Shown piece by piece: positions 1-64,000 of a stretch of 64,000 bases of DNA. Below the pieces are notes generated by a model. It saw only the letters and a list, made by a program, of their open reading frames with translations. It made no database searches and was not told the origin of the DNA. The position numbers were made by a program, and so were the translations under genes. Origin of the DNA: Symbiodinium natans (taxonomy: Eukaryota > Sar > Dinophyceae > Suessiales > Symbiodiniaceae); assembly GCA_905221605.1 (NCBI GenBank), contig CAJNDS010002134.1:43501-107500 (forward strand), in the 5' to 3' direction. The number at the start of each line of letters is the position of its first letter. The stretch's first letter is position 1.

Positions 1-15
1 GCCCACCACGATGAC
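1..15 (-). CDS. NHE exon, partial (VIVVG)
   Basis: Acceptor AAAG then GTC ATC GTG GTG GGC, running off the window. It would continue the TM after TTAI of the 928-966 exon, as in TTTLVIVVFTV of the family. Short, so the call rests on position and phase. Confidence 0.4.
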
Positions 16-80
16 CTTTGTAAAAGGAAGGGGGGACGGGGGGTTTAGGGTTGAGGGTTGAGGGTTGAGGGTTGGGGGGT

Positions 81-126
<46 letters not shown>

Positions 127-3100
127 GGTTGCGGGTTGAGGGTTGAGGGTTGAGGGTGTTGGGGCTTCGGGGATTCAAGGTTTTGGGGTTCGGGGTTTAG
201 GGTTTCGATTGTGAGGTTTGAAAGGGTTTCAAGGGTTTGAGGGTTTGGGGCTTAGATGCGGTTTAAGGCTTCAGGGTCTAGGATTTTCAGGCCTTAGGTT
301 GGCGACCCTAAACACTAAACCCTAAACTGTTAACCCTAGACCCTAAACGCTGCTCAGCCTCCCTGGAGGTTATGGGTTGTTACAACTGGGCTGGCAGCAG
401 GGGAGCTTCAGGGAGAGGGAATGAACATTGAAGCATGTGGGCTGTAGGGGCCTTAAGAATTAGAATAGTGTTTTTTTGGGGGGGATTAAATTATACTTTT
501 AAAGGGGCCATAAGGGGATACGATTAGGTAATCACACCGACACCCCTGGAGTCGGCTGTCGGGCTTAGATTTCCTTGGAGTCTTGGGTTCAGGGGCCTCC
601 CCAGTCGTCCAGTAACCTGATATTAACCTTTGGGATACTGCCTAAAGAAGGTTAAAGGTTACCTACTCTACTACTAGGCTTCGTGGGTAAGGGCTGGAGG
701 ACTTTAAAGTGTGAGTTTGGTGGGCTTGATCGGGTCTGCGGGTTTCGGATGTCATGACAAAGGGCTTGGGTTGGGATGTTCCCCCCTTATACCAACAGTC
801 CTTAATAGGGATTATAGTACCCCCTAATACAATCCCTGTTAAGGGCTGTTAGTTTTAGGGGGGACATCCCAGGGCTTTGGATTCAAGGGCCAGACTGCTT
901 GGCTGCCTTCGGCCCCATCGCTGAGGCTATGGCAGTGGTGCAGAGGAAGAAGTTCTGGTGACCGCCCTGCAGACGGTGAGAAGGAGAACAGCGGGGAGAT
1001 TCTCCGACGGCTGCCCCCACAACGGAAGAAGGGAGATGTCCGCCCAAAATTTCAAGACTTGCGTAATCCGAAACCCTGAACCCTAAACCCTAAAGCCGAA
1101 CCCCCCCCCCCTCCTTTTTTTGGTCGTTTCCTCAAACCGTCCTTTCCACATGTGTTTGGAGGTCTCGGGTTTGGAGTTGAGCCAGAAAACAGCCTGCACC
1201 CCCCCCTTGGGCCCTGAAGCCCTGAAGGGTTGAGGGCTTAAGGCTTAAGAGTTCCTCTTGCAGTTTAGGGTCGAGGGTTCAGGGCTGAGGGTTTAGGGGC
1301 CTCGGGCCTTTGGAGGGTTGGGAAAGCTCCCCCCCGGCAGGGTTTAGGGTTTAGAGTTCAGGGTTTAGGATTTAGGGGCCTCAGGCTTTTTGAGGGTTGG
1401 GAAAACCCCCCCCCCCCCCCCCCACACCCCCACACCCCCACGCCCCTCTGCGGCCTTATTCGGGAAGCCCAGCGCACAGATAAACGCAATCACTCCACGC
1501 AGCCCGGCCATCCAGACCATGTGCATCTCCTCACCGTTTCAGGAAACGGGTTTACGGTTTGGGCTTCTCTAAACCCTAAGCCCTAAACCCTAAACCCTAA
1601 GCTGAAGGCTCGAGTACGATCTTAGCTGGCGCAGCTTCTTAGTCCGCGACACCTTCGCCGACAGCTTCGGCCCCGCCGAGACGCGGTTGGCGAGGAAAGA
1701 CAGCGGGTAAACGTTCCTCAGGGCAAGGGATCACTGGAAGGTTTCATGGGTAGTAGCCCTAAACCCTAAACCCTAAACCCTAAACCCGAAACCCCTAAAC
1801 CCCTAAACCCTAAACCCTAGACCCTAAACCCTAAACCCTAAACCCTAACCCTAAACCCCACACCCTATTTCCTTCGGACGGTGCCAGGCTCCCAACTTCA
1901 GGGCTGGGCGTGTCTTTATCTTGGCATTCCATGTCTCCCCCTTCTTGAAACTTGCCTTCAAAACCCAAAAACCCAAACCCGTGCGGGGTGGATCATGGAA
2001 AAACCATGTGACCGCTAAACCCTAAACCCTAAACTCTGAACCCTAAACCCTAAACCCTAAACCCGAAACAGCAACCTTAAGCCCTATTGGAGTTGGATTT
2101 TGTCTTCGATGTTGATTTTGCGAAACCCGCCAGGCAGCACTGCACGACCAATGAGGCAGGCAACGGCCGTCCAGGCCACCTCCGGACCCCACCCTAGGGT
2201 TTAGGGTTTAGGGTTTAGGGTTTAGGGTTTAGGGTTTAGGGTTTAGGGTTTAGGGTTTAGGGTTTAGGGTTGAGGATTTAGGGCTTCGGGTCCTTCCCGT
2301 GTGGGGGGCTTCCGAAGGTAGGGGCAGACCCTTCTTGGGGCGTTCCTCAAAAAACCCCCGAAAGCTCTGAGGCACAGAGACACCAACCCTAAACCCTAAC
2401 TCCCAAACTCTCCCAAACTCCCAAACTCCAAAACCCCTAAACCCTAAACCCTACACCCTAAACCCTAACCCCTAAACCCCTAAACCCCTAAACCCCGAAA
2501 CCCCGAAACCCACAGCCCTCAAGTCCGAAAACCCCTAAAACCGCCAAACCCCAGCCCCCTCAAACCCCGAAGCCCCAAAAGCGATGGGACGGGTTTCGGG
2601 CTTAGGGTTTATAGAGGGTTTAGGGCGAGAACTTCGTGGCTCGAAGCTTGAAGTTGTAGGGAGATTGTTGTCGTCTCCCCCCTCCCCTCCCCACCAGCGG
2701 CGCCGAGAAGGCACCCTGGATCATGAAGACGCCCAGGCCGAGAAGAATGAAGACCTCGCTCGAAAACCCGAAACCCAACTCATCCCCAAAAGCATCGAAA
2801 CCTGAAAAGACCTTAAGCCCGAAACCCCCTGAAGCAGAGTGACAGCCTCCCGAGCGGAAGGATTCTTCGGGGCTTCTACCGTCTGCAACGGTTGGCCGTT
2901 TCTCTGTTTTTTGTGGGGAGAGGGCCAAAGCTTACGTAGGGGTTAGGGTGTAGGGTTTAGGGCTACTTGGAGGTTCATGGGTAGTTATAAGTAGGGCTAA
3001 AAGTAGGGCAGCTATACTTGTCACGGGTAATAACCTTATGAAGGGCACTTGTAACCCTACTCATAACTACCCATGAACCTTCAAGTAGGGTTTGGGAAAC

Positions 3101-6100
3101 ACCCCGAAGAGCCTCGAACCCCTCAACCCGAGAACCCGAAGCCCCAAGCCCTGAGCCGCAAACATCACCGATGCTCCTTGCGGGGGGACCACCATGCCTA
3201 ACCGGGGCCTTTGCAAACAAAAACAAATGCGCAACAAAACGTCAGGGTCCAGCGGTTCAGGAGCACTAATTGCAAAAATCCCGAACAGACTCCAAATCGA
3301 AAAAACAATCCCAAGGCCCCAAATGAAAAGCTTACCATCACAAGCCCTGAGCCCTCTAAGTACTGAAAGCTGAAACCTGAAAGGGGTGGCGGAGTGGAGC
3401 CCATAACAACGATCCCATTTGAAATATATACATATATATGCATACAAATACGCCCAATCGCAATACCTTCCTCGTTCACGCCAACGCTCCATGCTGTAGG
3501 CAAAACCAGCCGAAGGTGCATAAGTCTCGCAGAGCGAAGCTATTAGTTCCACCGTCGGCAGGAAGATCTGCCGCGTCACCTGGCGCTTTCGGGGAATACT
3601 TTTATCACCAGGGCCTCTATTTCAGGGGTTGGGGTTTAAGGGGAGGGGGGGGTGGGTGGGGTGGGTGACCTGCATTAAATGGCTCCTGTTTTGGGGGTTC
3701 CCTGGAGATAAGGCTGCAACAGGAGAACCGAAAAGATTGGATTTAGCACTCCCAGGACCCATGGAGGGTACGCGCCGGAAGATTGAAAGCATCCCCCCTC
3801 CCCCAAGCTTTGGCCCTAACACCCAAAAGACCTGAGACCGATACCCTAAATCCCAAAACGATACGACCTGCACAGAGGTACCTGAACCGAAGAGGGTGAG
3901 AGTGCGCTGAAACTGTAAACCCAGACCCGCCTAGCTAGCGAGGGACTGACAGTGATTGCCGGGGTTTGAGGTTTGGGGTTTGGGGCTGAGGGTTTAGGGT
4001 TTAGGGTTTAGGGTTCAGGGTTTAGGGTTTAGGGTTTAGGGTTCAGGGTTCAGGGTTCAGGGTTCAGGGTTTAGGGTTTAGGGTTTAGGGTTTAGGGTTT
4101 AGGGTTTAGGGTTTAGGGTTTAGGGTTTAGGGTTTAGGGTTTAGGGTTTAGGGTTTACCTTCATACCATGGATCTGCAAAACACAGCAGCTCTCTGTGAG
4201 CTTCGCCTGCTCAAGGCAACTACTCTCCATCCCAGCCTGAGTCAAGTTGAAGTGCGCGTAGTGGCGCATTGTAATCCCTGCAAACCTTGGTAGCATGAAC
4301 CCGAAAAATGGGCTGATGCGAAGAAACTCAAATGTTTTATGTCCGAAGCCACATCACTGACTCTTTATATACGCATGTATAGTATATGTATGTCCGAAAA
4401 GGGAACCGTAACATGCAACATATACTCTACCCAATCGAAGCCTTAGTCTGTGGGGTGTTCCTGATTCCGTTCCAGGGGTTAGGGTTTGGGGTTTGGGCAT
4501 TTTGGGTCGTCTATGCTATCAGCGGTGAACCCAAGCCCCTGAGCTTACGAGCTTACTGTTGGTTCTTAGTGCATGAAGGAACCCTAAACCCTAAACCCTA
4601 AACCCTAAACCCTGCTGGCCAACAACAAGCCAGGGCTGCACTGAAGTTCCAAGGGGCATGATGGCTACAATGCCCGAGAGGTTGCAAGCCTCTGCCGCAA
4701 GGAACGGGACATAGGCGAGAACCTCAACTGCTTGCGTCTTGCAGTCCCTAAACCCTAAACCCTAAACCCTAACCCCTAAACCCCTAAACCCCTAAGCCCT
4801 TTAACTTTAAGGTTTGGGGTCCACTTCTTAGGATGTCCCCATCTCAGCAAGACATAAAACTTGAAAGGTGATCGCCCCTTCGCATAATCCCTACTCAATT
4901 ACTAAGACTATCTGGACAAGGGGTAGCATCTTGAGGATAGGGGCCCCGCTAACAGAACATAAGCCAACGCACGACACAGGGCACTCTCATGCAACCCCCC
5001 CCCTTAATCAACCCAGAAAAATCCTGGGAGATCCCACAATCAGCGTGCGATTGGCGTCTTCGGGCTGCCGACTTCTAGGGACTAGTGCACCACAAGTACC
5101 TAAGCGAAGCTCTTAGTATGTATCACGTATAATCCGCCGAGGCCTCGGGCCGGAGGTGTATAGGTTGTCAGAACAGGCACCCCCCTCCAAATCCTCCCCC
5201 CACACCCAAAGCAGTTTTCGGACCCCTTTTTTTGGCCTCAAATGGGTACCCCCCCCTGGGAAACCGGGGTCCGCAAGGACGGTTCGCCAGGACCAGAGGC
5301 AGTTGAAGCCCCTCCCAGCAGGGCCCCCCGCCGTTGTTCACCCCCCCTCTTCCCACACCCCCCCCCCACCCCCCCACCCCCCCCCCCCCCCCCCCACCCC
5401 CCTCCCCCTCCCCCCACCCCACCTCCCCCCACCCCCCCCCCCCCCTCCCCCCCACCCTTCCGAAGAGTCGCCTTAAACCTTAAGGGGCCTGGCTCAACCC
5501 TACGATCACTCCAAGCCGAACCCTAAACCCAAAAAAACCCTCAACCCCAAAGCGTGAACCTTGAGCCCTAAACTAACCCCAAACCCCAAACCATAAACCC
5601 GGAACCCTCAACCCTCAACCCTCAACCCAACCCTTATTGCTTGGGGTCCAGCGACTTGGGCGCTGCGGAATCACCATGCACGCGGATGCGCTGGGCCGGG
5701 CCGAGGCGGGTCGCGTAGCGTTAAAATTACCCTTGAAACCCTAAATATAGCTGCACATGACCCCAAAAGGTCCTCGGGGCCCGGGATCCTGTTTAGGGGT
5801 TCGGATTCCTGTTGAAAACCAGAATCCTCGACCTGGCTTGAGGGTTTAGTTCGTCAGAGTTTAGGGTTTAGGGTTTAGGGTTTAGGGTTTAGGGTTTAGG
5901 GTTCAGGGTTCAGGGTTCAGGGTTTAGGGTTTAGGTTTTAGGGCTGGGGGTCTGGGGTTTGGGGTTTGGGGCTGGGGGTTGGGGATTTGGGGTTGGGGGT
6001 TTGGGGCTTGGGGCTTAGGGTTCAGAGTTTTGGGTTCAGGCGTGTAAGTTTCCAGGCTTCTGGGGGCTTCCGGGGCTCTGGAACCTGAACCCTGCACCCC

Positions 6101-9100
6101 CAAAGCCTCTCTCAAGTCAACTTCAACTACCTGCAGCGGAACCACTGTGCCAAGATAAAACCCAGAAGTCCTCCACTTTCAACCCTAAGCCCTAAGCCCT
6201 AAACCCTAAACCCTAGACCCTGCATTGGAGTTTGGGGTTTGAGGCTTTCGTGTTCGATGCTTAGGGAGGCCGGGAAGCAAGCGCCACTCCGATTTCCGGA
6301 ATGTTGAAGTAGAGATGCTCACCTTCACCTCGGCCAAGGGAGACGTCACCCTAGCAATAAGGACCCACAAAAGGACTCTAATTTGAGAACTACCCACCTT
6401 GAACAAGGAATATCACCAAGGCCAAGCGCTGAGCAAGAAGAAGCGCACACAAAGCATGACGAGGTGAACGGATGGTGGACGGGCTAGTGAGCTTGCGAAG
6501 CGACCTTCGTGATGTTTGCAGCCCGTTGCTGCCAAACAGGACTTTGCCGACGAAACCGCAGTTCTCTTCAATGCCAGGGGCCGGGGGCATGCCGAAAAGC
6601 CGAAACTTCCGGTTACTACCCTCAAGCATTTCAAGGTAATGCTACAAGCGCCGGGTTTATCTCGACCCACCCGGTGTAAAGTCGGCCCAACCCCTGCGGC
6701 ACACAGCAATACAAACCCTCAACCCTTAACAACCCAAAAGCAAGCGCACACCCAGACCCCCCGAGGAGCCCCAATAGGAGCCCTAACCCCCCTCTCTTCC
6801 CCGCCCACCCACCCTCCTCCCGCAAAAGAGAACAAAGGAGAACCTGAACGGCCTGAGCCCCCCTAACCCCTCCAAAGCCTAAATGGGTCCCGAAAACAGG
6901 GGTGCGTTATTGGGGTCCTTATTTTACGGGAGGGTCTATTTTAGGGCTTCTCCTATTTTCGCAACCCCCCAGAATGTTGAGGGATGCTGGGGCTCGCGGC
7001 TCGACCCCGCCCCCAGCCGAGCAGACTTCAGGAGGAAGGCGGTGGCCAAGCCACCTCTGGGGAGCTTAGGTTTAGGGTTTTAAGGGTTTAGGGTTTTAGG
7101 GTTTAGGGTTTAGGGTTTAGGGTTTAGGGTTTAGGGTTTAGGGTTTAGGAGGGTTTAGGATGGTTTAGGGTTTAGGGTTTAGGGTTTAGGGTTTAGGGTT
7201 TAGGGTTTAGGGTTTAGGGTTTAGGGTTTAGGGTTTAGGGTTTAGGGTTTAGGGTTTAGGGTTTACCAGGGAAACCCTCCACGCAGGAATCCCGCAGCTG
7301 CAATCAAGCCCTCCCGCGCCTGCCACGCCTATGAGAGTCGACGCCGCGAAGACTTTCAGGAAGTTCAGAACGATCCTCCACTTGGAGGTTCAGTTCAAGG
7401 GTAGCTTTAACTAGGGATATAAGTACCCTAAAGAAGTAGTTACCCTACTGAAAACTCTACATAGCCACCCATGAACCTCCCAGCAGGGCGCGCCTTCATC
7501 CCATCCCCTTAATCTTTCAATCCCCCCTACCCCTGCCCCCTAGATTTTTAAATTCCCATTACAGTTACATTACAGAATTGTTATAGTGTATGGGGGGGGT
7601 TAGTATTTAGGGGGAAGGGATTACGATTTGAGCGGGTTCTCCAAAAGACGGAGCCGTCTCTTCAGGGCATCCAAACAAGGGTCCCTTAAACATCGCAATA
7701 GGTGCTTGACTCCTAGGTACTCTGTTCAAGGCCTGGCGCATGCTTCAGGGTCTACCCTCTGTGAGGCTTGAAGATTGGAGGATGTTCCCCCTTATACTAA
7801 CAGTCCTTAGTAGGGATAATAGTACCCCCTATTATAATCCCTATTCAGGAGCACAAGGGGGAACATCCCAACTTAAAGACCAGTTTGCCCGGCTGAAAGA
7901 GCAAGTCTTCCTGGCGCCGTTTGATGTTTAGGTGGGCCGTCTTTAACACCAACTGCCCCCCAGCGCTGCCTCGAAAAGGGCTTAGGGTTTAGGATGTGGG
8001 ATAGAGTTACAACAGGGCTCTTGTTAACTCGGCACTCCTGGTGCCAGTCCAGTCCTCGGCACATTGCACCAGCCAAATCGAAAATTGTCAACTCCACATA
8101 ACTCCACCCTCCACTTTGAAAGCACCAAGCCTCAATCCCTGGACTCAGAGCCCTCGGAGGTCCTTTAAAACAAAAACCTGGGGCCCTACAGCCTTTTCAA
8201 CCCTGAGGCGATGGCGCCACAATAGTTTCCCCCCCCCTCCCGCCCCCTTCGCTCCTCGCAGTCACAGCGGCATCGAGCGCCTGGGCTTAGAGTTTGGGAC
8301 TTCGGGCGCGCTGGAGCTCACTTGGAGGTTCAAGGGAATCTAGAGGCAGGGTTCTAAGTACCCTACATAAGGTTGAGTAGAATTACCCCTACGTAGGAGG
8401 TTCATCCCACTTGGAGGTTCATGGGTAGTCATAACTAGGTTTAGGGTTTAGGGTTTAGGCCTACCTGGAGGCTCAAGGGTAGCTATGAATAGGGTTCTAA
8501 GTGCCCCAAAATAAGGTTATAAGTGCAGTTACCCGGTTTTTGTAACCCCTCTTATGACTACCCATGAACCTCCGAACAGGGTTAGGGCTTCGGACCCACA
8601 CTTGAAGAATCAGGGCTCAGGGCTTAGGGTTTGGGTTTAGGGCGTAGGGCGCTTGGGCTAGAGTTTAGAACTGACCACCCCAATCAGGGGCAACTTGCAA
8701 CCCAACTTATCACTGCCCATGACCTTCACCCACCGATCTAATTAGGAGGAGTATTTGGGTGGCTTGCCTGCTTACAAACCCTCCACCCTAAACCCGAAAC
8801 CCTAAACCCGCCTAAACCCGCCTAAACCCTGAACTCTAAACCCTCATCCTTAACCCGCGATACCTGCCTCAACCCATGCGCCCCCCTGGCACCAACCCTA
8901 AACCCTAAACCCTAAACCCTAAACCCCAAAAAAACAGAGGGTGCCTCCCCGGAGCTCACCAGGTCGGCGAAGCTGCCGAAGAGTGCGATGGCAACCGCAT
9001 CGTTCAGTATGGACTCGCCCAAAACCTGGGGGCTCTGCGGTCATTGGGGATCTTATGAGCACTGGATCTAAACCCCAACCCTAAAGCCTGAAACCTAAAC

Positions 9101-12100
9101 CCTAAACCCTAAACTAAAACCTATATGTGGTGTATGAACGACTCTCCAAGGGGAGGGGCCTTCCCTTTAAATTTGCTAAGGGCCGATAGGGAATCCCGAA
9201 TAAACCTAAGCTGCTGAACCCTAAGCTCTCTCTGCAACCGTGGACACTGAACCCTCCAGTAAGCGCCCGAAACCCTCTCAATCCTCAACCAACCCGGAAC
9301 CCCAAACCCTAAACCCCAAACCCTAAACCCTAAACCCTAACCCCTAAACCCCAAACCCCAAACCCTAAACCCTAAACCCCTCTCAACCCTCCTCACAGGC
9401 CCGCGGAGCCGAGTAGTAGAGGTGGCCGCGGCCCTTTTCGGCCAGCGACTGCTCCTTGAAGATGGCGAGGGTGGTGACCTCTGGAGCTTCTTAGGGCTGT
9501 AGGGCTCTAGGGGCTTTCGGGTTTAGGGCTGTAGGGTTTAAGGTTTAGGGTTTAGGGTTTAGGGTTGTTACATAAGGCTCGCGAGGTCTGGTACTGGGCA
9601 AAAGGCTCCGAAGTTGCTCGCATTACTCCCCCAAATAACTCCTCAGCACGGTGTTGAGATGCTGGTTTCTACCTTCTTTGGGGGGGGGGGGGGGGCTTCA
9701 ACCCTCCAATCTCCCTGACAGCACTGCAACTCTGCGGCAGGATCCGTCGAGCTAATCATCGCTCCTTTGGGGGTTCAAGGTGAAGGGTCTGCGGTTTGGG
9801 GCTGGAGCTTGGAGCTCAGAGTTTGGGGGATTGGGCTTAAGGCTTAAGGTTGCTCTGCGGAGGAAGAGATACCAAAACATGATTTTAGAAGACACAGCAG
9901 TGAATAATCATAGGACCAGCCCACGCAAGCCACGTTTCCAGGCAAGGTAGGTGGAGGCGACGTGAGGGTTGTTTAGACGACCATGCAGCGGGCCGAAAAC
10001 TACAAGCGCGCCCGGGAGGTGAGCGCAACCAACTTTGCCAACTTGGAATGCTACAAGTAGTCTTCCTCCAATCCTTCCCGGGGCCTGTGCGTGCCTCGCG
10101 ATGCCTCTGTCCCTAGACCAACGCCCCTCAACCCATGACTCGCCACGGGCAACATGTTCATACGAAGCAGAAGCCACTTGCAGACGGGGCGCCGAAGGCG
10201 AGGCACTCCGCCAGCCCCAGCGTGATGCCGCCCGTGAGAGGCACCAAGTAGAAGATCGCGAAGGCCACGACCTGGCGCCGGATTCTGAGAAAGTGAAGAG
10301 GCCCCTGGGCCACCCTCCTCAAGCCTCACGTGGGGATTGCAGACGCCAGTCTATTCTACTACGATACAAAGCCAAGATGAACAAAGTGCCCCCCAACAAT
10401 TTGGGAGGTGTGACGGGTTTGGCATGTGGGGGATGCAGGGCGTGGGTTGCCCTGGATACCTTGGGGCACTGCATCATCCTGAACGCTAAGCCCCTTGAGA
10501 TACTACAAGGGGCCTACCAATTTTGAATGGGCTTTTGGGGTGCTTTACATCGCGGTTCTCTGGCCCGCTGCAGTGCTTAGAGGTTCGTTCGCATACTCTG
10601 CATGACTACTCAGGGACTCTTCCCCCAAGGGGAAAGCTAAATACCTGAAGACCGCAGCCGAAGCCCTCAAGAGCTGGAATTGAGGAATCGGGTTTAGGGT
10701 TTGGGGTTTAGGGTTCATGGTTTAGGGTTTAGGGTTAGAACTAGGGTCTAGGGTTGTGGTTTCTTCCGGGTTTCAATGCCCGACATGCACGACCTCGAAC
10801 ACCACGCTCCAGACCTCAAACTCTGAACTATGACAGGGCCCCCACCCTACAACGAAACCCTCCATCCTTTTAGGGTTTAGGGTTTTGGGTTTAGGGTTCA
10901 GGGTTCAGGTTTAGGGTTTAGGGTTTAGGGTCTTGGGTTGCGGGTTTAGGGTTTAGGGTTTAGGGTTTAGGGTTTAGGGTTTAGGGTTTAGGGTTTAGGG
11001 TTTAGGGTTTAGGGCACGACAAAAACATACACCCTAAACCTAACGTGTCCTGTCACTTTGGGGCGGCGCATGGGGGTGTCGGAACCCCTGAGAGCCCCCA
11101 CCAGGGCTGAGATCAGCGTGCCCAGAAACGCGTGCAACAAGATTCCTGGGCTGAGTGCTTAGGGTTCATGGTTTAGGGTTCAGGGTTTAGGGGTTATGGT
11201 TTAGGGGAATAATTCGAACTTTTTGGTTCTGGCATAAGACGCCCATGCACAAACGGCGCCACCACTTCTCCGGGGCTGGGGCGTTGGCCCGAAGGGGCTC
11301 CCTTTGCCAGCAACCAGGGCCGGCTCATGGAAGACTAACGGCAAACTTTGGGATATTCACCTTCCGCCTGGCAGAAGGGAGGCCATGCGCTACAGGCAGA
11401 GCAAGCCCGAATTGGGGGGCGGGGGTGTATTCGACCCATCTCCAATGCCGTTTACCCTAAACCCTAAAAACCCGAAAAAAACCGAAGAACCCAGAAATCA
11501 GCGTTGCTGGCGGGGAGGAAGTCGTGGGGGGAGCTTCGAGGTTCATCAGCCCCAAACGTATGGTATCCTCTACGCCCTCCCGCCCATGACAACCCAAATA
11601 ACTAAACCCTAAAAATCTAAACTTTAGGACCTAATGATCCCGATCCCCCTACACCTCCAAACTTACTCAAACACACATCCCCATTCAACTTCTTGGGCAA
11701 AATATCTGGCAGGACGCGCGTGATGTTATCGAAGAACTGCTGGCTCTTCATGCCGTAACCTCGGCTCTTCTAAAGCCCGCGCCTGTGCGGAGCTCAGGGG
11801 TTTAGGGTTCGGGCTTAGGGAGGCTTATGTGCAACCACAAGACCAAACGACCAAACACAAAAAGGGATACGTCAACAAGCCCTAGCAGCCTTCGGCGAAG
11901 ATGATGGGAGCAATGAATACCAGCCTTGGATCCAGCGCAGCATCCGCTTCGGTCCGAAAACCCCAAAAAACAACAAAAGCCTGAATCCGAAGTTAGCGTT
12001 GAGGGATTAAGGAAAATGGCTCAACTATCCTTGCGGCGCTCGACTCGCCTGGCCCGATAACTCTCCCGAAGCTGGCTCTCACCTCCCCCGCTTCGATTTC

Positions 12101-13953
12101 GACTTGAGGATGCTCCTCAAACCCTGCGTTTAGGGTCTAGGGTGTAGGGTTTAGGGTTTAGGGTTTAGTGTTTAGGGTTTAGGGTATGGGCCGTGGGTTT
12201 TCATGTAAGCAAAGACATCGTAGCGGCGCGATAGGACAGGTGGCATAAACTGCTTGGCAGACATGTCCTCCAGCTTCTCGAAAGTGCCCCGATTGACCTG
12301 CCCGCTGGCCGGCAGCAAAGAACGGCATTTTGGGGAAGCATCAGCGTTCAGGGTTTAGGGTTGAAGGTTTAGGGTTTAGGGTTTAGGGTTTAGGGTTTGG
12401 GGTTTGGGGTTTAGGGTTTGGGGTTGGAGCTTCGGGTTTTGGGTTTAGGGGGGTTTAAAGTGACCTGCCGCAACCTTTCCGACTTCAGAACCTTCCCAAA
12501 CCCTCGATCGTAAGAAGCTACTGGTTTGCAGGATGGTGGGGGGGGGGGGGGGGGGCTATGGGAGGCAGTTCCCAGTTCAGGGGGATTTCGAAGACTCCGG
12601 CACAAAGAGGTAACAATCTGCAAAGCCCAGATCCCCAGATCCTAACCCCTAACCGTAAACCCTCAGCCCCTAAACCCCCTCACCCCGCCCTCCCCCCCCC
12701 CCCCAACAAAAAGAATAACAAGAAACACATGAGACCCCGTGTGCACCTCAGGAAAGGCCGCAGCCACGGCGCCCAGGCCCACCCCCACCAGGATGGTTGA
12801 GATGGCCTCCAACGGGCTTAGGGCTTAGGACCAAGGCTTAGGGTTTAGGGTTTAGGGTTTAGGGTTCAGGTCTAGGGTCTAGGGTCTAGGGTCTAGGGTC
12901 TAATCTAGGCTAGGTTTAGGGTTTAGGGTTTAGGTTTAGGGTTTGGGGTTTGGGGTTTAGGTTTAGGGTTTAGGGTTTAGGGTTTTTTTAGGGTTTAGGG
13001 TTTAGGGTTTAGGGTTTAGGGTTTAGGGTTTAGGGTTTAGGGTTTAGGGTTTAGGGTTTAGGGTTTAGGGTTTAGGGTTTAGGGTTCAGGGTTTAGGCGG
13101 TTTAGGCGGTTTAGGCGGTTTAGGGTTTAGGGTTTAGGAAGCGGAAGCGGGGCAATATTGCGAGGTGGGAGGAGGGGTCCCTTTTTTTGGGGGGATGGCT
13201 TTTTTCCGGGGCTCATGAAGGGGCACCCCTACGGTGGGAGATACACTTGTGGCTCCTAGCTGCTGAGTTGGAGGGTGGGTGTATTGGAATGGGTGGGGTG
13301 TGACGATATTTCAACACTCGCATCACTGCTCCTTCAATTCAATTGCCTTCTAGCCGACAGAGAAGTCCAGAAGGGTTTAGGGTCTTACGGGGTATCTGAC
13401 CACTTCTCTCAAATATGGGCCCTTTTGGGGTCCTCAACTTAAGGCGGCCTCTCTTATTGAGGGTAACCAGAGAAAAGACCACCGTTTTGACAACTGCCCT
13501 AAACCCTAAACCCTAAACCCTAAACCCTAAACCCTAAACCCTAAACCCTAAACCCTAAACCCTAAACCCTAAACCGTATGGCTTGGGGATTACCAGGATT
13601 TCGGGCTTGCGCGACTCTCCAAGGGTGAAGGCCTGCCAAGAAAGGGTTCATCCTGACAACTTTGAGGGTCCGATGCCATAACCCAGATGGATTCTTCGGG
13701 CACAGAAGGACTTTTTGGGATTTAGGGCTTAGGGTCGAGCGAAAAGGCTTGGTAAACCCCAAACCCTAAACCCTAAACCCTAAACCCTACACCCTAAACC
13801 CGAAACCCTAAACCCTAAACCCTAAACCCAAGCCCAAACCTCAACCTCCTCGCTTTGGGGGCTTGGAACTCAAGAGCTTCGATGGCGGGCGCCGGCCTCG
13901 GGAATGGGCCATGACTGCTTTTGTATGACGTTGTTCACCACCAGAGTGATGGC
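1..13953 (-). CDS. Na+/H+ exchanger (NHE/NHX family), multi-exon gene, 3' end outside window
   Basis: Cation/proton antiporter of the CPA1 (NHE/NHX) family; in eukaryotes these membrane proteins exchange Na+ or K+ for H+ at the plasma membrane or in organelles. Minus-strand exons read in order give the family landmarks: PIPEAISTILVGVGLG (TM1), FIAPIIFAEGYGMK (LPPIIFE-like), GTLISAL, AFGAMISSTDP, TTLAIFKE, GESILNDAVAIALF (the FGESLLNDAVTVVL signature, with the transport Asp), LAAEACNLSGIVAIM, MRHYAHFNL, ASLCETY, FILLGLG, RAVNVYPLSFL, AGLRGVIAFICALG and TTAI/VIVVG. The joins between listed exons preserve phase, except at the low-confidence microexons between 5700 and 8960. Introns use GT, GC and GA donors and are filled with TTTAGGG-type arrays and short inverted-repeat elements. 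The C-terminal tail lies beyond base 1. Candidate extra 5' exons lie at 14190-14865. The order of motifs is close to NHE8/NHX proteins; the exact subfamily is inference. Confidence 0.82.
41..160. repeat. GGGTTGA array (telomere-unit variant)
   Basis: About 14 near-tandem GGGTTGA units with few substitutions. Confidence 0.85.
455..560. mobile_element. Family-E element
   Basis: Shares AAAGGGGCCATAAGGGGATA and TTAGGTAATCACACCGACAC with three other copies. Confidence 0.55.
772..871. mobile_element. Family-B inverted-repeat element
   Basis: TIR TGGGATGTTCCCCCCTTATA with inner CCTTAATAGGGATTATAGTA; about 100 bp. Imperfect 12-bp flanking repeat AGGGCTTxGG. Confidence 0.78.
928..966 (-). CDS. NHE exon GGHQNFFLCTTAI
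   Basis: Polypyrimidine tract and CTGCAG acceptor. Thirteen codons in phase 0, then a GC donor (GCCTCA). FFLCTTAI matches the FFxTTTLVI transmembrane segment after the GLRG motif. Confidence 0.6.
1455..1529 (-). CDS. NHE exon with the GLRG motif
   Basis: Encodes EMHMVWMAGLRGVIAFICAL followed by GFPNK (25 codons). The (A)GLRGAIAFAL motif is diagnostic for NHE/NHX. Donor GCCGCA. Confidence 0.85.
1653..1716 (-). CDS. NHE exon NVYPLSFLANRVSAGPKLSAK
   Basis: Starts with the last base of a split Val codon, so the join to 2139-2179 reads RAVNVYPLSFL, the conserved RA(x)N(I/V)(F/Y)PLS motif. GT donor (GTGTCG). Confidence 0.85.
1755..1855. repeat. CCCTAAA array
   Basis: About 13 units with minor variants, in the intron right of exon 1653-1716. 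Confidence 0.9.
2139..2179 (-). CDS. NHE exon VAWTAVACLIGRAV
   Basis: Transmembrane segment ending in the conserved RA. The GC donor (GCTGCC) is needed to keep phase into the next exon. Flanked by CCCTAAA on the left and TTTAGGG on the right. Confidence 0.82.
2193..2282. repeat. TTTAGGG array
   Basis: About 12 units directly right of exon 2139-2179. Confidence 0.92.
2695..2754 (-). CDS. NHE exon VFILLGLGVFMIQGAFSAPL
   Basis: Twenty codons in phase 0 between a GCGAG acceptor and a GTGGGG donor. Equivalent to the ETFIFAYLGLALF membrane segment. Confidence 0.82.
2963..3090. mobile_element. Family-A inverted-repeat element
   Basis: About 125 bp. TIRs TACTTGGAGGTTCATGGGTA and complement (one mismatch) with GTTATAAGTAGGG continuing inward. 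No coding capacity; MITE or introner-like. Confidence 0.8.
3520..3579 (-). CDS. NHE exon VTRQIFLPTVELIASLCETY
   Basis: Twenty codons after a GCCAG acceptor. The LASLCETY part matches the conserved LAFLAET(F/Y) helix and joins in phase to VFILLGLG. The donor appears to be GCACCT. Confidence 0.8.
3985..4155. repeat. TTTAGGG array
   Basis: About 24 units with TTCAGGG variants. Confidence 0.92.
4237..4277 (-). CDS. NHE exon (G)ITMRHYAHFNLTQ
   Basis: Matches the family pattern G(I)xMxHYxxxNLS. Starts with two bases of a split Gly codon after GTTTGCAG; GC donor GCTGGG. Confidence 0.85.
4650..4727 (-). CDS. NHE exon with LSGIVA motif
   Basis: Encodes EVLAYVPFLAAEACNLSGIV then AIMPL. (A)AExxxLSGIVA is an NHE hallmark. 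Phase into the next exon requires a GA donor (GAACTT), a dinoflagellate-type non-canonical site. Confidence 0.85.
5340..5455. repeat. Poly-C/CCCCA low-complexity tract
   Basis: About 110 bases of C with scattered A and T. Open frames through it are compositional artefacts. Confidence 0.9.
5675..5690 (-). CDS. Possible NHE microexon RIRVH(V)
   Basis: CGGCCCAG acceptor, 16 nt, then a GTGATT donor. The split codon completes to Val before EVLAYV. Very short, so supported only by splice sites and phase. Confidence 0.35.
5858..6010. repeat. TTTAGGG array grading into GGGGTTTGGGG variants
   Basis: Nine TTTAGGG or TTCAGGG units, then degenerate G-rich units. Confidence 0.85.
6131..6144 (-). CDS. 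Possible 14-nt microexon
   Basis: A strong acceptor (TTTTATCTTGGCACAG) and a GTAGTT donor bracket 14 nt lying where the cytoplasmic loop of the exchanger is expected. It could be a decoy pair. Confidence 0.25.
6398..6428 (-). CDS. Possible NHE exon RLALVIFLVQ
   Basis: Excellent pyrimidine-rich acceptor (CGCTTCTTCTTGCTCAG) and GTGGGT donor. A hydrophobic stretch is expected here after GESILND. A further splice-like island lies at 6304-6352. The phase through this part could not be closed. Confidence 0.3.
6883..6972. mobile_element. Family-F element
   Basis: CGAAAACAGGGG, TTATTGGGGTCCTTATTTTA, CTATTTTCGCAACCCCC. Confidence 0.6.
7064..7265. repeat. TTTAGGG array
   Basis: About 28 units, with one TTTAGGATGG interruption. 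Confidence 0.93.
7378..7488. mobile_element. Family-A inverted-repeat element (diverged)
   Basis: CACTTGGAGGTTCA at left, ACCCATGAACCTCC at right, same internal ATAAGTACCCTA. Confidence 0.7.
7497..7626. mobile_element. Family-I inverted-repeat element
   Basis: ATCCCCTTAATCTTTCAATC at left, GGTTAGTATTTAGGGGGAAG at right. Confidence 0.5.
7776..7871. mobile_element. Family-B inverted-repeat element
   Basis: GGATGTTCCCCCTTATACTA to AAGGGGGAACATCCCA. Confidence 0.78.
8319..8580. mobile_element. Cluster of family-A copies
   Basis: A truncated copy (8319-8408), a half copy (8408-8439) and a full diverged copy (8460-8580) in one orientation series. Confidence 0.65.
8960..9025 (-). CDS. NHE exon with the GESILND signature
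   Basis: Encodes VLGESILNDAVAIALFGSFA then DL, 22 codons in phase 0. Acceptor CCCCCAG, donor GTGAGC. This is the most diagnostic exon of the gene; ND is the ion-binding pair. Confidence 0.92.
9303..9382. repeat. CCCTAAA array
   Basis: About 11 units left of exon 9410-9478; TTTAGGG at 9540-9570 lies on its right. Confidence 0.9.
9410..9478 (-). CDS. NHE exon VTTLAIFKEQSL...
   Basis: Encodes VTTLAIFKEQSLAEKGRGHL then YYS. Follows SSTDP in phase and corresponds to the SAVDPVTTLAIFKEL segment. GC donor GCTCCG. Confidence 0.87.
9739..9764 (-). CDS. NHE exon (G)AMISSTDP
   Basis: A 26-nt exon. GAxISSTDP is the conserved FGALISAVDP motif. Donor GCCGCA. Confidence 0.8.
10193..10271 (-). CDS. NHE exon VVAFAIFYLVPLTGG...
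   Basis: Encodes VVAFAIFYLVPLTGGITLGL then AECLAF and the first base of Gly. The split Gly joins it to AMISSTDP. Acceptor GCGCCAG, donor GCGCCC. Confidence 0.85.
10868..11014. repeat. TTTAGGG array
   Basis: About 20 units with a few variants. Confidence 0.92.
11102..11145 (-). CDS. NHE exon ILLHAFLGTLISAL
   Basis: Matches the family motif (I)xxFAxxGTLISA. Acceptor AGCCCAG, donor GTGGGG. Joins VVAFAIF in phase. Confidence 0.85.
11718..11759 (-). CDS. NHE exon (G)YGMKSQQFFDNIT(R)
   Basis: Corresponds to the FE(A)GYxMxxxxFFxNIG segment. Both split codons (G|GT, C|GA) agree with the neighbouring exons. Donor GCGTCC. Confidence 0.83.
11890..11946 (-). CDS. NHE exon DAALDPRLVFIAPIIFAE
   Basis: FIAPIIFAEGY is the LLPPIIFEAGY (amiloride-site) motif of NHEs. 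Starts with CG of a split codon after CCGAAG; donor GCTGCT. Confidence 0.83.
12085..12117 (-). CDS. Possible NHE linker exon
   Basis: Splice-like island with acceptor TTTGAG and donor GTGAGA. Read as xGA ASSSRNRSGG G it would join the next exon as a hydrophilic loop. The upstream phase does not close. Confidence 0.3.
12230..12336 (-). CDS. Coding-like island, unassigned
   Basis: After an AGCGGGCAG acceptor the minus strand is open and reads VNRGTFEKLEDMSAKQFMPP and on through VLSRRYDVFAYMKT. It looks like protein but does not fit the exchanger. It may be an exon of another transcript or a nested fragment. Confidence 0.35.
12747..12806 (-). CDS. NHE exon AISTILVGVGLGAVAAAFPE
   Basis: Twenty codons in phase 0. 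Matches the LPESxxxxLVGxxxG first conserved helix. Joins PIPE of 13897-13953. Donor GTGCAC. Confidence 0.82.
12838..13135. repeat. TTTAGGG array with TCTAGGG variants
   Basis: About 300 bases. Includes a block of five TCTAGGG units and three GTTTAGGCG units near the right end. Confidence 0.93.
13499..13575. repeat. CCCTAAA array
   Basis: Eleven perfect units. Confidence 0.92.
13760..13830. repeat. CCCTAAA array
   Basis: About ten units left of exon 13897-13953; TTTAGGG variants on its right. Confidence 0.9.
13897..13953 (-). CDS. NHE exon AITLVVNNVIQKQSWPIPE
   Basis: Nineteen codons ending in PIPE, which completes PIPEAISTILVG. Acceptor CCGAG, donor GCCGGC. Confidence 0.75.
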
Positions 13954-14189
13954 CTCGGATGGGTTTAGGGTTTGGGGTCTAGGGTTTAGCGTTCAGGGTG
14001 CAGGGTTTAGGGTTTTGGGTGTAGGGTTTAGGGTTGTACTTGGAGGTTCAAGGCTTTCATACGTGGAGTTATAAGTAGGGATGGTGAGGGCGACGGAAGG
14101 ATGCCGCACTTGATGAGCACAATGGCATTCCTAGACCGTTGCCCGCTTACCCTACACCCTAGGCCCTAAACCCTGACAAAGGAACCCAG

Positions 14190-14865
14190 AACCCCAAAGA
14201 GAGCGCCAAAAGGCACCACTTCCTGCAAACAAAGCTGAACTTAACGCACAGCTTGGAGTGCGGAGCTGTTGGTACAAGCCCCTTCTAACCCTCGTAGACG
14301 ATGAGCAAGCCCCTTCTACTAAACTCTGAAACGTAACCCCTAAACCCTAAACCCTAAACCCTAAACCCTAAACCCTAAACCCTAAACCCTAAACCCTAAA
14401 CCCTAAACCCTAAACCCTAAACCCTAAACCCTAAACCCGACCCCAAACCCTAGCCTCAAAGCCACCTTGGAAAGACGCGAACTTGGGCTCGCGCCAGCAA
14501 GCTGACCTCGGAGCAAGACCAGGGTTCAGGATAGCTTAGGGTTTAGGGTTTAGGGCTGGGGTTTGGGGTTTGGGGTTTGCTCTTAAAACATAACCCCGAG
14601 AAAAATGGAAGCTGGGAAAATTCTGGGTAAATTCTGGGGGTTAAGCTGTGGTGCTGCATGCAACAGAGGGGTTGCCTGAATTCGGGAGTGAAGGGTTCTT
14701 AGATCTGGATTGCCGGATTAGGGAATACGTGATAAAGGTGGAATCTGACTCCCCCTCAACGCTCAAGAGCAAGCCCAAGATCAAATGCAGCCGATGAGCC
14801 AGCAACAGAACGTCCGTTGCATCGATCGTCAGATCCGATATGGGATCCGGCCCCGCTGCCACCAT
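14190..14865 (-). CDS. Candidate 5' exons of the NHE gene
   Basis: Three splice-like islands on the minus strand. 14755-14865 starts with ATG and reads MVAAGPDPISDLTIDATDVL followed by a hydrophobic LLLAHRLHLILGLLLS, then a GTTGAG donor. 14467-14506 reads VSLLARAQVRVFP between GAG and GTGGCT. About 14190-14222 follows a strong TTTGTTTGCAG acceptor. Membrane-like character and order suit the N terminus, but no conserved motif confirms it. Confidence 0.35.
14337..14445. repeat. CCCTAAA array
   Basis: Fifteen nearly perfect units. Confidence 0.92.
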
Positions 14866-14869
14866 GTTG

Positions 14870-14909
14870 GGGGTTTAGGGTTTAGGGCTTAGGGCTTAGG
14901 GCCTAGGGT

Positions 14910-14948
<39 letters not shown>

Positions 14949-14995
14949 GGTTTAGGGTTTAGGGTTTAGAGTTTAGGGTTTAGGGTTTAGGGCTC
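14870..14995. repeat. TTTAGGG/GGGTTGA array
   Basis: Mixed units, with a homogenised run of seven GGGTTGA in the middle. Confidence 0.9.
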
Positions 14996-15006
14996 AAGCG
15001 AGTTTA

Positions 15007-15329
15007 GGGCGTAGCGTTTGGGTTCTCAAGGTCGTGAGGCTAGATGCGGTTTGGGCTTCATCGGTCTTGAAGGTCGGTTTGTCAAGGTTTCTTGAGGAGC
15101 ATAGGGTCATGCAAGCTCAGAATGTGGACATGCTCGACATGTTAAAGACACATCGCTACAGACACATCTGCTGGGTGCAAGCCACAGGCCCGAAACCGAA
15201 CCATGGCAACTCGGTTCTTTGGGTTTACGGAGTCATTGGATATTTGTTGGTGTGTGTGTGTTCCTGAGAGCCAGCACATTGTGGCCGTCGCCAAACTGAG
15301 CGGGCGGTTGTCAGCAGAAGCTTTACTTC
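15007..15329. other. Unique sequence without recognised feature
   Basis: About 320 bases free of telomere-type repeats. A short plus-strand open frame begins at 15034 but shows no family motif. I see no supported gene. Confidence 0.3.
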
Positions 15330-15494
15330 TTAGGGTAGCTACATGGCCCCTTAGTATGGGCCCTTAAAAGGGTACCCATTATGTGCCCTTTATATACCCT
15401 GTACAGATTAAGGTCCCATACATCAGAAACCTGCAAAGGATGCAAAGGAGGTTAGGGACCATAGTAAGGGCCCATGAAACTATCCTCAGATTGC
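15330..15494. mobile_element. Inverted-repeat element, family G (single full copy)
   Basis: GGGTAGCTACATGGCCCCTT at left pairs with AAGGGCCCATGAAACTATCC at right; arms of about 30 bp, 165 bp in all. Confidence 0.7.
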
Positions 15495-15725
15495 TAGACC
15501 CAAGAGTAGCCTAGGAATAAAGAAGGGCACCTGTTTGGTGTAAAGGAGGTTTAGAAGGGAACCTAACAAGGAAAAGAGGGCATGCTGTAGGGCCTCGTTT
15601 AGGGTTTAAATTGCGTGGGAGCTTACGGAACCCTACCAAAAGCCCTCAAACCTTGAAAACTTAGACGCAAAGCCACCCTGGAAGAGCTGCGGCCGCTCAC
15701 TAGCACCAGCACTGCATTTCTTGTC

Positions 15726-15768
15726 CCTAAACCCTAAACCCTAAACCCTAAACCCTAAACCCTAAACC

Positions 15769-15800
<32 letters not shown>

Positions 15801-15813
15801 ACCCTAAACCCTA
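15726..15813. repeat. CCCTAAA/CCCTCAA array, retroelement target
   Basis: Twelve units cut by the copia insertion; the other side resumes at 25710. Confidence 0.9.
15809..15813. repeat. Target-site duplication, left (CCCTA)
   Basis: CCCTA directly left of the LTR, identical to 25710-25714. Five bases is the usual copia duplication length. It is part of a CCCTAAA unit. Confidence 0.85.
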
Positions 15814-16033
15814 TACGGGGGGCAACCGAAGGAGGACAGGGAACAAAACAGTCAACCCCAACAGAAGCCCTTGATCCCCTGGACCAACCAACACCAAACC
15901 AAACCCAAAAGACCAAGCACCCTTTTCTCACTAAGTGCACTGTCATCTTGAGCCAAAAAAGATTTCCGGGTTCGTTGACCCTTTTCAACTCCCATCACCA
16001 ACTTCTTTCTACAATACCAGTTGCAGCTCCGCA
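15814..16033 (-). repeat. 3' LTR of the copia element
   Basis: 220 bp, identical to 25490-25709. Contains the spliced-leader-like TTTTGGCTCAAG on the minus strand at 15947-15958. Confidence 0.95.
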
Positions 16034-16046
16034 CTCCCCCTGTCCT
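16034..16046 (-). other. Polypurine tract
   Basis: Minus strand AGGACAGGGGGAG lies immediately upstream of the 3' LTR. It is the expected plus-strand primer for reverse transcription. Confidence 0.7.
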
Positions 16047-16219
16047 AGGATTTCCTAGGACACATTGGAGGTGCAGTTCTTTGGCCAAAAACCGCCATTT
16101 AGGCAGTAGCCAGCTGCTTAAAATGCACATTATGGTTTTACGTCATCCAGGACGAACCTTCAGCTCATTGGCCGAATCCCTTACCATTGAGGATTTCTTC
16201 ACCTCGCACTTGAAAAAAT

Positions 16220-19200
16220 TCACGTTCCAGCGGCCCGTTCCTCACCAAGGAACTCAGCATTCACCACCCAGCCATCCTTGAGGCAATGCTTACAAAGCGT
16301 CTTAGCCCTGGGCTGTGAATATCGCAGAACATCACAGTCACTGCTTGCGTGCATACAGTTCCCACCCACTGTTGTATACAAAGTGGCACTCGCAGGAATA
16401 ACCACCGCTTTCTTGATCCACAGCCATTTATACAGCCGTCGAAAGAGGCACCATGCCAGTTCCCAGAGTATAATTGCTGCCACCAAATACGCAACAAGGT
16501 CTGAATTGTTGATAACCATTTCAATACCTTGAGCCAGAACCATCACCGTAGATGTGTTAGCGACCTTGCACACCCCTTCTTCCGAGCAAAAGAAACCAGC
16601 AGTTGACACTTCTTCGCCACCAGTTGCCATCCCTTGCAGAGATGCAGCCACCATCATGACCGCCATTGCAAGCGAGGCCCTCTTCAAGTCAGTCCCTTGT
16701 ACCAACAGTCGGAGACCCCAAAGTGCCTTTTGCTTTGCATACACCTGTCCACTCATCAACTTGGTCAACAGGTCAGCGATCATATACTCACCGCGAAGGT
16801 GCGCTATCACCATATAACCACGGTCCACCAGAGACCTGACACCGGCTGCTCGAATTCTCAGGTGTCTTGTCCTCCAGCTTCCAGCAGGATATTGAATGAT
16901 CGAGCACGTCGAAACCGAATCTGTATACAGCACTTTTTGCAGCGATTCTTCACCTGTTCCAACCCAAGCGGCAATTATAGGGGTGCACGACTGAATCATC
17001 GTTGCTCCCTCTATGGACGCATGTAATTCAGCTTCAGCTGTACTTAAAGCCACCGTTGATTGTCTCTGTGTTGCCCACATCACTGGACAGTCACCCCACA
17101 CCGCCACCGCTCCTGAGTGGCTCTTTTCATTTTCACCTGCTGCAAAGCTGGCATCCGCGTAGGACTCCACCACCTTAACGCCTCGTCCATAACGCAACAC
17201 CTCATTTCTTTCTTTTTCGCATGTTGCGATTGCTCCGAACGTCAAGCCTAACGTTGGAGTTGCAGCAAGGTATCGGAAAACCTCCTCAGCCTTTTTAACC
17301 ACAAATCGCGGCCTTCGGGATGTCCACAAAGACAACTGGCTCGTGCAGAACGCCAAATCAGGTCGAGTTTTAATTGCCACCCAGAGGAACTCCCCTACAG
17401 CACCTTGAGCCGCTCGCAAGGAAGGAATATCCACCTCCTCTTCTTCACCTGGAGTTTCTTTCACCATTGGCAGGTTACTCCCTTTTCCAGTTTCATCAAT
17501 CTGATACCCTCTTCGGTTCAGCAAATCTCTCACGAAGTCCTCCTGGTTGAGAAAGAAGCTGCCATTTCGATACCAGATTTGGACACCCAAAAACTTCAGG
17601 AATCCATCACCACAGCCTGGACCACAGAACTCGGGTTCAGAAGTTTTCCACTCCTTCCTAATCTGTTCCAAGGCCTCCCGGAGCACTGTCATAGTCCCAG
17701 CCATCAAAAAATCATCCACGTAAAGACCCATTGTCCCTACCAACTTGCTTGCACCTTCCGGCTTCTCTTGCGCCATAATAAGGAACAGACTTGGGTCTGC
17801 ATTGGACCTCTGAAAGCTCATTGCTTGTCCATCCTTTGATACCCAAGACATACCTTGAAGACGTTGGTCTCGCCACTCCACCCATGCTGCAGGACTTTCG
17901 GCCAAACCGTACAAGGCCTTTCTCACAATCCACCGCTCCTCCTTTGTGCAAAGACCCAATTTCACCGCCGCCCTTGGGGGCTGCACCACCACCAGACGCC
18001 CTTCTCTTTGCGCCCTATTCATCGGCGCCGTCAGAAAAGCTTTGGAAATGTCTAAGCCAGCGATGATCCACACCATATATGCTGCGTGCCTCACTTGACA
18101 CCTGAATGTAGTTGAATCTAAACCTGGAGCGTACAGCGAGTGACGACTGAGGGACCTCGGCCCTTCATATTCTGTAGCTGCCGTTGACGAAATAAAATTT
18201 CCACATGCACAGATACGGGCACGTCGCCTCCCTGTCCCTTGCTTCCGGGTAAACACCACCAGACTGGGAACGTACTCAATCACCGGTGCATTAGGCTCTT
18301 CCGCCAATTTGTCCAGCTTTTCTTGAGTTGTTGGTTCCACCACCTCCAACTCTTTCACCAAAGACGTCACCTCGTCCGACAATGATTCCCTCCACTTTTC
18401 CAGCTCTTGCATGGCTTCTTGCGTAGGGATTGTTTTTGTTTGCAGGAACTCAACCTCCTCTGCTGCCTCAAGCGCGGTGTTTTCTTGTACCATTTGCTGA
18501 ACTTGAGCTGCTTTGACCAAAAACTTCGAGAGCTGTTCCTCAGCCCTTTTTGCCTTAACCAGCCATTCTCTAGTCTCTGAACCTTTTTCTCCATTCGACT
18601 CATTGGCCGATCCATGGAACTCATCCAAGACGCAACATTCCTGTTCAGCAATTAGGCGTCGAATACTCAAATGCTCCTCTAGAGCCCATTGGTGCGCTTC
18701 GAACACAGCGTAGTCGACTTCCTCTGCAAGGTCGTCCAGCGAGGTCTCTTTCAACGTCATTTTTAACCACTTCCTTTTTTCACCTCCTTCAGCTTGTGGT
18801 TCCGGAAGAGGAAACTTGCATTGGAGAAGATAGCACCTATCTTTGTAGCTCAAACGCTCCATAAAAACAGGTGTGTACCCTGTCAAGGATACCCTGTTCC
18901 CTTTCCAAGGCATAGGACCATGCAGTTTTCTCGGAAAGAACGACATGAAGTTCCAGTGGATATCGACCAATTTTCCAGGTAAGACTTTCTTCCCATAGGA
19001 TTGCTCCACCACTTCAGCTCCTTCCTCTAAAACCTTTTCATCCTCAGCCCACAGCTGACCATCTTTATAGTCACCAAAGCCACACACATAATTGCAGCAA
19101 TGCTTTTCATTGTGACTATCCCTATGCAATGACACCGGAGCATTGCACGAGATCTGAAGAGCAGAAAATTTGGCTTCAGGATTGTGGTGCCTCACGAATG

Positions 19201-20041
19201 ATGCCAAATAACGACATAGCCATGGCCTTCGATGAGTCTCTTTTGTAATACCACACACTCCGCCATGAGTATAGTGGCCCAACACCAGAGCTCGCGTACT
19301 TGTACACCAATTGTTGATACCACCTCTTCGATTCACCCTCTTTGGGTATACAATCCCTTCCAAAAGCTCCTCACAGTCCACGTAATCATACATAGACCTT
19401 TCATACATTGACTTGGCTTTTTGCTCTTCTTTTTCCAACTGTGTTCCATCCTCAGCAGTCTCACTTTTGCAGACCAAATAAGCATTTTCATGAGGAGAAC
19501 AGCAAGTCGGCCAATACTCATCACCAGGAACATTGTCCTCAACATCTGCATTTTCTTCCAGCTCCCCCAGACCCTGCATGTCATCCTCGAAAATTTCTAA
19601 GGGCGGACTCTCCCCCCGCTTGCGAAGCAAGCGCAAGGAGCCCACATGACCACGCAGTGAAGAGGCCGGGCTTTTTTCATTTAACCGATGACGAACTGGA
19701 GGATCGCGAGGCGGAGGTAAAGGAGGACCTTCCTCATCAGCGAACCGAAGCGCCGGTTTTTTCCCCTTGAGACGATGCTCTGGAGGAGAAGGCTCCTGTT
19801 CTTCTACCACCCCTTCCAGCTCCAATTCAGGCGGTTCCTTTATATTGGAAAAAATCGTAGTGCAGGGAAATAACACCAGTTCATCCGGATCTTTTGCAGT
19901 CCCTTGAGCTTCCACCCAATAACCACCAGGTAGGTCATCGCATGGACCCATGCGTACGATCGACCCATTGCCGACCTTTCTTTGTTCCATCCGGACCCAG
20001 CAACTCCCACGGACGACGTTTGACTTGAATCTGAGCACCAA
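16220..20041 (-). CDS. copia ORF2: 2OG-Fe(II) oxygenase-like, reverse transcriptase, RNase H, membrane/Zn tail
   Basis: 1273 residues from the first Met. Residues 290-392 carry an HxD (H306, D308), a DGQLW strand, a distal His (H374) and R383, the 2OG-Fe(II) dioxygenase pattern. RT motifs: RKQGTGRRRARICACGN near 600, LDISKAFL (D664), KALYGLAESPAAW near 708, YVDD at 774-777, LKFLGVQI near 816. RNase H: YADASFA (961 on), STAEAEL (E1003), YTDS (D1041) and ADLLTK near 1090. The tail 1110-1273 adds a hydrophobic helix (about 1181-1207) and a Cys/His cluster (C1229, H1231, C1236, C1250, C1253). A Glu/Pro-rich acidic region fills 66-175. It overlaps ORF1 by 107 nt in the +1 frame, so the pol parts would need a +1 frameshift or are separated by an indel. 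The true start may not be this Met. Confidence 0.93.
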   Translation of the reverse strand: MVLRFKSNVVRGSCWVRMEQRKVGNGSIVRMGPCDDLPGGYWVEAQGTAKDPDELVLFPCTTIFSNIKEPPELELEGVVEEQEPSPPEHRLKGKKPALRFADEEGPPLPPPRDPPVRHRLNEKSPASSLRGHVGSLRLLRKRGESPPLEIFEDDMQGLGELEENADVEDNVPGDEYWPTCCSPHENAYLVCKSETAEDGTQLEKEEQKAKSMYERSMYDYVDCEELLEGIVYPKRVNRRGGINNWCTSTRALVLGHYTHGGVCGITKETHRRPWLCRYLASFVRHHNPEAKFSALQISCNAPVSLHRDSHNEKHCCNYVCGFGDYKDGQLWAEDEKVLEEGAEVVEQSYGKKVLPGKLVDIHWNFMSFFPRKLHGPMPWKGNRVSLTGYTPVFMERLSYKDRCYLLQCKFPLPEPQAEGGEKRKWLKMTLKETSLDDLAEEVDYAVFEAHQWALEEHLSIRRLIAEQECCVLDEFHGSANESNGEKGSETREWLVKAKRAEEQLSKFLVKAAQVQQMVQENTALEAAEEVEFLQTKTIPTQEAMQELEKWRESLSDEVTSLVKELEVVEPTTQEKLDKLAEEPNAPVIEYVPSLVVFTRKQGTGRRRARICACGNFISSTAATEYEGPRSLSRHSLYAPGLDSTTFRCQVRHAAYMVWIIAGLDISKAFLTAPMNRAQREGRLVVVQPPRAAVKLGLCTKEERWIVRKALYGLAESPAAWVEWRDQRLQGMSWVSKDGQAMSFQRSNADPSLFLIMAQEKPEGASKLVGTMGLYVDDFLMAGTMTVLREALEQIRKEWKTSEPEFCGPGCGDGFLKFLGVQIWYRNGSFFLNQEDFVRDLLNRRGYQIDETGKGSNLPMVKETPGEEEEVDIPSLRAAQGAVGEFLWVAIKTRPDLAFCTSQLSLWTSRRPRFVVKKAEEVFRYLAATPTLGLTFGAIATCEKERNEVLRYGRGVKVVESYADASFAAGENEKSHSGAVAVWGDCPVMWATQRQSTVALSTAEAELHASIEGATMIQSCTPIIAAWVGTGEESLQKVLYTDSVSTCSIIQYPAGSWRTRHLRIRAAGVRSLVDRGYMVIAHLRGEYMIADLLTKLMSGQVYAKQKALWGLRLLVQGTDLKRASLAMAVMMVAASLQGMATGGEEVSTAGFFCSEEGVCKVANTSTVMVLAQGIEMVINNSDLVAYLVAAIILWELAWCLFRRLYKWLWIKKAVVIPASATLYTTVGGNCMHASSDCDVLRYSQPRAKTLCKHCLKDGWVVNAEFLGEERAAGT
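18866..19174 (-). other. 2OG-Fe(II) dioxygenase-like domain within ORF2
   Basis: Residues 290-392: ISCNAPVSLHRDSHN supplies HxD, GFGDYKDGQLW the following strand, FFPRKLHGPMPW the distal His, and GNRVSLTGYT the cosubstrate-binding Arg. Spacing and strand order match AlkB/TET-JBP-type folds. Assignment to any one subfamily is inference. Confidence 0.75.
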
Positions 20042-23000
20042 AGGGAAGCAATGCTTTAGGATTCAACCCCAACTCCCTTTCAGCTTTCTGCCACCGTAAC
20101 ATTGACCAATGGCGAGCAGCCAGTGCCCAGTACGCCGGCCCGAGTCGCGCCTCCTTTAAGAGCGACCTGACACCACGTTTGAATAAACCCACACACGCTT
20201 CAGCGCGCCCATTTGTTTGCGGGACTCCAGGATCACCAGTGGTCCTATATATCAGACGAGTTTCACAAAAGGACCGGAAGCGTGCATTGACAAACTCCCC
20301 CGCTCGATCTGAGTGGATTCTCAACACCGGATACCCATGTCTCTGCAAGCGCACCATCATTCTTTGAACTGCCGACAAAACAGTTGTTTGCTGTTTATCC
20401 ACAATCGGCTCCACCATAACGAAGTTGATCATACGGACAGGTTGGGTCAAGTGGTCCTTCAGTTCCTTCCAGGATTTTTCAGAAGCTTGGATTTTCAACA
20501 CCTCTGCCTCCAGAACTGGCGCAGGTTCCACCGGCGCAGAGTCTTCCTCCTCGAAGTTAGCGACTGCATCGCCTAACCATTCTCCGACACCAGCACCTTC
20601 ATCTGCCACCTGATCTTCCACCTCATCCGCATCTTCCTCCTTTTCTGGAGGGCGACCCACATTGGGATCCAACATTGGAAACTGATACACACCAATAACA
20701 GCGTGTCGTGGCTTCTGCTGGTGAGCATCCTTTGAACACGCGTATGGACCCGCTAAGTCCAATGATAAAGTGTAAGCATCCCCATGCTTCCGCCTCAAAT
20801 GGCGACGCTCTTTTCCAGCGGCAGACACACAGATTTGACAATCACGTCTGAAAGGAATATGCCCCCTTAGGCAATGGTCACGGAAAGCTCGCTCCTCAGC
20901 TGTCAACCTCCGTAACGTCCCTTCTCGTTCTTCCTTTTTTAACACCATAGCTTCCCGTTCAGCATCGCTCTCATGCAACCATTGTGCCAACCTGTGACGT
21001 ATTCTTTTAACCAATCCAAACGCCCATCGCGCCCATACGGAGGATTGTCCAATACGCTCTTCCAGGGTAGAAGCGAATGTTGCTGACCACGGAACAACCA
21101 CGCGAACTTGTTCCAACGATTCCCATAGTTCCATATCAGACACCAGGAAAGTCGTAGGTTTCACCAGAGCATGTCCCAACGCTCCTTGATCAAAATGTGC
21201 AGCGTACATTCCATAACGCTCACAAAAGCTTTTCACCTCTGGCCAACTCCAGAAGGTAGGACTTGAGAGCCCTTCCTGAGAACCATCCACCAGATCCTCA
21301 GCACTCAAGACCGTTTTGCCGTTCTGAGAGAAATCTTTCCCTATGAGTTCAGGGTCCCCAGGGCTTTCCATGCCAAAGAAGACAGAACTTCCATTGATGA
21401 CTTCAGCAGTTCCACACCTTGAATGCACCGCCACGTCATATAGGAAAAGCATCTTCAGAAGTAAAACACCATCTTTTTGAGCTAATTCTTGATGTGGCCA
21501 AGGAAGACTCTTTAATCCCAACCGTTCAGGCCCACAGCGCCGGCGTAATACAGGTGGACCACCGTCTTCACCTCTCAACCTTGACACTGTCCTGCATGGA
21601 GGTCCTCCAACCACAGCAACCACCTTTCCTTCAGCCGCCAGATGCAGAAGATACTTCCAGACGCTCGAATTATGTAGGTCACCGCCTTTTGTCAAATCCA
21701 GCTCCAGTACCTCCACATCCCGACTGGGAAAATGCCATTTTTGTTTTCCCGAAAATAGGTGTACCACCACCCTTTTTGCTCGTGCCAGCCGTCTCCTTTT
21801 ATGACGGTTGAAAGGCAACGCCGCAATATCTCCACGTGGCAACAGCTCCATCAGCATATTTTCTGGTATATCCCCATAATACCACCGAAGAAATCTCCAG
21901 CATGCCTGGACGAACTCCTCCTCATTCGCTGACGCTGTCCGCGCTGCGCTTTGCAACGACGTTTTTACAGCCACCTCGTTGTCCGTATTCGGACACCCTT
22001 GAACCATACGTGCCACCTTCAAAGCTTGCTTTGGTGAGCACCAATCCATTTCATCAATGATCTGAAGCGCCACCTCCTTTTCCAAACAAGGGCACCCATT
22101 CAGATCACGAACGCGAAGTTCCCCCAGAACAGGATGTGAGGCTGTGCACTTGCCACCACGCCACTGAACTCTGAGACCAACCAAGGCGCTCGCTTTGCCA
22201 ATTGGCACTAGTGGATCTACCATTTCAGGAGTTACCAGGGTCCCACCTGGGGTAATACACATCTCCCGAGATCCAACAGCTAAAGACACCAACACCTTTT
22301 GCTGCGGAAGCTGTTCTCCAGGACGAAGTGATCTGAGAGGATGTGATGCTCCCGAGTCCAACATGCCCATTCCCGAACACTCATTGGTGTCAGAAACCCT
22401 GGCCACATGTAGAACGCATACTCCTCGGCCTTCTCCCTGCTTCGGCAACAACGTGGCATCCGACGAACCGACTCCACAGTCCGCCCTTCCATTCCTCCAT
22501 TGAGAATGGGACCAAGACGCACGCTGCCTTTCAGCATGCAAAACCATTTTTTCAGCTGTTTTGTAATCCATAACCAAACAGCCATGTTCAAACCACAAGA
22601 GCTGGTCCAGCGAAGATTTTGCACCCACGTGACACATCCCATTGATCACAGTGAGGTTCGCCCCAAACTCCAAAATCAACCAGAGAGGGATAATCAGGGG
22701 CCCATTGTCTTCCCTAATCAACGTCCCTTTCTCTGTAATCCTCATTGTCACACCACCAAGCGCGCTTTGCACCATAACAGTAGTGTCTGGTAAACATTCC
22801 CATGGAAAAAGCGTCCGCGCAAGATGCGTAGCAGCTGTATCCACCAACGCCACTCTCCCTTCCTGCTGAAGCAGCCCAGAGCCACATAACATTCGAATAC
22901 TGGGATCCCCGCTTGACGCCGACTGTTCTGATGACAGCTTCATAGATTTCAGCACTTCTAACGCTTCAACAAGGACCTGATTGGCCGTTGATGGCGATGA

Positions 23001-25457
23001 GGGACTTGCAGAACCTTTATCCAGTCCCGCATTAGCCGTCTCATCTCCCCCTTCAGCTACCTCTGCCTTTTTGGCATTTCCCCATTTCGCACCTTTGCCG
23101 CCCTTTCCCCCTTTGGGAGAATTCCATTTAGATCTACTCCTCTCAGGATTTGAGTCCACATTGGAACTTGCACCATCCTTATATGGACATTGCGGCTGCA
23201 GATGGCCAACGGCCCCGCACTCAAAACATCTTCCTCGCTCAAGGGAGTCTTTGTCATGGCGGAATTTGCAGCGGGATCCGAACTTGCAACCTGCATCGGT
23301 CTTCCCATATATCCAACAGAAAGGACGTTCACCATCTCCGCTGTACCTTTTTCCTTTCCCTTTGCCTTTGTCACCCTCCTCTGTCTCGTCACCAGTTCCC
23401 TTTTGGGCCTTGTTTAACCTGGCCCTTTTCTTGGCGTCCGAGTCCTGCTTCACCTCTTGTTCACCAGCACTATGCAATAGCAGTTCAAACTCTGCCTGTA
23501 ACATTTCAGCTAGTTTTGTCGCAGTTTCAGAGGTCGGCGAGTAGTCCACCCCCAATTTCTCCCGAAAGGATGCCACTCTGAAATGAACCGTAGGGTGTTT
23601 CGCCAGCAACGCGGATGACAAACCATCCAATCCCTTGATAAGCAAGGTAGCGTCCGGCTCGGCCGCTCTCAACTCCCTCAATCGGGAACGCCATTGCGCC
23701 CATTGACGCACTCCCTTTATGGCCTCTGAGATCGAGGTTGCTGGAGATGGTTGCACCAAGAAGTTCAACATTGTGCTGCGCTCATTTGCTCCACCTGGTT
23801 GGTAGACCGTCAGCAATTTGTAGAATATCATCACTGACCCCAACATTCGAGTGGAAACGATCTCGGTCTTCAATCTCTCCGGAATCGCCTGTAGCAGTAA
23901 AGACACCGCTCTCTGCTCCAACAAAACATGCACAGTTTGAACCACCTTGAGCCCTTCCAGCTCAGCCTTGATGCCCAACCTTTCCAGCGGAGAAACACTC
24001 AACCATTTGGCATACGCCTGATACGCCTTTGAGTAGACGCATTGCCACCACACTCTTCCTGTATCTGTCAGCGAAGACAACATTGGTTCGATCATTGCGA
24101 TCCAATCACCCAGTGCCGTCGGATTGCTTGGTGTGTAGTCTGCCAAAGTTGGAAGGCTCATCACATGCTTCCCGAGAGCCTCCGGACGTTCGGTTCCAGA
24201 ACTATCACCAGTGATTGGCATACCACGTGGCACCACTGCTCCAGGAGGTAAACTGACCCTACCACCAGGCCCTTGAGGTAGTCCATGTCCTATACCGGGC
24301 GTAACAGCTGTGAGCGGAACCTTTTCTAATTCCAACTTCCCAGCGACCATTTTCCACCGATACGGAACATCATCCACCATTGTATATCCACCCGATCCTG
24401 CTGAGTTCTCTTGCGTTGCAGTTTCCCGAGCTGAAACAAAACCGGGCTGGTTCCCCACAGGTGCGGCAGAACCATCAACACCTGACGGCACGGAAGTAAT
24501 CGGAACATGTGTTAAACCAGGTGGTCCACTTGCATATCCACCACTTGCAGGACCTCCCGTGGGGTAATTCAATGGAGGCAATCTGGAGGGTTTCTTCCCT
24601 TCAGCTACATGCATCATTGGCACTTCTTTTTCATCCTCCACTTGAACATCCCCCTTCCTGGACCCAGGCAAGGATTGAAGATCACAACCCTTTGGCAGGT
24701 CGTAGCCCTCAATAGGCAGCCATGTCCCATCAGGTAACACAGTCCAAAAACCACCCATACCATCCGTGTAGAAAACTTGTCCTGGCAGGTACTGCTTCTC
24801 TGGAGTCATTCCTAGAGGATATGCAGTGTTTGCGTCCACCACTCCAGAGCTCCGTGCCCTTGAAGCCGACCCAGATGCAGCAGAGGTATAGCTTTTCTCC
24901 TCCACCCGATGCAACCTGTTCCCCAGCTCCTTTGTTTGCACAAGCAACTCTTTCAGCGCACGCTTTACCACCGCCATATCTTCAGTTTGCTCTTCACCAC
25001 TAACATCAGGAATGAGTTCTTCGTCGGCTTGCACTCCACCAATAGTACCTCGTTCCATTTGGCCCATTAAGCCTGACGATGGTCTCTCAACAGGTGCAGG
25101 TTCCTGACCCAAAAGATCTTGCAGCGAAGGCGGCCTCCTCGTACCTTCACCACTTCTATCCCCTCCGCTCGCGGGAAGACTTGCCGGCCTTGATTGCCTA
25201 AGTCTCATTTCTTCTTGAGCCCGCTCGCTCCAGAAAGGATTTGCTGCTTGAACCGGAACCACTTCGTTTTCCACCTGAGGCGTTGGTTGTATCATTGCAA
25301 CCTCCCTACCATCTGTCAGCGCTTGTACCATTTGTTGTCGATCTTCACCCCCATCACCACGATTTCCTTCGGCTTCATTGGCCGTTGGCGACAGTCCAGG
25401 CTCAGAGCGACGCCGCATCATGTCCATGGCGTTAAACAAACGAAAAATCTTTACCAA
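19935..25457 (-). CDS. copia ORF1: gag, protease(s), methyltransferase-like, integrase
   Basis: 1840 residues. 1-430 is low complexity and Gly/Pro rich; 430-680 is a copia-type gag helical region (WIAMIEPML, RMLGSVMIFYKLLTVYQPGG). A CCCH finger lies at 714-734 and a CCHC knuckle (CFECGAVGHLQPQC) at 744-757. A degenerate protease-like site VDTAATH is near 872 and a canonical LDSGASH near 1033. A cytosine-methyltransferase-like domain occupies 1229-1440. Integrase has the Zn-binding pre-domain (HCLRGHIPFRRDCQIC, 1528-1543) and the catalytic triad D1567, D1717, E1753 (D,D-35-E). The chain ends at a stop at 19935, just after the integrase, in a different frame from ORF2. A Met at residue 11 is an alternative start. 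Confidence 0.94.
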   Translation of the reverse strand: MVKIFRLFNAMDMMRRRSEPGLSPTANEAEGNRGDGGEDRQQMVQALTDGREVAMIQPTPQVENEVVPVQAANPFWSERAQEEMRLRQSRPASLPASGGDRSGEGTRRPPSLQDLLGQEPAPVERPSSGLMGQMERGTIGGVQADEELIPDVSGEEQTEDMAVVKRALKELLVQTKELGNRLHRVEEKSYTSAASGSASRARSSGVVDANTAYPLGMTPEKQYLPGQVFYTDGMGGFWTVLPDGTWLPIEGYDLPKGCDLQSLPGSRKGDVQVEDEKEVPMMHVAEGKKPSRLPPLNYPTGGPASGGYASGPPGLTHVPITSVPSGVDGSAAPVGNQPGFVSARETATQENSAGSGGYTMVDDVPYRWKMVAGKLELEKVPLTAVTPGIGHGLPQGPGGRVSLPPGAVVPRGMPITGDSSGTERPEALGKHVMSLPTLADYTPSNPTALGDWIAMIEPMLSSLTDTGRVWWQCVYSKAYQAYAKWLSVSPLERLGIKAELEGLKVVQTVHVLLEQRAVSLLLQAIPERLKTEIVSTRMLGSVMIFYKLLTVYQPGGANERSTMLNFLVQPSPATSISEAIKGVRQWAQWRSRLRELRAAEPDATLLIKGLDGLSSALLAKHPTVHFRVASFREKLGVDYSPTSETATKLAEMLQAEFELLLHSAGEQEVKQDSDAKKRARLNKAQKGTGDETEEGDKGKGKGKRYSGDGERPFCWIYGKTDAGCKFGSRCKFRHDKDSLERGRCFECGAVGHLQPQCPYKDGASSNVDSNPERSRSKWNSPKGGKGGKGAKWGNAKKAEVAEGGDETANAGLDKGSASPSSPSTANQVLVEALEVLKSMKLSSEQSASSGDPSIRMLCGSGLLQQEGRVALVDTAATHLARTLFPWECLPDTTVMVQSALGGVTMRITEKGTLIREDNGPLIIPLWLILEFGANLTVINGMCHVGAKSSLDQLLWFEHGCLVMDYKTAEKMVLHAERQRASWSHSQWRNGRADCGVGSSDATLLPKQGEGRGVCVLHVARVSDTNECSGMGMLDSGASHPLRSLRPGEQLPQQKVLVSLAVGSREMCITPGGTLVTPEMVDPLVPIGKASALVGLRVQWRGGKCTASHPVLGELRVRDLNGCPCLEKEVALQIIDEMDWCSPKQALKVARMVQGCPNTDNEVAVKTSLQSAARTASANEEEFVQACWRFLRWYYGDIPENMLMELLPRGDIAALPFNRHKRRRLARAKRVVVHLFSGKQKWHFPSRDVEVLELDLTKGGDLHNSSVWKYLLHLAAEGKVVAVVGGPPCRTVSRLRGEDGGPPVLRRRCGPERLGLKSLPWPHQELAQKDGVLLLKMLFLYDVAVHSRCGTAEVINGSSVFFGMESPGDPELIGKDFSQNGKTVLSAEDLVDGSQEGLSSPTFWSWPEVKSFCERYGMYAAHFDQGALGHALVKPTTFLVSDMELWESLEQVRVVVPWSATFASTLEERIGQSSVWARWAFGLVKRIRHRLAQWLHESDAEREAMVLKKEEREGTLRRLTAEERAFRDHCLRGHIPFRRDCQICVSAAGKERRHLRRKHGDAYTLSLDLAGPYACSKDAHQQKPRHAVIGVYQFPMLDPNVGRPPEKEEDADEVEDQVADEGAGVGEWLGDAVANFEEEDSAPVEPAPVLEAEVLKIQASEKSWKELKDHLTQPVRMINFVMVEPIVDKQQTTVLSAVQRMMVRLQRHGYPVLRIHSDRAGEFVNARFRSFCETRLIYRTTGDPGVPQTNGRAEACVGLFKRGVRSLLKEARLGPAYWALAARHWSMLRWQKAERELGLNPKALLPFGAQIQVKRRPWELLGPDGTKKGRQWVDRTHGSMR
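21138..21773 (-). other. Cytosine-C5-methyltransferase-like domain within ORF1
   Basis: Residues 1229-1440: VVVHLFSGKQKW resembles motif I, AVVGGPPCRTVSRLR is motif IV with the PPC catalytic Cys (C1288), and FFGMESPGDP resembles motif VI. A clear motif VIII is not evident. Methyltransferase capture by retroelements has been reported in dinoflagellates. Catalytic competence is uncertain. Confidence 0.75.
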
Positions 25458-25474
25458 TTCCGCAGGAAGCCTAA

Positions 25475-25489
25475 GTTGGGCTCATAACC
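25475..25489 (-). other. Primer-binding site (half-tRNA initiator Met type)
   Basis: The plus strand reads GTTGGGCTCATAACC up to the LTR edge. It resembles the anticodon arm of initiator tRNA-Met (loop CUCAUAA), not a tRNA 3' end. Drosophila copia likewise primes from a tRNA-iMet fragment. Confidence 0.6.
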
Positions 25490-25709
25490 TACGGGGGGCA
25501 ACCGAAGGAGGACAGGGAACAAAACAGTCAACCCCAACAGAAGCCCTTGATCCCCTGGACCAACCAACACCAAACCAAACCCAAAAGACCAAGCACCCTT
25601 TTCTCACTAAGTGCACTGTCATCTTGAGCCAAAAAAGATTTCCGGGTTCGTTGACCCTTTTCAACTCCCATCACCAACTTCTTTCTACAATACCAGTTGC
25701 AGCTCCGCA
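25490..25709 (-). repeat. 5' LTR of the copia element
   Basis: 220 bp, identical to the left LTR. It must hold promoter and R region in its minus-strand sense. The spliced-leader-like 12-mer is at 25623-25634, followed directly by ATG. Confidence 0.95.
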
Positions 25710-25714
25710 CCCTA
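25710..25714. repeat. Target-site duplication, right (CCCTA)
   Basis: Matches 15809-15813; the telomere-type unit continues beyond it as CCCTAAACCCT. Confidence 0.85.
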
Positions 25715-25804
25715 AACCCTGACCACTCCCAGCCATTTCTGCTCACGCGCGCCTCTGCAGCGATACATGCCACAGCCACCTTGTGAAGATGGCTACGTCG
25801 CCAC

Positions 25805-25896
25805 CGCCTCTGCGAAGCTGGGCGGGTACCAGCCCTCCGTCGGCCCAGCATCCAGGGACCCAGAGCTCCGCTCCAGTATCCGGGCAAACTCCTCGA
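25805..25896 (-). CDS. Exon of unidentified gene (GWYPPSFAEA)
   Basis: Between GGCCAG and a GTGGCG donor: EEFARILERSSGSLDAGPTE then GWYPPSFAEA (30 codons). The GWYxP motif recurs in 28093-28194 (GWYVPPLEA), suggesting a repeated module. It is the first coding island right of the retroelement. Confidence 0.5.
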
Positions 25897-26322
25897 CTGG
25901 CCGCAAGGATCCATGTCTTTAAGTGGAGGTCCCTGTAAAGAACCAGAGGGCCAAGCCAAGTTCACCATTATAAATGGAAAAGGGGTGGGCAAAGAGAAAC
26001 AATGCCAAAATACGGCTTGAGAAGAACTTCAAAGCGCTAAGCGCCCCCAGGGTTCGAAACCGTTTCTGACATCGCCCGGGTGCGATCATCGATGGACCAA
26101 ATAGGACAAAACAAACCAAAGCGAATGACTTTACATGGTAGTCATATACACACGTGGCTACCAGATGCAGCAACTTTACACCCTCTGAGCCCTGCAACCC
26201 CCCCCCCCCCCCCCAAGCATACAGCACTTAAAGCCAAACAAAATGCGACTTTGACCTAGCGCCGCGCCTGGGCGAGAGCCAACGTAGCTCAACCAAACCC
26301 TCCTGAATCCCCCACGCCTCAT

Positions 26323-26405
26323 ATTAAAATACCCCCCATACAATAATGGGGGTATTGAATGCTAGGGGCTAGAGGGGGGGGTTAATATTAGGGGGAGGGG
26401 ATTAC
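26323..26405. mobile_element. Family-I element
   Basis: AATACCCCCCATACAATAAT and GGTTAATATTAGGGGGAGGG; shares the right end with 7497-7626. Confidence 0.5.
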
Positions 26406-26478
26406 CCTGCTGGAACCACACAGTGCTGACGCACTGCTCGAAGGGCCAGCCAAGACTCCCATCCATCCGACGATGAAT

Positions 26479-26597
26479 TCCTTAGTAGCCCAGCACCCAT
26501 ATGAAAATAAGGGTACCCTTTTTGTGGTTGGTTGCTTTTTAAGGGAACCCAGAACCCAAAAAACTAGGGTAAAGCGTACCACTGGGCAGCCAAGAAT
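26479..26597. mobile_element. Family-D inverted-repeat element
   Basis: TTCCTTAGTAGCCCAGCACC, internal AAGGGAACCCAGAACC, right ACTGGGCAGCCAAGAA. Confidence 0.72.
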
Positions 26598-26799
26598 CTC
26601 CTCTTCTGTCACCAACATTATGTCTCCTCGGAGGTTTCGGGCTGGCAGGGTTCTGAGTTCTTGGGCTTAGGATGTTTTGGCTTGGTGCCTCTACTTCCGA
26701 CCTCAACTTTTGAACTTCAGGAAAACCCGAAACCCCAAACCACAAATCCCGCTAAGCCCTTGGGGGCGGGCGGGGAGGGGAGGTTCAAGCACTGACAGA

Positions 26800-26850
26800 G
26801 AAATACATATATATATATATACACACACATGTACATATACATATATGTAT
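26800..26850. repeat. TA/CA microsatellite
   Basis: ATATATAT, ACACAC and ATGTATAT blocks. Confidence 0.85.
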
Positions 26851-26869
26851 TATTCCTCAAACACTGTGC

Positions 26870-27245
26870 CAACACTAGCGAAGCAAGCAAGCGCAAGCGC
26901 GCGCGAAAGCCCCACGAATCGCGGACGTCCTCCACAAAATGCGTACTTCTTCCACAGCGCGGACGCGCGCACGGGAATTTTCCGGGATAAACTACATGCC
27001 TCTGGCTTCGTGGACGTTGTCGGGGTTCACCACGTCGTTTTTGGCGCTTTGGGAGGACATCCCGAGCTCTGGTGGCTCGAAAGTCAAGCCTTCGTAGTAG
27101 TATGCCGAGGATGTGCGGATCTCTGTGGCTCGAAAAAGTCGACTTTTGTAGCACGAGCGTAGTACGCCGAGCGCAGCGGCTCGAAAGTTGACTTCTGTAG
27201 TACAAAGGTAGTTCTCGGAGGACGTCTGGAGCTCCAGTGGCATCA
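26870..27245. repeat. GC-rich island with degenerate tandem repeat of about 60 bp
   Basis: From about 27061, three diverged copies share GTGGCTCGAAAGT, CTTTTGTAG, CGAGCGTAGTACGCCGAG and CGGATCTC. They are bounded by MITE-rich DNA. No coding frame is supported through all copies. Confidence 0.55.
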
Positions 27246-27412
27246 AGGTCGTTCTTTCGTGACCCAGGAAGCTCTTTGTGTCCCCATGTGGTCTCTCACT
27301 GTTTTGGGGTCTACGCTGGCAAAGCTTTTACACCATATTCCACAATTATTAGCTAACAGGCCGAACCCTACTAAGAAGCAGTAAGCGTAGCCGAGCTGCC
27401 AGCCCTGACCAC

Positions 27413-27482
27413 CAGGTACTCCGGGCCGTACTCCGACCCATCGAAGTCCGCCTTGACTCTGACTCCTTGGCGTCTTCCCATT
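27413..27482 (-). CDS. Exon of unidentified gene (GVRVKADFDGSEYGPEYL)
   Basis: CTGCAG acceptor, 23 codons reading MGRRQGVRVKADFDGSEYGP then EYL, and a GTGGTC donor. Codons mostly end in G or C. Product unknown. Confidence 0.5.
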
Positions 27483-27783
27483 CTGCAGACTGGGATTTGG
27501 GGGCTTAGAGTTTAGGAGTCAGAGCTTAGGGCCTGGGGGCGCAAGACATAGACAAACGCATAACAAGGGGTCTAGCTAGGGTCCGGGGTCTAGAGTTCAG
27601 GGTTCTTTTGTCTAAACCCTACACCCGAAACCCGTAACCCCAAACCATGTTCTTGAGTTCACTTCAGGATTCTAGGCATTCTGGTTTTCGAGTTTTGTTT
27701 TTTAGGACGTCCGGTCGCCGGTTCAGGCTTCAGGGTTGAAGATTCAGGGATGTAGCGTTTGGGGGGGGGTGTTGGCTTCAGAG

Positions 27784-27930
27784 CTTACTTGGAGGCTCAT
27801 GGGTACAGAATGCGTGGGCTGCGTAGGGTTAGAAGTACCCTAAGTATGCTTATAGCCAGTTACAACTGTAGTCCTATAGTTGCCCTGCTTACAACCTCAC
27901 GTAGAACTACCCATGAAGCTCCAAGGAAGG
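27784..27930. mobile_element. Family-A inverted-repeat element
   Basis: TACTTGGAGGCTCATGGGTA to CTACCCATGAAGCTCCAAG. A family-D element starts 30 bp to its right. Confidence 0.75.
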
Positions 27931-27960
27931 CTTGGGGTTTCGGCCTTCGCGCTACTCGAT

Positions 27961-28081
27961 GCTTAGTAGCCCAGTAACCAGATGACAATAAGGGCACCTC
28001 TTTTGGGGTTGGTCACTTTAGAAGGGAACCCAGAACCGAAAAAAACAAAAAAAAAAAAAAGTACCACCGGGCTACCAAGGA
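27961..28081. mobile_element. Family-D inverted-repeat element
   Basis: GCTTAGTAGCCCAGTAACCA to CCGGGCTACCAAGG, with the same internal AAGGGAACCCAGAACC and an A-tract. Confidence 0.75.
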
Positions 28082-28092
28082 TGAGAATGCGA

Positions 28093-28194
28093 GGCTCTGC
28101 GTATGGGCGGAGTCAGGAACGCCTCCAAAGGCGGGACGTACCATCCTGGCTCCTGGCGGGGTCGCACCATCGTCCTTAACTGCGCTTCCAACAT
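28093..28194 (-). CDS. Exon of unidentified gene (GWYVPPLEAF)
   Basis: Strong acceptor GTTCTTTCAG, then MLEAQLRTMVRPRQEPGWYV and PPLEAFLTPP. It could also be a first exon because it opens with ATG. A family-D inverted-repeat element abuts its left side. Confidence 0.5.
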
Positions 28195-28291
28195 CTGAAA
28201 GAACGTGATCGGTGTCCTAAAAGTTTACAAATAACAGCCAACTAAAACCCTAAACCCTAAACCCTAAACCCTAAACCCTGAGTTACTTTCA

Positions 28292-28436
28292 AGTGCGGAC
28301 CATCGTCGGGTCCGCCTGCGGCATGATGGGTTCAACTGCCTTCTCTGGCGTTCTCTTCAGAGACAAGGTGAAGTTGCTGGAGTCTCCGCTCCTTGACAGA
28401 ACATGGGCTTGGCGCACGGAGTTGGGCCTTTCGGCG
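28292..28436 (-). CDS. Exon of unidentified gene, possibly with stop
   Basis: Open minus frame containing RSGDSSNFTLSLKRTPEKAV and MPQADPTMVRT, then TGA. If this is a terminal exon, a gene boundary lies near 28250. Confidence 0.4.
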
Positions 28437-28566
28437 CTCAAGCCCCAATGTTGGGGGTGACATCTATCAAGCGGGCATACCGAAAAGCTTTTGCGGCCTG
28501 TGCAAAAAAAACAACAAAAAGTACCTGAGCATCCCTGAACCCTCAAACCCTCGACCCAAACCCAGA

Positions 28567-28660
28567 GACTCCAATACCCCTTACTTAAGGAATATTCCTT
28601 CAATCATCTAAGGAACCCTACTACAATTTCAGAAATGTTCTTTAGTGAAGGGGCTATTGG
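28567..28660. mobile_element. Family-H inverted-repeat element
   Basis: ACCCCTTACTTAAGGAATAT to AATGTTCTTTAGTGAAGGGG; related to 50106-50250. Confidence 0.58.
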
Positions 28661-28972
28661 AGTTTCTGGGACCTGCATCTGAGGGTCTTCTCCCCCACAA
28701 AGGCCTGGATGTACTGCTTGTGGGTATGTGAGTAATAGGAGCCTTACTTCTCCAATAGCCACGGAGAAAAAAGGCTAAAACCGGAATATTCCTACCAAAA
28801 CCCAAAACCCGAAACCCGAAACCCTAAACCCTAAACCCAAAAAGTTTAAAGCGCAGCCATAGGCGAAATTAGGAGCAGGGCATGCCAGGGCGGCCTTGGC
28901 TCTTCCAGTCCTCAGGGGCTCTCTGGTCACCGTTGGGGCTTGATGCTTCCTTGGGGTTGTAGGGTGATAAGG

Positions 28973-29170
28973 GGTTTAGGGTTTAGGGTTTAGGGTTGAG
29001 GGTTTAGGGTTTAGGGTTTAGGGTTTAGGGTTTAGGGTTTAGGGTTTAGGGTTTAGGGTTTAGGGTTTAGGGTTTAGGGTTTAGGGTTTAGGGTTTAGGG
29101 TTTAGGGTTTAGGGTTTAGGGTTTAGGGTTTAGGGTTTAGGGTTTAGGGTTTAGGGTTTAGGGTTTAGGG
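28973..29170. repeat. TTTAGGG array
   Basis: About 28 units, almost perfect. Confidence 0.93.
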
Positions 29171-29198
29171 TGGGAGCCCCAACTGCTGAACCCAGAAC

Positions 29199-29294
29199 CC
29201 TTGTCCTCGAAGGCCGCAATGGCCTCTTCCACCACATCGTCCGGTAGATCCTCCCCCAGTGCACCAGCGCGCTTGCCCCCCTCGGCGACATCTC
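29199..29294 (-). CDS. Exon of unidentified gene, acidic
   Basis: Between GCTGAG and GTTCTG: DVAEGGKRAGALGEDLPDDV then VEEAIAAFEDK. A second frame with several Trp is also open, so the frame is not certain. Confidence 0.45.
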
Positions 29295-29489
29295 CTCAGC
29301 CCCCGCTCCCCCGGAAAAATGGAGCAAGTAGAATGGCGCTTATACGATGCAGGCGATGGGAAATTCAGGGCCTTGGAACATGGGGTGCTTTCTCGTTAGA
29401 TTTTTTGCTATGTTCCTGTACTTAAGTGATGTTTAGACATCTACACATAAAATTCTGCCATTTCTGACATGGCCAGCGTGCTACTTTCA

Positions 29490-29581
29490 ACCCTAAACCC
29501 TAAACCCTAAACCCTAAACCCTAAACCCTAAACCCTTAACCCTAAACCCTAAACCCTAAACCCTAAGCCCTAAACCCTAAA
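29490..29581. repeat. CCCTAAA array
   Basis: About 13 units left of exon 29583-29661; TTTAGGG at 29692-29810 follows on its right. Confidence 0.9.
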
Positions 29582-29582
29582 A

Positions 29583-29661
29583 CTTTGGATGGAATCGAGT
29601 CTCGCAGCATCTCCTGCACTTCTTGGTCGGCCCTCGCCTCGGGGTCCTGCATGTGGTATTC
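29583..29661 (-). CDS. Exon of unidentified gene (EYHMQDPEARADQEVQEMLR)
   Basis: GCTGAG acceptor, open polar helical sequence ending DSIPSK. CCCTAAA array on its left and TTTAGGG array on its right. Confidence 0.45.
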
Positions 29662-29675
29662 CTCAGCTCTTCTTT

Positions 29676-29810
29676 GGGGGGGGGGGGGGGGTTTAGGGTT
29701 TAGGGTTTAGGGTTTAGGGTTTAGGGTTTAGGGTTTAGGGGTTTGGGGTTAGGGTTGAGGGTTGAGGGTTGAGGGTTTAGGGTTTAGGGTTTGGGTTTGG
29801 GGTTGAGGTA
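29676..29810. repeat. Poly-G then TTTAGGG array
   Basis: A run of about 16 G opens directly into TTTAGGG units. Confidence 0.88.
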
Positions 29811-29868
29811 ATTAGTGATTCGCGGCCACTTAGCATTGTATCAGTTCTGGCCAGCAAAAGTTCAAAAC

Positions 29869-29963
29869 CGTGTCCAAGTGGGGCGCAGTTTCCTTCATAA
29901 AGTTGAGAAGCAGCGGAACCAGCGCGCGTGGCCCTGTCAGCTCTGCCAGGGGAGCTGCCATCT
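29869..29963 (-). CDS. Exon of unidentified gene (MAAPLAELTGPRALVPLLLN)
   Basis: 31 codons plus two bases between GCTAAGAAG and a GTTTTG donor, continuing FMKETAPHLDT. Amphipathic helical character. Product unknown. Confidence 0.45.
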
Positions 29964-30096
29964 CTTCTTAGCGTGAGGGAGAAGAGAATCAAATTCTAAC
30001 TGGGTGGAGTACATTGTGGATCGAAGCAAGAAACCCTACACCCTAAACCCTACACCCTAAAACCCTGAAACCCTGAACCCTAAACCCTAGTAACTC

Positions 30097-30153
30097 TAGT
30101 AGATGCAGGGCCAGCTCAGGGATGCTCATGGCACATATTGTCACGTCGTGGAG
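30097..30153 (-). CDS. Exon of unidentified gene (LHDVTICAMSIPELALHLL)
   Basis: Acceptor GTCTTGGCTTCAG followed by 19 codons. The donor would be GA. Plausible helical sequence. Confidence 0.4.
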
Positions 30154-30309
30154 CTGAAGCCAAGACGGCCCGCACCAATTGGCTGCTGCTGCTGCTTTGC
30201 CTTTGTCTCGCATGCGAATTGCTAGGCTTGACTGAGGGCAGGAATCCAGAACCACAACACAAGCCAAGCCCTTAAAAAAACCTGGATTTCACACACAGCT
30301 GAACATAGC

Positions 30310-30381
30310 CTGCGGAGCCGAAAAGCAGCATTTTTCCCACCAGCCGCATCCACTAGTCTCTGTAACAACGACATCTTATCG
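30310..30381 (-). CDS. Exon of unidentified gene (DKMSLLQRLVDAAGGKNAAF)
   Basis: Acceptor CTCTCTGTTCAG, 23 codons ending RLR, then a GC donor. Length and splice sites agree. Confidence 0.45.
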
Positions 30382-30570
30382 CTGAACAGAGAGGCCGTTC
30401 TTCGACCATCAGGGGATGATCCTTGCATCGATGAGGTATGCTATGGGCAATGTCGATTCCGGGTGTCGCTGCTTTTGTTGTTCTTGTCTTCGCTGCTCCT
30501 GCCACTTTTGCTATTTTTGCTTCCTCTTCTTCCGCGACCGCGCGGATCTCGAACCGAGTCACGCTGGGTC

Positions 30571-30651
30571 CCGGGACGTGCCGCGAAGACTATCGGCCCT
30601 CCTCGGCTGCTTGGAGGGGCTTAGCAAAGCCACCCTGAGCCCCTACGAGTA
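30571..30651 (+). CDS. Possible plus-strand exon with GTAAGT donor
   Basis: A pyrimidine tract of about 90 bases on the plus strand leads to AG. An open GC3-rich frame then reads RDVPRRLSALLGCLEGLSKA and ends at a consensus GTAAGT. It would be antisense to its neighbours. The same tract is also an open Lys/Ala/Glu-rich frame on the minus strand. Confidence 0.3.
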
Positions 30652-31054
30652 AGTGATACGTACCAAAACTCAGGAGATCTGTGAACCTCCAAACCCTCCC
30701 AATTTCCCCCCCAAAATCACCCGAAAGCACCGGTCCCAAGACAAGTGAGCCCCAAGTGCACCTACCCTCGGAAGCCCCTCCGAACCTGCAGGGAGGCTTC
30801 TTTTTAAGGGCATCCCCGCATCAAAGCCTGAGTTCACTTCTTAGGAGAAACCCCCCCCTTCAGCCCGTGCAGCCTCCGACCCCCCGAACCCGATTCCGAC
30901 CCCAGTGATCTCTTTGAGCAAGACACCAAGCCCAGGGTTCGATAAAAGTTCGGGGTTGAGGGCTTCAGGGTTTAGGGGTTTGGGGTCTACACCCGTAGAC
31001 CGAAACCCTAGGGTGGTTCTATCTAAGAGTTTAGGTGAATAGAAGGTATGCTCT

Positions 31055-31082
31055 AGATATATATATATATATATATATATAT
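31055..31082. repeat. TA microsatellite
   Basis: About 14 TA units. Confidence 0.9.
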
Positions 31083-31175
31083 GCAATGGCTATTTTATGT
31101 AAGGCTTAAGTAGTTATGCAATCCGCGTAGAAATGCTCAAACAAGCTTGACAAGGGACTCGAAGTTAAAGAACGA

Positions 31176-31300
31176 TACTTGGAGGTCCATGGGTAGCTCT
31201 ACCTTGGGGTCATAAGTAGGTAACTCTAGTTATAACTGGTTACAACCATTTTTAGGGTACTCATACTCTACCTAGAACTACCCATGAGCCTTCAAATAGC
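31176..31300. mobile_element. Family-A inverted-repeat element
   Basis: TIRs with one or two mismatches; the TAACTGGTTACAACCAT core is shared with 32518-32630. Confidence 0.78.
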
Positions 31301-31374
31301 CCTAAACCCTAAACCCTAAACCCTAAACCCTACTACCTAGAACCTCCAAGTACTGCTGCATTGTGCCCCCCCAC

Positions 31375-31446
31375 CCCCCGGCGCCCCCGCTCCTCGAAAT
31401 ACCAGTCTTTGACGGCCTGCAGGAACTGGAAGACCTCGGTGGCGAC
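31375..31446 (-). CDS. Exon of unidentified gene (VATEVFQFLQAVKDWYFEER)
   Basis: 24 codons in phase 0 between CAGGAG and a GTGGGG donor, ending GRRG. Flanked by CCCTAAA left and TTTAGGG right. Confidence 0.55.
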
Positions 31447-31734
31447 CTCCTGTACTAACTTAGGGTTTAGGGTTTAGGGTTAAGGGTTTAGGGTTCAGGG
31501 TTGAGGTCTAGGGTTTAGGGTTTAGGGTTTAGGTTTTAGAGTTTCTGTTTTGGGGTTTCAAGTGTCTCGAGCGCTGCGCTGCATGGGTGTTGGGGGCTTT
31601 GTGACACAGACCACCAAAGCCCAAAACTCCAAAACCCCAAGACCCAGGCCCCAACCCGAAAACCTAAAGTTCAAACCCGAAACCCAACCCTAAACCCCGA
31701 GCCCCGACTCCAAACTCCAAACCCTCAACAGTCC

Positions 31735-31922
31735 GGTTTAGGGTTTAGGGTTTAGGGTTTAGGGTCTAGGGTCTAGGGTTTAGGGTTTAGGGTTTCGGGT
31801 TTCGGGTTTGAGGTTTCGGGTTTGAGGTTTAGGGTTTAGGGTTTAGGGTTTAGGGTTTAGGGTTTAGGGTTTAGGGTTTAGGGTTTAGGGTTTAGGGTTT
31901 AGGGTTTAGGGTTTAGGGTTTG
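31735..31922. repeat. TTTAGGG array
   Basis: About 26 units, with TTTCGGG variants near the left. Confidence 0.92.
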
Positions 31923-32517
31923 ACTCAAAGCAGTCCAGGAACTGCGGGGAAGTCAGATACATGCGGCTTCCCCATGAGCGTTCACGCACAAGGGAACCCC
32001 CGTCCTCAACGGTTAGGGTTTAGGGTATAGGGTTCAGGGTTCGGGGTTTAGGGTTTAGGGTTCAGGGTGTAGGGTTCCGGGTTTAGGGGTTTATGGGATT
32101 GGGATCTGGACTGGGTTGGGAGTCCTGGTGCTTCAGGTTCTTGTCCGGATGCCAGCTCAGGCATGCCGCCTCGTGGCTTGCCGTTCTGTGGCTTGGGGCT
32201 TGGGGCCTACGATGGCGGATATCTTACATCCCGACATCAGAAGTCCCGAAGCCTGTGAAGCCTTAGCTTAGCCCTGGATCCCTGAAAAGCCTCAGCCCTT
32301 TACCTGAGTCACTGGGTTTGGGGTTTGAGGGCTTTAGGGGGAATACAGATTGAAGGGCGAGTTATATCAATTCTCAACTGCTCCCAAAAACCGTGTCATT
32401 TCTATGGCTTCTGATTAGCTTTACCAACTGCCCCTGAAAATGTTTTTAGAAATGCAATCTAGAAAAGATGGTACGACATACTAAGCCTACCTAGAACATC
32501 CTACAGCAACCTAGACC

Positions 32518-32630
32518 CTACTTGGAGGTTCATGGGGTTATAAGTAGGTTAACTAGCATTATAACTGGTTAGAACCATACATAGGGTACTTCTATCCCGA
32601 CCAATAACTACCCATGAGCCTTCAAGTAGC
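32518..32630. mobile_element. Family-A inverted-repeat element
   Basis: CTACTTGGAGGTTCATGGGG to ACTACCCATGAGCCTTCAAG. Followed by CCCTAAA units. Confidence 0.8.
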
Positions 32631-32702
32631 CCTAAACCCTAAACCCTAAACCCTAAAACCTAAACCCTAAGCCCTACACGGGTTTTGGGGTAGACAGGGA
32701 TC

Positions 32703-32769
32703 CCAGACACATCTTGGGCCGCGGGCCATGTACGCCCGCCGGCGGTGGGACAGCGGCTTCTTCTGGGAC
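32703..32769 (-). CDS. Exon of unidentified gene, Pro-rich (VPEEAAVPPPAGVHGPRPKM)
   Basis: Acceptor GAAGCCCAG, 22 codons plus one base, GA donor (GATCCC). The opposite strand is also open, so confidence is limited. Confidence 0.4.
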
Positions 32770-32805
32770 CTGGGCTTCCGCCGGCCAAAGAGGCTTCGTA
32801 CTGAG

Positions 32806-33180
32806 AGTACTCTTAGCAGTAAGAATAGTAGTACTAAGAATAAGACGAATAAGAATAAGAGCAATCATAAGAATAATAGCAACAATATTACTAGTGATAA
32901 TAAGCAGAAGAAGGATATTTAAAAAAAATAGTAGTATTAACAATGATCATAGTAGTATTAACATCAGCAATAATCTTGGTAAGATTGATGCTGGAAATAC
33001 TAGTCCTGGTGATGCAGCATCCACAAGGAGCAATAAATTGGACGAGAGTAGACATAACAATATATGGGCTACAAACCAAATGGTACTGATGGTCCTCATC
33101 ATAGTGATAGTCGAAGACAAGTCAATGATATTCGCACTTATCCAACAAAAAAAGCTGGAGAAGCATTGGTGACAATAATA
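32806..33180. repeat. A/T-rich AATAAG-type low-complexity region
   Basis: Degenerate AAT/AAG/AGT runs over 370 bases. Frames through it are not genes. Confidence 0.6.
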
Positions 33181-33218
33181 CGAATATGGGTTGAAAACCC
33201 TGACTAACCCGAAACCCA

Positions 33219-33549
33219 AAACCCTAAACACCCTAAACACCCTAAACACCCTAAACACCCTAAACACCCTAAACACCCTAAACACCCTAAACACCCTAAA
33301 CACCCTAAACACCCTAAACACCCTAAACACCCTAAACACCCTAAACACACTAAACACCCTAAACACCCTAAACACCCTAAACACCCTAAACACCCTAAAC
33401 ACCCTAAACACCCTAAACACCCTAAACACCCTAAACACCCTAAACACCCTCAACACCCTAAACACCCTAAACACCCTAAACACCCTAAACACCCTAAACA
33501 CCCTAAACACCCTAAACACCCTAAACACCCTAAACACCCTAAACACCCT
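33219..33549. repeat. CCCTAAACA 9-mer minisatellite
   Basis: About 36 copies of a 9-base unit, a telomere unit plus CA. The multiple-of-three period leaves frames on both strands open (repeating NTL or FRV), which is not a protein. Confidence 0.95.
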
Positions 33550-33593
33550 CTAAACCCTAAACCGCTTAAACCCTAAACCCTCGAGGCTCCGGC

Positions 33594-33682
33594 TTCCGCA
33601 TGTCCTGGAAAACCGTTTCGGCCACGCGCCGCGCTTTGTCGGCTTTTGGCCACTCGACACCCTTGGGCAGCTCAATGGCCGC
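33594..33682 (-). CDS. Exon of unidentified gene (AAIELPKGVEWPKADKARRV)
   Basis: After CGGAAG the frame is open through AETVFQDMRKP with mostly G/C third positions. It lies between the 9-mer CCCTAAACA array and a TTTAGGG array. Confidence 0.55.
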
Positions 33683-34083
33683 CTTCCGTGTGGGTCTTTT
33701 GAGGGGGTTTAGGGTTTAGGGTGTAGGGCTTAGGGTTTAGGATTTTGGGTTTTGGGTTTAGGGTTTAGGGTTCAGCACCTCAGGTTCGAGCATCTACTAG
33801 GCCAGCGGTGTGTGTAGGCAACGGAACGAAACCCACCTGCCCAAAGAATCACACAACATTACGAAAATGGAAAGTTTTTTAAGTCCTTATTCGTGTCCAA
33901 TGGGGGGGGTTAGAGGGGTACGTAATGGATCAAATGCTCCAATTCGTGCCGAACAATGGGGGGTCAAAGGGGTCGGAGGGCTCGAAATGGATCAAATTCT
34001 CCAATTCGTGCTGAACAATGGGGGGTGAAAAACAAATGATCAAATTCTCCAATTCGTGTTTAGCATGTAGGGTTTTATAGTAG

Positions 34084-34385
34084 AGGTTTAGGGCTTAGGG
34101 TTTAGGGTTTAGGGTTTAGAGTTTAGGGTTTAGGGTTTAGGGTTTAGGGTTTAGGGTTTAGGGTTCAGGGTTGAGGGTTTAGGGTTTAGTGTTGAGGGAA
34201 CAGTTTAGGGTACAGTTTAGGGGACAGTTCCGGGTTCAGTCTAGGGTTTAGGGTTGAGGGTATGAGTGTAGAGCGCCTAGGAGGTGTGGGGCTCGTCGAG
34301 TTCTACAAGTAGGATTTAGTTCCCTTAGGGGTTGAGGGTTTAGGGTTTAGGGTTTAGGGTTTAGGGTTTAGGGTTTAGGGTTTAA
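34084..34385. repeat. Two TTTAGGG arrays with degenerate spacer
   Basis: About 34084-34200 and 34328-34385, separated by CAGTTTAGGG-like variants. Confidence 0.85.
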
Positions 34386-34731
34386 GGTCAGACACGACCA
34401 TACTACTTTAGGGCCCTTAGGGGTTTCAGGGCCGGGGACCTGCAGGGGTACGTCTTAAATGCGTTGCGAACGTCTGGGCAGATCCTGGACCCCCTGAGAG
34501 CCGAAAGCCCTGATGTGCCGCCCCGAGACCCTGAAGCTCTAAACCCTACCTGGGTTGAGTGGGGTTTAGGGCCTAGGGCCCTAAAACCCTAAACCCTAGA
34601 CCCCGGAACCCCAAAACCCCGAAAGCTTTAAAACCCCCAAACTTGCCCCAAAACCCTAATCCTAAACCCTAAACCCTAAACCCTAATCCTAAACCCTAAA
34701 CCCTAAACCCTAAACCCCAATTTCCTCAGGC

Positions 34732-34785
34732 CTTGGCCGCAGGCGCAGGCCCAGGTGGCCCTGGGCGTTGGGGCCCGGGAGCAGC
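34732..34785 (-). CDS. Pro/Ala linker exon
   Basis: 18 codons in phase 0: AAPGPQRPGPPGPAPAAK, acceptor CCGAG, donor GCCTGA. Typical disordered linker. Confidence 0.5.
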
Positions 34786-34824
34786 CTCGGAGTTTCCGGG
34801 TTTTAGGGTTTTAGGGTTTAGGGT

Positions 34825-34955
34825 TTAGGGTTGATAGGGTTGATAGGGTTGATGGGATTGATAGGGTTGATAGGGTTGATAGGGTTGATGGGGTTGATAG
34901 GGTTGATAGGGTTGATAGGGTTGATAGGGTTGATAGGGTTGATAGGGTTGAAAGG
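34825..34955. repeat. GGGTTGATA 9-mer minisatellite
   Basis: About 14 copies, two of them GGGTTGATG. Starts inside a TTTAGGG stretch. Confidence 0.92.
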
Positions 34956-35255
34956 ATTTTTTGGGGGGGCTTATAGGGTTGAGAGGGCTTAAGGGGTTTA
35001 GTAGAGGGTTTCAGGGGTCATTATAGGGTTTAGAGGGTTTGTAGGGTTTATAGGGTTTAGGGGCTTTTATACAGGGTTGATACAGTTTCTTAATCGCATT
35101 TTTGGCTTCTAGGTTCTTTCGGGTTGTTCGGGTTTATAAGGTTTACGGAGTAGAGGGGGTTGCTCAGGGGCTTCGGGGGTCCGGGCTTAGGGGTTTAGGG
35201 ACTTAGTAAACCCTAAACCCTAAACCCTAGGGGCTTAGGGGTTTTTTTCAGCCCA

Positions 35256-35318
35256 TCTTTGCTGAGCCCGGATTGCCGGCCTTCGGCTTCGGGCCGGCGA
35301 TGCGCGTCCGCTGCTGGC
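35256..35318 (-). CDS. Basic linker exon (QQRTRIAGPKPKAGNPGSAK)
   Basis: Acceptor TTCCGGCAG then an open basic, Gly/Pro-containing frame. The left end is not fixed. Confidence 0.4.
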
Positions 35319-35378
35319 CTGCCGGAAGCCCTAAACCCTCAACCCCAAACCCTAAACCCTAAACCCTAAACCCTAAAG

Positions 35379-35459
35379 GGCATCAGCGTCGGATGGCCAG
35401 AGGCTTGGGGCTTCTGGGCGGGTTTTCTTTGTTGGGCCTCCACGAGATGGCCGGATGGC
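35379..35459 (-). CDS. Coding-like island, frame ambiguous
   Basis: After GATGAAG two frames stay open (AIRPSRGGPTKKTRPEAP and PSGHLVEAQQRKPAQKPQ). Both look like a polar linker. Confidence 0.35.
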
Positions 35460-35886
35460 CTTCATCACTAAACCCTACCCCCCCCCCAAAAAAAAAATAA
35501 TAATAATAATTTTATTGTTATTGTAGTAATCATAAAACAATTTAAAACAAAAAAACGTGGCAAACCTTGCGTGGAGGAATTGAGGAGAGTGGCAGGACAT
35601 GAAGTAGCTACTTCCGCAACGATGCACCCGACACCCTACTCTGTCGTGCTGTCGTGCTGTCGTGATCAGGAGAGAAGCTTGTCGGGGGTACACCCAAACC
35701 CCAGATTTGTTGTCATGGGGTCTCCAGAACCTGTCCTGGGTACAGACCCCTGTTGTAAACCCTAAACCCTTCAGGGCCTGTTTCAGGAAGCTTTGGCCTT
35801 CCGGGTCCCAAAGTTCAAAAAACAAAACCTGAAGCCTCAACTCCCAAACCCTAACAAGGCCGCCCGAAGGAACAAGAACAAGGCGC

Positions 35887-35927
35887 CTGGGGCAAGGCTC
35901 CATTTCTTCTTCTTCTTCGGCGGCGCC
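35887..35927 (-). CDS. NLS-like exon APPKKKKKWSLAP
   Basis: 13 codons between GAGCTCCCAG and a GC donor. The KKKKKW run resembles a nuclear localisation signal. An acidic alternative frame (GAAEEEEEME) is also open. Confidence 0.4.
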
Positions 35928-36113
35928 CTGGGAGCTCGAGGGACTTCGGGTTCCAGATGTTCACACTTTCGGGGGGTTCGGCGCCCGGAAGAACAGTTCG
36001 TAACAATCTGGGTTTAGGGTTTAGGGTTTAGGGTGTAGGGTTTAGGGTTATGGACAAGAAGTCACAAGATATCATGAAGCCTTCAACCTAGGAAAACCCA
36101 GCATCTGGAGATC

Positions 36114-36160
36114 CCTGCTTGGTGGCATCGGGCGCGGCCTTGTAGATGAAAGCCTTGGGC
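36114..36160 (-). CDS. Exon of unidentified gene (PKAFIYKAAPDATKQ)
   Basis: 15 codons between AATCGAG and a GA donor (GATCTC). Splice phases 1 and 1. Confidence 0.45.
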
Positions 36161-36192
36161 CTCGATTGCCGGCCAGGTGTTTTCCGGTGCAG

Positions 36193-36335
36193 GGTTTAGG
36201 GTTTAGGGTTTAGGGTTTAGGGTTCAGGGTTCAGGGTTCAGGGTTTAGGGTTTAGGGTTTAGGGTTTAGGGTTTAGGGTTTAGGGTTGAGGGTTGAGGGT
36301 TGAGGGTTTAGGGTTTAGGGTTTAGGGTTTAGGGT

Positions 36336-36367
<32 letters not shown>

Positions 36368-36378
36368 GGTTTAGGGTT
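36193..36378. repeat. TTTAGGG/TTGAGGG array
   Basis: About 26 units in blocks of TTTAGGG, TTCAGGG and TTGAGGG. Confidence 0.92.
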
Positions 36379-36911
36379 TTGCGAGGTCTGAGGGTTAGGG
36401 GTTCGGACTTCGGGGTTTTAACTTCTAGGCTTTTGGGAGGTAAGGATTGGAGACAGGACGTCGGTTGCTCCAGACATCAGGATGCTTGCGGTACGATTCG
36501 CATTCACTTGGCACTAGGGCACATGGCGTGGCGAATTCCGTCAATCATGGGTGCCAACCCGAAGCTGAACCATAAACCCTAAGCCCTAAACCTGAAACCA
36601 CTTGGAAAGATTGGGAGGCGGACTTCCCCCGCGCTGTGGGCACCGCGCGGGGCTCCGACGCACCGGCGGCCTGTCATGAGCGGGGCGCGTGGGCGGACCT
36701 GAACTCCTTCTTTCGAACAGGCTTTGCACCTCAATCTAGCCCCAACCCAACTGTCCTTGACCAAAATGAAGCCCGAATTCCCTTCAATTATGTTGTGGGC
36801 AGGGTGAGGTTCCCACATGTAAGCTAACCCGATAGCCTTCTCCTTCAAGGGGTTAGGGTGTAGGGGTGTAGGCGCGAGCGCCATTTCAAAACACCAGACA
36901 CGCAGCAGCCC

Positions 36912-37175
36912 TTAAACCTCGAAACTCATAGCTTTGGCCGCCCATCTCGTGAGTGGGCGGCGCTTTGGCCCCTGCTCGGCGCATGATCCAGTCCGATCGT
37001 CACAGCCATGGGTACGGTAGCACCCATGACAGGCCAGGTCCGCTGGAGGCTGCTGGGCATTACCGCAGTGTGTCCGGGCAAGGATCCTTTGGCCAGTGCA
37101 GCAGGCCACCCCCAGATTGCAAAAGAATTTGACATTAGGTCTAAAGTCTAGAAGGAACTTGGTTTGGGCGTCCAT
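36912..37175 (-). CDS. Cys/His-rich coding island
   Basis: An open minus frame of about 88 codons includes VACCTGQ, ARTHCGNAQQPPADLACHGC and YRTHGCDDRTGSCAEQ. The CxxC and HxxC spacing is zinc-finger-like (MYND/RING-like), but no family is certain. Intron boundaries inside it are unknown. Confidence 0.4.
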   Translation of the reverse strand: MDAQTKFLLDFRPNVKFFCNLGVACCTGQRILARTHCGNAQQPPADLACHGCYRTHGCDDRTGSCAEQGPKRRPLTRWAAKAMSFEV

Positions 37176-37544
37176 GCCGCCTTAGACCGCGCAGGCCTTC
37201 GCAACCAAGGTCGCAGGAAGATGCTCTCACTGCACTCCTTGAGCAAGACTCTTCAGCCCATACGCCCGAAGCTCAAAGCTCCTAAACCCCAAACTCCCAC
37301 AGTGAGCAGAAGGCTGGGTGAGGTGAAACAGACACACTCATCACTAATCACTAAACCCCTGAAACCTCCCAAAGCCCCTTATGCCCCTAAGCCCCAAAAG
37401 CCACAAACCCACCCACCCAACCCCCAAACCCTAAACCCCTAAACCCCTAAACCCCTACACCCCTACACCCCTTAAACCTTAAACCCCTAAAACCCCTAGA
37501 CCCCTCCACCCCCCAACAAAAGAAGACAACGGCGCCGGCTGAGC

Positions 37545-37595
37545 AAAGGCCGCGGAGCCGTCGCTGGTGCCCGCGGGCTCTGCGGAGGTGCTGGC
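37545..37595 (-). CDS. Linker exon ASTSAEPAGTSDGSAAF
   Basis: 17 codons in phase 0 after CTCGAG, GC donor. Flanked by CCCTAAA left and TTTAGGG right. Confidence 0.45.
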
Positions 37596-37611
37596 CTCGA
37601 GCAGGGACGTT

Positions 37612-37735
37612 TAGGGTTTAGGGTTTAGAGTTTAGGGTTTAGGGTTTAGAGTTTAGGGTTTAGGGTTAGGGTTTAGGGTTTAGGGTTTACGGTATCGGGT
37701 TTAGGGTTCAGGGTTTAGGGTTTAAGGTTTAGGGC
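37612..37735. repeat. TTTAGGG array
   Basis: About 16 units right of exon 37545-37595. Confidence 0.9.
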
Positions 37736-37935
37736 GAAGCCCTGAACCGGGTCTTCAAGGTCTTTCGGAGTTGGGAACTGGGATGTGGGCGAACTCCTCC
37801 CCGGGACTTGGGATTTGGGAATTTGCCTGTTCTTCAGTAAACCTCTGAACCATGACCACGCCCCCATCAAAAAGAAAGCTGCGCACCCTAAACCCCGAAA
37901 AACCTCAAACCCCCAGTCGTCCAATCCCCCTGGCC

Positions 37936-38216
37936 CTTAGTAGGGAATGAGGGCCCTATTTAAAAAAAAAAAAAAACGAATATATGTATGTATATAATAT
38001 AATATAATACAATACAATACAATATAATATAATTTAATTTAATTTAATACAATATAATACAATATAATATAATAAAATACAATATAATATAATACAATAT
38101 AGTACAATATAATATCATATCATATCATATAATATAATATAATACATACATATATACATATATACCCTTTAGGGATTATATAAAAAGGCCCTAATTCTCT
38201 CATTCCCTACTAAGAA
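37936..38216. mobile_element. Family-C element expanded by an AT microsatellite
   Basis: CCTTAGTAGGGAATGAGGGC and AATTCTCTCATTCCCTACTA form the TIRs. AATAT/AATAC repeats fill about 190 bp between them. It abuts exon 38246-38305. Confidence 0.78.
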
Positions 38217-38245
38217 CCGGCCAGCAATTTCGCCTCGGGCGCCAC

Positions 38246-38305
38246 CTCTGCGGCCGCGGGCTGCGTGGGCTCCGTGGCCGTGGCGGTGGGAGCTGGTGCA
38301 GGCAC
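38246..38305 (-). CDS. Linker exon after WWE domain C
   Basis: 20 codons, VPAPAPTATATEPTQPAAAE, after CAAAG. GT donor. A family-C element abuts its left side. Confidence 0.5.
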
Positions 38306-40796
38306 CTTTGGGGCTTTTAAAGGCTTAGGATTTGGGGTTTTGGGGGGTTTGGTTTAGGATTTGGGGTTTTGGGGTTTTGGGTTTAGGATTGGGGTTTAGG
38401 GTTTACGGTTTAGGGTTTAGGGTTTACGGTGCGGGGTGGGTTGAGGGTAGGTTTTGGGGTGTTGGTGAGTTCTTTGGGGGGATCTCAATCTCCACACCGA
38501 ATTCTGAACCCTGAACATCCCTCAACCCTAAGCCCCTAGAAGTAGGCACCTCTCCACCCTCCAGCGCGATCATCCACTGCTCCCCAGTGGTGAGGTTGGT
38601 CTGCACCAGCCGGACCTCGGGTTTGGGGCCTTTTTAAGGGGCCTGGAGGTGCTTCAGGTGGTTCATGGTTGTGTCTACGCTTTCGAGTGCAGGGTTTTCG
38701 GGTGCTTTGGGTTTTCAGTTCCGAGTTTAGGATTCTGGGGGCTGGCTGGGCGTAGAATTTAGGGCATGAGAATCGCAATGACGTCTCTTGGGTGTCGGAA
38801 GGCAGGTTGTGGGGGCGAAGTGTCTGCCTTGAAGGCTTGAGGGCATGGCAGTTGTGAATATAGTTCTGTTGCCCTTAGACAAAGTCACGTCTTCATGTCT
38901 TCGCGTCTTCGCGCCGAAAAACGCGCACCCCTAAGGACATCAACGCTAAACCCGAGACCCTAAACCCTACTTACAGACACAAAACTCAACACTGCGTTGG
39001 GGCGGGATGTGGAAGACCCTCTCAGCTCAAACCGTCCTTAGAACCGCTACTACAAGCTTAGTTGGAGTTTAGGGTCTGTCCTTCACAAGTAGAAGAAGCC
39101 AACCAACCGTCTGGGTGAAGCTGCAAGTATGGCTCGGAATGTTCCAAAAACCTTACAATCCTACTGCGTGGCAAACTCAACCCAAGCCCTAAAATCCTGA
39201 ACCCCAAACCTGCGCTCTTCAGCTCGGCCAGCGGCGACATCCACTTCGAACTCACAGCCATTGACGAAGTAGCCTCGGGCTTAGAGTATAGGGTTTAGGG
39301 TTCAGGGTTTAGGGTTTAGGGTCTTAGGGCGTTTTGAAGTTTAGGTTTGGGAGCACTTGGCCCATCACGCAAGGTGCGACAAAGCGGCTGATGCTTAGAT
39401 TCTGATGCTGGGAGAGATCTCGCGAGCTGCCCAAAGCGGTAAACCTGTACCTCGATTTGCCTACAGCTTAGTAATTACGGGGTATACCCCGTAAAAAGCA
39501 GGGCTCCAACACTAGATAATGTTTTGCCTGAAGTAGGGTTCTTCGTGTGGTTACCCTTCGGTACGTACCCCGAAACTCCCCAAGACCCGAAAAACCCTAA
39601 ACTCTAAAACCTAAACCCTAAACACTCTGAACCCTACACCCTAAACCCTAAACACCCTACCCCATAAACCCTGAACCCTAAACCCTAAACACCCTAAAAC
39701 CAAAAGGAGCCATGCAGGTCGAGGCCCCGGCGCACCACCTCCTGGCCCGAGGCCAAGGCCGAAAGCAGCTGCCGCTCAGCCTCCTGCTTGGGATCAGAGG
39801 CTTGGGAGTGGGGATGGTTGGAGGGTTGGGGGGGGGGGGGTTGGGGGGGTAAGTTGGGGGGGTAAGTTGGGGGGGTAAGTTGGGGGGGTAAGTTGGGGGG
39901 GTAAGTTGGGGGGGTAAGTTGGGGGGGTTGGGCGGGTTGGGGTTTAGGGCTTGTTTTGGGGATCAGAGGCTTGGGAATCTGGCGTTTAGGGCTTTGCTTC
40001 GGGAGTTTGGGAGTTTGGGCATTCAGATCACAGGCTTCGGGGAATCTAGGGGATTTTGAGGGCTTAAGTTTAGGGAATTTGGGGGATTCAGGGTCTCGAG
40101 GGGCGCTTCAGGGTTTCTTTGAGCCGCAGAGGGCTTGTCATTAAACATTAAAGCTGTGCAATAAAGCCGGGTGAATGCAAGCGTACAAGAGATTCTAGTT
40201 GTGACATTATGGACAGCGTCTTGTGTTGATCGTATCTTAGACTAACAACCCATGAACCTTCAGGAATCCCAAAACCCAAAATCTTAAATCCTAAATCCTA
40301 AACCCTAAACCTTAAACCCGAAACCCTAACCCGAAGCCTCTAAGATTGGGCAACCTCCCCCGCCTCGCCAGGCTCCAGCCATTGCTCCGACGCCTCCGAC
40401 TCGCGGCGCGAATCTGGCCGAAGTGTGAGTGCGGTTGGGGGGGCGGGGAGGGGGGGGTTTGGGTTTAGAGAGTTTAGGGTTGAGAGTTTAGGGTGTTGAG
40501 TTTAGGGTTGAGAGTTTAGGGCTTTGAGTTTAGGGTTTAGAGTTTAGGGTTTGGGGGGGTGAACATGAATTGCTTCAACCGAAGCAGGGTACCGGCTCCT
40601 ATAAGTCTAGTTAAGTTCGAGTGGATCTTCTGGAAAAGTACTAGCAAACACGACGCTCTGCGCTTCAAACTGCTTTGGGCTTCAGGGCGTTTAGGGCTTT
40701 AGGATGCTTGGTCTAAATGGCCTGGAAGGTCGGGAGCCTCTGTCTCGGCAGCTTGAGGGTCGCTGGAATTCCTGAGGCTCACTTGGGCACAGAGAC

Positions 40797-40858
<62 letters not shown>

Positions 40859-43800
40859 GGGAGGGAGAAGAGGGAGAGGAGAGGGAGAGGGAGAGGGAGA
40901 GAGAGGAGAGGGAGAGGGAGAGGAGAGAGAGAGAGGAGAGGGAGAGGGAGAGAGAGAGGAGGAGAGGGGCGGGGGGGGGGGGCATTTTGGCTTTAATTGT
41001 TGTGATTTTGGATATTGCACTTACTAGTGTTCTTCTTGTCCGTATTACTAGAGGCTTGTGGTTTTAAGTCTAGGGCCACGCAGAGGCGGATCAGTTCAGA
41101 GCCAATGCCGTGCCAATCAACTCTTGGTTTACCCTAAACCCTAAACCCTAAACCCTAAACCCTAAACCCTAAACCCTAAACCCTAAACCCTAAACCCTAA
41201 ACCCTAAACCCTAAACCCTAAACCCTAAACCCTAAACCCTAAACCCTAAACCCTAAACCCTAAACCCTACCCTAAACCCTAAACCCTAAACCCTAAACCC
41301 TAAACCCTAAACCCTACACCGAATGATGATGCAGCCTGTGGCTGCGGATGCCTCCATCGCTCGCTTCGGCAAAGATTCTGCGAAGTATGCAGTTCTGACT
41401 GAACCAGGATGGCACGCAAAGTTTCTATAATGAATTATATTACTTCAAATACTATACTTACTACAATTACCAGAGTTACTCTAGTTACTGGAATCCCTGT
41501 AATTACTATAGTTACTATAAGTACTATAGTTACTGGAATTGCTATATTTGCTATGATTGCTATTCTATAATCACCATCAACAACAACGAAGTTTGGGGGC
41601 GGGACCAGAAAATGCGCTGCCTCTTCCCAGACTCGCGGCTCAGCTGCTCCTGTCCGAGCACCAGGGTCTTATCAGGCTTGAGGTCGTAGTGTTTAGGGAC
41701 TCTTTGGTAGGACCACTCAACAAGGGAAACTTGATTTTGAACCAACCCTGCCTGCATGGGCCGGGGGAAAGCCAACAAAAGCCTACAGCCCTGGGACGTT
41801 CATCCCACAAGGTCCCTAACATTCATCGTAGACACCAAGACCTTGAGCTTGTGAGGTTTTGATATGCATTCCCTTCCACCACACCCCGAAGCCGAGGTTT
41901 GGAAGCCCTAATATGCTTCAGGATCCCGAGTCTCAAGGAATGGGGTCGGGTGGTAGCGAGGGCTTTGGGTTTGGGGCCTACTGAAAGTTGCCGAGCAAGC
42001 GTGAGATGTCAGCCCTGCATAAGGCAGCAGAGCAATGTCAGGGAAGCACCAAACCCTGAATCCTAAACGGCTTGTTTTAAAAGAAAAAAAGCCAACAGAA
42101 TAAGAACGAACAATGTCCCCTGAGACGTTCATCTCTCACAGGTTCTGACCCAAACAAGACTGCACCTCAATCGCAATCCTCAACGACAGGCTCAGCACAG
42201 CCTGAACCCATGAATTCCTACAAATGCTAGTACTGTGACTGCTGCGCTTACTATTCAATTAGCAAGAACCGAGTACCCCCCTATCCGCTAAGTCCACGGC
42301 TTTCCTGATCTGCTGGATTTCATCACTTGTTGTGATATGTTCCTAGTTTTATAACAGAAGTAGCTTCACACGAGCTGCTTCTGAGACTGTCATAAAACTA
42401 GGAAGATATCACAACAAGTGATGAAACAAAAACATCTACGAATGCTATTCCCTAAACCCTAAACCCTAAACCCTAACCCCCAAAACCCTAAGCGCCCAAA
42501 AGCCCGAAGAGGTCTCGGGGCAGGACCCAGATGGTGAGGTCCACCTCGTAGGACTTCCCCTGGATACCAGCCCAGGAGCTCGTTCGGGGTTTTACGGCTT
42601 GGGGGGGTTGAGGGGTTTAGGGTTTAGGATTGCGGGTTTAGGGTTTAGGATTGAGGGTTTAGGGTTTAGGATTTAGGGCTTAGGGCTTAGGGCTTAGGGT
42701 GGAGGATATAGGGTTTTTGGGTTTAGGGTTTTGGGTTTTGGGTTTCGGGGCCTCGGCGGCTTAAGGGTAAGTTTTGACCCCAAGCCCACTCCGCACCCCA
42801 GACTGGAACTGCGCTCCGCGGTGCAAGATTGGGAGCTTACTTGGAGGTTCATGGGTAGTTGTAAGTGGGGGTTGCAAGTAGGGGAACTAGACTAGAACCT
42901 TATTTAGGGTACTTATAACCCTACTTAGAACTGTTCCCTTGAACCTCCAAGTAGGGTTCTGACCTAGCCTTCCTGCCCGTTTTGAGGGCATCTCTGGCCT
43001 GATTCACGAACAGCTTTCATGCCACTTTACCAAAACTCTACCCCCGAACATCAACACCCCAAAGCCCTTAACCCTAAAAGCCCTAAGCCAAAGACGCCGG
43101 GTGTAAGAACTGCCGGTGAGCTCATGATTTTGGGGTTAGGGACGCACTTGACTCATGCGCTGCGCTCCTAGGTAAAGCCCCAGGTAAAGCCTCTGCCCTG
43201 GACCCCCAGCAATCAAACTTGAAACTCTCAGGTCTGCAAGTCTTTCGAGCTCAGCATCTGAAATGCTTGACCCCTTAAACTCTGACACCTTGACCCCAAA
43301 CCCGGAAACCCCTGTGGAACAAAAGCAGTAATATAGGGCCCTAATAATTAAAGCAGGGTAGAATTACAAAGGGACCCTAAGGGAATATGATTAGTAATTA
43401 TCCCCACCCCTATACCCCTAAACCCTAAACCCTAAACCCTAAACCCTAAACCCTAAACCCTAAACCCTAAACCCTAAACCCTAAACCCTAAACCCTAAAC
43501 CCTAAACCCTAAACCCTAAACCCTAAACCCAACGAGGGGCTTTGAGAGTAGCCAGCCTCGAGAGTGTACTCCATGCGCTCATCCCCGCAGTAGTAGGCGA
43601 CCAGGAGCTGTGCGCTGACCTCCGGGTCCAGGCTCTTCCAGACGTCGGAGGACTCCTGCGCGTTCGGAGTTGAGAATTCAGGATAAAAGGTTTAGGGTTT
43701 AGGGTTTAGGGTTTAGGGTTCAGGGCTTAGGGTTTAGGGTTTAGGGTGCAGCGAGGGGGCGGGGGGGGGGGGGGGGGGGTTTGGGGGTTCAGCGCTTTAG

Positions 43801-46800
43801 GACTTGGAGGGGTTGGGGCTACAGTACAGGGGGAGGGGGGGGAGGCGCCTTGAGGAGGGAGTGGGACGATTGGACGCTCTAAACTCATAGGGTTCTTAAG
43901 GGAAGGGGGTTAATACTCCCCACTACTCCCAAAGGCTCCCTAAGCTCCCCTAAGGTTCCCTGGTACCTACCCCCCGATGAACCCCCCTCCCTTAAGAACC
44001 CCATAGTAAACAAACCCTGAACTCAACGACCCCTTGTACACCGCTTTCCCAAAATAGGGGTACCGCTATTCTAAGAGAATCCCCTTTAAGCGACCCCAAA
44101 AAGAAGTACCCCCATTTTCGGAACTCCCCATATGACCAGCTGCACTTCATCTCCAAGAAGAAGGTCGGGCCTAGTGATCCCAATCCGCTCGAGCAAATTC
44201 CAGAACAAGAGCCCTGAACCCTGAACCCCAAGCCATAAAAACCCTAAACCCTAAACCCCCACCCGCCTCAATAAGCCACTCTCCACCTCGGCTGGGGCAG
44301 GGATCTGGCTTGCCCCCCCAAGACCTCATGAAGACCCCGAAGAAGGAAATGTAAAACCCTAGCCCCAAAGAATAATACCAAAGGCCAAAAATCCAAAAAC
44401 TACCCTACGAAAGACCTGCAACCCTCAACACCCACGCCCCTGAGGCACCATCTTGGTCAATCCCCCCCCCCCCCACTGCGACACAACTTGCGCAGCTGCC
44501 TGTTAACTCCAATCGCCCTCGCTCTCTCGCGCTTTACCAAACCCTAGGTCATGAGTGCCCAAGCAACCCTAAACCCTAAACCCTAAACCCTAAACCCTAA
44601 ACCCTAAACCCTAAACGAAACCGCCAACCCCTCCCGGCCCTTGCTCGCACCGAAGCCCTCTGGGACTGGGGCCGAGGTAGACCTCCGGTGCAGCTGCCAT
44701 GTCCTCTCTGCTAACCAGCTTCGGAATTTAGGGTTTAGGGTTTAGGGTTTAGAGTTTAGGGTTTAGGGTTTAGGGCTACTTGGAGGTTCATATGGGTAGT
44801 TATAAGTAGGGTAGACAAGTACCCTAAATAAGGGTTACAAGTACAGCTGCCCTACTTATAACCCCACTTATTGCTACCCATGAACCTCCAAGTACATTTG
44901 ACACAGACCTCTTGGGACTTTTCGGCACTTGGGTTGCCCAAGTGACGGTTCCCAAACCTTTTCAAGTGTCCAGAGTGCCTGTACCATGGTGAAGAAGGAA
45001 GCTGACTCCCTAACACCCTCTGGAAGCTCGGTGCAGGGCTATGTCCGTATGACATACATATGTGCATATATAATCTGTACATACACACGCACATGCATGT
45101 AAAATGCAATCGTTCGATCTCTACTTCGCGGTGCCTTTTGGGGCACCCGAATTGATGAAAGGGGAATCGTGATGTAAGCATCTGACAACTTCTTCTTAAG
45201 TCACTGCTCAAGGCCCTCAGTCTAATGTATGGGGGCCTGCATAATTACAATAGGGTTTTGGGGTATCATAGTAGAATTACATAGGGACCATAAGTACAAT
45301 TAGGTAGTTCTTCCGACCCCCTATCGTAGGCTTCAGAGGCCCTCCGCCCTCCTCCTGGCCAGCCAGCTCCGTTTGTGCCTCGGACGCTTCAAACCAGCAG
45401 ATGCGGCATTGCCTCCGGGGGAACATTCATTGAGAGAGAGGCTTTAGGGTTGAGGATTGAGGGTTGAGGGTTTAGGGTTAGGGTTTAGGGTTTAGGGTTT
45501 AGGGTTTAGGGTTGAGGGTTGAGGGTTGAGGGTTGAGGGTTTAGGGTTTAGGGTTTAGGGTTTAGGGTTTAGGGTTTGGGGTTTAGGGTTTAGGGTTTAG
45601 GGTTTAGGGTTTAGGGTTTAGGGTTTAGGGTTTAGGGTTTAGGGTTTAGGGTTTAGGGTTTAGGGTTTAGGGTTTAGGGTTGGAGCCTAGCCTAAACCCT
45701 AAACTCCCTAAACCCTAAACCGATGACTGGGGCAAGGCTTTGGAAGGCGGCCGTGCTTTTTAAAGTTCCAGGGTAGTTCTAAGTAGGGTTGAAAGTTCCA
45801 GGGTAGTGAAAAGTAGGATTAGAATACGTACCCTAAGTTAGGGTTATAAGTATAGGTACCCCACGAAAAACCCTACTTATAACTACCCAAGTATGGCCAG
45901 AACCCCGAACTTAGCTCTACTTTTCATCACATTGGGGTTTTCCAGCTGCATCGGGTAGCGCACGCCTAGGAGCCTTGCGGTGAGTCATGGGTTCAAGTCT
46001 TGCACGCAAAGGCCGAATACCCGAAGCCCTAAACCCTAAACCCTAAACCCTCAAAACCACCACCAGGTGGGGGGGGGGGGGGGGTGTGGCGGTCGCCTTC
46101 CAGTTTGCTGGTCCGTCTGCGTCTGGCTGTAGAAGTCCACGTGGTAGCTGTTGTTGAAACTGGAGTAGGAAGCCTGCACGGGTTTAGGGTTTAGGGCTTA
46201 GGGTTGAGGGTTTAGGGTTTAGGGTTTAGGGTTTAGGGTTTGGGGTTTGGGGTTTGGGGTTTAGGGTTTAGGGTTAGGGTTTAGGGTTTAGGGTTTAGGG
46301 TTTAGGGTTTAGGGTTTAGGGTTTAGGGTTCTAAACGAGGTTCCTATTCTAGGTAGCTTGTAATACCCCGCCTTCTCAGAAGGACCCCCAAACGGGGTGC
46401 CTAAAAGGGACAACCGTAAATCGGCTCTCATCCTCACACACGCACCCTGTTCCAAGCTCCCTCCACAAACCCTTCAAGGATTCAGGGTTTCGAATTCAGA
46501 TGCCCACCTCAGTCTGTCCGCCGTAGTACTCCTCGAGGAGTCTTTGGCTGGTCTCCTCAGCTATGGGCTTTTGCATGGAGTGAAGATGCTTACTTGGAGG
46601 TTCGTTGGGTAGACATACATTTGGTTAACAATAGCAGATAACAAGGTTATCACTAGAGATATCCTAATCATAACGCTACGTATAACTACCCATCTACCTC
46701 CAGGTAGGGCTTCAGGAGATTCTCAAGCTTTGTAGAGGTCAAGAACTTAGGGGGTGCAAAGAAGTTATTCCGGCGTCGTCATGTCGCCAGAGCGGGGCCT

Positions 46801-47525
46801 CCAACAAAACCGACGTCAGGGTTTGGGGTTTAGGGTTTAGGGTTTAGGGTTTAGGGTTTAGGGTTTAGGGTTTAGGGTTTAGGGTTTAGGGTTTAGGGCC
46901 TAGGGTTTAGGGTTTAGGGTTTAGGGTTAGGGTTTAGGGTTTAGGGTTTAGGGTTTAGGTGTAGGGTTTAGGGTTTAGGGTGGATTGTTTAGGGGTTTGG
47001 GGCCTAGGTGTTCAAGGTTAAAACCGTCAACAACTGATGCAACAGACCCCGCGCAGCCTGGTCCAAGGCGATCCAGTCATCTTGTGCTACCTGGGGGCTG
47101 CCGAAATATTCCTGGGGTCCTTGTTAAAAGGGGATCCGACGAATTGGGGATCTATGTTGGGGGCACCTGAAAGTCAGGGATCAGCCTGCGCTGTTCCGGG
47201 CTTCGGGCCTCTTCCCCAAGACCGTCAACAGGCAAGATCAGGCAAGACCCGTCGGGGAACCCTAAACCCTAAACCCTCAACCCTAAACCCTAAACCCCAA
47301 ACCCTAAACCCTAAACCCTAAACCCAAGTTAAGTCCTACAGTAATCACCAAGGGTAACTACACTTATAAACGTGTATTTAAGGCACTTATAACCCTACTT
47401 ATAGCTACCCACGAACCTTCAAGTAAGGGTTTGAGGTTTAGGGTTTGGGGCCCCTCTTTTGGGGGGGCTTAAGATTGGGACAACGAGGCGGCCTCCACAC
47501 GCCACTCCCCACGTGGCCAAGCTGC
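38246..47525 (-). CDS. WWE-domain protein, multi-exon gene (extent uncertain)
   Basis: Exons read right to left give WWE domains, modules that bind poly- or iso-ADP-ribose and are common in ubiquitin ligases and PARPs. Domain A: APLWRHDDA, EETSQRLLEEYYGGQTE, SYSSFNNSYHVDFYSQTQ, TDQQTGRQCRICW. Domain B: SSDVWKSLDPEVSAQLLVAY, then GKSYEVDLTIW. Domain C: SEQWLEPGEAGE, EAERQLLSALASGQEVV, YFVNGCEFEVDV, VRLVQTNLTTGEQWMIAL. Each contains the W, the helix, Y/FxVD(F/L) and Q(T)NxxTG elements, and most consecutive joins keep phase. Further Pro/Ala linkers follow downstream. Where the protein starts, and whether the RING and EF-hand exons to the right belong to it, cannot be settled here. Confidence 0.7.
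38550..38615 (-). CDS. WWE exon VRLVQTNLTTGEQWMIALEG
   Basis: 22 codons in phase 0. QTNLTTGEQW is the WWE signature QxNxxTGxxR/W. Acceptor CCGAG, donor GTGCCT. Confidence 0.75.
39236..39273 (-). CDS. WWE exon YFVNGCEFEVDV
   Basis: A split Gly codon joins it to 39711-39783. FEVDV followed by VRLVQTN restores the VD(F)xxxxQxN spacing. GC donor. Confidence 0.7.
39711..39783 (-). CDS. WWE helix exon EAERQLLSALASGQEVVRRG
   Basis: 24 codons plus one base, continuing LDLH. Acceptor CAAGCAG, GC donor. Equivalent to the conserved SxxIExAYxxG helix. Confidence 0.7.
39822..39935. repeat. GGGGGGGTAAGTT 13-mer tandem repeat
   Basis: Seven copies after a run of ten G. Each unit holds GGTAAGT, a 5'-splice-site-like word, and a G7 run. 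Confidence 0.9.
40347..40414 (-). CDS. WWE exon SRRESEASEQWLEPGEAGE
   Basis: Acceptor TTCGGCCAG, split Asp codon, Trp at the position expected for the second W, and a GT donor. Confidence 0.6.
40460..40556. repeat. Degenerate GAGTTTAGGGTTT repeats
   Basis: Telomere units alternating with GAGTTTAGGG over about 100 bases. Confidence 0.75.
40793..40970. repeat. GA/GGAGA purine microsatellite
   Basis: About 175 bases of AGAG then GGGAGA repeats. Open frames (RE or SL repeats) are artefacts. Confidence 0.95.
41132..41320. repeat. CCCTAAA array
   Basis: About 27 units with one three-base slip, left of exon 41322-41385. Confidence 0.93.
41322..41385 (-). CDS. WWE-region exon NLCRSERWRHPQPQAASSF
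   Basis: Acceptor ATACTTCGCAG and donor GTGTAG. The Trp-containing frame joins the next exon in phase (G|AT). Another frame is also open. Confidence 0.45.
41610..41660 (-). CDS. Probable exon AAEPRVWEEAAHFL
   Basis: Acceptor GCTCGGACAG and GTCCCG donor give AAEPRVWEEAAHFL, which follows ADISRLLG in phase. The overlapping frame EQLSRESGKRQRIFW is also open. Ends approximate. Confidence 0.4.
41982..42014 (-). CDS. Exon ADISRLLGNF
   Basis: Acceptor GCCTTATGCAG. The split Gly codon matches LFG of the preceding exon. The donor could be GTAGGC or an earlier GC. Confidence 0.5.
42318..42426. repeat. Long hairpin, near-perfect inverted repeat
   Basis: TTTCATCACTTGTTGTGATA at the left edge and its complement at the right edge. 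The arms continue through CCTAGTTTTAT and GAAGC/AGCT to a loop of about 15 nt; roughly 45-bp stem. Confidence 0.85.
42504..42559 (-). CDS. WWE exon GKSYEVDLTIWVLPRDLF
   Basis: 18 codons plus two bases. YEVDL is the WWE strand. Acceptor GGTATCCAG, GC donor. CCCTAAA left, TTTAGGG right. Confidence 0.7.
42598..42760. repeat. Degenerate TTTAGGG array
   Basis: Mixed TTTAGGG, TTTAGGA and CTTAGGG units right of exon 42504-42559; CCCTAAA at 42449-42480 lies left. Confidence 0.85.
42838..42955. mobile_element. Family-A inverted-repeat element
   Basis: TTACTTGGAGGTTCATGGGT to TTGAACCTCCAAGTAGGG, about 118 bp. Confidence 0.8.
43319..43413. mobile_element. Family-E element
   Basis: AAAGGGACCCTAAGGGAATA, TGATTAGTAATTATCCCCAC. 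Confidence 0.55.
43416..43530. repeat. CCCTAAA array
   Basis: Sixteen perfect units left of exon 43557-43655; TTTAGGG at 43690-43750 on its right. Confidence 0.93.
43557..43655 (-). CDS. WWE exon SSDVWKSLDPEVSAQLLVAY
   Basis: 33 codons in phase 0, ending YCGDERMEYTLE. Contains the second conserved Trp and the helix. Acceptor GCGCAG, donor GCTGGC. CCCTAAA left, TTTAGGG right. Confidence 0.75.
43890..44008. mobile_element. Inverted-repeat element, family J
   Basis: CATAGGGTTCTTAAGGGAAG and ACCCCCCTCCCTTAAGAACC; a 119-bp palindromic unit. Confidence 0.65.
44047..44132. mobile_element. Family-F element, opposite orientation
   Basis: CCAAAATAGGGGTACCGCTA through AAGCGACCCCAAAAAGAAGT to TTTTCGGAACTCCCC. 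Confidence 0.6.
44565..44618. repeat. CCCTAAA array
   Basis: Seven units left of exon 44629-44682; TTTAGGG at 44727-44775 on its right. Confidence 0.9.
44629..44682 (-). CDS. Linker exon STSAPVPEGFGASKGRE
   Basis: Joins EEGG of the previous exon through a split Gly. GT donor. Between CCCTAAA and TTTAGGG arrays. Confidence 0.55.
44776..44895. mobile_element. Family-A inverted-repeat element
   Basis: CTACTTGGAGGTTCATATGG to CTACCCATGAACCTCCAAGT, about 120 bp, adjoining a TTTAGGG array. Confidence 0.82.
45222..45326. mobile_element. Family-E element
   Basis: TAGGGTTTTGGGGTATCATA, ACATAGGGACCATAAGTACA, CTTCCGACCCCCTAT. It abuts exon 45341-45412. Confidence 0.62.
45341..45412 (-). CDS. WWE end exon QCRICWFEASEAQTELAGQE
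   Basis: The split Arg codon joins it to QTDQQTG so that GRQCRICW ends the WWE fold. Then EGG and a GC donor. Only two Cys are present, so a RING-CH reading was dropped. Confidence 0.7.
45442..45682. repeat. TTTAGGG/GGGTTGA array
   Basis: About 34 units, with a homogenised block of four GGGTTGA. Right of exon 45341-45412. Confidence 0.93.
45760..45895. mobile_element. Family-A element, degenerate
   Basis: AAGTTCCAGGGTAGTTCTAAGT is partly duplicated at the left; CCCTACTTATAACTACCCA at the right. Confidence 0.6.
46097..46173 (-). CDS. WWE exon SYSSFNNSYHVDFYSQTQTD
   Basis: 25 codons plus two bases: YHVDFYSQTQTDQQTG is the WWE core. Acceptor CGTGCAG, GC donor. CCCTAAA left, TTTAGGG right. Confidence 0.82.
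46183..46330. repeat. TTTAGGG array
   Basis: About 21 units right of exon 46097-46173; CCCTAAA at 46028-46050 on its left. Confidence 0.92.
46508..46560 (-). CDS. WWE helix exon EETSQRLLEEYYGGQTE
   Basis: 17 codons, split Ala at the start, GT donor. A family-A element lies just 30 bases upstream of the acceptor and fills the intron. Confidence 0.78.
46591..46708. mobile_element. Family-A element filling a WWE-gene intron
   Basis: TACTTGGAGGTTCGTTGGGT to ACTACCCATCTACCTCCAGG. It occupies most of the 210-nt intron between exons 46508-46560 and 46771-46798. Confidence 0.75.
46771..46798 (-). CDS. WWE exon APLWRHDDA
   Basis: First Trp of the WWE fold. 28 nt with a GA donor (GAATAA) required for the phase into EETSQ. 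Confidence 0.7.
46815..46985. repeat. TTTAGGG array
   Basis: About 24 units right of exon 46771-46798. Confidence 0.92.
47025..47080 (-). CDS. Exon DWIALDQAARGLLHQLLT
   Basis: 18 codons after two bases of a split codon, GTTTTA donor. Phase 0 into APLWRHDD. A family-F element abuts the right side. Confidence 0.6.
47090..47172. mobile_element. Family-F element
   Basis: CTGCCGAAATATTCCTGGGG, GTTAAAAGGGGATCCGACGA, TTGGGGGCACC. Confidence 0.58.
47330..47427. mobile_element. Family-A element, right half
   Basis: Ends CTTATAGCTACCCACGAACC TTCAAGTAAG; left TIR eroded. Confidence 0.6.
47493..47525 (-). CDS. Exon AAWPRGEWRVE
   Basis: 11 codons with two Trp, WWE-like, between CCGCGAG and a GC donor. 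The phase to 47025-47080 is not closed. Confidence 0.4.
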
Positions 47526-47689
47526 CTCGCGGGTGCATGCAGGCTTGGCTTTCGGGTTTAGGGTCTAGGGTTTCGGGTTTCGGGTTTAGGGTTCAGGGTT
47601 TAGGGTTTAGGGTTTAGGGTTTTAAGGTTTAGGGCTTAGGGTGTAGGGTTTAGGGCCTATAGGGTTTCGGGTCTAGGGTTTTGGGCCCC

Positions 47690-48080
47690 GTAGAAGCCGC
47701 ACCGGATGGATTGCGGCGATGCCTCAGAAGAGGCCGGGTTCGATAAGGTAGCACTTTCGAGTAGCGCTGGGGAAGATCAACAAGAGGACACTCTGCTCGC
47801 GGAGAGGTGTTCCGGGTGCAGAAACTTGCACTTTTCAACCTCAAGCGAATCAGTCCAACACCCACCGAGGCCCAGAAAATTCCGCAAAGCTGGGGCGAAG
47901 CTGCTCCATGCCTCAAGAGAAGACAGACACACCTGTTTCACCTCGATGCTTCTTGGCAAAACACGCGCAGAAGCCTAAGATGGGGGAGCCTCGGATCCTC
48001 GAAGCTTCGGATCCTGTTTTTGCTTCGCAAAAACCCTCGAAGTCCCCTTTTGGGGTTCAAGGGTTTTCTGGGCCTTCGGG
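47690..48080. other. Unique region, coding possible on either strand
   Basis: 390 bases without telomere-type repeats. The minus strand is open through SIEVKQVCLSSLEAWSSFAP and RNFLGLGGCWTDSLEVEKCK. The plus strand is open through DCGDASEEAGFDKVALSSSA. I cannot choose. Confidence 0.3.
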
Positions 48081-48386
48081 CTTAAGAAAACTCAGCAACG
48101 CCAGAACCTCTGGGCCACAAACACACAACAGTCACGTCAATCAGGCGAAGGCTCAAAGCCCCAGCAGCACGTGAGCCCTAACCCTGAAGCAGCCTTTAAG
48201 ACTATGAAGCCTACAACCCAGAAAACCTACATCCCTGACGCCCCCTTGAGCAAGACAAGCTAAGCTGAGACCTCAAGGCCCTCATAATCCTAGAGCCCTA
48301 AAGCCCTAAACCTCAGGCCCCTAAAACTCCTAGAATCTTTGCCATAGAACAAAAATCTTATACACATATATAATATCATTTACATT

Positions 48387-48530
48387 ACAGTGCATTACAT
48401 TACATTACATTACATTAAATTACATTACATTACATTACATTACATTACATTACATTACACTACATTACATTACATTGCATTACGTACATTACATTACATT
48501 ACATTACACTACATTACATTACATACGCAC
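48387..48530. repeat. ATTAC pentanucleotide microsatellite
   Basis: About 27 ATTAC units followed by AT and ATAC repeats to 48620. Confidence 0.95.
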
Positions 48531-48545
48531 ATGTCTATCTCTACA

Positions 48546-48583
<38 letters not shown>

Positions 48584-48652
48584 CATATATGGGTTTACAT
48601 ATATACATATATGTATAGAGGTGTACCTCTATAAGTAGTGCTGATCCACCAC

Positions 48653-48691
48653 CTCCACAGGCTGCTCGGGAGCCGCCTCGGCCACCGGCTC
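48653..48691 (-). CDS. Acidic linker exon EPVAEAAPEQPVE
   Basis: 13 codons in phase 0 between CTCGCGAG and a GT donor. Confidence 0.5.
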
Positions 48692-48739
48692 CTCGCGAGG
48701 GGCACTTGGAGGTTCATGGGCCGTTCGGGCTTCAACTGG

Positions 48740-48840
48740 TGCGTTTAGGGTTTAGGGTTTAGGGTTTCGGGTTTAGGGTTTAGGGTTTAGGGTTTAGGGT
48801 TTAGGGTTTAGGGTTTAGGGTTTAGGGTTTAGGGTTTATA
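48740..48840. repeat. TTTAGGG array
   Basis: About 14 units next to a half family-A element. Confidence 0.9.
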
Positions 48841-48903
48841 CTAACTGGTTGGTTCGTCCTTCTGGGGTTTAGGGTTTCGGGTTTAGGGTTTAGGGCTTAG
48901 GGT

Positions 48904-49001
48904 TTGGGATGTTCCCCCTTATAACAGTCCTCAATAGGGATTATAATAAGGGGTACTATAATCCCCATTAAGGACTGCTGGTATAAGGGGAACATTCCAA
49001 G
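48904..49001. mobile_element. Family-B inverted-repeat element
   Basis: TTGGGATGTTCCCCCTTATA to TATAAGGGGAACATTCCAA. Confidence 0.82.
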
Positions 49002-49468
49002 TTGCATTTATAAACTGATAACTGGAGATACTCGGGTAAATATAGCTAACCTTGTTGAGGTAATGAAAAAAAAACCTACTTACTACTATCCTTAAGAGCC
49101 TTCAAGTAGAATCGCTTAAGCGTTGCTTGGGGTTGCTTGGGGTTGCTTGGGAGGGCGCTACTGAGGGCTACTGAGGGTTGAACAACGAGAGCCCCGGCCA
49201 CACTCTACCAGGGCTGAGGGCGCTGGTTCTCAACTCTAGCCACCCTTAGAAGTCCTTTTTTCGCAAAGCAATTGGTCTCTGAAAGAGGAGCCCATATTCA
49301 GAACAAGCCCCCGGCGTTCCCAGTACCCCGAGAACCTTCACCCCTGAACCCGCAACCCCACTCACAGCTCGTGCCCCAAACTCACCATTTCTTGAAGGCT
49401 CAAACTTCTAAAGCCCAAACCCTAAACCCTAAACCCTACTCCCTCCCCTAAAAACCCTTTGCAAGTAC

Positions 49469-49525
49469 CTTTATGCTGACCTCGTAGCGCGCTGCTGCCG
49501 AGCCGGCGCAGCCCATGGGGGTCCG
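49469..49525 (-). CDS. Exon RTPMGCAGSAAARYEVSIK
   Basis: 19 codons in phase 0, acceptor TGACAG, donor GTACTT. RYEVSIK resembles the WWE strand. CCCTAAA left, TTTAGGG right. Confidence 0.55.
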
Positions 49526-50105
49526 CTGTCAGAGTTTAGGTGGAGGACGTCAAGGGCTTGAAGGGCTTTAGGGTTTTAGGGCTTTGGGTTTAGGGTTTTA
49601 GGGTTTCGGGTTTAGGGTTTAAGGTTTAGGGCTTAGGGCTAGGGTTTAGAATTTCGGGTTTTAGGGCTTAGGGTTTAGGGGCTAGGGCTTAGGGTTTTAG
49701 GGTTTGGGGGAGGGCTTCGGGGCTTCAGGATATAAGGTGTATGGCTTAGGGGGCTTAGGGGGCTGAAGTGGCTCACGGCTCGGGCTGGTATGCAGGCTGT
49801 TGGGTGGTGCATCAGGTTCAGGGTGTAAAGAGGTTCAGGGCTTAGGGTCATATACATGACGAAACCTTGGCTGTCATGCTACATGTCCTCAGAACCAGCT
49901 CTACTCCAGCAAAACCGTCCCCTATATAACCCTCCTAAAAACCTCTACGGAACATTGCGGACCCTAGCGCCCGACATACCTACGGAGAACCAGAGTGGGG
50001 CCAACACCCCACACGAACTCTCGCAATGTCACGACGGAACTTTGGAACTTCGGAGCCCTGCACTACCTGTCCAGACCCGCAGGTGCATCCCGAGAGAGCC
50101 CGAGG

Positions 50106-50250
50106 CCCCTTAATTAAGGAATACACCTTAGATCATAAAGGGATCCTACATATGATTTAAGGCATAAATACCCCTTAATTAAGGAATATAGGAATATACC
50201 TCAAATCATAAAGGGATCCTACATATGATTTAAGGCATATTCCTTATTTG
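50106..50250. mobile_element. Family-H element with tandem duplication
   Basis: CCCCTTAATTAAGGAATA and ATCATAAAGGGATCCTACAT appear twice in tandem (about 64-bp unit) before a closing ATTCCTTATTTGAGGGG. Confidence 0.7.
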
Positions 50251-50295
50251 AGGGGTATTGGGCTCTTTGGGTCATCTTCCCGCACATCGTGTTTC

Positions 50296-50352
50296 AAATC
50301 CATTGGGCCGCTTGTCTCCGTGCCGTCGCATTAGCTCGTCATCAACACCAAT
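50296..50352 (-). CDS. Exon IGVDDELMRRHGDKRPNGF
   Basis: 19 codons in phase 0 after CTCCAAAG. GA donor. Unidentified product, in phase with both neighbours. Confidence 0.5.
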
Positions 50353-50446
50353 CTTTGGAGAGCCCTGAATGACTAAACCCTGAACCCTCAATTCTGAATT
50401 CTCAAGCCTGAACCCTGAACCTTCAACGCTAAACTGGCTGCAGAAC

Positions 50447-50488
50447 TCCTAGCTCCGTTGCGCGGTAGATGAGCTTTGCATCCACCGC
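50447..50488 (-). CDS. Exon AVDAKLIYRATELG
   Basis: 14 codons in phase 0 between GCGCTAG and GTTCTG. In phase with 50621-50668. Confidence 0.5.
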
Positions 50489-50620
50489 CTAGCGCGCCCA
50501 TGCGGAAGAAGCAAGGAACTTTGATATCATAATATGGAGTGGGAGCTAAGGGCTTAGCACATAGGGGTTTGCAGGGTTTAGTGGCCCTTTTCGGTGCCCG
50601 GATCTTTCCAAGGAATACAC

Positions 50621-50668
50621 CCCGAGGAACTGCGTTGTCAAGGAGTCCGCATGGGCAGCGAGCTGCAT
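50621..50668 (-). CDS. Exon MQLAAHADSLTTQFLG
   Basis: 16 codons in phase 0 between GGCAAAG and GTGTAT. Helical character. Confidence 0.5.
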
Positions 50669-50740
50669 CTTTGCCAGAACCCTAAACCCTAAACCCTAAA
50701 CCCTAAACCCTAAACCCCTAAAACCCTAAACAACCGACAC

Positions 50741-50797
50741 CTCAGAGAAGCGCGCGTATCTGCACATCGCCTTGCCCGACTTCGGGGGCTTGCGATT
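50741..50797 (-). CDS. Exon NRKPPKSGKAMCRYARFSE
   Basis: 19 codons in phase 0 between CCTCAAG and GTGTCG. Basic. CCCTAAA array on the left. Confidence 0.55.
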
Positions 50798-50843
50798 CTT
50801 GAGGGGCTTAGAGACCAGGCTGGCGAGCTCAAGGGCGCAGGGG

Positions 50844-50986
50844 AGGGATGTTCCCCCTGATACTAATGGCTCCTTTATCGGGACTATAGCAGCCCCCCAT
50901 GATAATCCTCATTGAGCACGGTCACAAACCCTAAACCCTAAACCCTAAACCCTAAACCCTAAACCCAATCAGGGGGAACCTCCCAA
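50844..50986. mobile_element. Family-B element interrupted by a CCCTAAA array
   Basis: Left TIR GGGATGTTCCCCCTGATACT, right TIR CAGGGGGAACCTCCCAA. Six CCCTAAA units (50926-50968) replace or split the right half. Confidence 0.75.
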
Positions 50987-51034
50987 GGCGCAGGATTTGA
51001 GGCTTCAGAGGCTGTTGGGCTTTTCCGGGTGAGC

Positions 51035-51160
51035 CCTCAACCCCCTAAACCCTGAACCCTAAACCCTAAACCCCTAAACCCTGAACCCTAAACCCCAAAC
51101 ATCCCTAAACCCCAAACCCCAAACCCTAAACCCTAAACCCGAAACCCTAAACCCTAAAAC
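51035..51160. repeat. Degenerate CCCTAAA array
   Basis: About 16 variant units left of the EF-hand exon. Confidence 0.85.
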
Positions 51161-51170
51161 CACCTTCCAC

Positions 51171-51236
51171 CCTAGATCTGAAGCAGCCTCGGCAAGGTCC
51201 TCTTCCTCGATCCAACCGCTCCGGTTGAGGTCGAGC
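51171..51236 (-). CDS. EF-hand exon LDLNRSGWIEEEDLAEAASD
   Basis: DLNRSGWIEEED is a 12-residue calcium-binding loop (D1, N3, S5, G6, I8, D12) in a helix-loop-helix context. Acceptor CCACGCCAG, donor GTGGAA. Position 12 is Asp, not the usual Glu. Confidence 0.7.
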
Positions 51237-51257
51237 CTGGCGTGGCTCACACTGGCT

Positions 51258-51358
51258 GAATCTTAGTAGGGAACCCTAAACCCTAAACCCTAAACGCTAT
51301 ATATGATCCCTTAAAGGGCATACACGGGGACCCTAATTCCCTCATTCCCGACTACGAA
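51258..51358. mobile_element. Family-C element with internal CCCTAAA
   Basis: AATCTTAGTAGGGAA, then CCCTAAA units, then CTCATTCCCGACTACGAACC. Confidence 0.65.
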
Positions 51359-51365
51359 CCAGGGC

Positions 51366-51507
51366 TCAGAGCTCTTCAGCTGTCGAGCTTTCGGTTTCAA
51401 AAGCTTCAGGATAGTTGGCGTTATCGGATTCTACCCTTTCATGGTGTGTTCTGCCCAATTCATGGGTTGTACCCTTCAACAGAAACTTGCAGCCCTGACC
51501 CACGAAT
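51366..51507 (-). CDS. Coding-like island KFLLKGTTHELGRTHHERVE...
   Basis: Open minus frame ending SDNANYPEAFETESSTAEEL then TGA. It may be an exon read through its donor or a terminal exon. Family unknown. Confidence 0.35.
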
Positions 51508-51611
51508 CCGCGCACAGACCCTGGAGGCCTGTGCTCAGGCCCCAGGCTCGGGCAAGGAAGAAGGAGGCTCCGCTTTGACACCCACGGGGCTCAGGGGCTC
51601 AGGCAAAACCC

Positions 51612-51999
51612 TCAAAACCTTTTGAGAACGCTAAGAACTACGAAAGCTGGCGGGGTTGCGCGAAGGGTTCGTGATGGTCTGAACTTTGTATAGACATGTA
51701 GAATGTTTCGCATCATCCCTTCAAAGAGAGAGCAGCCCCACGAATGTTCCACGAAACCCCCCAGCAAGCACCACGACACCCCCCGAACTGCAAACCTGCT
51801 GCCCCGGCCTCTGGCATGCAAGGTCGACACCGGGCTCAGACACGCCACCGAAAGACGCCAAGAGCGGCCGAGCCGCCTCGCGCAGCGTTGTTCCAGGAAA
51901 GATCCCCACCGAGAGAAGCCTGAACCCTCAAAACCCCAAGCCCGATTCCGCAGATCGCCCATTTACCCCTACTTAGGCTGTCTAACCCGCCATGAGTAG
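51612..51999. other. Unique region, both strands open
   Basis: About 390 bases lacking telomere-type units. Overlapping frames of 60-116 codons run on both strands without a recognised motif. A minus-strand exon near 51830-51900 (LLASFGGVSEPGVDL) is possible. Confidence 0.25.
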
Positions 52000-52016
52000 G
52001 CCGGGCGGGTCGAGAC

Positions 52017-52095
52017 CCTGGAACAGGATCTGAACGAAAGCCTTAACATCAGAGACAATAGCGATCTTAAGCTTTTGGAGCAGCCACAAGCAATC
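52017..52095 (-). CDS. Exon DCLWLLQKLKIAIVSDVKAF
   Basis: Very good acceptor (GTTTCTCTCTTGTCAG), 26 codons continuing VQILFQ, GTCTCG donor. Amphipathic helices; function unknown. Confidence 0.6.
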
Positions 52096-52475
52096 CTGAC
52101 AAGAGAGAAACGCACCACTCACACCCTAATCACCCAACCCCAAACTGCACCCGAACCCCAGCAATGACCCCAAATGCATGCTGGCAGCATGCTCTCCACA
52201 AACGAACTCAGGAGAAACCCATGGGAAGCGTGGTATGAGAAGGCAAACCTACGCAAACCGTACACGGAGGACCAGGCCCGATGGCACATTCAACAACTCT
52301 CCTCTTGCCCAAAAGTTCTTCCATTTTCGCGGCCCAATGCTCAACCACTACCCAATTTGCCCTACGTATAGTCCGATTTACAACAAGCCATAGATCACTA
52401 ACCCCTAAACCCCAAACTCTAATGAAGCCCTCAACCCTAAACCCCAAAACCCTACCCATGAGTCTCCAGTAACGT

Positions 52476-52590
52476 AGGGGCCTAAATGTTTTGAACAGGG
52501 TTTTGGGGGTTCTTGTTAATATAGTATGTTTATAAAGGGACCATAAGGGAGCATGTTTAATCATTTTTCCGACCCCGATAGTAACTCCCC
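52476..52590. mobile_element. Family-E element
   Basis: CAGGGTTTTGGGGGTTCTTG, AAAGGGACCATAAGGGAGCA, TTCCGACCCCGATAG. Confidence 0.62.
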
Positions 52591-52601
52591 ACCCAAGCTT
52601 C

Positions 52602-52678
52602 CTCCAAAGCCAGGGGGGCACCCTGTGGGCTCAGCGCCAGGAAAAGCTCCGCGGCACCGAGGTCCCTCGATTCCCGCG
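52602..52678 (-). CDS. Exon ARESRDLGAAELFLALSPQG
   Basis: Open, GC3-rich, ends APLALEEAW. EF-hand-like helix but with a degenerate loop. Ends approximate. Confidence 0.45.
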
Positions 52679-52996
52679 CGCTCTTAAAGTTTCGGGCTTC
52701 AAGGTCTAGGGGGTCTTAGGGTGTTCGGGTTTTGGGGCTTTCAGGGTTTTCAGGGCATTCCAGGTTTTGCAGGTTTTCAGGCCTGTTTAGCAGCTTGGGA
52801 TGCAGAATTTGAGGATTTGGGGTTAGGGTTAGGTGCCCTAAGGCGTGAGCCCTTTAATTCTTTTGAGATTGAAGCTTGGCTTGCTGTAGGGTTTCGAGGG
52901 TGAAGGACTTCAAGGTATGAAAGATGAGACTTACGGTTGAAGGCTTAGTAAGCTACACGTGTGTTCTAGAGGGTCGATGCAGGGCTGTTCTAGAAC

Positions 52997-53035
52997 CTCG
53001 GCAATCAAGCGCTTCAGGGCATGTCTTGCCGACAC
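52997..53035 (-). CDS. Exon VSARHALKRLIAE
   Basis: 13 codons in phase 0 between GTGTAAG and GTTCTA. The next 14 codons downstream also stay open. Confidence 0.5.
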
Positions 53036-53110
53036 CTTACACCCTAAAGCCCAAACCCTGCCCCTATCCCAAACAGACCTGTTTTGCTTCTTGTTGAGTT
53101 TGTCGAAAGC

Positions 53111-53149
53111 CAGCGCAGTAACAAAGCTGCGAAGCTCAACTTCGGAACC
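53111..53149 (-). CDS. Exon GSEVELRSFVTAL
   Basis: 13 codons in phase 0 after CTACTCAG. GC donor; the frame stays open a further 10 codons. Confidence 0.5.
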
Positions 53150-53469
53150 CTGAGTAGGCTTCAGGCTTACACTAGGATGCAACTCCCTCTCCAAACTGCC
53201 TCTCAATACTCGGTTAGAGGCAGGTCTCGTCCGAAAGGCGGCCGCCACAAAACGGCCAAGCAGCGTCCAGGCCTCCACCAGTAGCCGTAACAATCCAAAA
53301 AGCAGATAACGTCTTTAGCCCTCGGGTTGCATTTCAGCGCCATTAGGGCTAAACCGCTTTTGTAGGGGTTTTTGAGGGCTGATAGGGCTTAGGGTTAAGG
53401 CTTCAGGGCTTACTGTCTAAATCTGACTAGGGTTCTTGGCCATTGCTTCTGGGCAAAAACCTCTTCTGC

Positions 53470-53565
53470 TGAAGTAGGGTTCGAGCACCAAAGCTGCGTT
53501 TAAAAGTTACCTACTTATAGCCCAACCCTACTGATAGCTACCCCAATGAACCTCCAAAAGTGGGG
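53470..53565. mobile_element. Family-A element, right half
   Basis: CTACTGATAGCTACCCCAAT then GAACCTCCAAAAGT. It lies just left of exon 53573-53617. Confidence 0.6.
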
Positions 53566-53572
53566 CCTCCGC

Positions 53573-53617
53573 CTCTGCCTCCGGGCCACCGGCCCCAGGC
53601 GCCTCGCAGCCCAACTC
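53573..53617 (-). CDS. Exon ELGCEAPGAGGPEAE
   Basis: 15 codons in phase 0, acceptor CCCTCCAG, GC donor. Ends the coiled coil with a Gly/Pro/Glu linker. Confidence 0.6.
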
Positions 53618-55923
53618 CTGGAGGGTGGAAGTTCGAAGGCTGAGGCTTTGGGGGGCTTGAGAAGGGGCTTTAAGGGTTGAAGGGTTTTAGGGTTTAAGGG
53701 GTTTAAGGGTTTCAGTTTAAGGGTGTAAGGGCTTAAGGGTGTAAGGGTTGAAGGATTGAAGGGTTTAAGGATTTCAGGACTTTAAGGGTTTAAGGGTTTC
53801 AGGGTTGACGGGTTTAACGGCTTAAGGATTCAAGGGGTCAAGGGTTTAAGGATTTCAGAACTTTAAGAGTTTAAGGATTGAAGGGTTTGAGGGACGAGGC
53901 CCCCTGCGTCACCCATTTGACTCAAACTCCCTCATTCCCGACTGAGAACCAGCTACTCGAGTCCTCCTTATACTAACAGTCCTCTACAGGGATTATCGTA
54001 CCCCCGATTAAAATCCCTATGAAGGAGCTGTTTTTCAGGGGAAAACCCCAAGTTTCAACGCTCCTGGAGCTGCATCTCCATCTCCTGCTCCGCCTCACAG
54101 AGCTCCTGGCTCCAGAGCTTTGCTAATTCTTGGTAGGGAAGGAGGGAATCAGGTACCTCATATCACCTTTCACGTGCCCGTTTGAAGCTACATCCCTATT
54201 TCCCTACTTGAGAAGGCCGGTGTTAGAAAGAACGAGCCTGTTGGGGGTTTGGGTTTAAGAACTTTGGGGCTTGGAGCCGTACTCTTGCGAGGTTTGCCGA
54301 CTGCGCGCCTGCGGCCAACCATGGCCTCAGAACAAAGCCCAAAACCCAAACAGAGTACGGTCTGGGTAGCCTCGTCCAGGGGACCAGGCGTGAGGATTTG
54401 TGTGATGTCGCCGAGTGCAAGACCCTCCTGCGTAGCACGATGCCGGCGTTCGAGCGCGCACGTGTTGCATGTCGCGCACTGAACGGGCCCATGGTGCCGC
54501 TCGTGCGTCGCAAATGCATGACTTTGCCTCCTTCTGATTCCTCGGAGGCGGGCTCAGGGCCAAAAGCATGTTGTGCGCGCTTTCTTTCCCCGGGTGCTCT
54601 GCAGGTCTTCGGCGCTTGCCTTCTAAGCCATGGCGCAGCGAAGCTGGAGGCATCCACTGGGATCCTCTGTGACGCGCGGCGCCACCGAGCTGCATCTCGC
54701 CTGCGCGTGAGTCTTGACCTCAAACGCAGCGGTTCCTTGTTCAAGCGCAGGCATGGCTTGGCCGAATCCTTCTAAATCTGAAACCGCAACCCAAAACCCT
54801 AAACCCTGAACCCTAAGCCCTAAACCCTATGAGTCCTGTAGCTCCGACTCCAATAGGCTCAACTCCGTCTCCAGGTGCTGCTGATCTGCTAGGAGCTGCT
54901 CCTGGAAGCGTAAGGGTTTGGGGTTTGGGGTTTGGGGTTTAGGGCTTAGGGTTTAGGGTTTGGGGTATAGGGTTTAGGGTTTGGGGTTTAGGGTTTAGGG
55001 TTTACGGTTTAGGGTTAGGGTCTAGGACTCAGGGGGTGTAGCATCATCAGACTTACTCTTCGTGTCTTCCATGCTCTCGCGTTCTTGATTGTTGATGCTT
55101 GAATAAAGCTCTTAAAAGCGACTAAGATGCAAGCACATGGAGAACGTCGAAAAGAGCTGATACGGCTAGGATGAAGGCCCTACCAAGGCGTGCAGCAACA
55201 TGAGATGCCTGACCTTTGCCACATACCCTTCAACCCTCCGAAACCCCCTAAGCCCTCAACCCGTCTTCTTGGAACCCTCGACTTGACCCCCGAAACCCGG
55301 CCCTGAACACCGCGAAACCCTAAACCAAAATTCCCCTCAAGTCCCCTAGAAGTCCAAAATGACCAAAACCTTAACCCGAAGCTCCCCTATCGCTAAACCC
55401 TAAACCCTAAACCCGAAACCATAAACCATATGAGAAACGAAAGCACCTCAGGGAAGGAGAGAAGGCGGAGCAGCGGCACCACGTGCTCGCAGTCCAATGG
55501 GGAAGGTGACGCCAGGGCATGCAGAGCGTCTTCCAAACCTGTGGTTTCGGGCTTACGGGGCTAAGGGGCCTTAGAGCTTCCAAGGGGGCTTGGGATGACA
55601 CACTTTGTAGCAAGGTTTAGGGCTTAGGGTTTAGGGTTTAGGGGTTTAGGGTTTGAGGGTTTGAGGGTTTAGGGTTTAGGGTTTTGGGATCATGGGCAAG
55701 CAAACAAAACCGAAACCTTCGAAACAATGCTCAAGAACGCCCCAGAAACCCTCGGAGCTGGAAGAAGCAGGGGCGCGGCAGAGCGGGCAGGAGGACTGTC
55801 TCTCCAGCCAGTTGTAGATGCAGTGGTGGTGCCACTCCCGGTGTCCGCAGGGCAGGCACACGTCTTCGGAGAGGGAGCAGGGCAGGAAGCAGATAAGGCA
55901 GATGGGAGAATCGCCATCAGACA
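53573..55923 (-). CDS. RING finger plus coiled-coil protein (probable E3 ubiquitin ligase)
   Basis: Five exons join in perfect phase: 55750-55923 (RING), 55447-55538, 54836-54901, 54064-54117 and 53573-53617. The RING is C-x2-C, CLPCGH, HHHC, CPLC (RING-H2 spacing), so the product likely binds an E2 enzyme and ligates ubiquitin. It is followed by a helical exon and two coiled-coil exons, as in TRIM-like ligases. The later exons 53111-53149 and 52997-53035 continue in phase 0, so the protein is probably longer and may include the EF-hand exon. Donors include two GA sites. Upstream exons and the start codon were not found; a Met at 55931 lies just before the chosen acceptor. Confidence 0.75.
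53650..53893. repeat. TTTAAGGG-type degenerate array
   Basis: About 25 diverged units with period 7-9, mostly GGGTTTAA. An old or mutated telomere-type array. Confidence 0.8.
53963..54052. mobile_element. Family-B element, diverged
   Basis: CTCCTTATACTAACAGTCCT, core GGGATTATCGTACCCCC, right end GGGGAAAACCCCAA. Confidence 0.65.
54064..54117 (-). CDS. Coiled-coil exon LWSQELCEAEQEMEMQLQ
   Basis: 18 codons in phase 0 with heptad-like Leu/Met spacing. GA donor. An inverted-repeat element abuts the right side. Confidence 0.65.
54125..54214. mobile_element. Family-C element
   Basis: ATTCTTGGTAGGGAAGGAGG to CCCTATTTCCCTACTTGAGA; it lies next to coiled-coil exon 54064-54117. Confidence 0.68.
54280..54775. 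other. GC-rich unique block, coding uncertain
   Basis: About 500 bases without telomere-type repeats. A plus-strand frame from 54398 (125 codons to a TAA) and a minus frame of 173 codons are both open. Neither shows a family motif. It lies in what would be an intron of the RING gene. Confidence 0.3.
54836..54901 (-). CDS. Coiled-coil exon EQLLADQQHLETELSLLESE
   Basis: 22 codons in phase 0, ending LQ. Clear heptads. Acceptor GCTTCCAG, GA donor. CCCTAAA left, TTTAGGG right. Confidence 0.7.
54915..55030. repeat. TTTAGGG/TTTGGGG array
   Basis: About 16 units right of coiled-coil exon 54836-54901. Confidence 0.9.
55447..55538 (-). CDS. Exon LEDALHALASPSPLDCEHVV...
   Basis: 30 codons ending PLLRLLSFPE. 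A split Gly links it to the RING exon. Acceptor AACCACAG, donor GTGCTT. Confidence 0.68.
55750..55923 (-). CDS. RING-H2 exon
   Basis: 57 codons. ICLICFLPCSLSEDVCLPCG then HREWHHHCIYNWLERQSSCP and LCRAPA give C1xxC2, C3xH4, H5xxC6, C7PxC8. GT donor (GTTTCT). Confidence 0.85.
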
Positions 55924-55955
55924 CTGGATCCATGTAGACTTTGGGGGCTTATGGG

Positions 55956-56057
55956 TTGGGATGTTCCCCCCTTATACCAACAGCTCCTTGATAGGGATTA
56001 TAATCGGGCGTACTACCATCCCTACTAAGGACTGTTAGTATAAGGGGAACATCCCAA
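55956..56057. mobile_element. Family-B inverted-repeat element
   Basis: TTGGGATGTTCCCCCCTTAT to ATAAGGGGAACATCCCAA. Near-perfect TIRs, just right of the RING exon. Confidence 0.85.
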
Positions 56058-56099
56058 CCTGTAGGGTTTTAGGATACAAGAGGAAGCTACGCCGGGACG

Positions 56100-56336
56100 G
56101 TGGGACTCAAGAAAGCGCACATCCTCTGCTGCATGTCGTGTGAACGATGTTGCGAGTCCTACCTTCGGGAAATTCGGAGCCCCAAGGTTCGGAACATGCT
56201 CTACAATGTGACCCCCGGCGCAGCGCTTCGTCCCACACTTCCTTTTTGCCCGGTGCTGCCCTCACGGCTGAAAGGTCAGGTACCTCGGCTGCTTTTTGGG
56301 AACCCAAAAGTAGCATTCCTCGTGTGGTTCTGAAGG
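56100..56336 (+). CDS. Possible plus-strand coding island
   Basis: Open plus frame with HILCCMSCERCCESYLREIR and a run to a TGA at 56331. It is Cys-rich at its start but has no recognised domain. The strand is uncertain. Confidence 0.25.
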
Positions 56337-56426
56337 ATTCACCTGCATGAAGGACAAGCTGCCTCGAGAATGGACTGCATACAACCTAATGTGATAAGCG
56401 AGGCTTTGGGGCTTAAGGAGAACCCT

Positions 56427-56507
56427 GGGATGCTCCCCCTTATACTAACAGCTCCTTAATAAGGATTCTACTGGGGGGCATTATAACCCCTATCACGCAA
56501 ACATCCC
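56427..56507. mobile_element. Family-B element with 12-bp target duplication
   Basis: GGGATGCTCCCCCTTATACT to AACATCCC (81 bp). AAGGAGAACCCT occurs exactly on both sides (56415-56426, 56508-56519). Confidence 0.82.
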
Positions 56508-56519
56508 AAGGAGAACCCT

Positions 56520-56815
56520 TAGAACAAAGAAACGAAGGCAAAAGAGCAAAGCTGCGATCGAAGAAAGATTGCCTAGCGGCAACGCGAGATATGTTTCCTT
56601 GGTTTCGACTTTGCCTTTCTTGTTGGCTTGCTGCGTTCGCTTTTGACAACTTGGCCCTACTGTGCCCAAAGCCGCAAGAAGGAAACCTAGCCCTAAGCCG
56701 CGTTGCCGAGTGTTGCCGTGGACTTGGGTGCATCTGCTTTGTCACAAACTGCTGTTCACGTTGCTGTTGCTGGTCGGCCACGGACTCTTTCTTTCTTCCA
56801 GCGGTTTGGGAGGGC
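56520..56815. other. Unique block with open frames on both strands
   Basis: Minus strand: Gln-rich MADQQQQREQQFVTKQ. Plus strand: signal-like MFPWFRLCLSCWLAAFAFDN. No family evidence for either. Confidence 0.25.
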
Positions 56816-57055
56816 GTCGGGTTCAGTTTTCTTTTTTTTTTTTGGGGGGGGCGGGTTGGCGGCCTGGGTTTTCAGGAGCTTCGGGGTTGTACGAGTTTAG
56901 GTCAGTTCCGGCCACGTTCTTCTTCTTGGGGTTCAGGGTTTAGGGCATGTAGGGAGTCTTCGGAAAGTGAAGTCTGGGGCTTGTAGATACTGAGCCTCCC
57001 CGTGGCATCGACAGATTGCAACTGCTTGCTACTGTGGAGCACTTTGCTTCGCACA

Positions 57056-57168
57056 TTGGGATTTCCGAAAGTAGGGGGGTACCTTATTGGGGTCCTTTGC
57101 TAGAAGGGAATCCCACTATTTTGGGAGGTCAAAACTTGGGGCCCCTTATTCTCGTAAACCCCCACATC
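57056..57168. mobile_element. Family-F element
   Basis: GGGATTTCCGAAAGTAGGGG to TTATTCTCGTAAACCCCC, with the internal GAAGGGAATCCCACTATT. Confidence 0.72.
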
Positions 57169-57399
57169 TCTTCTCACACTTCGGGAATCAGAACTCTGAG
57201 CCCGTAAAGCCCAACTCGGCGCAGCTCACTAACACGAACTCCTCTAAGCCCCCCGTCTGCAACTAGGCCGACCGGCATGAGACCCCTGAACCCTAAACCC
57301 TAAACCCTAAAACCAAGCCTAAACCCTAAACCCTAAACCCTAAACCAGCCCTAAAGGGCCCCCTCAAGCCCCCCTAGCACCACCCAGGTCCGAGGTACA

Positions 57400-57512
57400 A
57401 GCACAGCCGTGTCGAGGCCCCAGGCCGTTGCAGGAGGTTGCGGCGGTCCTGGTTGCGCCGGTTTTCTGGGAGACGAAGGTTTGCAGCTAGGGGTCAGGGA
57501 TTCGGGTGTTTC
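57400..57512 (-). CDS. Possible Pro-rich exon
   Basis: Open minus frame ETPESLTPSCKPSSPRKPAQ then PGPPQPPATAWGLD. A linker-type sequence, with boundaries not fixed. Confidence 0.35.
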
Positions 57513-57830
57513 TTTAGGGTTCCTTGGCCCGCCTAAGGGCAAAAGCCCTTGGGGGCCTTTGGGGATGTCAGGTTTAGGGTTAAGGGTTAAGGGTTAAGGT
57601 CTAGGGTTTGGTGTTTTCTGAGCTCTAATCCAAAGGTGCGTGGGCACGTGTTCTCGTTGTACCTGGGGCTACAAGCACAACTACCCTTCTTATAATTTAA
57701 TTGCATGTACCCATGAGCCTTCAAGCCGGACTTCTCTTACTTTGAATGAAGGTATGTATTCTTCAAACCCTCAACCCTAAGCCCTAAGCACCATATCTTG
57801 ATTCATATCTTGATTAGAGGGGGGGGGGCA

Positions 57831-57925
57831 ATTCTCGCTGCATCCGTGCAATTTCGCCCCGCAGTCCGCCGCGAGCAGGAGCGACCCCGCGCTGGCAGGC
57901 GCTGTCTCCGCCAGAGCTCTGAACC
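57831..57925 (-). CDS. Possible exon SSGGDSACQRGVAPARGGLR...
   Basis: Acceptor AGGTTCAG, frame ending GEIARMQREL. GC-rich. May be the 3' part of the SET gene or of another gene. Confidence 0.4.
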
Positions 57926-57942
57926 TGCTAGGTTTTGGGGGT

Positions 57943-58044
57943 CTACTTGGAGGTTCACGGTACTTAGTAGGAGGTTCACGGTACTTAGTAACACTTATGA
58001 CGACACTTATGATGGGTTACCACGTACCCTGAACCTGCAAGTAG
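57943..58044. mobile_element. Family-A element with internal duplication
   Basis: CTACTTGGAGGTTCACGGTA; the GGAGGTTCACGGTACTTAGT segment is repeated. Right TIR TGAACCTGCAAGTAGG. Confidence 0.7.
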
Positions 58045-58682
58045 GGGGCTATAGGGGATGAGCAGGTTCAGGGCTTAGGCATATAGGGCTTCAGTTTCAG
58101 AAGTTTATAACGTCCAGTGTTTCTAGGTTTGGGCTGTAAAGCATTGCGCGTCCAGGGTTTATGGTTACAAGGTTGTCGCTTCACGGGCGTAGGATAACTC
58201 TACACAGGGGAGGGGGGGGGGTTCCGAGACCCCAAAACCCCTATTGGGGAACATACCCTTCTGAGAACTACGTCAAAAACTTTCAGGTCGTAGCTTGGGG
58301 GAGAAAATGGTTGGACGGCCAAAGGAACGAGAAGCGGCTCAGGGTTCATCCCCTGAGCCCTGCAGATTGGCAGCTGAGAAGCCCGCAGAACCCATAGATT
58401 CGAGCCCATCAAGCCCCCGCAGACAACACCCCAGTTGTTGGGGTTTTGGGCTTTGGGTTTCGTAAGCCGCCAAGAACAGCGAAGACAGCCCTATGCGAAG
58501 TCCTGAACCCTTCCAAGGCCAAGGAACGTTCCAGGGAGGGCCGGCATCGTCTTAGCTTGCTTTCAGGGTTTAGGGAAGAGGCTTTAGGGTTTAGGGTTTA
58601 GGGTGTGGGGTTTAGGCTTTAGGGTTTAGAGTTATGGGCTGGAGAGCGCGCACCCTGATAGCAAGACCATCGCAAGAAAGCA

Positions 58683-58834
58683 GATTCCGAGCCCAATCTA
58701 GTGGCGGTGGACCGGGCCACGCCATACGAGGCGACGTTCAAGGGCCGCTCAGAGGAGCCAACAGCTGCCAAGGACAGGAGCCAGAAGCACATCCAGTGGT
58801 CGACGCTGAAGCCTGCTTGGCTGTTCATGGGCTA
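58683..58834 (+). CDS. Candidate plus-strand exon, strand uncertain
   Basis: The plus strand reads SEPNLVAVDRATPYEATFKG, RSEEPTAAKDRSQKHIQWST, LKPAWLFMG then TAG, with mostly G/C third positions and a polar composition. The minus strand is also open (GFSVDHWMCFWLLSLAAVGS). If the plus reading is right it breaks the minus-strand rule of the window. Confidence 0.35.
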
Positions 58835-59015
58835 GGGCTGGAGGCTGGCTGTGTTTAACTTCCCACGAGATTTTTCGGGATTCCCCAAGCACCCCTCAGC
58901 ACAAAATTTACCCTCGGAGAGCCAAAAAGGCCTCGTTGAAAAAAAAGACGATAACTCAGAGTCAAAAGTCCGAGCCCCCATGCCGTTTAAGGGCTGCCTC
59001 TCAAAGGGGCTGGTG

Positions 59016-59108
59016 CACTTGGAGACTCAAGGGTGGTTGTAAGGTAGGGTTACATCGTTACCCTACTTTTTAACCCCACTTAGAACTTCCCAAATGAACC
59101 TCCAAGTA
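59016..59108. mobile_element. Family-A element abutting a SET-gene exon
   Basis: CACTTGGAGACTCAAGGGTG to AAATGAACCTCCAAGTA. Its right edge meets the exon beginning at 59112. Confidence 0.72.
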
Positions 59109-59111
59109 CTG

Positions 59112-59247
59112 CCCTGCGGCCAGGCCTGCTTCCCAGCACTTGCCCAGCAGCTCCATCACCGACTCCAACGGAAAGTCCTCCGTACCCTTGGTGCTCTTCA
59201 GCTTGCGGCTCAAGTCGTGGCTCTCTTGCTCTGCCGCCTGCTCCTTG
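59112..59247 (-). CDS. C-terminal helical exon of SET gene
   Basis: After TATGCAAG: EQAAEQESHDLSRKLKSTKG, then TEDFPLESVMELLGKCWEAG, LAAGQ. A family-A element abuts its left side; the frame runs into the element (59016-59108). Confidence 0.6.
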
Positions 59248-60963
59248 CATAGGACGTGGGGTCCCCCTTGAAGGTTCATATAGATTCTTTCTTTGAATAG
59301 GGCTACGTGTGCAACAGCTAGGGCTATAATCATCTCTTCATAGAGATAGAACTACTGTACCTAGAACCTCACCTTTGAACACCCCATGCACTTTCGGGAG
59401 GAGGGCATTCAGGGCTCCCGGCTTGGGGGTTGAGGCTCCTTGGCCAAGAGCTGCCGCATCTCCTCCTCCTTGCCAGGCTCCCCACTAACTAGACACAACG
59501 GGAAAAGGGTGTCCTCCCCTCCCCCCCCCCCTCGCAGCCCGAAAGGGAGAAGTCCTGGCCTGCAGAACCAGCCCGCAAGCCCCACAGGGAGCAAGCGTTG
59601 AAACTTCCAGGCCGTCGGCTCTCACCGCAAGGCTCCCAGGGCACTCGGCAGTGGGGCACCGAAAGCAGCGTGTGGCATCTGCCGGCACCTGAGAGACCGG
59701 TGCATTGCGGGCTAGGAGGGACTTGGGAGGCTCGGGTTCGGCTGCCCACAGAAATGGTGGTCAGGCCCGGTTAGGCTGCGGACCTTGCATCGGGCACAGC
59801 AGCAATGGAACTGCCAGCGCTGCAGCACATGCCGACGCCAGGAGGTGGGCAGATGCAGGAAGTGAAGCATAGGCAGGACGTTGCGCTCTGGATAGCCTCA
59901 GGTTCTGGAGAGCCCAAAAAAAACCGTGAACCCCTCGTGAACACCCCCGACCCTGCGCACACTCAAGGCCCTAAATCCTAAACCCTAAACTCCTAAACCC
60001 TAAACCCCTAAACCCTCAACCTCTTCCCAGGGGCAGATGCACAGCTCCTTCCCCGGCTCCACAGCCACGGTGGCCAGTGCCATGAGCTCCCCGGGCTCCC
60101 CGGTTGGCAGCAGGCGCACGTTGGGCTCGCAAGAGTGGTTGAACCTCAACTGGGTTTAGGGTTTAGGGTTTAGGGTTTAGGGTTTAGGGTTAGGGTTTAG
60201 GGTTTAGGGTTTAGGGTTTAGGGTTTAGGGTTTAGGGTTTAGGGTTTAGGGTTTAGGGTTTAGGGTTTAGGGTTTAGGGTTTAGGGTTTAGGGTTTAGGG
60301 TTTAGGGTTTAGGGTTTAGAGCTTAGGGTTTAGGATCTAGGGAGAAACCCTAAAGCCCTCTTCAAGATATGTGGGGTTTACGATGTTAGGGGGGTACATT
60401 CTTGGGGGTCCTTATGATAATGGAATCCTACTATTTGCGGTCTATATTGGGGGTCCCCTATTCCGTAAACCCCATATGACTTCCCGAATATTACCCATGT
60501 ATAGTACCCATTTACTTACACCCAGCGCCCTAAAGCATGCCCTGTTGAAAGCGATATCTTGTTCGATAGTTGCCAGGCTGCCAGGTACAAAACCAAGCAC
60601 ATACTTGACTGGCCTTCTTGACTCTTCATGCGCACTTCACGGTAGAGCGAAAGGCTCCGTACCAAACAAAATGCCCCAACTTTCCCCACCTATGACCCTC
60701 GGTAAGGCCATGAACTTTCAAATCCACAGGGAGTCGTCGGGCGCTTGACCCCCCGAACCACAGATTTACTGTTTTAAGCTTCAACTTTTCGTACCTAGCA
60801 ACCTGCTGATCTTGTGGAAGATGCACTGCTCATGGCCCCTGCGGCTCATAAAGGAAAGCTTGTTGGCATCCCAGACCTGGGTCACCGAGCGTGTCGACCC
60901 TAAACCCTAAACCCTAAACCCTAAACTTAAGGTTTACAAGGTCGCGGAGTTGCTCTTCCAGCT
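59112..60963 (-). CDS. SET-domain protein, SMYD-like lysine methyltransferase
   Basis: Exons in order read LEEQLRDL, VWDANKLSFMSRRGHEQCIF HKIS(R), FNHSCEPNVRLL...LATVAVEPGKELCICPWEE, RRHVLQRWQFHCCCARCK, and ATRCFRCPTAECPG with a further CGAC pair. (R)FNHSCxPN is the catalytic SET motif that forms the SAM/Tyr pocket. The CxCxRC post-SET cysteines and the following Cys-rich segment are the SMYD arrangement. The joins between 60938-60963 and 59626-59688 keep phase. C-terminal helical exons follow at 59412-59494 and 59112-59247. The N-terminal SET and MYND parts should lie further right but were not found with confidence (weak candidate 61659-61682, AAELLAEL). Expected role: S-adenosylmethionine-dependent protein lysine methylation. 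Confidence 0.8.
59412..59494 (-). CDS. SET-gene exon EEEMRQLLAKEPQPPSREP
   Basis: Acceptor CTGGCAAG, then a polar helical segment. The left boundary is not fixed; the frame reaches a TGA just beyond. Confidence 0.5.
59626..59688 (-). CDS. SET-gene Cys exon VPADATRCFRCPTAECPGSL
   Basis: 21 codons in phase 0, acceptor GTCTCTCAG, donor GTGAGA. The frame stays open to about 59510 and adds LAPCGACGLVL, so the donor may not always be used. Confidence 0.7.
59784..59896 (-). CDS. SET-gene exon with CxCxRC
   Basis: 37 codons: YPERNVLPMLHFLHLPTSWR then RHVLQRWQFHCCCARCK. F(H)CxCxRC is the SMYD post-SET zinc site. Acceptor CCTGAG, donor GTCCGC. Confidence 0.78.
60021..60144 (-). CDS. SET-domain catalytic exon FNHSCEPN
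   Basis: 41 codons: FNHSCEPNVRLLPTGEPGEL then MALATVAVEPGKELCICPWE. NHSCxPN is invariant in SET enzymes. CCCTAAA left, TTTAGGG right. Confidence 0.9.
60150..60335. repeat. TTTAGGG array
   Basis: About 26 units right of the FNHSC exon, whose left side has CCCTAAA. Confidence 0.93.
60369..60478. mobile_element. Family-F element
   Basis: TGTGGGGTTTACGATGTTAG to CCGTAAACCCCATATGA; internal GGTCCTTATGATAATGGAAT. Confidence 0.72.
60803..60876 (-). CDS. SET-gene exon VWDANKLSFMSRRGHEQCIF
   Basis: 24 codons plus AG. The split Arg codon leads directly into FNHSC. Acceptor GACCCAG, donor GTTGCT. Confidence 0.8.
60877..60937 (-). other. 61-nt intron made largely of telomere-type units
   Basis: In transcript sense it runs from GTAAACC to GACCCAG and contains four TTTAGGG units. 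The exons on both sides are in phase. Confidence 0.6.
60938..60963 (-). CDS. SET-gene microexon LEEQLRDL
   Basis: 26 nt between TGCATAAG and GTAAAC. In phase with VWDANKL. Confidence 0.5.
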
Positions 60964-60981
60964 CTTATGCAACAACGTTCT

Positions 60982-61090
60982 CTGGGGGTTTCCGAAATTA
61001 GGGGTACCGCATTGGGGGTCCTTATAAGAAGGGAATCCTACTAATTGGGGGCCTATTGGGGGTCCATTATTTTCGTGAACCGCATCTGAA
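60982..61090. mobile_element. Family-F element
   Basis: GGGGGTTTCCGAAATTAGGG to TTATTTTCGTGAACCGC; internal GAAGGGAATCCTACTAAT. Confidence 0.72.
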
Positions 61091-61096
61091 AAGAGG

Positions 61097-61275
61097 AAAA
61101 ATCTAAGGGCTTCTCAACTTCATCGAAGAGTTTACCGCGGAATGCCACAAGGCCTGCATGTCTGTTGCATGGCGATAGTTTTCCTTCCCACTCCAGGGTG
61201 ACCCCTTTTCGCAATCCCCGTGGTGTCGCCAGCGGGCCTGTTGAGCACACCTCTTTCAAGCCGATTCCGTGCATG
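61097..61275 (-). CDS. Possible coding island upstream of SET exons
   Basis: Open minus frame with ATPRGLRKGVTLEWEGKL and AGLVAFRGKLFDEVEK. It could carry the GxGV start of a SET domain but the match is weak. Confidence 0.25.
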
Positions 61276-61299
61276 AGGGTCTTGCCACACCTTCACACC

Positions 61300-62850
61300 T
61301 TCACTTGTCATGTCCTCCGGCGTGAAAATCCTGGAGTCTAAACCCCGAACCCAAAGACAACATCGACTGAAGGTTCATGGAACAGAAGACTCAATGCGCG
61401 CCCGAATGCTGAAGTTTGGAAGTGTGAGGAGCTTCTTCTCGAGGGTTTGGGGGGTCCACTTGCGTGCGTGTGTGTCTATATATATGGTCACACGAAAGCG
61501 GACTGCGTCGCTAGCCAGGTTAGGCTCTTCGGAACCAAAGTTCCGGAAAGTATTAACTATGCGCTGAAAAGAAAAACCTCTCGAGGTGACCTTGGCCTGC
61601 TTAACACGGCCGGACTATGTGCAGGGATCACCGAGAGAAAGCATTGAGGGCTTAACCAGTTCCGCGAGAAGCTCGGCGGCCTGCGGCTACTCACTGGTTT
61701 GGCACTGTACAAAGCCCTAGGCAAATTGTTCTGCAGGTTGAACTGCCTGGTCTGTACTGCCTACCCTATAAGCCCTGCCTGTACAGGGGAGAAACTCACC
61801 CACATTCGGCTCACTCAGAAAAGGCAGAAGGTCTGGAACCGACACACGGGCTATGCCTGTACGAACTGCAGACAAGTGGATTGGCAAAGTCGCCAACCTC
61901 CGGAGCAGGCCTAAGCTTTCTCGCTCTTACTAACCTAGGCCCCAGAAACCCATGCCGCAGCAGCACTGAGCTCCTGTTTGCCCCGTTTGCTGACCTGGTT
62001 TTCTCGCACTTACTCACCAGGGAGGAGGAACCAACTTTCTCGCTCTTACTCACTGGTTCAACCTCAGCGGCTCCAGAGGAACCCACACCACTTGCACGCA
62101 GGGAGGGCTTGGTTGATTTGGGCATCTCAGTTGGGCCGGCCTTCGGGCTCCGAGCCACAGCCTTTAACCTCCGCAATCTGGTGCCTCAGGCTGTCCGTCA
62201 GCCTAGGTTTTGGTCCCTAACAAACAACGCCTGCCGCTAGGCTTCCTCCTGGCTGGGCTTGCACCATCAGGAGAAAAACAACACACCCTGCAGGGACAGA
62301 CAAAGCAAATACTTGACAGGCCAAACACGGGTAACCCCAAACTGATGCAGGGCAGCATGCCCTCGACCTCAACCGGCCGGCGTACTAGGATCCTCGTCCA
62401 TTCCTCAACACCTCAGCGCGCAACCCTCCCCTCATCAACCAGTGAGGATCAACAGGGACCGGTTCTGACGTTTTCCGTGCGTGCGCTGTGTTTGCGAGAA
62501 CCCCGTGTTGGGCCTGTGAGTACCCGCAAGCACCTGAGCCCGAAAACCCGGTCCAGCGGTCTGCTTGACAGACCGAGCAAGGGGGCTGAACCGGTGTCAG
62601 GCTGAAACATAAGCCGCTTCTAGGCGGCCAGTCCTGCCGGGTGTCCAACGGAGCAACTGCGAAACACTCCGTTGGATGGAAAAGGGGTGCCGGGACTGGG
62701 CACTGAACTGCTTTCACTCTAACCTGCATCCTTATGCTTTCATTGCATGCAGTTTCGCTTGTTCGGACGTCTCTGCTGAAAAGGCTCTGAGACATTGGGA
62801 TTCCGGAGGGGAGAGTCTCACCCTTGATTCTGGCAGGGCATAAGCTCCTG
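61300..62850. other. Repeat-poor region without assigned gene
   Basis: About 1.5 kb lacking telomere-type arrays and inverted-repeat families. Overlapping open frames of 80-136 codons occur on both strands. Three copies of a GTGAGTAAG/GCGAGAAA-type motif lie on the minus strand at 61912-62056. A 10-bp stem TCCAACGGAG/CTCCGTTGGA is at 62643-62677. Confidence 0.3.
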
Positions 62851-62879
62851 CAATTTGGGTGGGTTGGGGCCGTATTAGG

Positions 62880-63797
62880 TCAGACATCCCGGGGGGTGTC
62901 CTCCAAGTCTTCAAAGCCACACAATTGCCAATCACTGCTGCATGCTTCTTCTGGGGAGTCTTGATCCTGAGAGCACCCTTCCTCAAGGAAGGTCCAGCCA
63001 TGTGCGCTGGCTGCAGAAGACAGCGGAGCAAGCGAAGGCTCTGCGGGCTCTCTAACTTGGCGACCTAGTTGACTCAAGTCAGCAAGGGTGGCGTAGTCCA
63101 GAAACACCGGTCTCTTGACTGCTTGGTCGAAACTTGGCCAGTCCCACTTGCTCGCCCTGAAATTTTCAAGGTACAGGGAGCAGTGGTACTCGATGCGTCT
63201 TCCATCCTCTCCATGCAAGATCGCTGGTTGCCTTTTCCCAGGACCTGGCACGAAATTGAGGTTATGGGTTGGAATGTTACCACAGCCAGTGCAGTTAAAG
63301 TTCAAAAGGCGAAGCCACTGCACGGGCGGGTCGCCTCACGTTCCCCCGTGGAGCTCTGCTGGGTCTTCCATGCATCTCCATTGCCCACAAGGTCCGGCTC
63401 TGACTGTTTTGCCGGATTTGCTGGTGCGAACAAAATACACGCTGCTGTCCTCGGAGAGGAGCAGCCACTCTTTCCGGCCCTTGTGAAACCAGCGAAAGCA
63501 GAGTGCTTGGTGGAAAGACCTGCCTTGGCTGGAACCACAATTGGCTCTATGGGCCCAAGTTCGCTCTGCACTAGCCAGGTTGCTCGAGCATCTTACCTGG
63601 TCTTCCAAAGCTGGAGAAACTCCACAGCCGGCTGTAAGAGGACTCGCGTAAGGGAAGAGTTCCCCAAGCCGGGCTGCTTCGCCCTCCAGTCGGGCCGTGC
63701 CTTCTTCCTGGCTCTCTGCAGAGCAAGTTGGGTGAGATGACTCCAACCCATCACTTGCTGGCAGTGAGGATCTCGACTGCACAGGTGCTCTGGACAT
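62880..63797 (-). CDS. Unidentified, intron-poor coding region (minus strand)
   Basis: Two long minus frames follow each other. 63336-63797 includes WFHKGRKEWLLLSEDSSVYF and VRTSKSGKTVRAGPCGQWRC. 62880-63323 includes LNFNCTGCGNIPTHNLNFVP, RRIEYHCSLYLENFRASKWD and an acidic C terminus ending at TGA. A GTGAGG donor near 63345 and a GTGCAG acceptor near 63317 could join them. CxxC pairs suggest metal binding. A 223-codon plus-strand frame overlaps but starts only at TTG. The density of telomere repeats is unusually low here. Confidence 0.45.
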
Positions 63798-64000
63798 GGC
63801 TCAAATGAAGGCTGTGAAAAAGCAGGCCTGGTACCCAAAGCAGTTAGGGGACTCGAGGCTGGTTCACACAGCTACCGCTCTGCTACCTGTGCACCCCACC
63901 GGGGTTGAGCCGAGATCTTGAGCCAATTATATATATGGTCACCCCCCCTCATGAGAATCCTCGTAAATACCGAGAATTTTCGGGAAGTCTGATACTATGT

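Follow-up and report, generated by a model that had tools for sequence, protein, structure and literature searches.

Many exons of the dinoflagellate Symbiodinium natans lie between telomere-type repeats which point outward from them, and this arrangement is genome-wide. On the plus strand a CCCTAAA array (R) stands to the left of the exon and a TTTAGGG array (F) to its right. That TTTAGGG is the telomere unit is taken from a review on dinoflagellates, not from the S. natans genome itself. The window analysed here, a stretch of 64,000 nt, is covered by such repeats to about one tenth (55 F and 53 R arrays, counted from 14 nt upward). An earlier note on this DNA had named 15 exons with R at the left and F at the right. 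All 15 are so flanked, 14 of them by arrays that reach 14 nt or more on either side; the exception is exon E3 (12747..12806, minus strand), whose left R array measures only 10 nt. These were hand-picked cases. As a general property of exon flanks the orientation is real and genome-wide, yet weaker than the list implied. Two more of the 15, both on the minus strand, illustrate the setting. The predicted exon 43557..43655, which has a strong codon score and no convincing Pfam match, sits in the R-F island 43530-43688. A SET-domain-like exon (60021..60144, FNHSCEPN...; PF00856 at E 4e-4, just under the curated cut-off) occupies an R-F island with arrays only 5 and 7 nt away.

The gaps between neighbouring arrays show the same order. 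In the window R→F gaps bunch at exon size, 19 of 27 falling within 84-160 nt, and F→R gaps have no exon-size cluster (2 of 27 in 80-170 nt). Random 4-kb stretches (ten, one of them, L043, all N) gave 10/16 R→F versus 2/13 F→R gaps of 80-170 nt. By Fisher's test the contrast has p 9e-8 for window and random stretches combined and p 0.02 for the random stretches alone. The islands between R and F are GC-richer and exon-like, with a GC content of 0.605 (n=36) versus 0.52-0.56 in other array orders (p 7e-6). L043 was omitted from the GC and exon-orientation counts, and 15900-27600 from the window exon counts.

Pairs of opposed repeats at set spacings were then counted over the 759-Mb assembly, independently of any exon call. 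At the exon-size spacing of 95-125 nt there are 163,885 R→F matches versus 53,725 F→R, a ratio of 3.05; at 350-380 nt, the other of the two spacings compared, the figures are 140,991 and 137,110 (ratio 1.03). The order bias thus appears at one of two spacings. These numbers are matches, and the genomic places behind the 163,885 are perhaps half as many; when the first 100 matches listed were counted by hand, they came down to about 50 places in the R→F order and about 34 in the F→R order. Relative to its own far level each order behaves differently, F→R being low near by (0.39x) and R→F slightly high (1.16x), with the reservation that the far spacing is no proper baseline per order. We read this as a wrong order lost more than a right order gained. 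The material is abundant: exact (TTTAGGG)3 words number 1,185,204 + 1,184,385, about 2.4 million in all, versus 41 and 33 for the reversed control. Viral contigs scanned for both array orders returned 0 each; near kin of S. natans may be absent there.

When array orientation was counted around predicted exon edges, the bias emerged close to them, faded by 60 nt and reversed beyond. Codon-model exons of the window (58) have 39 agreeing versus 11 disagreeing arrays within 60 nt (p 0.003). A second exon model, trained on kinase genes and applied at three rising score cut-offs, gave 44:19, 28:9 and 13:6 in the window (p 0.003, 0.003, 0.07) and 21:10, 12:6 and 8:4 in the random stretches (p 0.03, 0.08, 0.16). 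With the 15 listed exons left out, which itself biases against the pattern, the window ratios drop to a non-significant 24:19 (p 0.30), 11:9 and 5:6. Widening the range to 150 nt leaves little or no bias at the lowest cut-off (49:37 in the window, 24:18 in the random stretches). Resolved by distance, the 90 exons predicted at cut-off 7 in window and random stretches gave 21:2 at 0-20 nt, 16:7 at 20-40 nt and 13:7 at 40-60 nt, followed by a reversal to 4:9 at 60-100 nt and 1:5 at 100-200 nt; the exon model behind these bins was trained on the 15 listed exons, and exons outside the exchanger gene described below are predictions. Loci on contig 1, picked for the R-F pattern and tallied apart, gave 21:5, 23:10, 4:5, 2:3 and 2:9 in the same bins. 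On predicted exons, then, one orientation prevails from 0 to about 40 nt, and to 60 nt at the most, with CCCUAAA preceding the acceptor and UUUAGGG following the donor. For arrays this close to splice sites, the strand preference originally suggested is upheld.

The succession R-exon-F reads identically on both strands, so a simple skew of the transcription or replication strand cannot produce it; strand composition would make the arrays on either side of an exon point the same way and was rejected as a cause. Pfam families, tried as exon anchors, led chiefly to long open frames, whose sole use was as a control poor in arrays (array cover was 2.0% in 30 kinase loci, 12 of which had any 14-nt array). 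Acceptor motif counts (TTGCAGG 5059+2731 versus CCTGCAA 9512+5245, a direction against the model) were set aside: the control word CCTGCAA differs only slightly from the array unit and, among the matches listed, often stands at the end of an array.

The sole gene here with exon edges fixed by homology encodes a Na+/H+ exchanger (1455..14865, minus strand, at least 18 short exons). It was recognized by PF00999 on the joined exons (E 1e-4, 21.7 bits, under the curated cut-off of 26.2) and by tblastn with the homologues P0001-P0010; junctions were chosen by hand from reading-frame continuity. Introns with unsure edges or exons (next to E1, E9-E9b, E12-Ek) were omitted and 15 were kept. Exon E2 (13897..13953, minus strand, AITLVVNN...), 100% identical over 20 aa to P0005 from Symbiodinium sp. 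CCMP2592, has R at left and F at right, as has E8 (9410..9478, minus strand). The latter is bordered on its donor side by a plus-strand CCCTAAA array (9304..9379), TTTAGGG in the transcript, and on its acceptor side by a TTTAGGG array (9519..9566), CCCTAAA in the transcript. Another TTTAGGG array (2195..2271, plus strand) stands 15 nt off the acceptor of exon 2139-2179, and the longest array of the gene (12913..13138, plus strand) lies in the acceptor half of intron E2/E3. Two plus-strand arrays have the wrong orientation, 1757..1858, which lies 40 nt off the acceptor of exon 1653-1716, and 10869..11014, which lies 87 nt off the E6 donor. Altogether 18 of 28 arrays of at least 10 nt are oriented as the nearer splice site would predict (p 0.09), and 13 of 21 of at least 14 nt (p 0.19); when only the array nearest each splice site is taken, 14/18 and 10/16 agree, respectively. 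In this gene alone the orientation bias (18/28) stays below significance. A related asymmetry is that G+T is higher at the 5' than at the 3' end in 10 of the 15 introns (Wilcoxon p 0.008).

To say that introns begin and end with arrays, as first worded, is loose, as the nearest arrays of this gene are mostly about 14-100 nt off the splice site. In acceptor halves, arrays of the preferred orientation lie 14, 15, 24, 31, 38, 40, 106, 196 and 220 nt from the acceptor, those of the other orientation 39, 40, 68 and 205 nt. The arrays had also been suggested as a possible aid to unusual donors and tiny exons. This link is not seen in the exchanger gene. Donors are GC in 10 of the 15 introns and GA in none, and among the three introns that lack arrays of 10 nt or more two have GC donors (E7/E7b, 9765-10192; E11/E12, 6329-7000) and one GT (E9b/E10). 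The 26-nt micro-exon (9739..9764, minus strand, MISSTDP, GC donor) has an array-free upstream intron; its downstream intron holds one array, 40 nt from the next acceptor.

As the most favoured reading we tentatively infer that the polarity is set by a local filter at each splice site. Heptamer arrays are scattered through gene regions in both orientations, and their polarity would be decided separately at each splice site, the filter acting on each intron end alone. Before an acceptor, UUUAGGG would present a row of UUUAG|GG decoy acceptors, and CCCUAAA is AG-free with a CUAA core resembling a branch point. After a donor, UUUAGGG supplies GGG triplets. Such triplets are a known type of intronic enhancer. 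Arrays of the wrong orientation near an exon would be lost and those of the right orientation would be harmless enough to stay or even of use; the model does not require the two intron ends to pair. Support comes from the mirrored, spacing-specific bias, from the way it weakens away from the edges of predicted exons and from the uncoupled intron ends in one gene. A possible difficulty has to be explained away: UUUAGGG after a donor also holds G|GUUUAG, a potential decoy donor.

The main rival to such a filter is insertion polarity, i.e., that the arrays came with the events which made or enlarged the introns; we consider it unlikely. Either the outer ends of the inserted introners or MITEs are telomere-type, or telomerase extends both 3' ends of a break (TTTAGGG left, CCCTAAA right) prior to rejoining; both variants lead to introns which start with TTTAGGG and end with CCCTAAA. 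Insertion would fit the apparent absence of at least eight introns between E5 and E12 from a relative's P0001, which is 62% identical over half of the query and spans this stretch unbroken. P0001 looks like one unspliced open frame, and both its ends read like run-through into noncoding DNA. Further, intron E9b/E10 (7376..7476, minus strand, downstream of the putative exon E9b) consists of one member of the inverted-repeat (MITE-like) family TACTTGGAGGTTCATGG, with a shared direct repeat of 5 nt and no telomere array. The end of a second copy (59016..59108) coincides with a predicted donor (TACTTGGAG|GTTCAT). The 21-nt terminus of the family has 953 exact copies, and within 4 nt on its outer side stands TTTAGGG in 497 places versus CCCTAAA in 190. 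The family is nevertheless far too small to be the source of about 2.4 million 21-mers, and was rejected as such. In mammals, short interstitial telomere repeats are reportedly put in during break repair (PMC7215372). Against insertion in general, the direct repeat shared by the ends of the 15 exchanger introns averages 2.67 nt, the same as for mismatched introns, the two ends of these introns are uncoupled, the bias is gone past 60 nt, and F→R and R→F are equal at 350-380 nt. In its most specific form, many introns would be telomere-type repair scars: a break in a coding exon, telomerase acting on both 3' ends, rejoining as in a telomere-telomere fusion, and splicing of the scar. Exons would thereby come to have repeats on their two sides that are oriented like the telomeres at the two ends of a chromosome, which matches the observed orientation; we give this history only a slim chance.

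Improbable, too, is the model from which the earlier note set out, in which the TTTAGGG 5' end and the CCCTAAA 3' end of one intron form a stem joining the splice sites. The strands are complementary, within-intron stems are predicted in two of four small folded segments, e.g., in intron E2/E3, and the own-end duplex of this intron is the strongest (-161 kcal/mol). Small tests nonetheless spoke against the stem. Of 15 introns, 8 have a TTTAGGG-rich 5' end and 7 a CCCTAAA-rich 3' end; 3 have both, with 3.7 expected by chance. Among the ten exchanger introns of at least 300 nt, duplexes of an intron's own 150-nt ends average -79.1 kcal/mol versus -83.0 for ends from different introns; the across-exon duplex reaches -98.0 (n=5) and shuffled ends -74.9. 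Folding, which the earlier note had recommended, gave at least as many array-array base pairs looping out exons as in intron order (862 versus 704 in 18 transcript segments), and in two of the four small segments an exon-looping structure was predicted. Moreover, two GC-donor introns are array-free. On 15 introns of one gene pairing of intron ends is disfavoured; the sample is small, hence disfavoured rather than excluded. Finally, a generic noncoding-flank effect, with arrays barred from exons and orientation due to chance or choice of cases, could invoke the window outside the 15 listed exons (24:19 at best) and the exchanger gene, neither significant, but is already hard to keep and has hardly any credence left, as the spacing counts show a threefold order bias without exon calls and the random stretches agree.

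A repeat that occupies about one tenth of the window and forms 163,885 exon-size outward-pair matches is thus placed non-randomly relative to exons. If the local filter is true, simple repeats report strand by strand what the dinoflagellate spliceosome, with donors often GC, tolerates beside splice sites. If insertion is true, telomere biology has been a genome-wide source of new introns.

Dinoflagellate introner elements carry 8-20 nt inverted-repeat motifs, for which the terminal 30 bases were searched, and 3-5 nt direct repeats (PMC7789003, PMC10666404, PMC11114475). The introners of Amoebophrya, Prorocentrum and Symbiodiniaceae resemble the present case in inverted repeats at both intron ends, many non-GT donors and the spread of introns. 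The S. natans arrays differ in being telomere-type, 10 to >200 nt long and unmatched within an intron: in the one gene scored, inverted repeats at both ends of an intron are no more frequent than expected, and its 15 introns have no 3-5 nt direct-repeat signal on average, the MITE-like intron with its 5 nt apart. Zebrafish intron-end dinucleotide repeats, reportedly described by Lin et al. in 2016, are said to bridge introns. They share with the arrays complementary simple repeats at opposite intron ends; co-occurrence in the same intron, apparently at the core there, is not seen here in one gene (3/15). Inverted complementary repeats around an exon, such as Alu pairs, have been linked to exon skipping and circular RNA (PMC9198270) and, like the arrays, could loop the exon out, whereas in S. 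natans the arrangement is common around exons without known alternative use. The short interstitial telomeric sequences of mammals are likewise internal telomere-type arrays, reportedly absent from human exons (PMC7215372), and the S. natans arrays resemble them in being runs of the probable telomere repeat at internal sites. Compared to the mammalian sequences, the S. natans arrays stand out by about 2.4 million exact 21-base words and by their polarity relative to exons at exon-size spacing.

The window, positions 43501-107500 of contig C1822 (52% GC by base counts), holds 55 TTTAGGG arrays (F) and 53 CCCTAAA arrays (R) of at least 14 nt, as read on the forward strand, which cover 10% of its length. 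No array of this length is present in 15900-27600. This region includes a retroelement-like sequence (16220-25481, minus strand), itself without such arrays, copia-like by eye and with two long overlapping open frames of 1280 and 1848 aa. Variants of the telomere unit with 9 bases form arrays at 33221-33578, (ACCCTAAAC)40, and 34804-34955, (TAGGGTTGA)17.

The 15 exons listed by hand in the earlier note are flanked by R on the left and F on the right as described, 14 of them by arrays of at least 14 nt. Between neighbouring arrays 19 of 27 R-to-F gaps in the window measure 84-160 nt; F-to-R gaps are scattered. The same holds for ten 4-kb stretches taken at random, one of which consists entirely of N: gaps of 80-170 nt make up 10/16 from R to F and 2/13 from F to R. 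The order bias is also evident genome-wide, independently of gene calls. In the assembly of 759,417,921 bases and 2543 contigs, exact matches at a spacing of 95 to 125 number 163,885 for R-N-F versus 53,725 for F-N-R, and at 350 to 380 140,991 versus 137,110; these are matches, and a long array is counted several times in all four classes of order and spacing. Counted by hand, the first 100 matches listed fall at about 50 places in the R-F order and at about 34 in the F-R order.

The GC content of R-F islands 70-300 nt long is 0.605 (n=36), compared with 0.541 for F-R, 0.522 for F-F and 0.559 for R-R (R-F versus the other classes, p 7e-6; window plus random stretches). Best exon scores against shuffles are weakly higher in R-F than in F-R segments (median z 1.31 vs 0.34, contig-1 loci included). 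Recognisable protein exons lie in some R-F islands: one is SET-like (60021-60144), and three belong to the Na+/H+ exchanger (2139-2179, 9410-9478, 13897-13953).

The orientation is a matter of short distances. With codon-model exons from window and random stretches, arrays agreed:disagreed with the claimed orientation 21:2 at 0-20 nt, 16:7 at 20-40 nt and 13:7 at 40-60 nt, then 4:9 at 60-100 nt and 1:5 at 100-200 nt. Contig-1 loci, picked by their R-F pattern, gave 21:5, 23:10, 4:5, 2:3 and 2:9 over the same intervals. Tested against shuffled labels up to 60 nt from predicted exons, the claim holds in the window (39:11, p 0.003) and is less firm in random stretches (11:5, p 0.07). A second exon model, trained on kinase genes and used at several score cut-offs, yielded 44:19 (p 0.003) in the window and 21:10 (p 0.03) in random stretches at the lowest cut-off; higher cut-offs yielded 28:9 (p 0.003) and 13:6 (p 0.07) in the window, 12:6 (p 0.08) and 8:4 (p 0.16) in random stretches. 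When the hand-listed exons were removed from the window, no significant bias was left at the lowest cut-off (24:19, p 0.30), and the higher ones gave 11:9 and 5:6. Twelve tandem kinase-domain matches, several with equal scores, cluster at G000:C1019:16657-35637.

Homology to the proteins P0001-P0010 places Na+/H+ exchanger exons along 1455-14865 on the minus strand. The Pfam match is under the curated cut-off. A Symbiodinium sp. CCMP2592 protein is identical to the gene over 20 aa, 95% over 21 aa, and 65% to its first exon. Fifteen introns were delimited by reading-frame continuity with hand-picked splice sites; donors are GC in 10 and GT in 5. A micro-exon of 26 nt (MISSTDP; 9739-9764, by homology) has a GC donor. 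A very C-rich tract of about 117 bases lies at 5341-5457. Within the fifteen introns, arrays of at least 10 nt tend to the claimed orientation towards the nearer splice site (18/28, p 0.09; donor halves 9:6, acceptor halves 9:4), as do 14/18 when the nearest array per splice site is taken; at a minimum of 14 nt the figures are 13/21 and 10/16. Wrongly oriented arrays include 1569-1600, 1757-1858, 2602-2625, 9094-9114 and 10869-11014.

The proposal that UUUAGGG and CCCUAAA pair as a stem within each intron is disfavoured. R-exon-F is likewise complementary, and at a shorter distance. Folding of 18 segments of 2.8 kb produced 862 array-array pairs looping exons (R-F) versus 704 looping introns (F-R). 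In the 10 introns measuring 300 nt or more, 150-nt ends have a mean duplex energy of -79.1 kcal/mol with their own partner versus -83.0 with different introns; across exons it is -98.0 (n=5), for shuffled ends -74.9. Matching arrays at both ends occur in 3/15 exchanger introns versus 3.7 expected. Thus, the complementarity is general and not specific to introns; a strong effect would be expected to loop out exons just as easily.

An origin of the polarity by insertion has real support. The relative's protein P0001 spans exons E5-E12 (6288-11763) unbroken, so at least eight exchanger introns appear to set the two lineages apart and to be missing from that stretch of P0001. Further, a MITE-like family of about 100-125 bp (terminus TACTTGGAGGTTCATGGGTAG; first 17 bases with up to 3 mismatches, 29 matches across the window versus 0.26 expected) forms one exchanger intron (7376-7476), and another copy ends at a predicted donor (59016-59108). 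Its members frequently adjoin telomere units, and do so in the order F-array/MITE/R-array in five contacts, at 2962/2964, 14035/14037, 31298/31300, 32628/32630 and 44775/44777; termini also surround a CCCTAAA array next to a predicted exon (31300-31352; L045:2868-3005). Genome-wide, contacts within 4 nt of a terminus number 497 for TTTAGGG and 190 for CCCTAAA; this order is therefore a preference, not a rule. Strand bias of transcription or replication is ruled out because the arrangement is unchanged by reverse complementation, and the remaining cause is tied to both sides of the exon.

The local bias, the seeming independence of the intron ends and a deficit mainly in the wrong order favour a filter at each splice site, in which each intron end would act separately. 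As read from the sequence, UUUAGGG contains UUUAG/GG and CCCUAAA has no AG. CCCUAAA may act as a branch point and the G-triplets of UUUAGGG as an intronic enhancer.

Among the mostly open-access sources covered, none described telomere-type arrays with a polarity around exons. Dinoflagellate introns bearing an inverted repeat at each end are already known as introner elements, to which the polarised telomere arrays can be likened.
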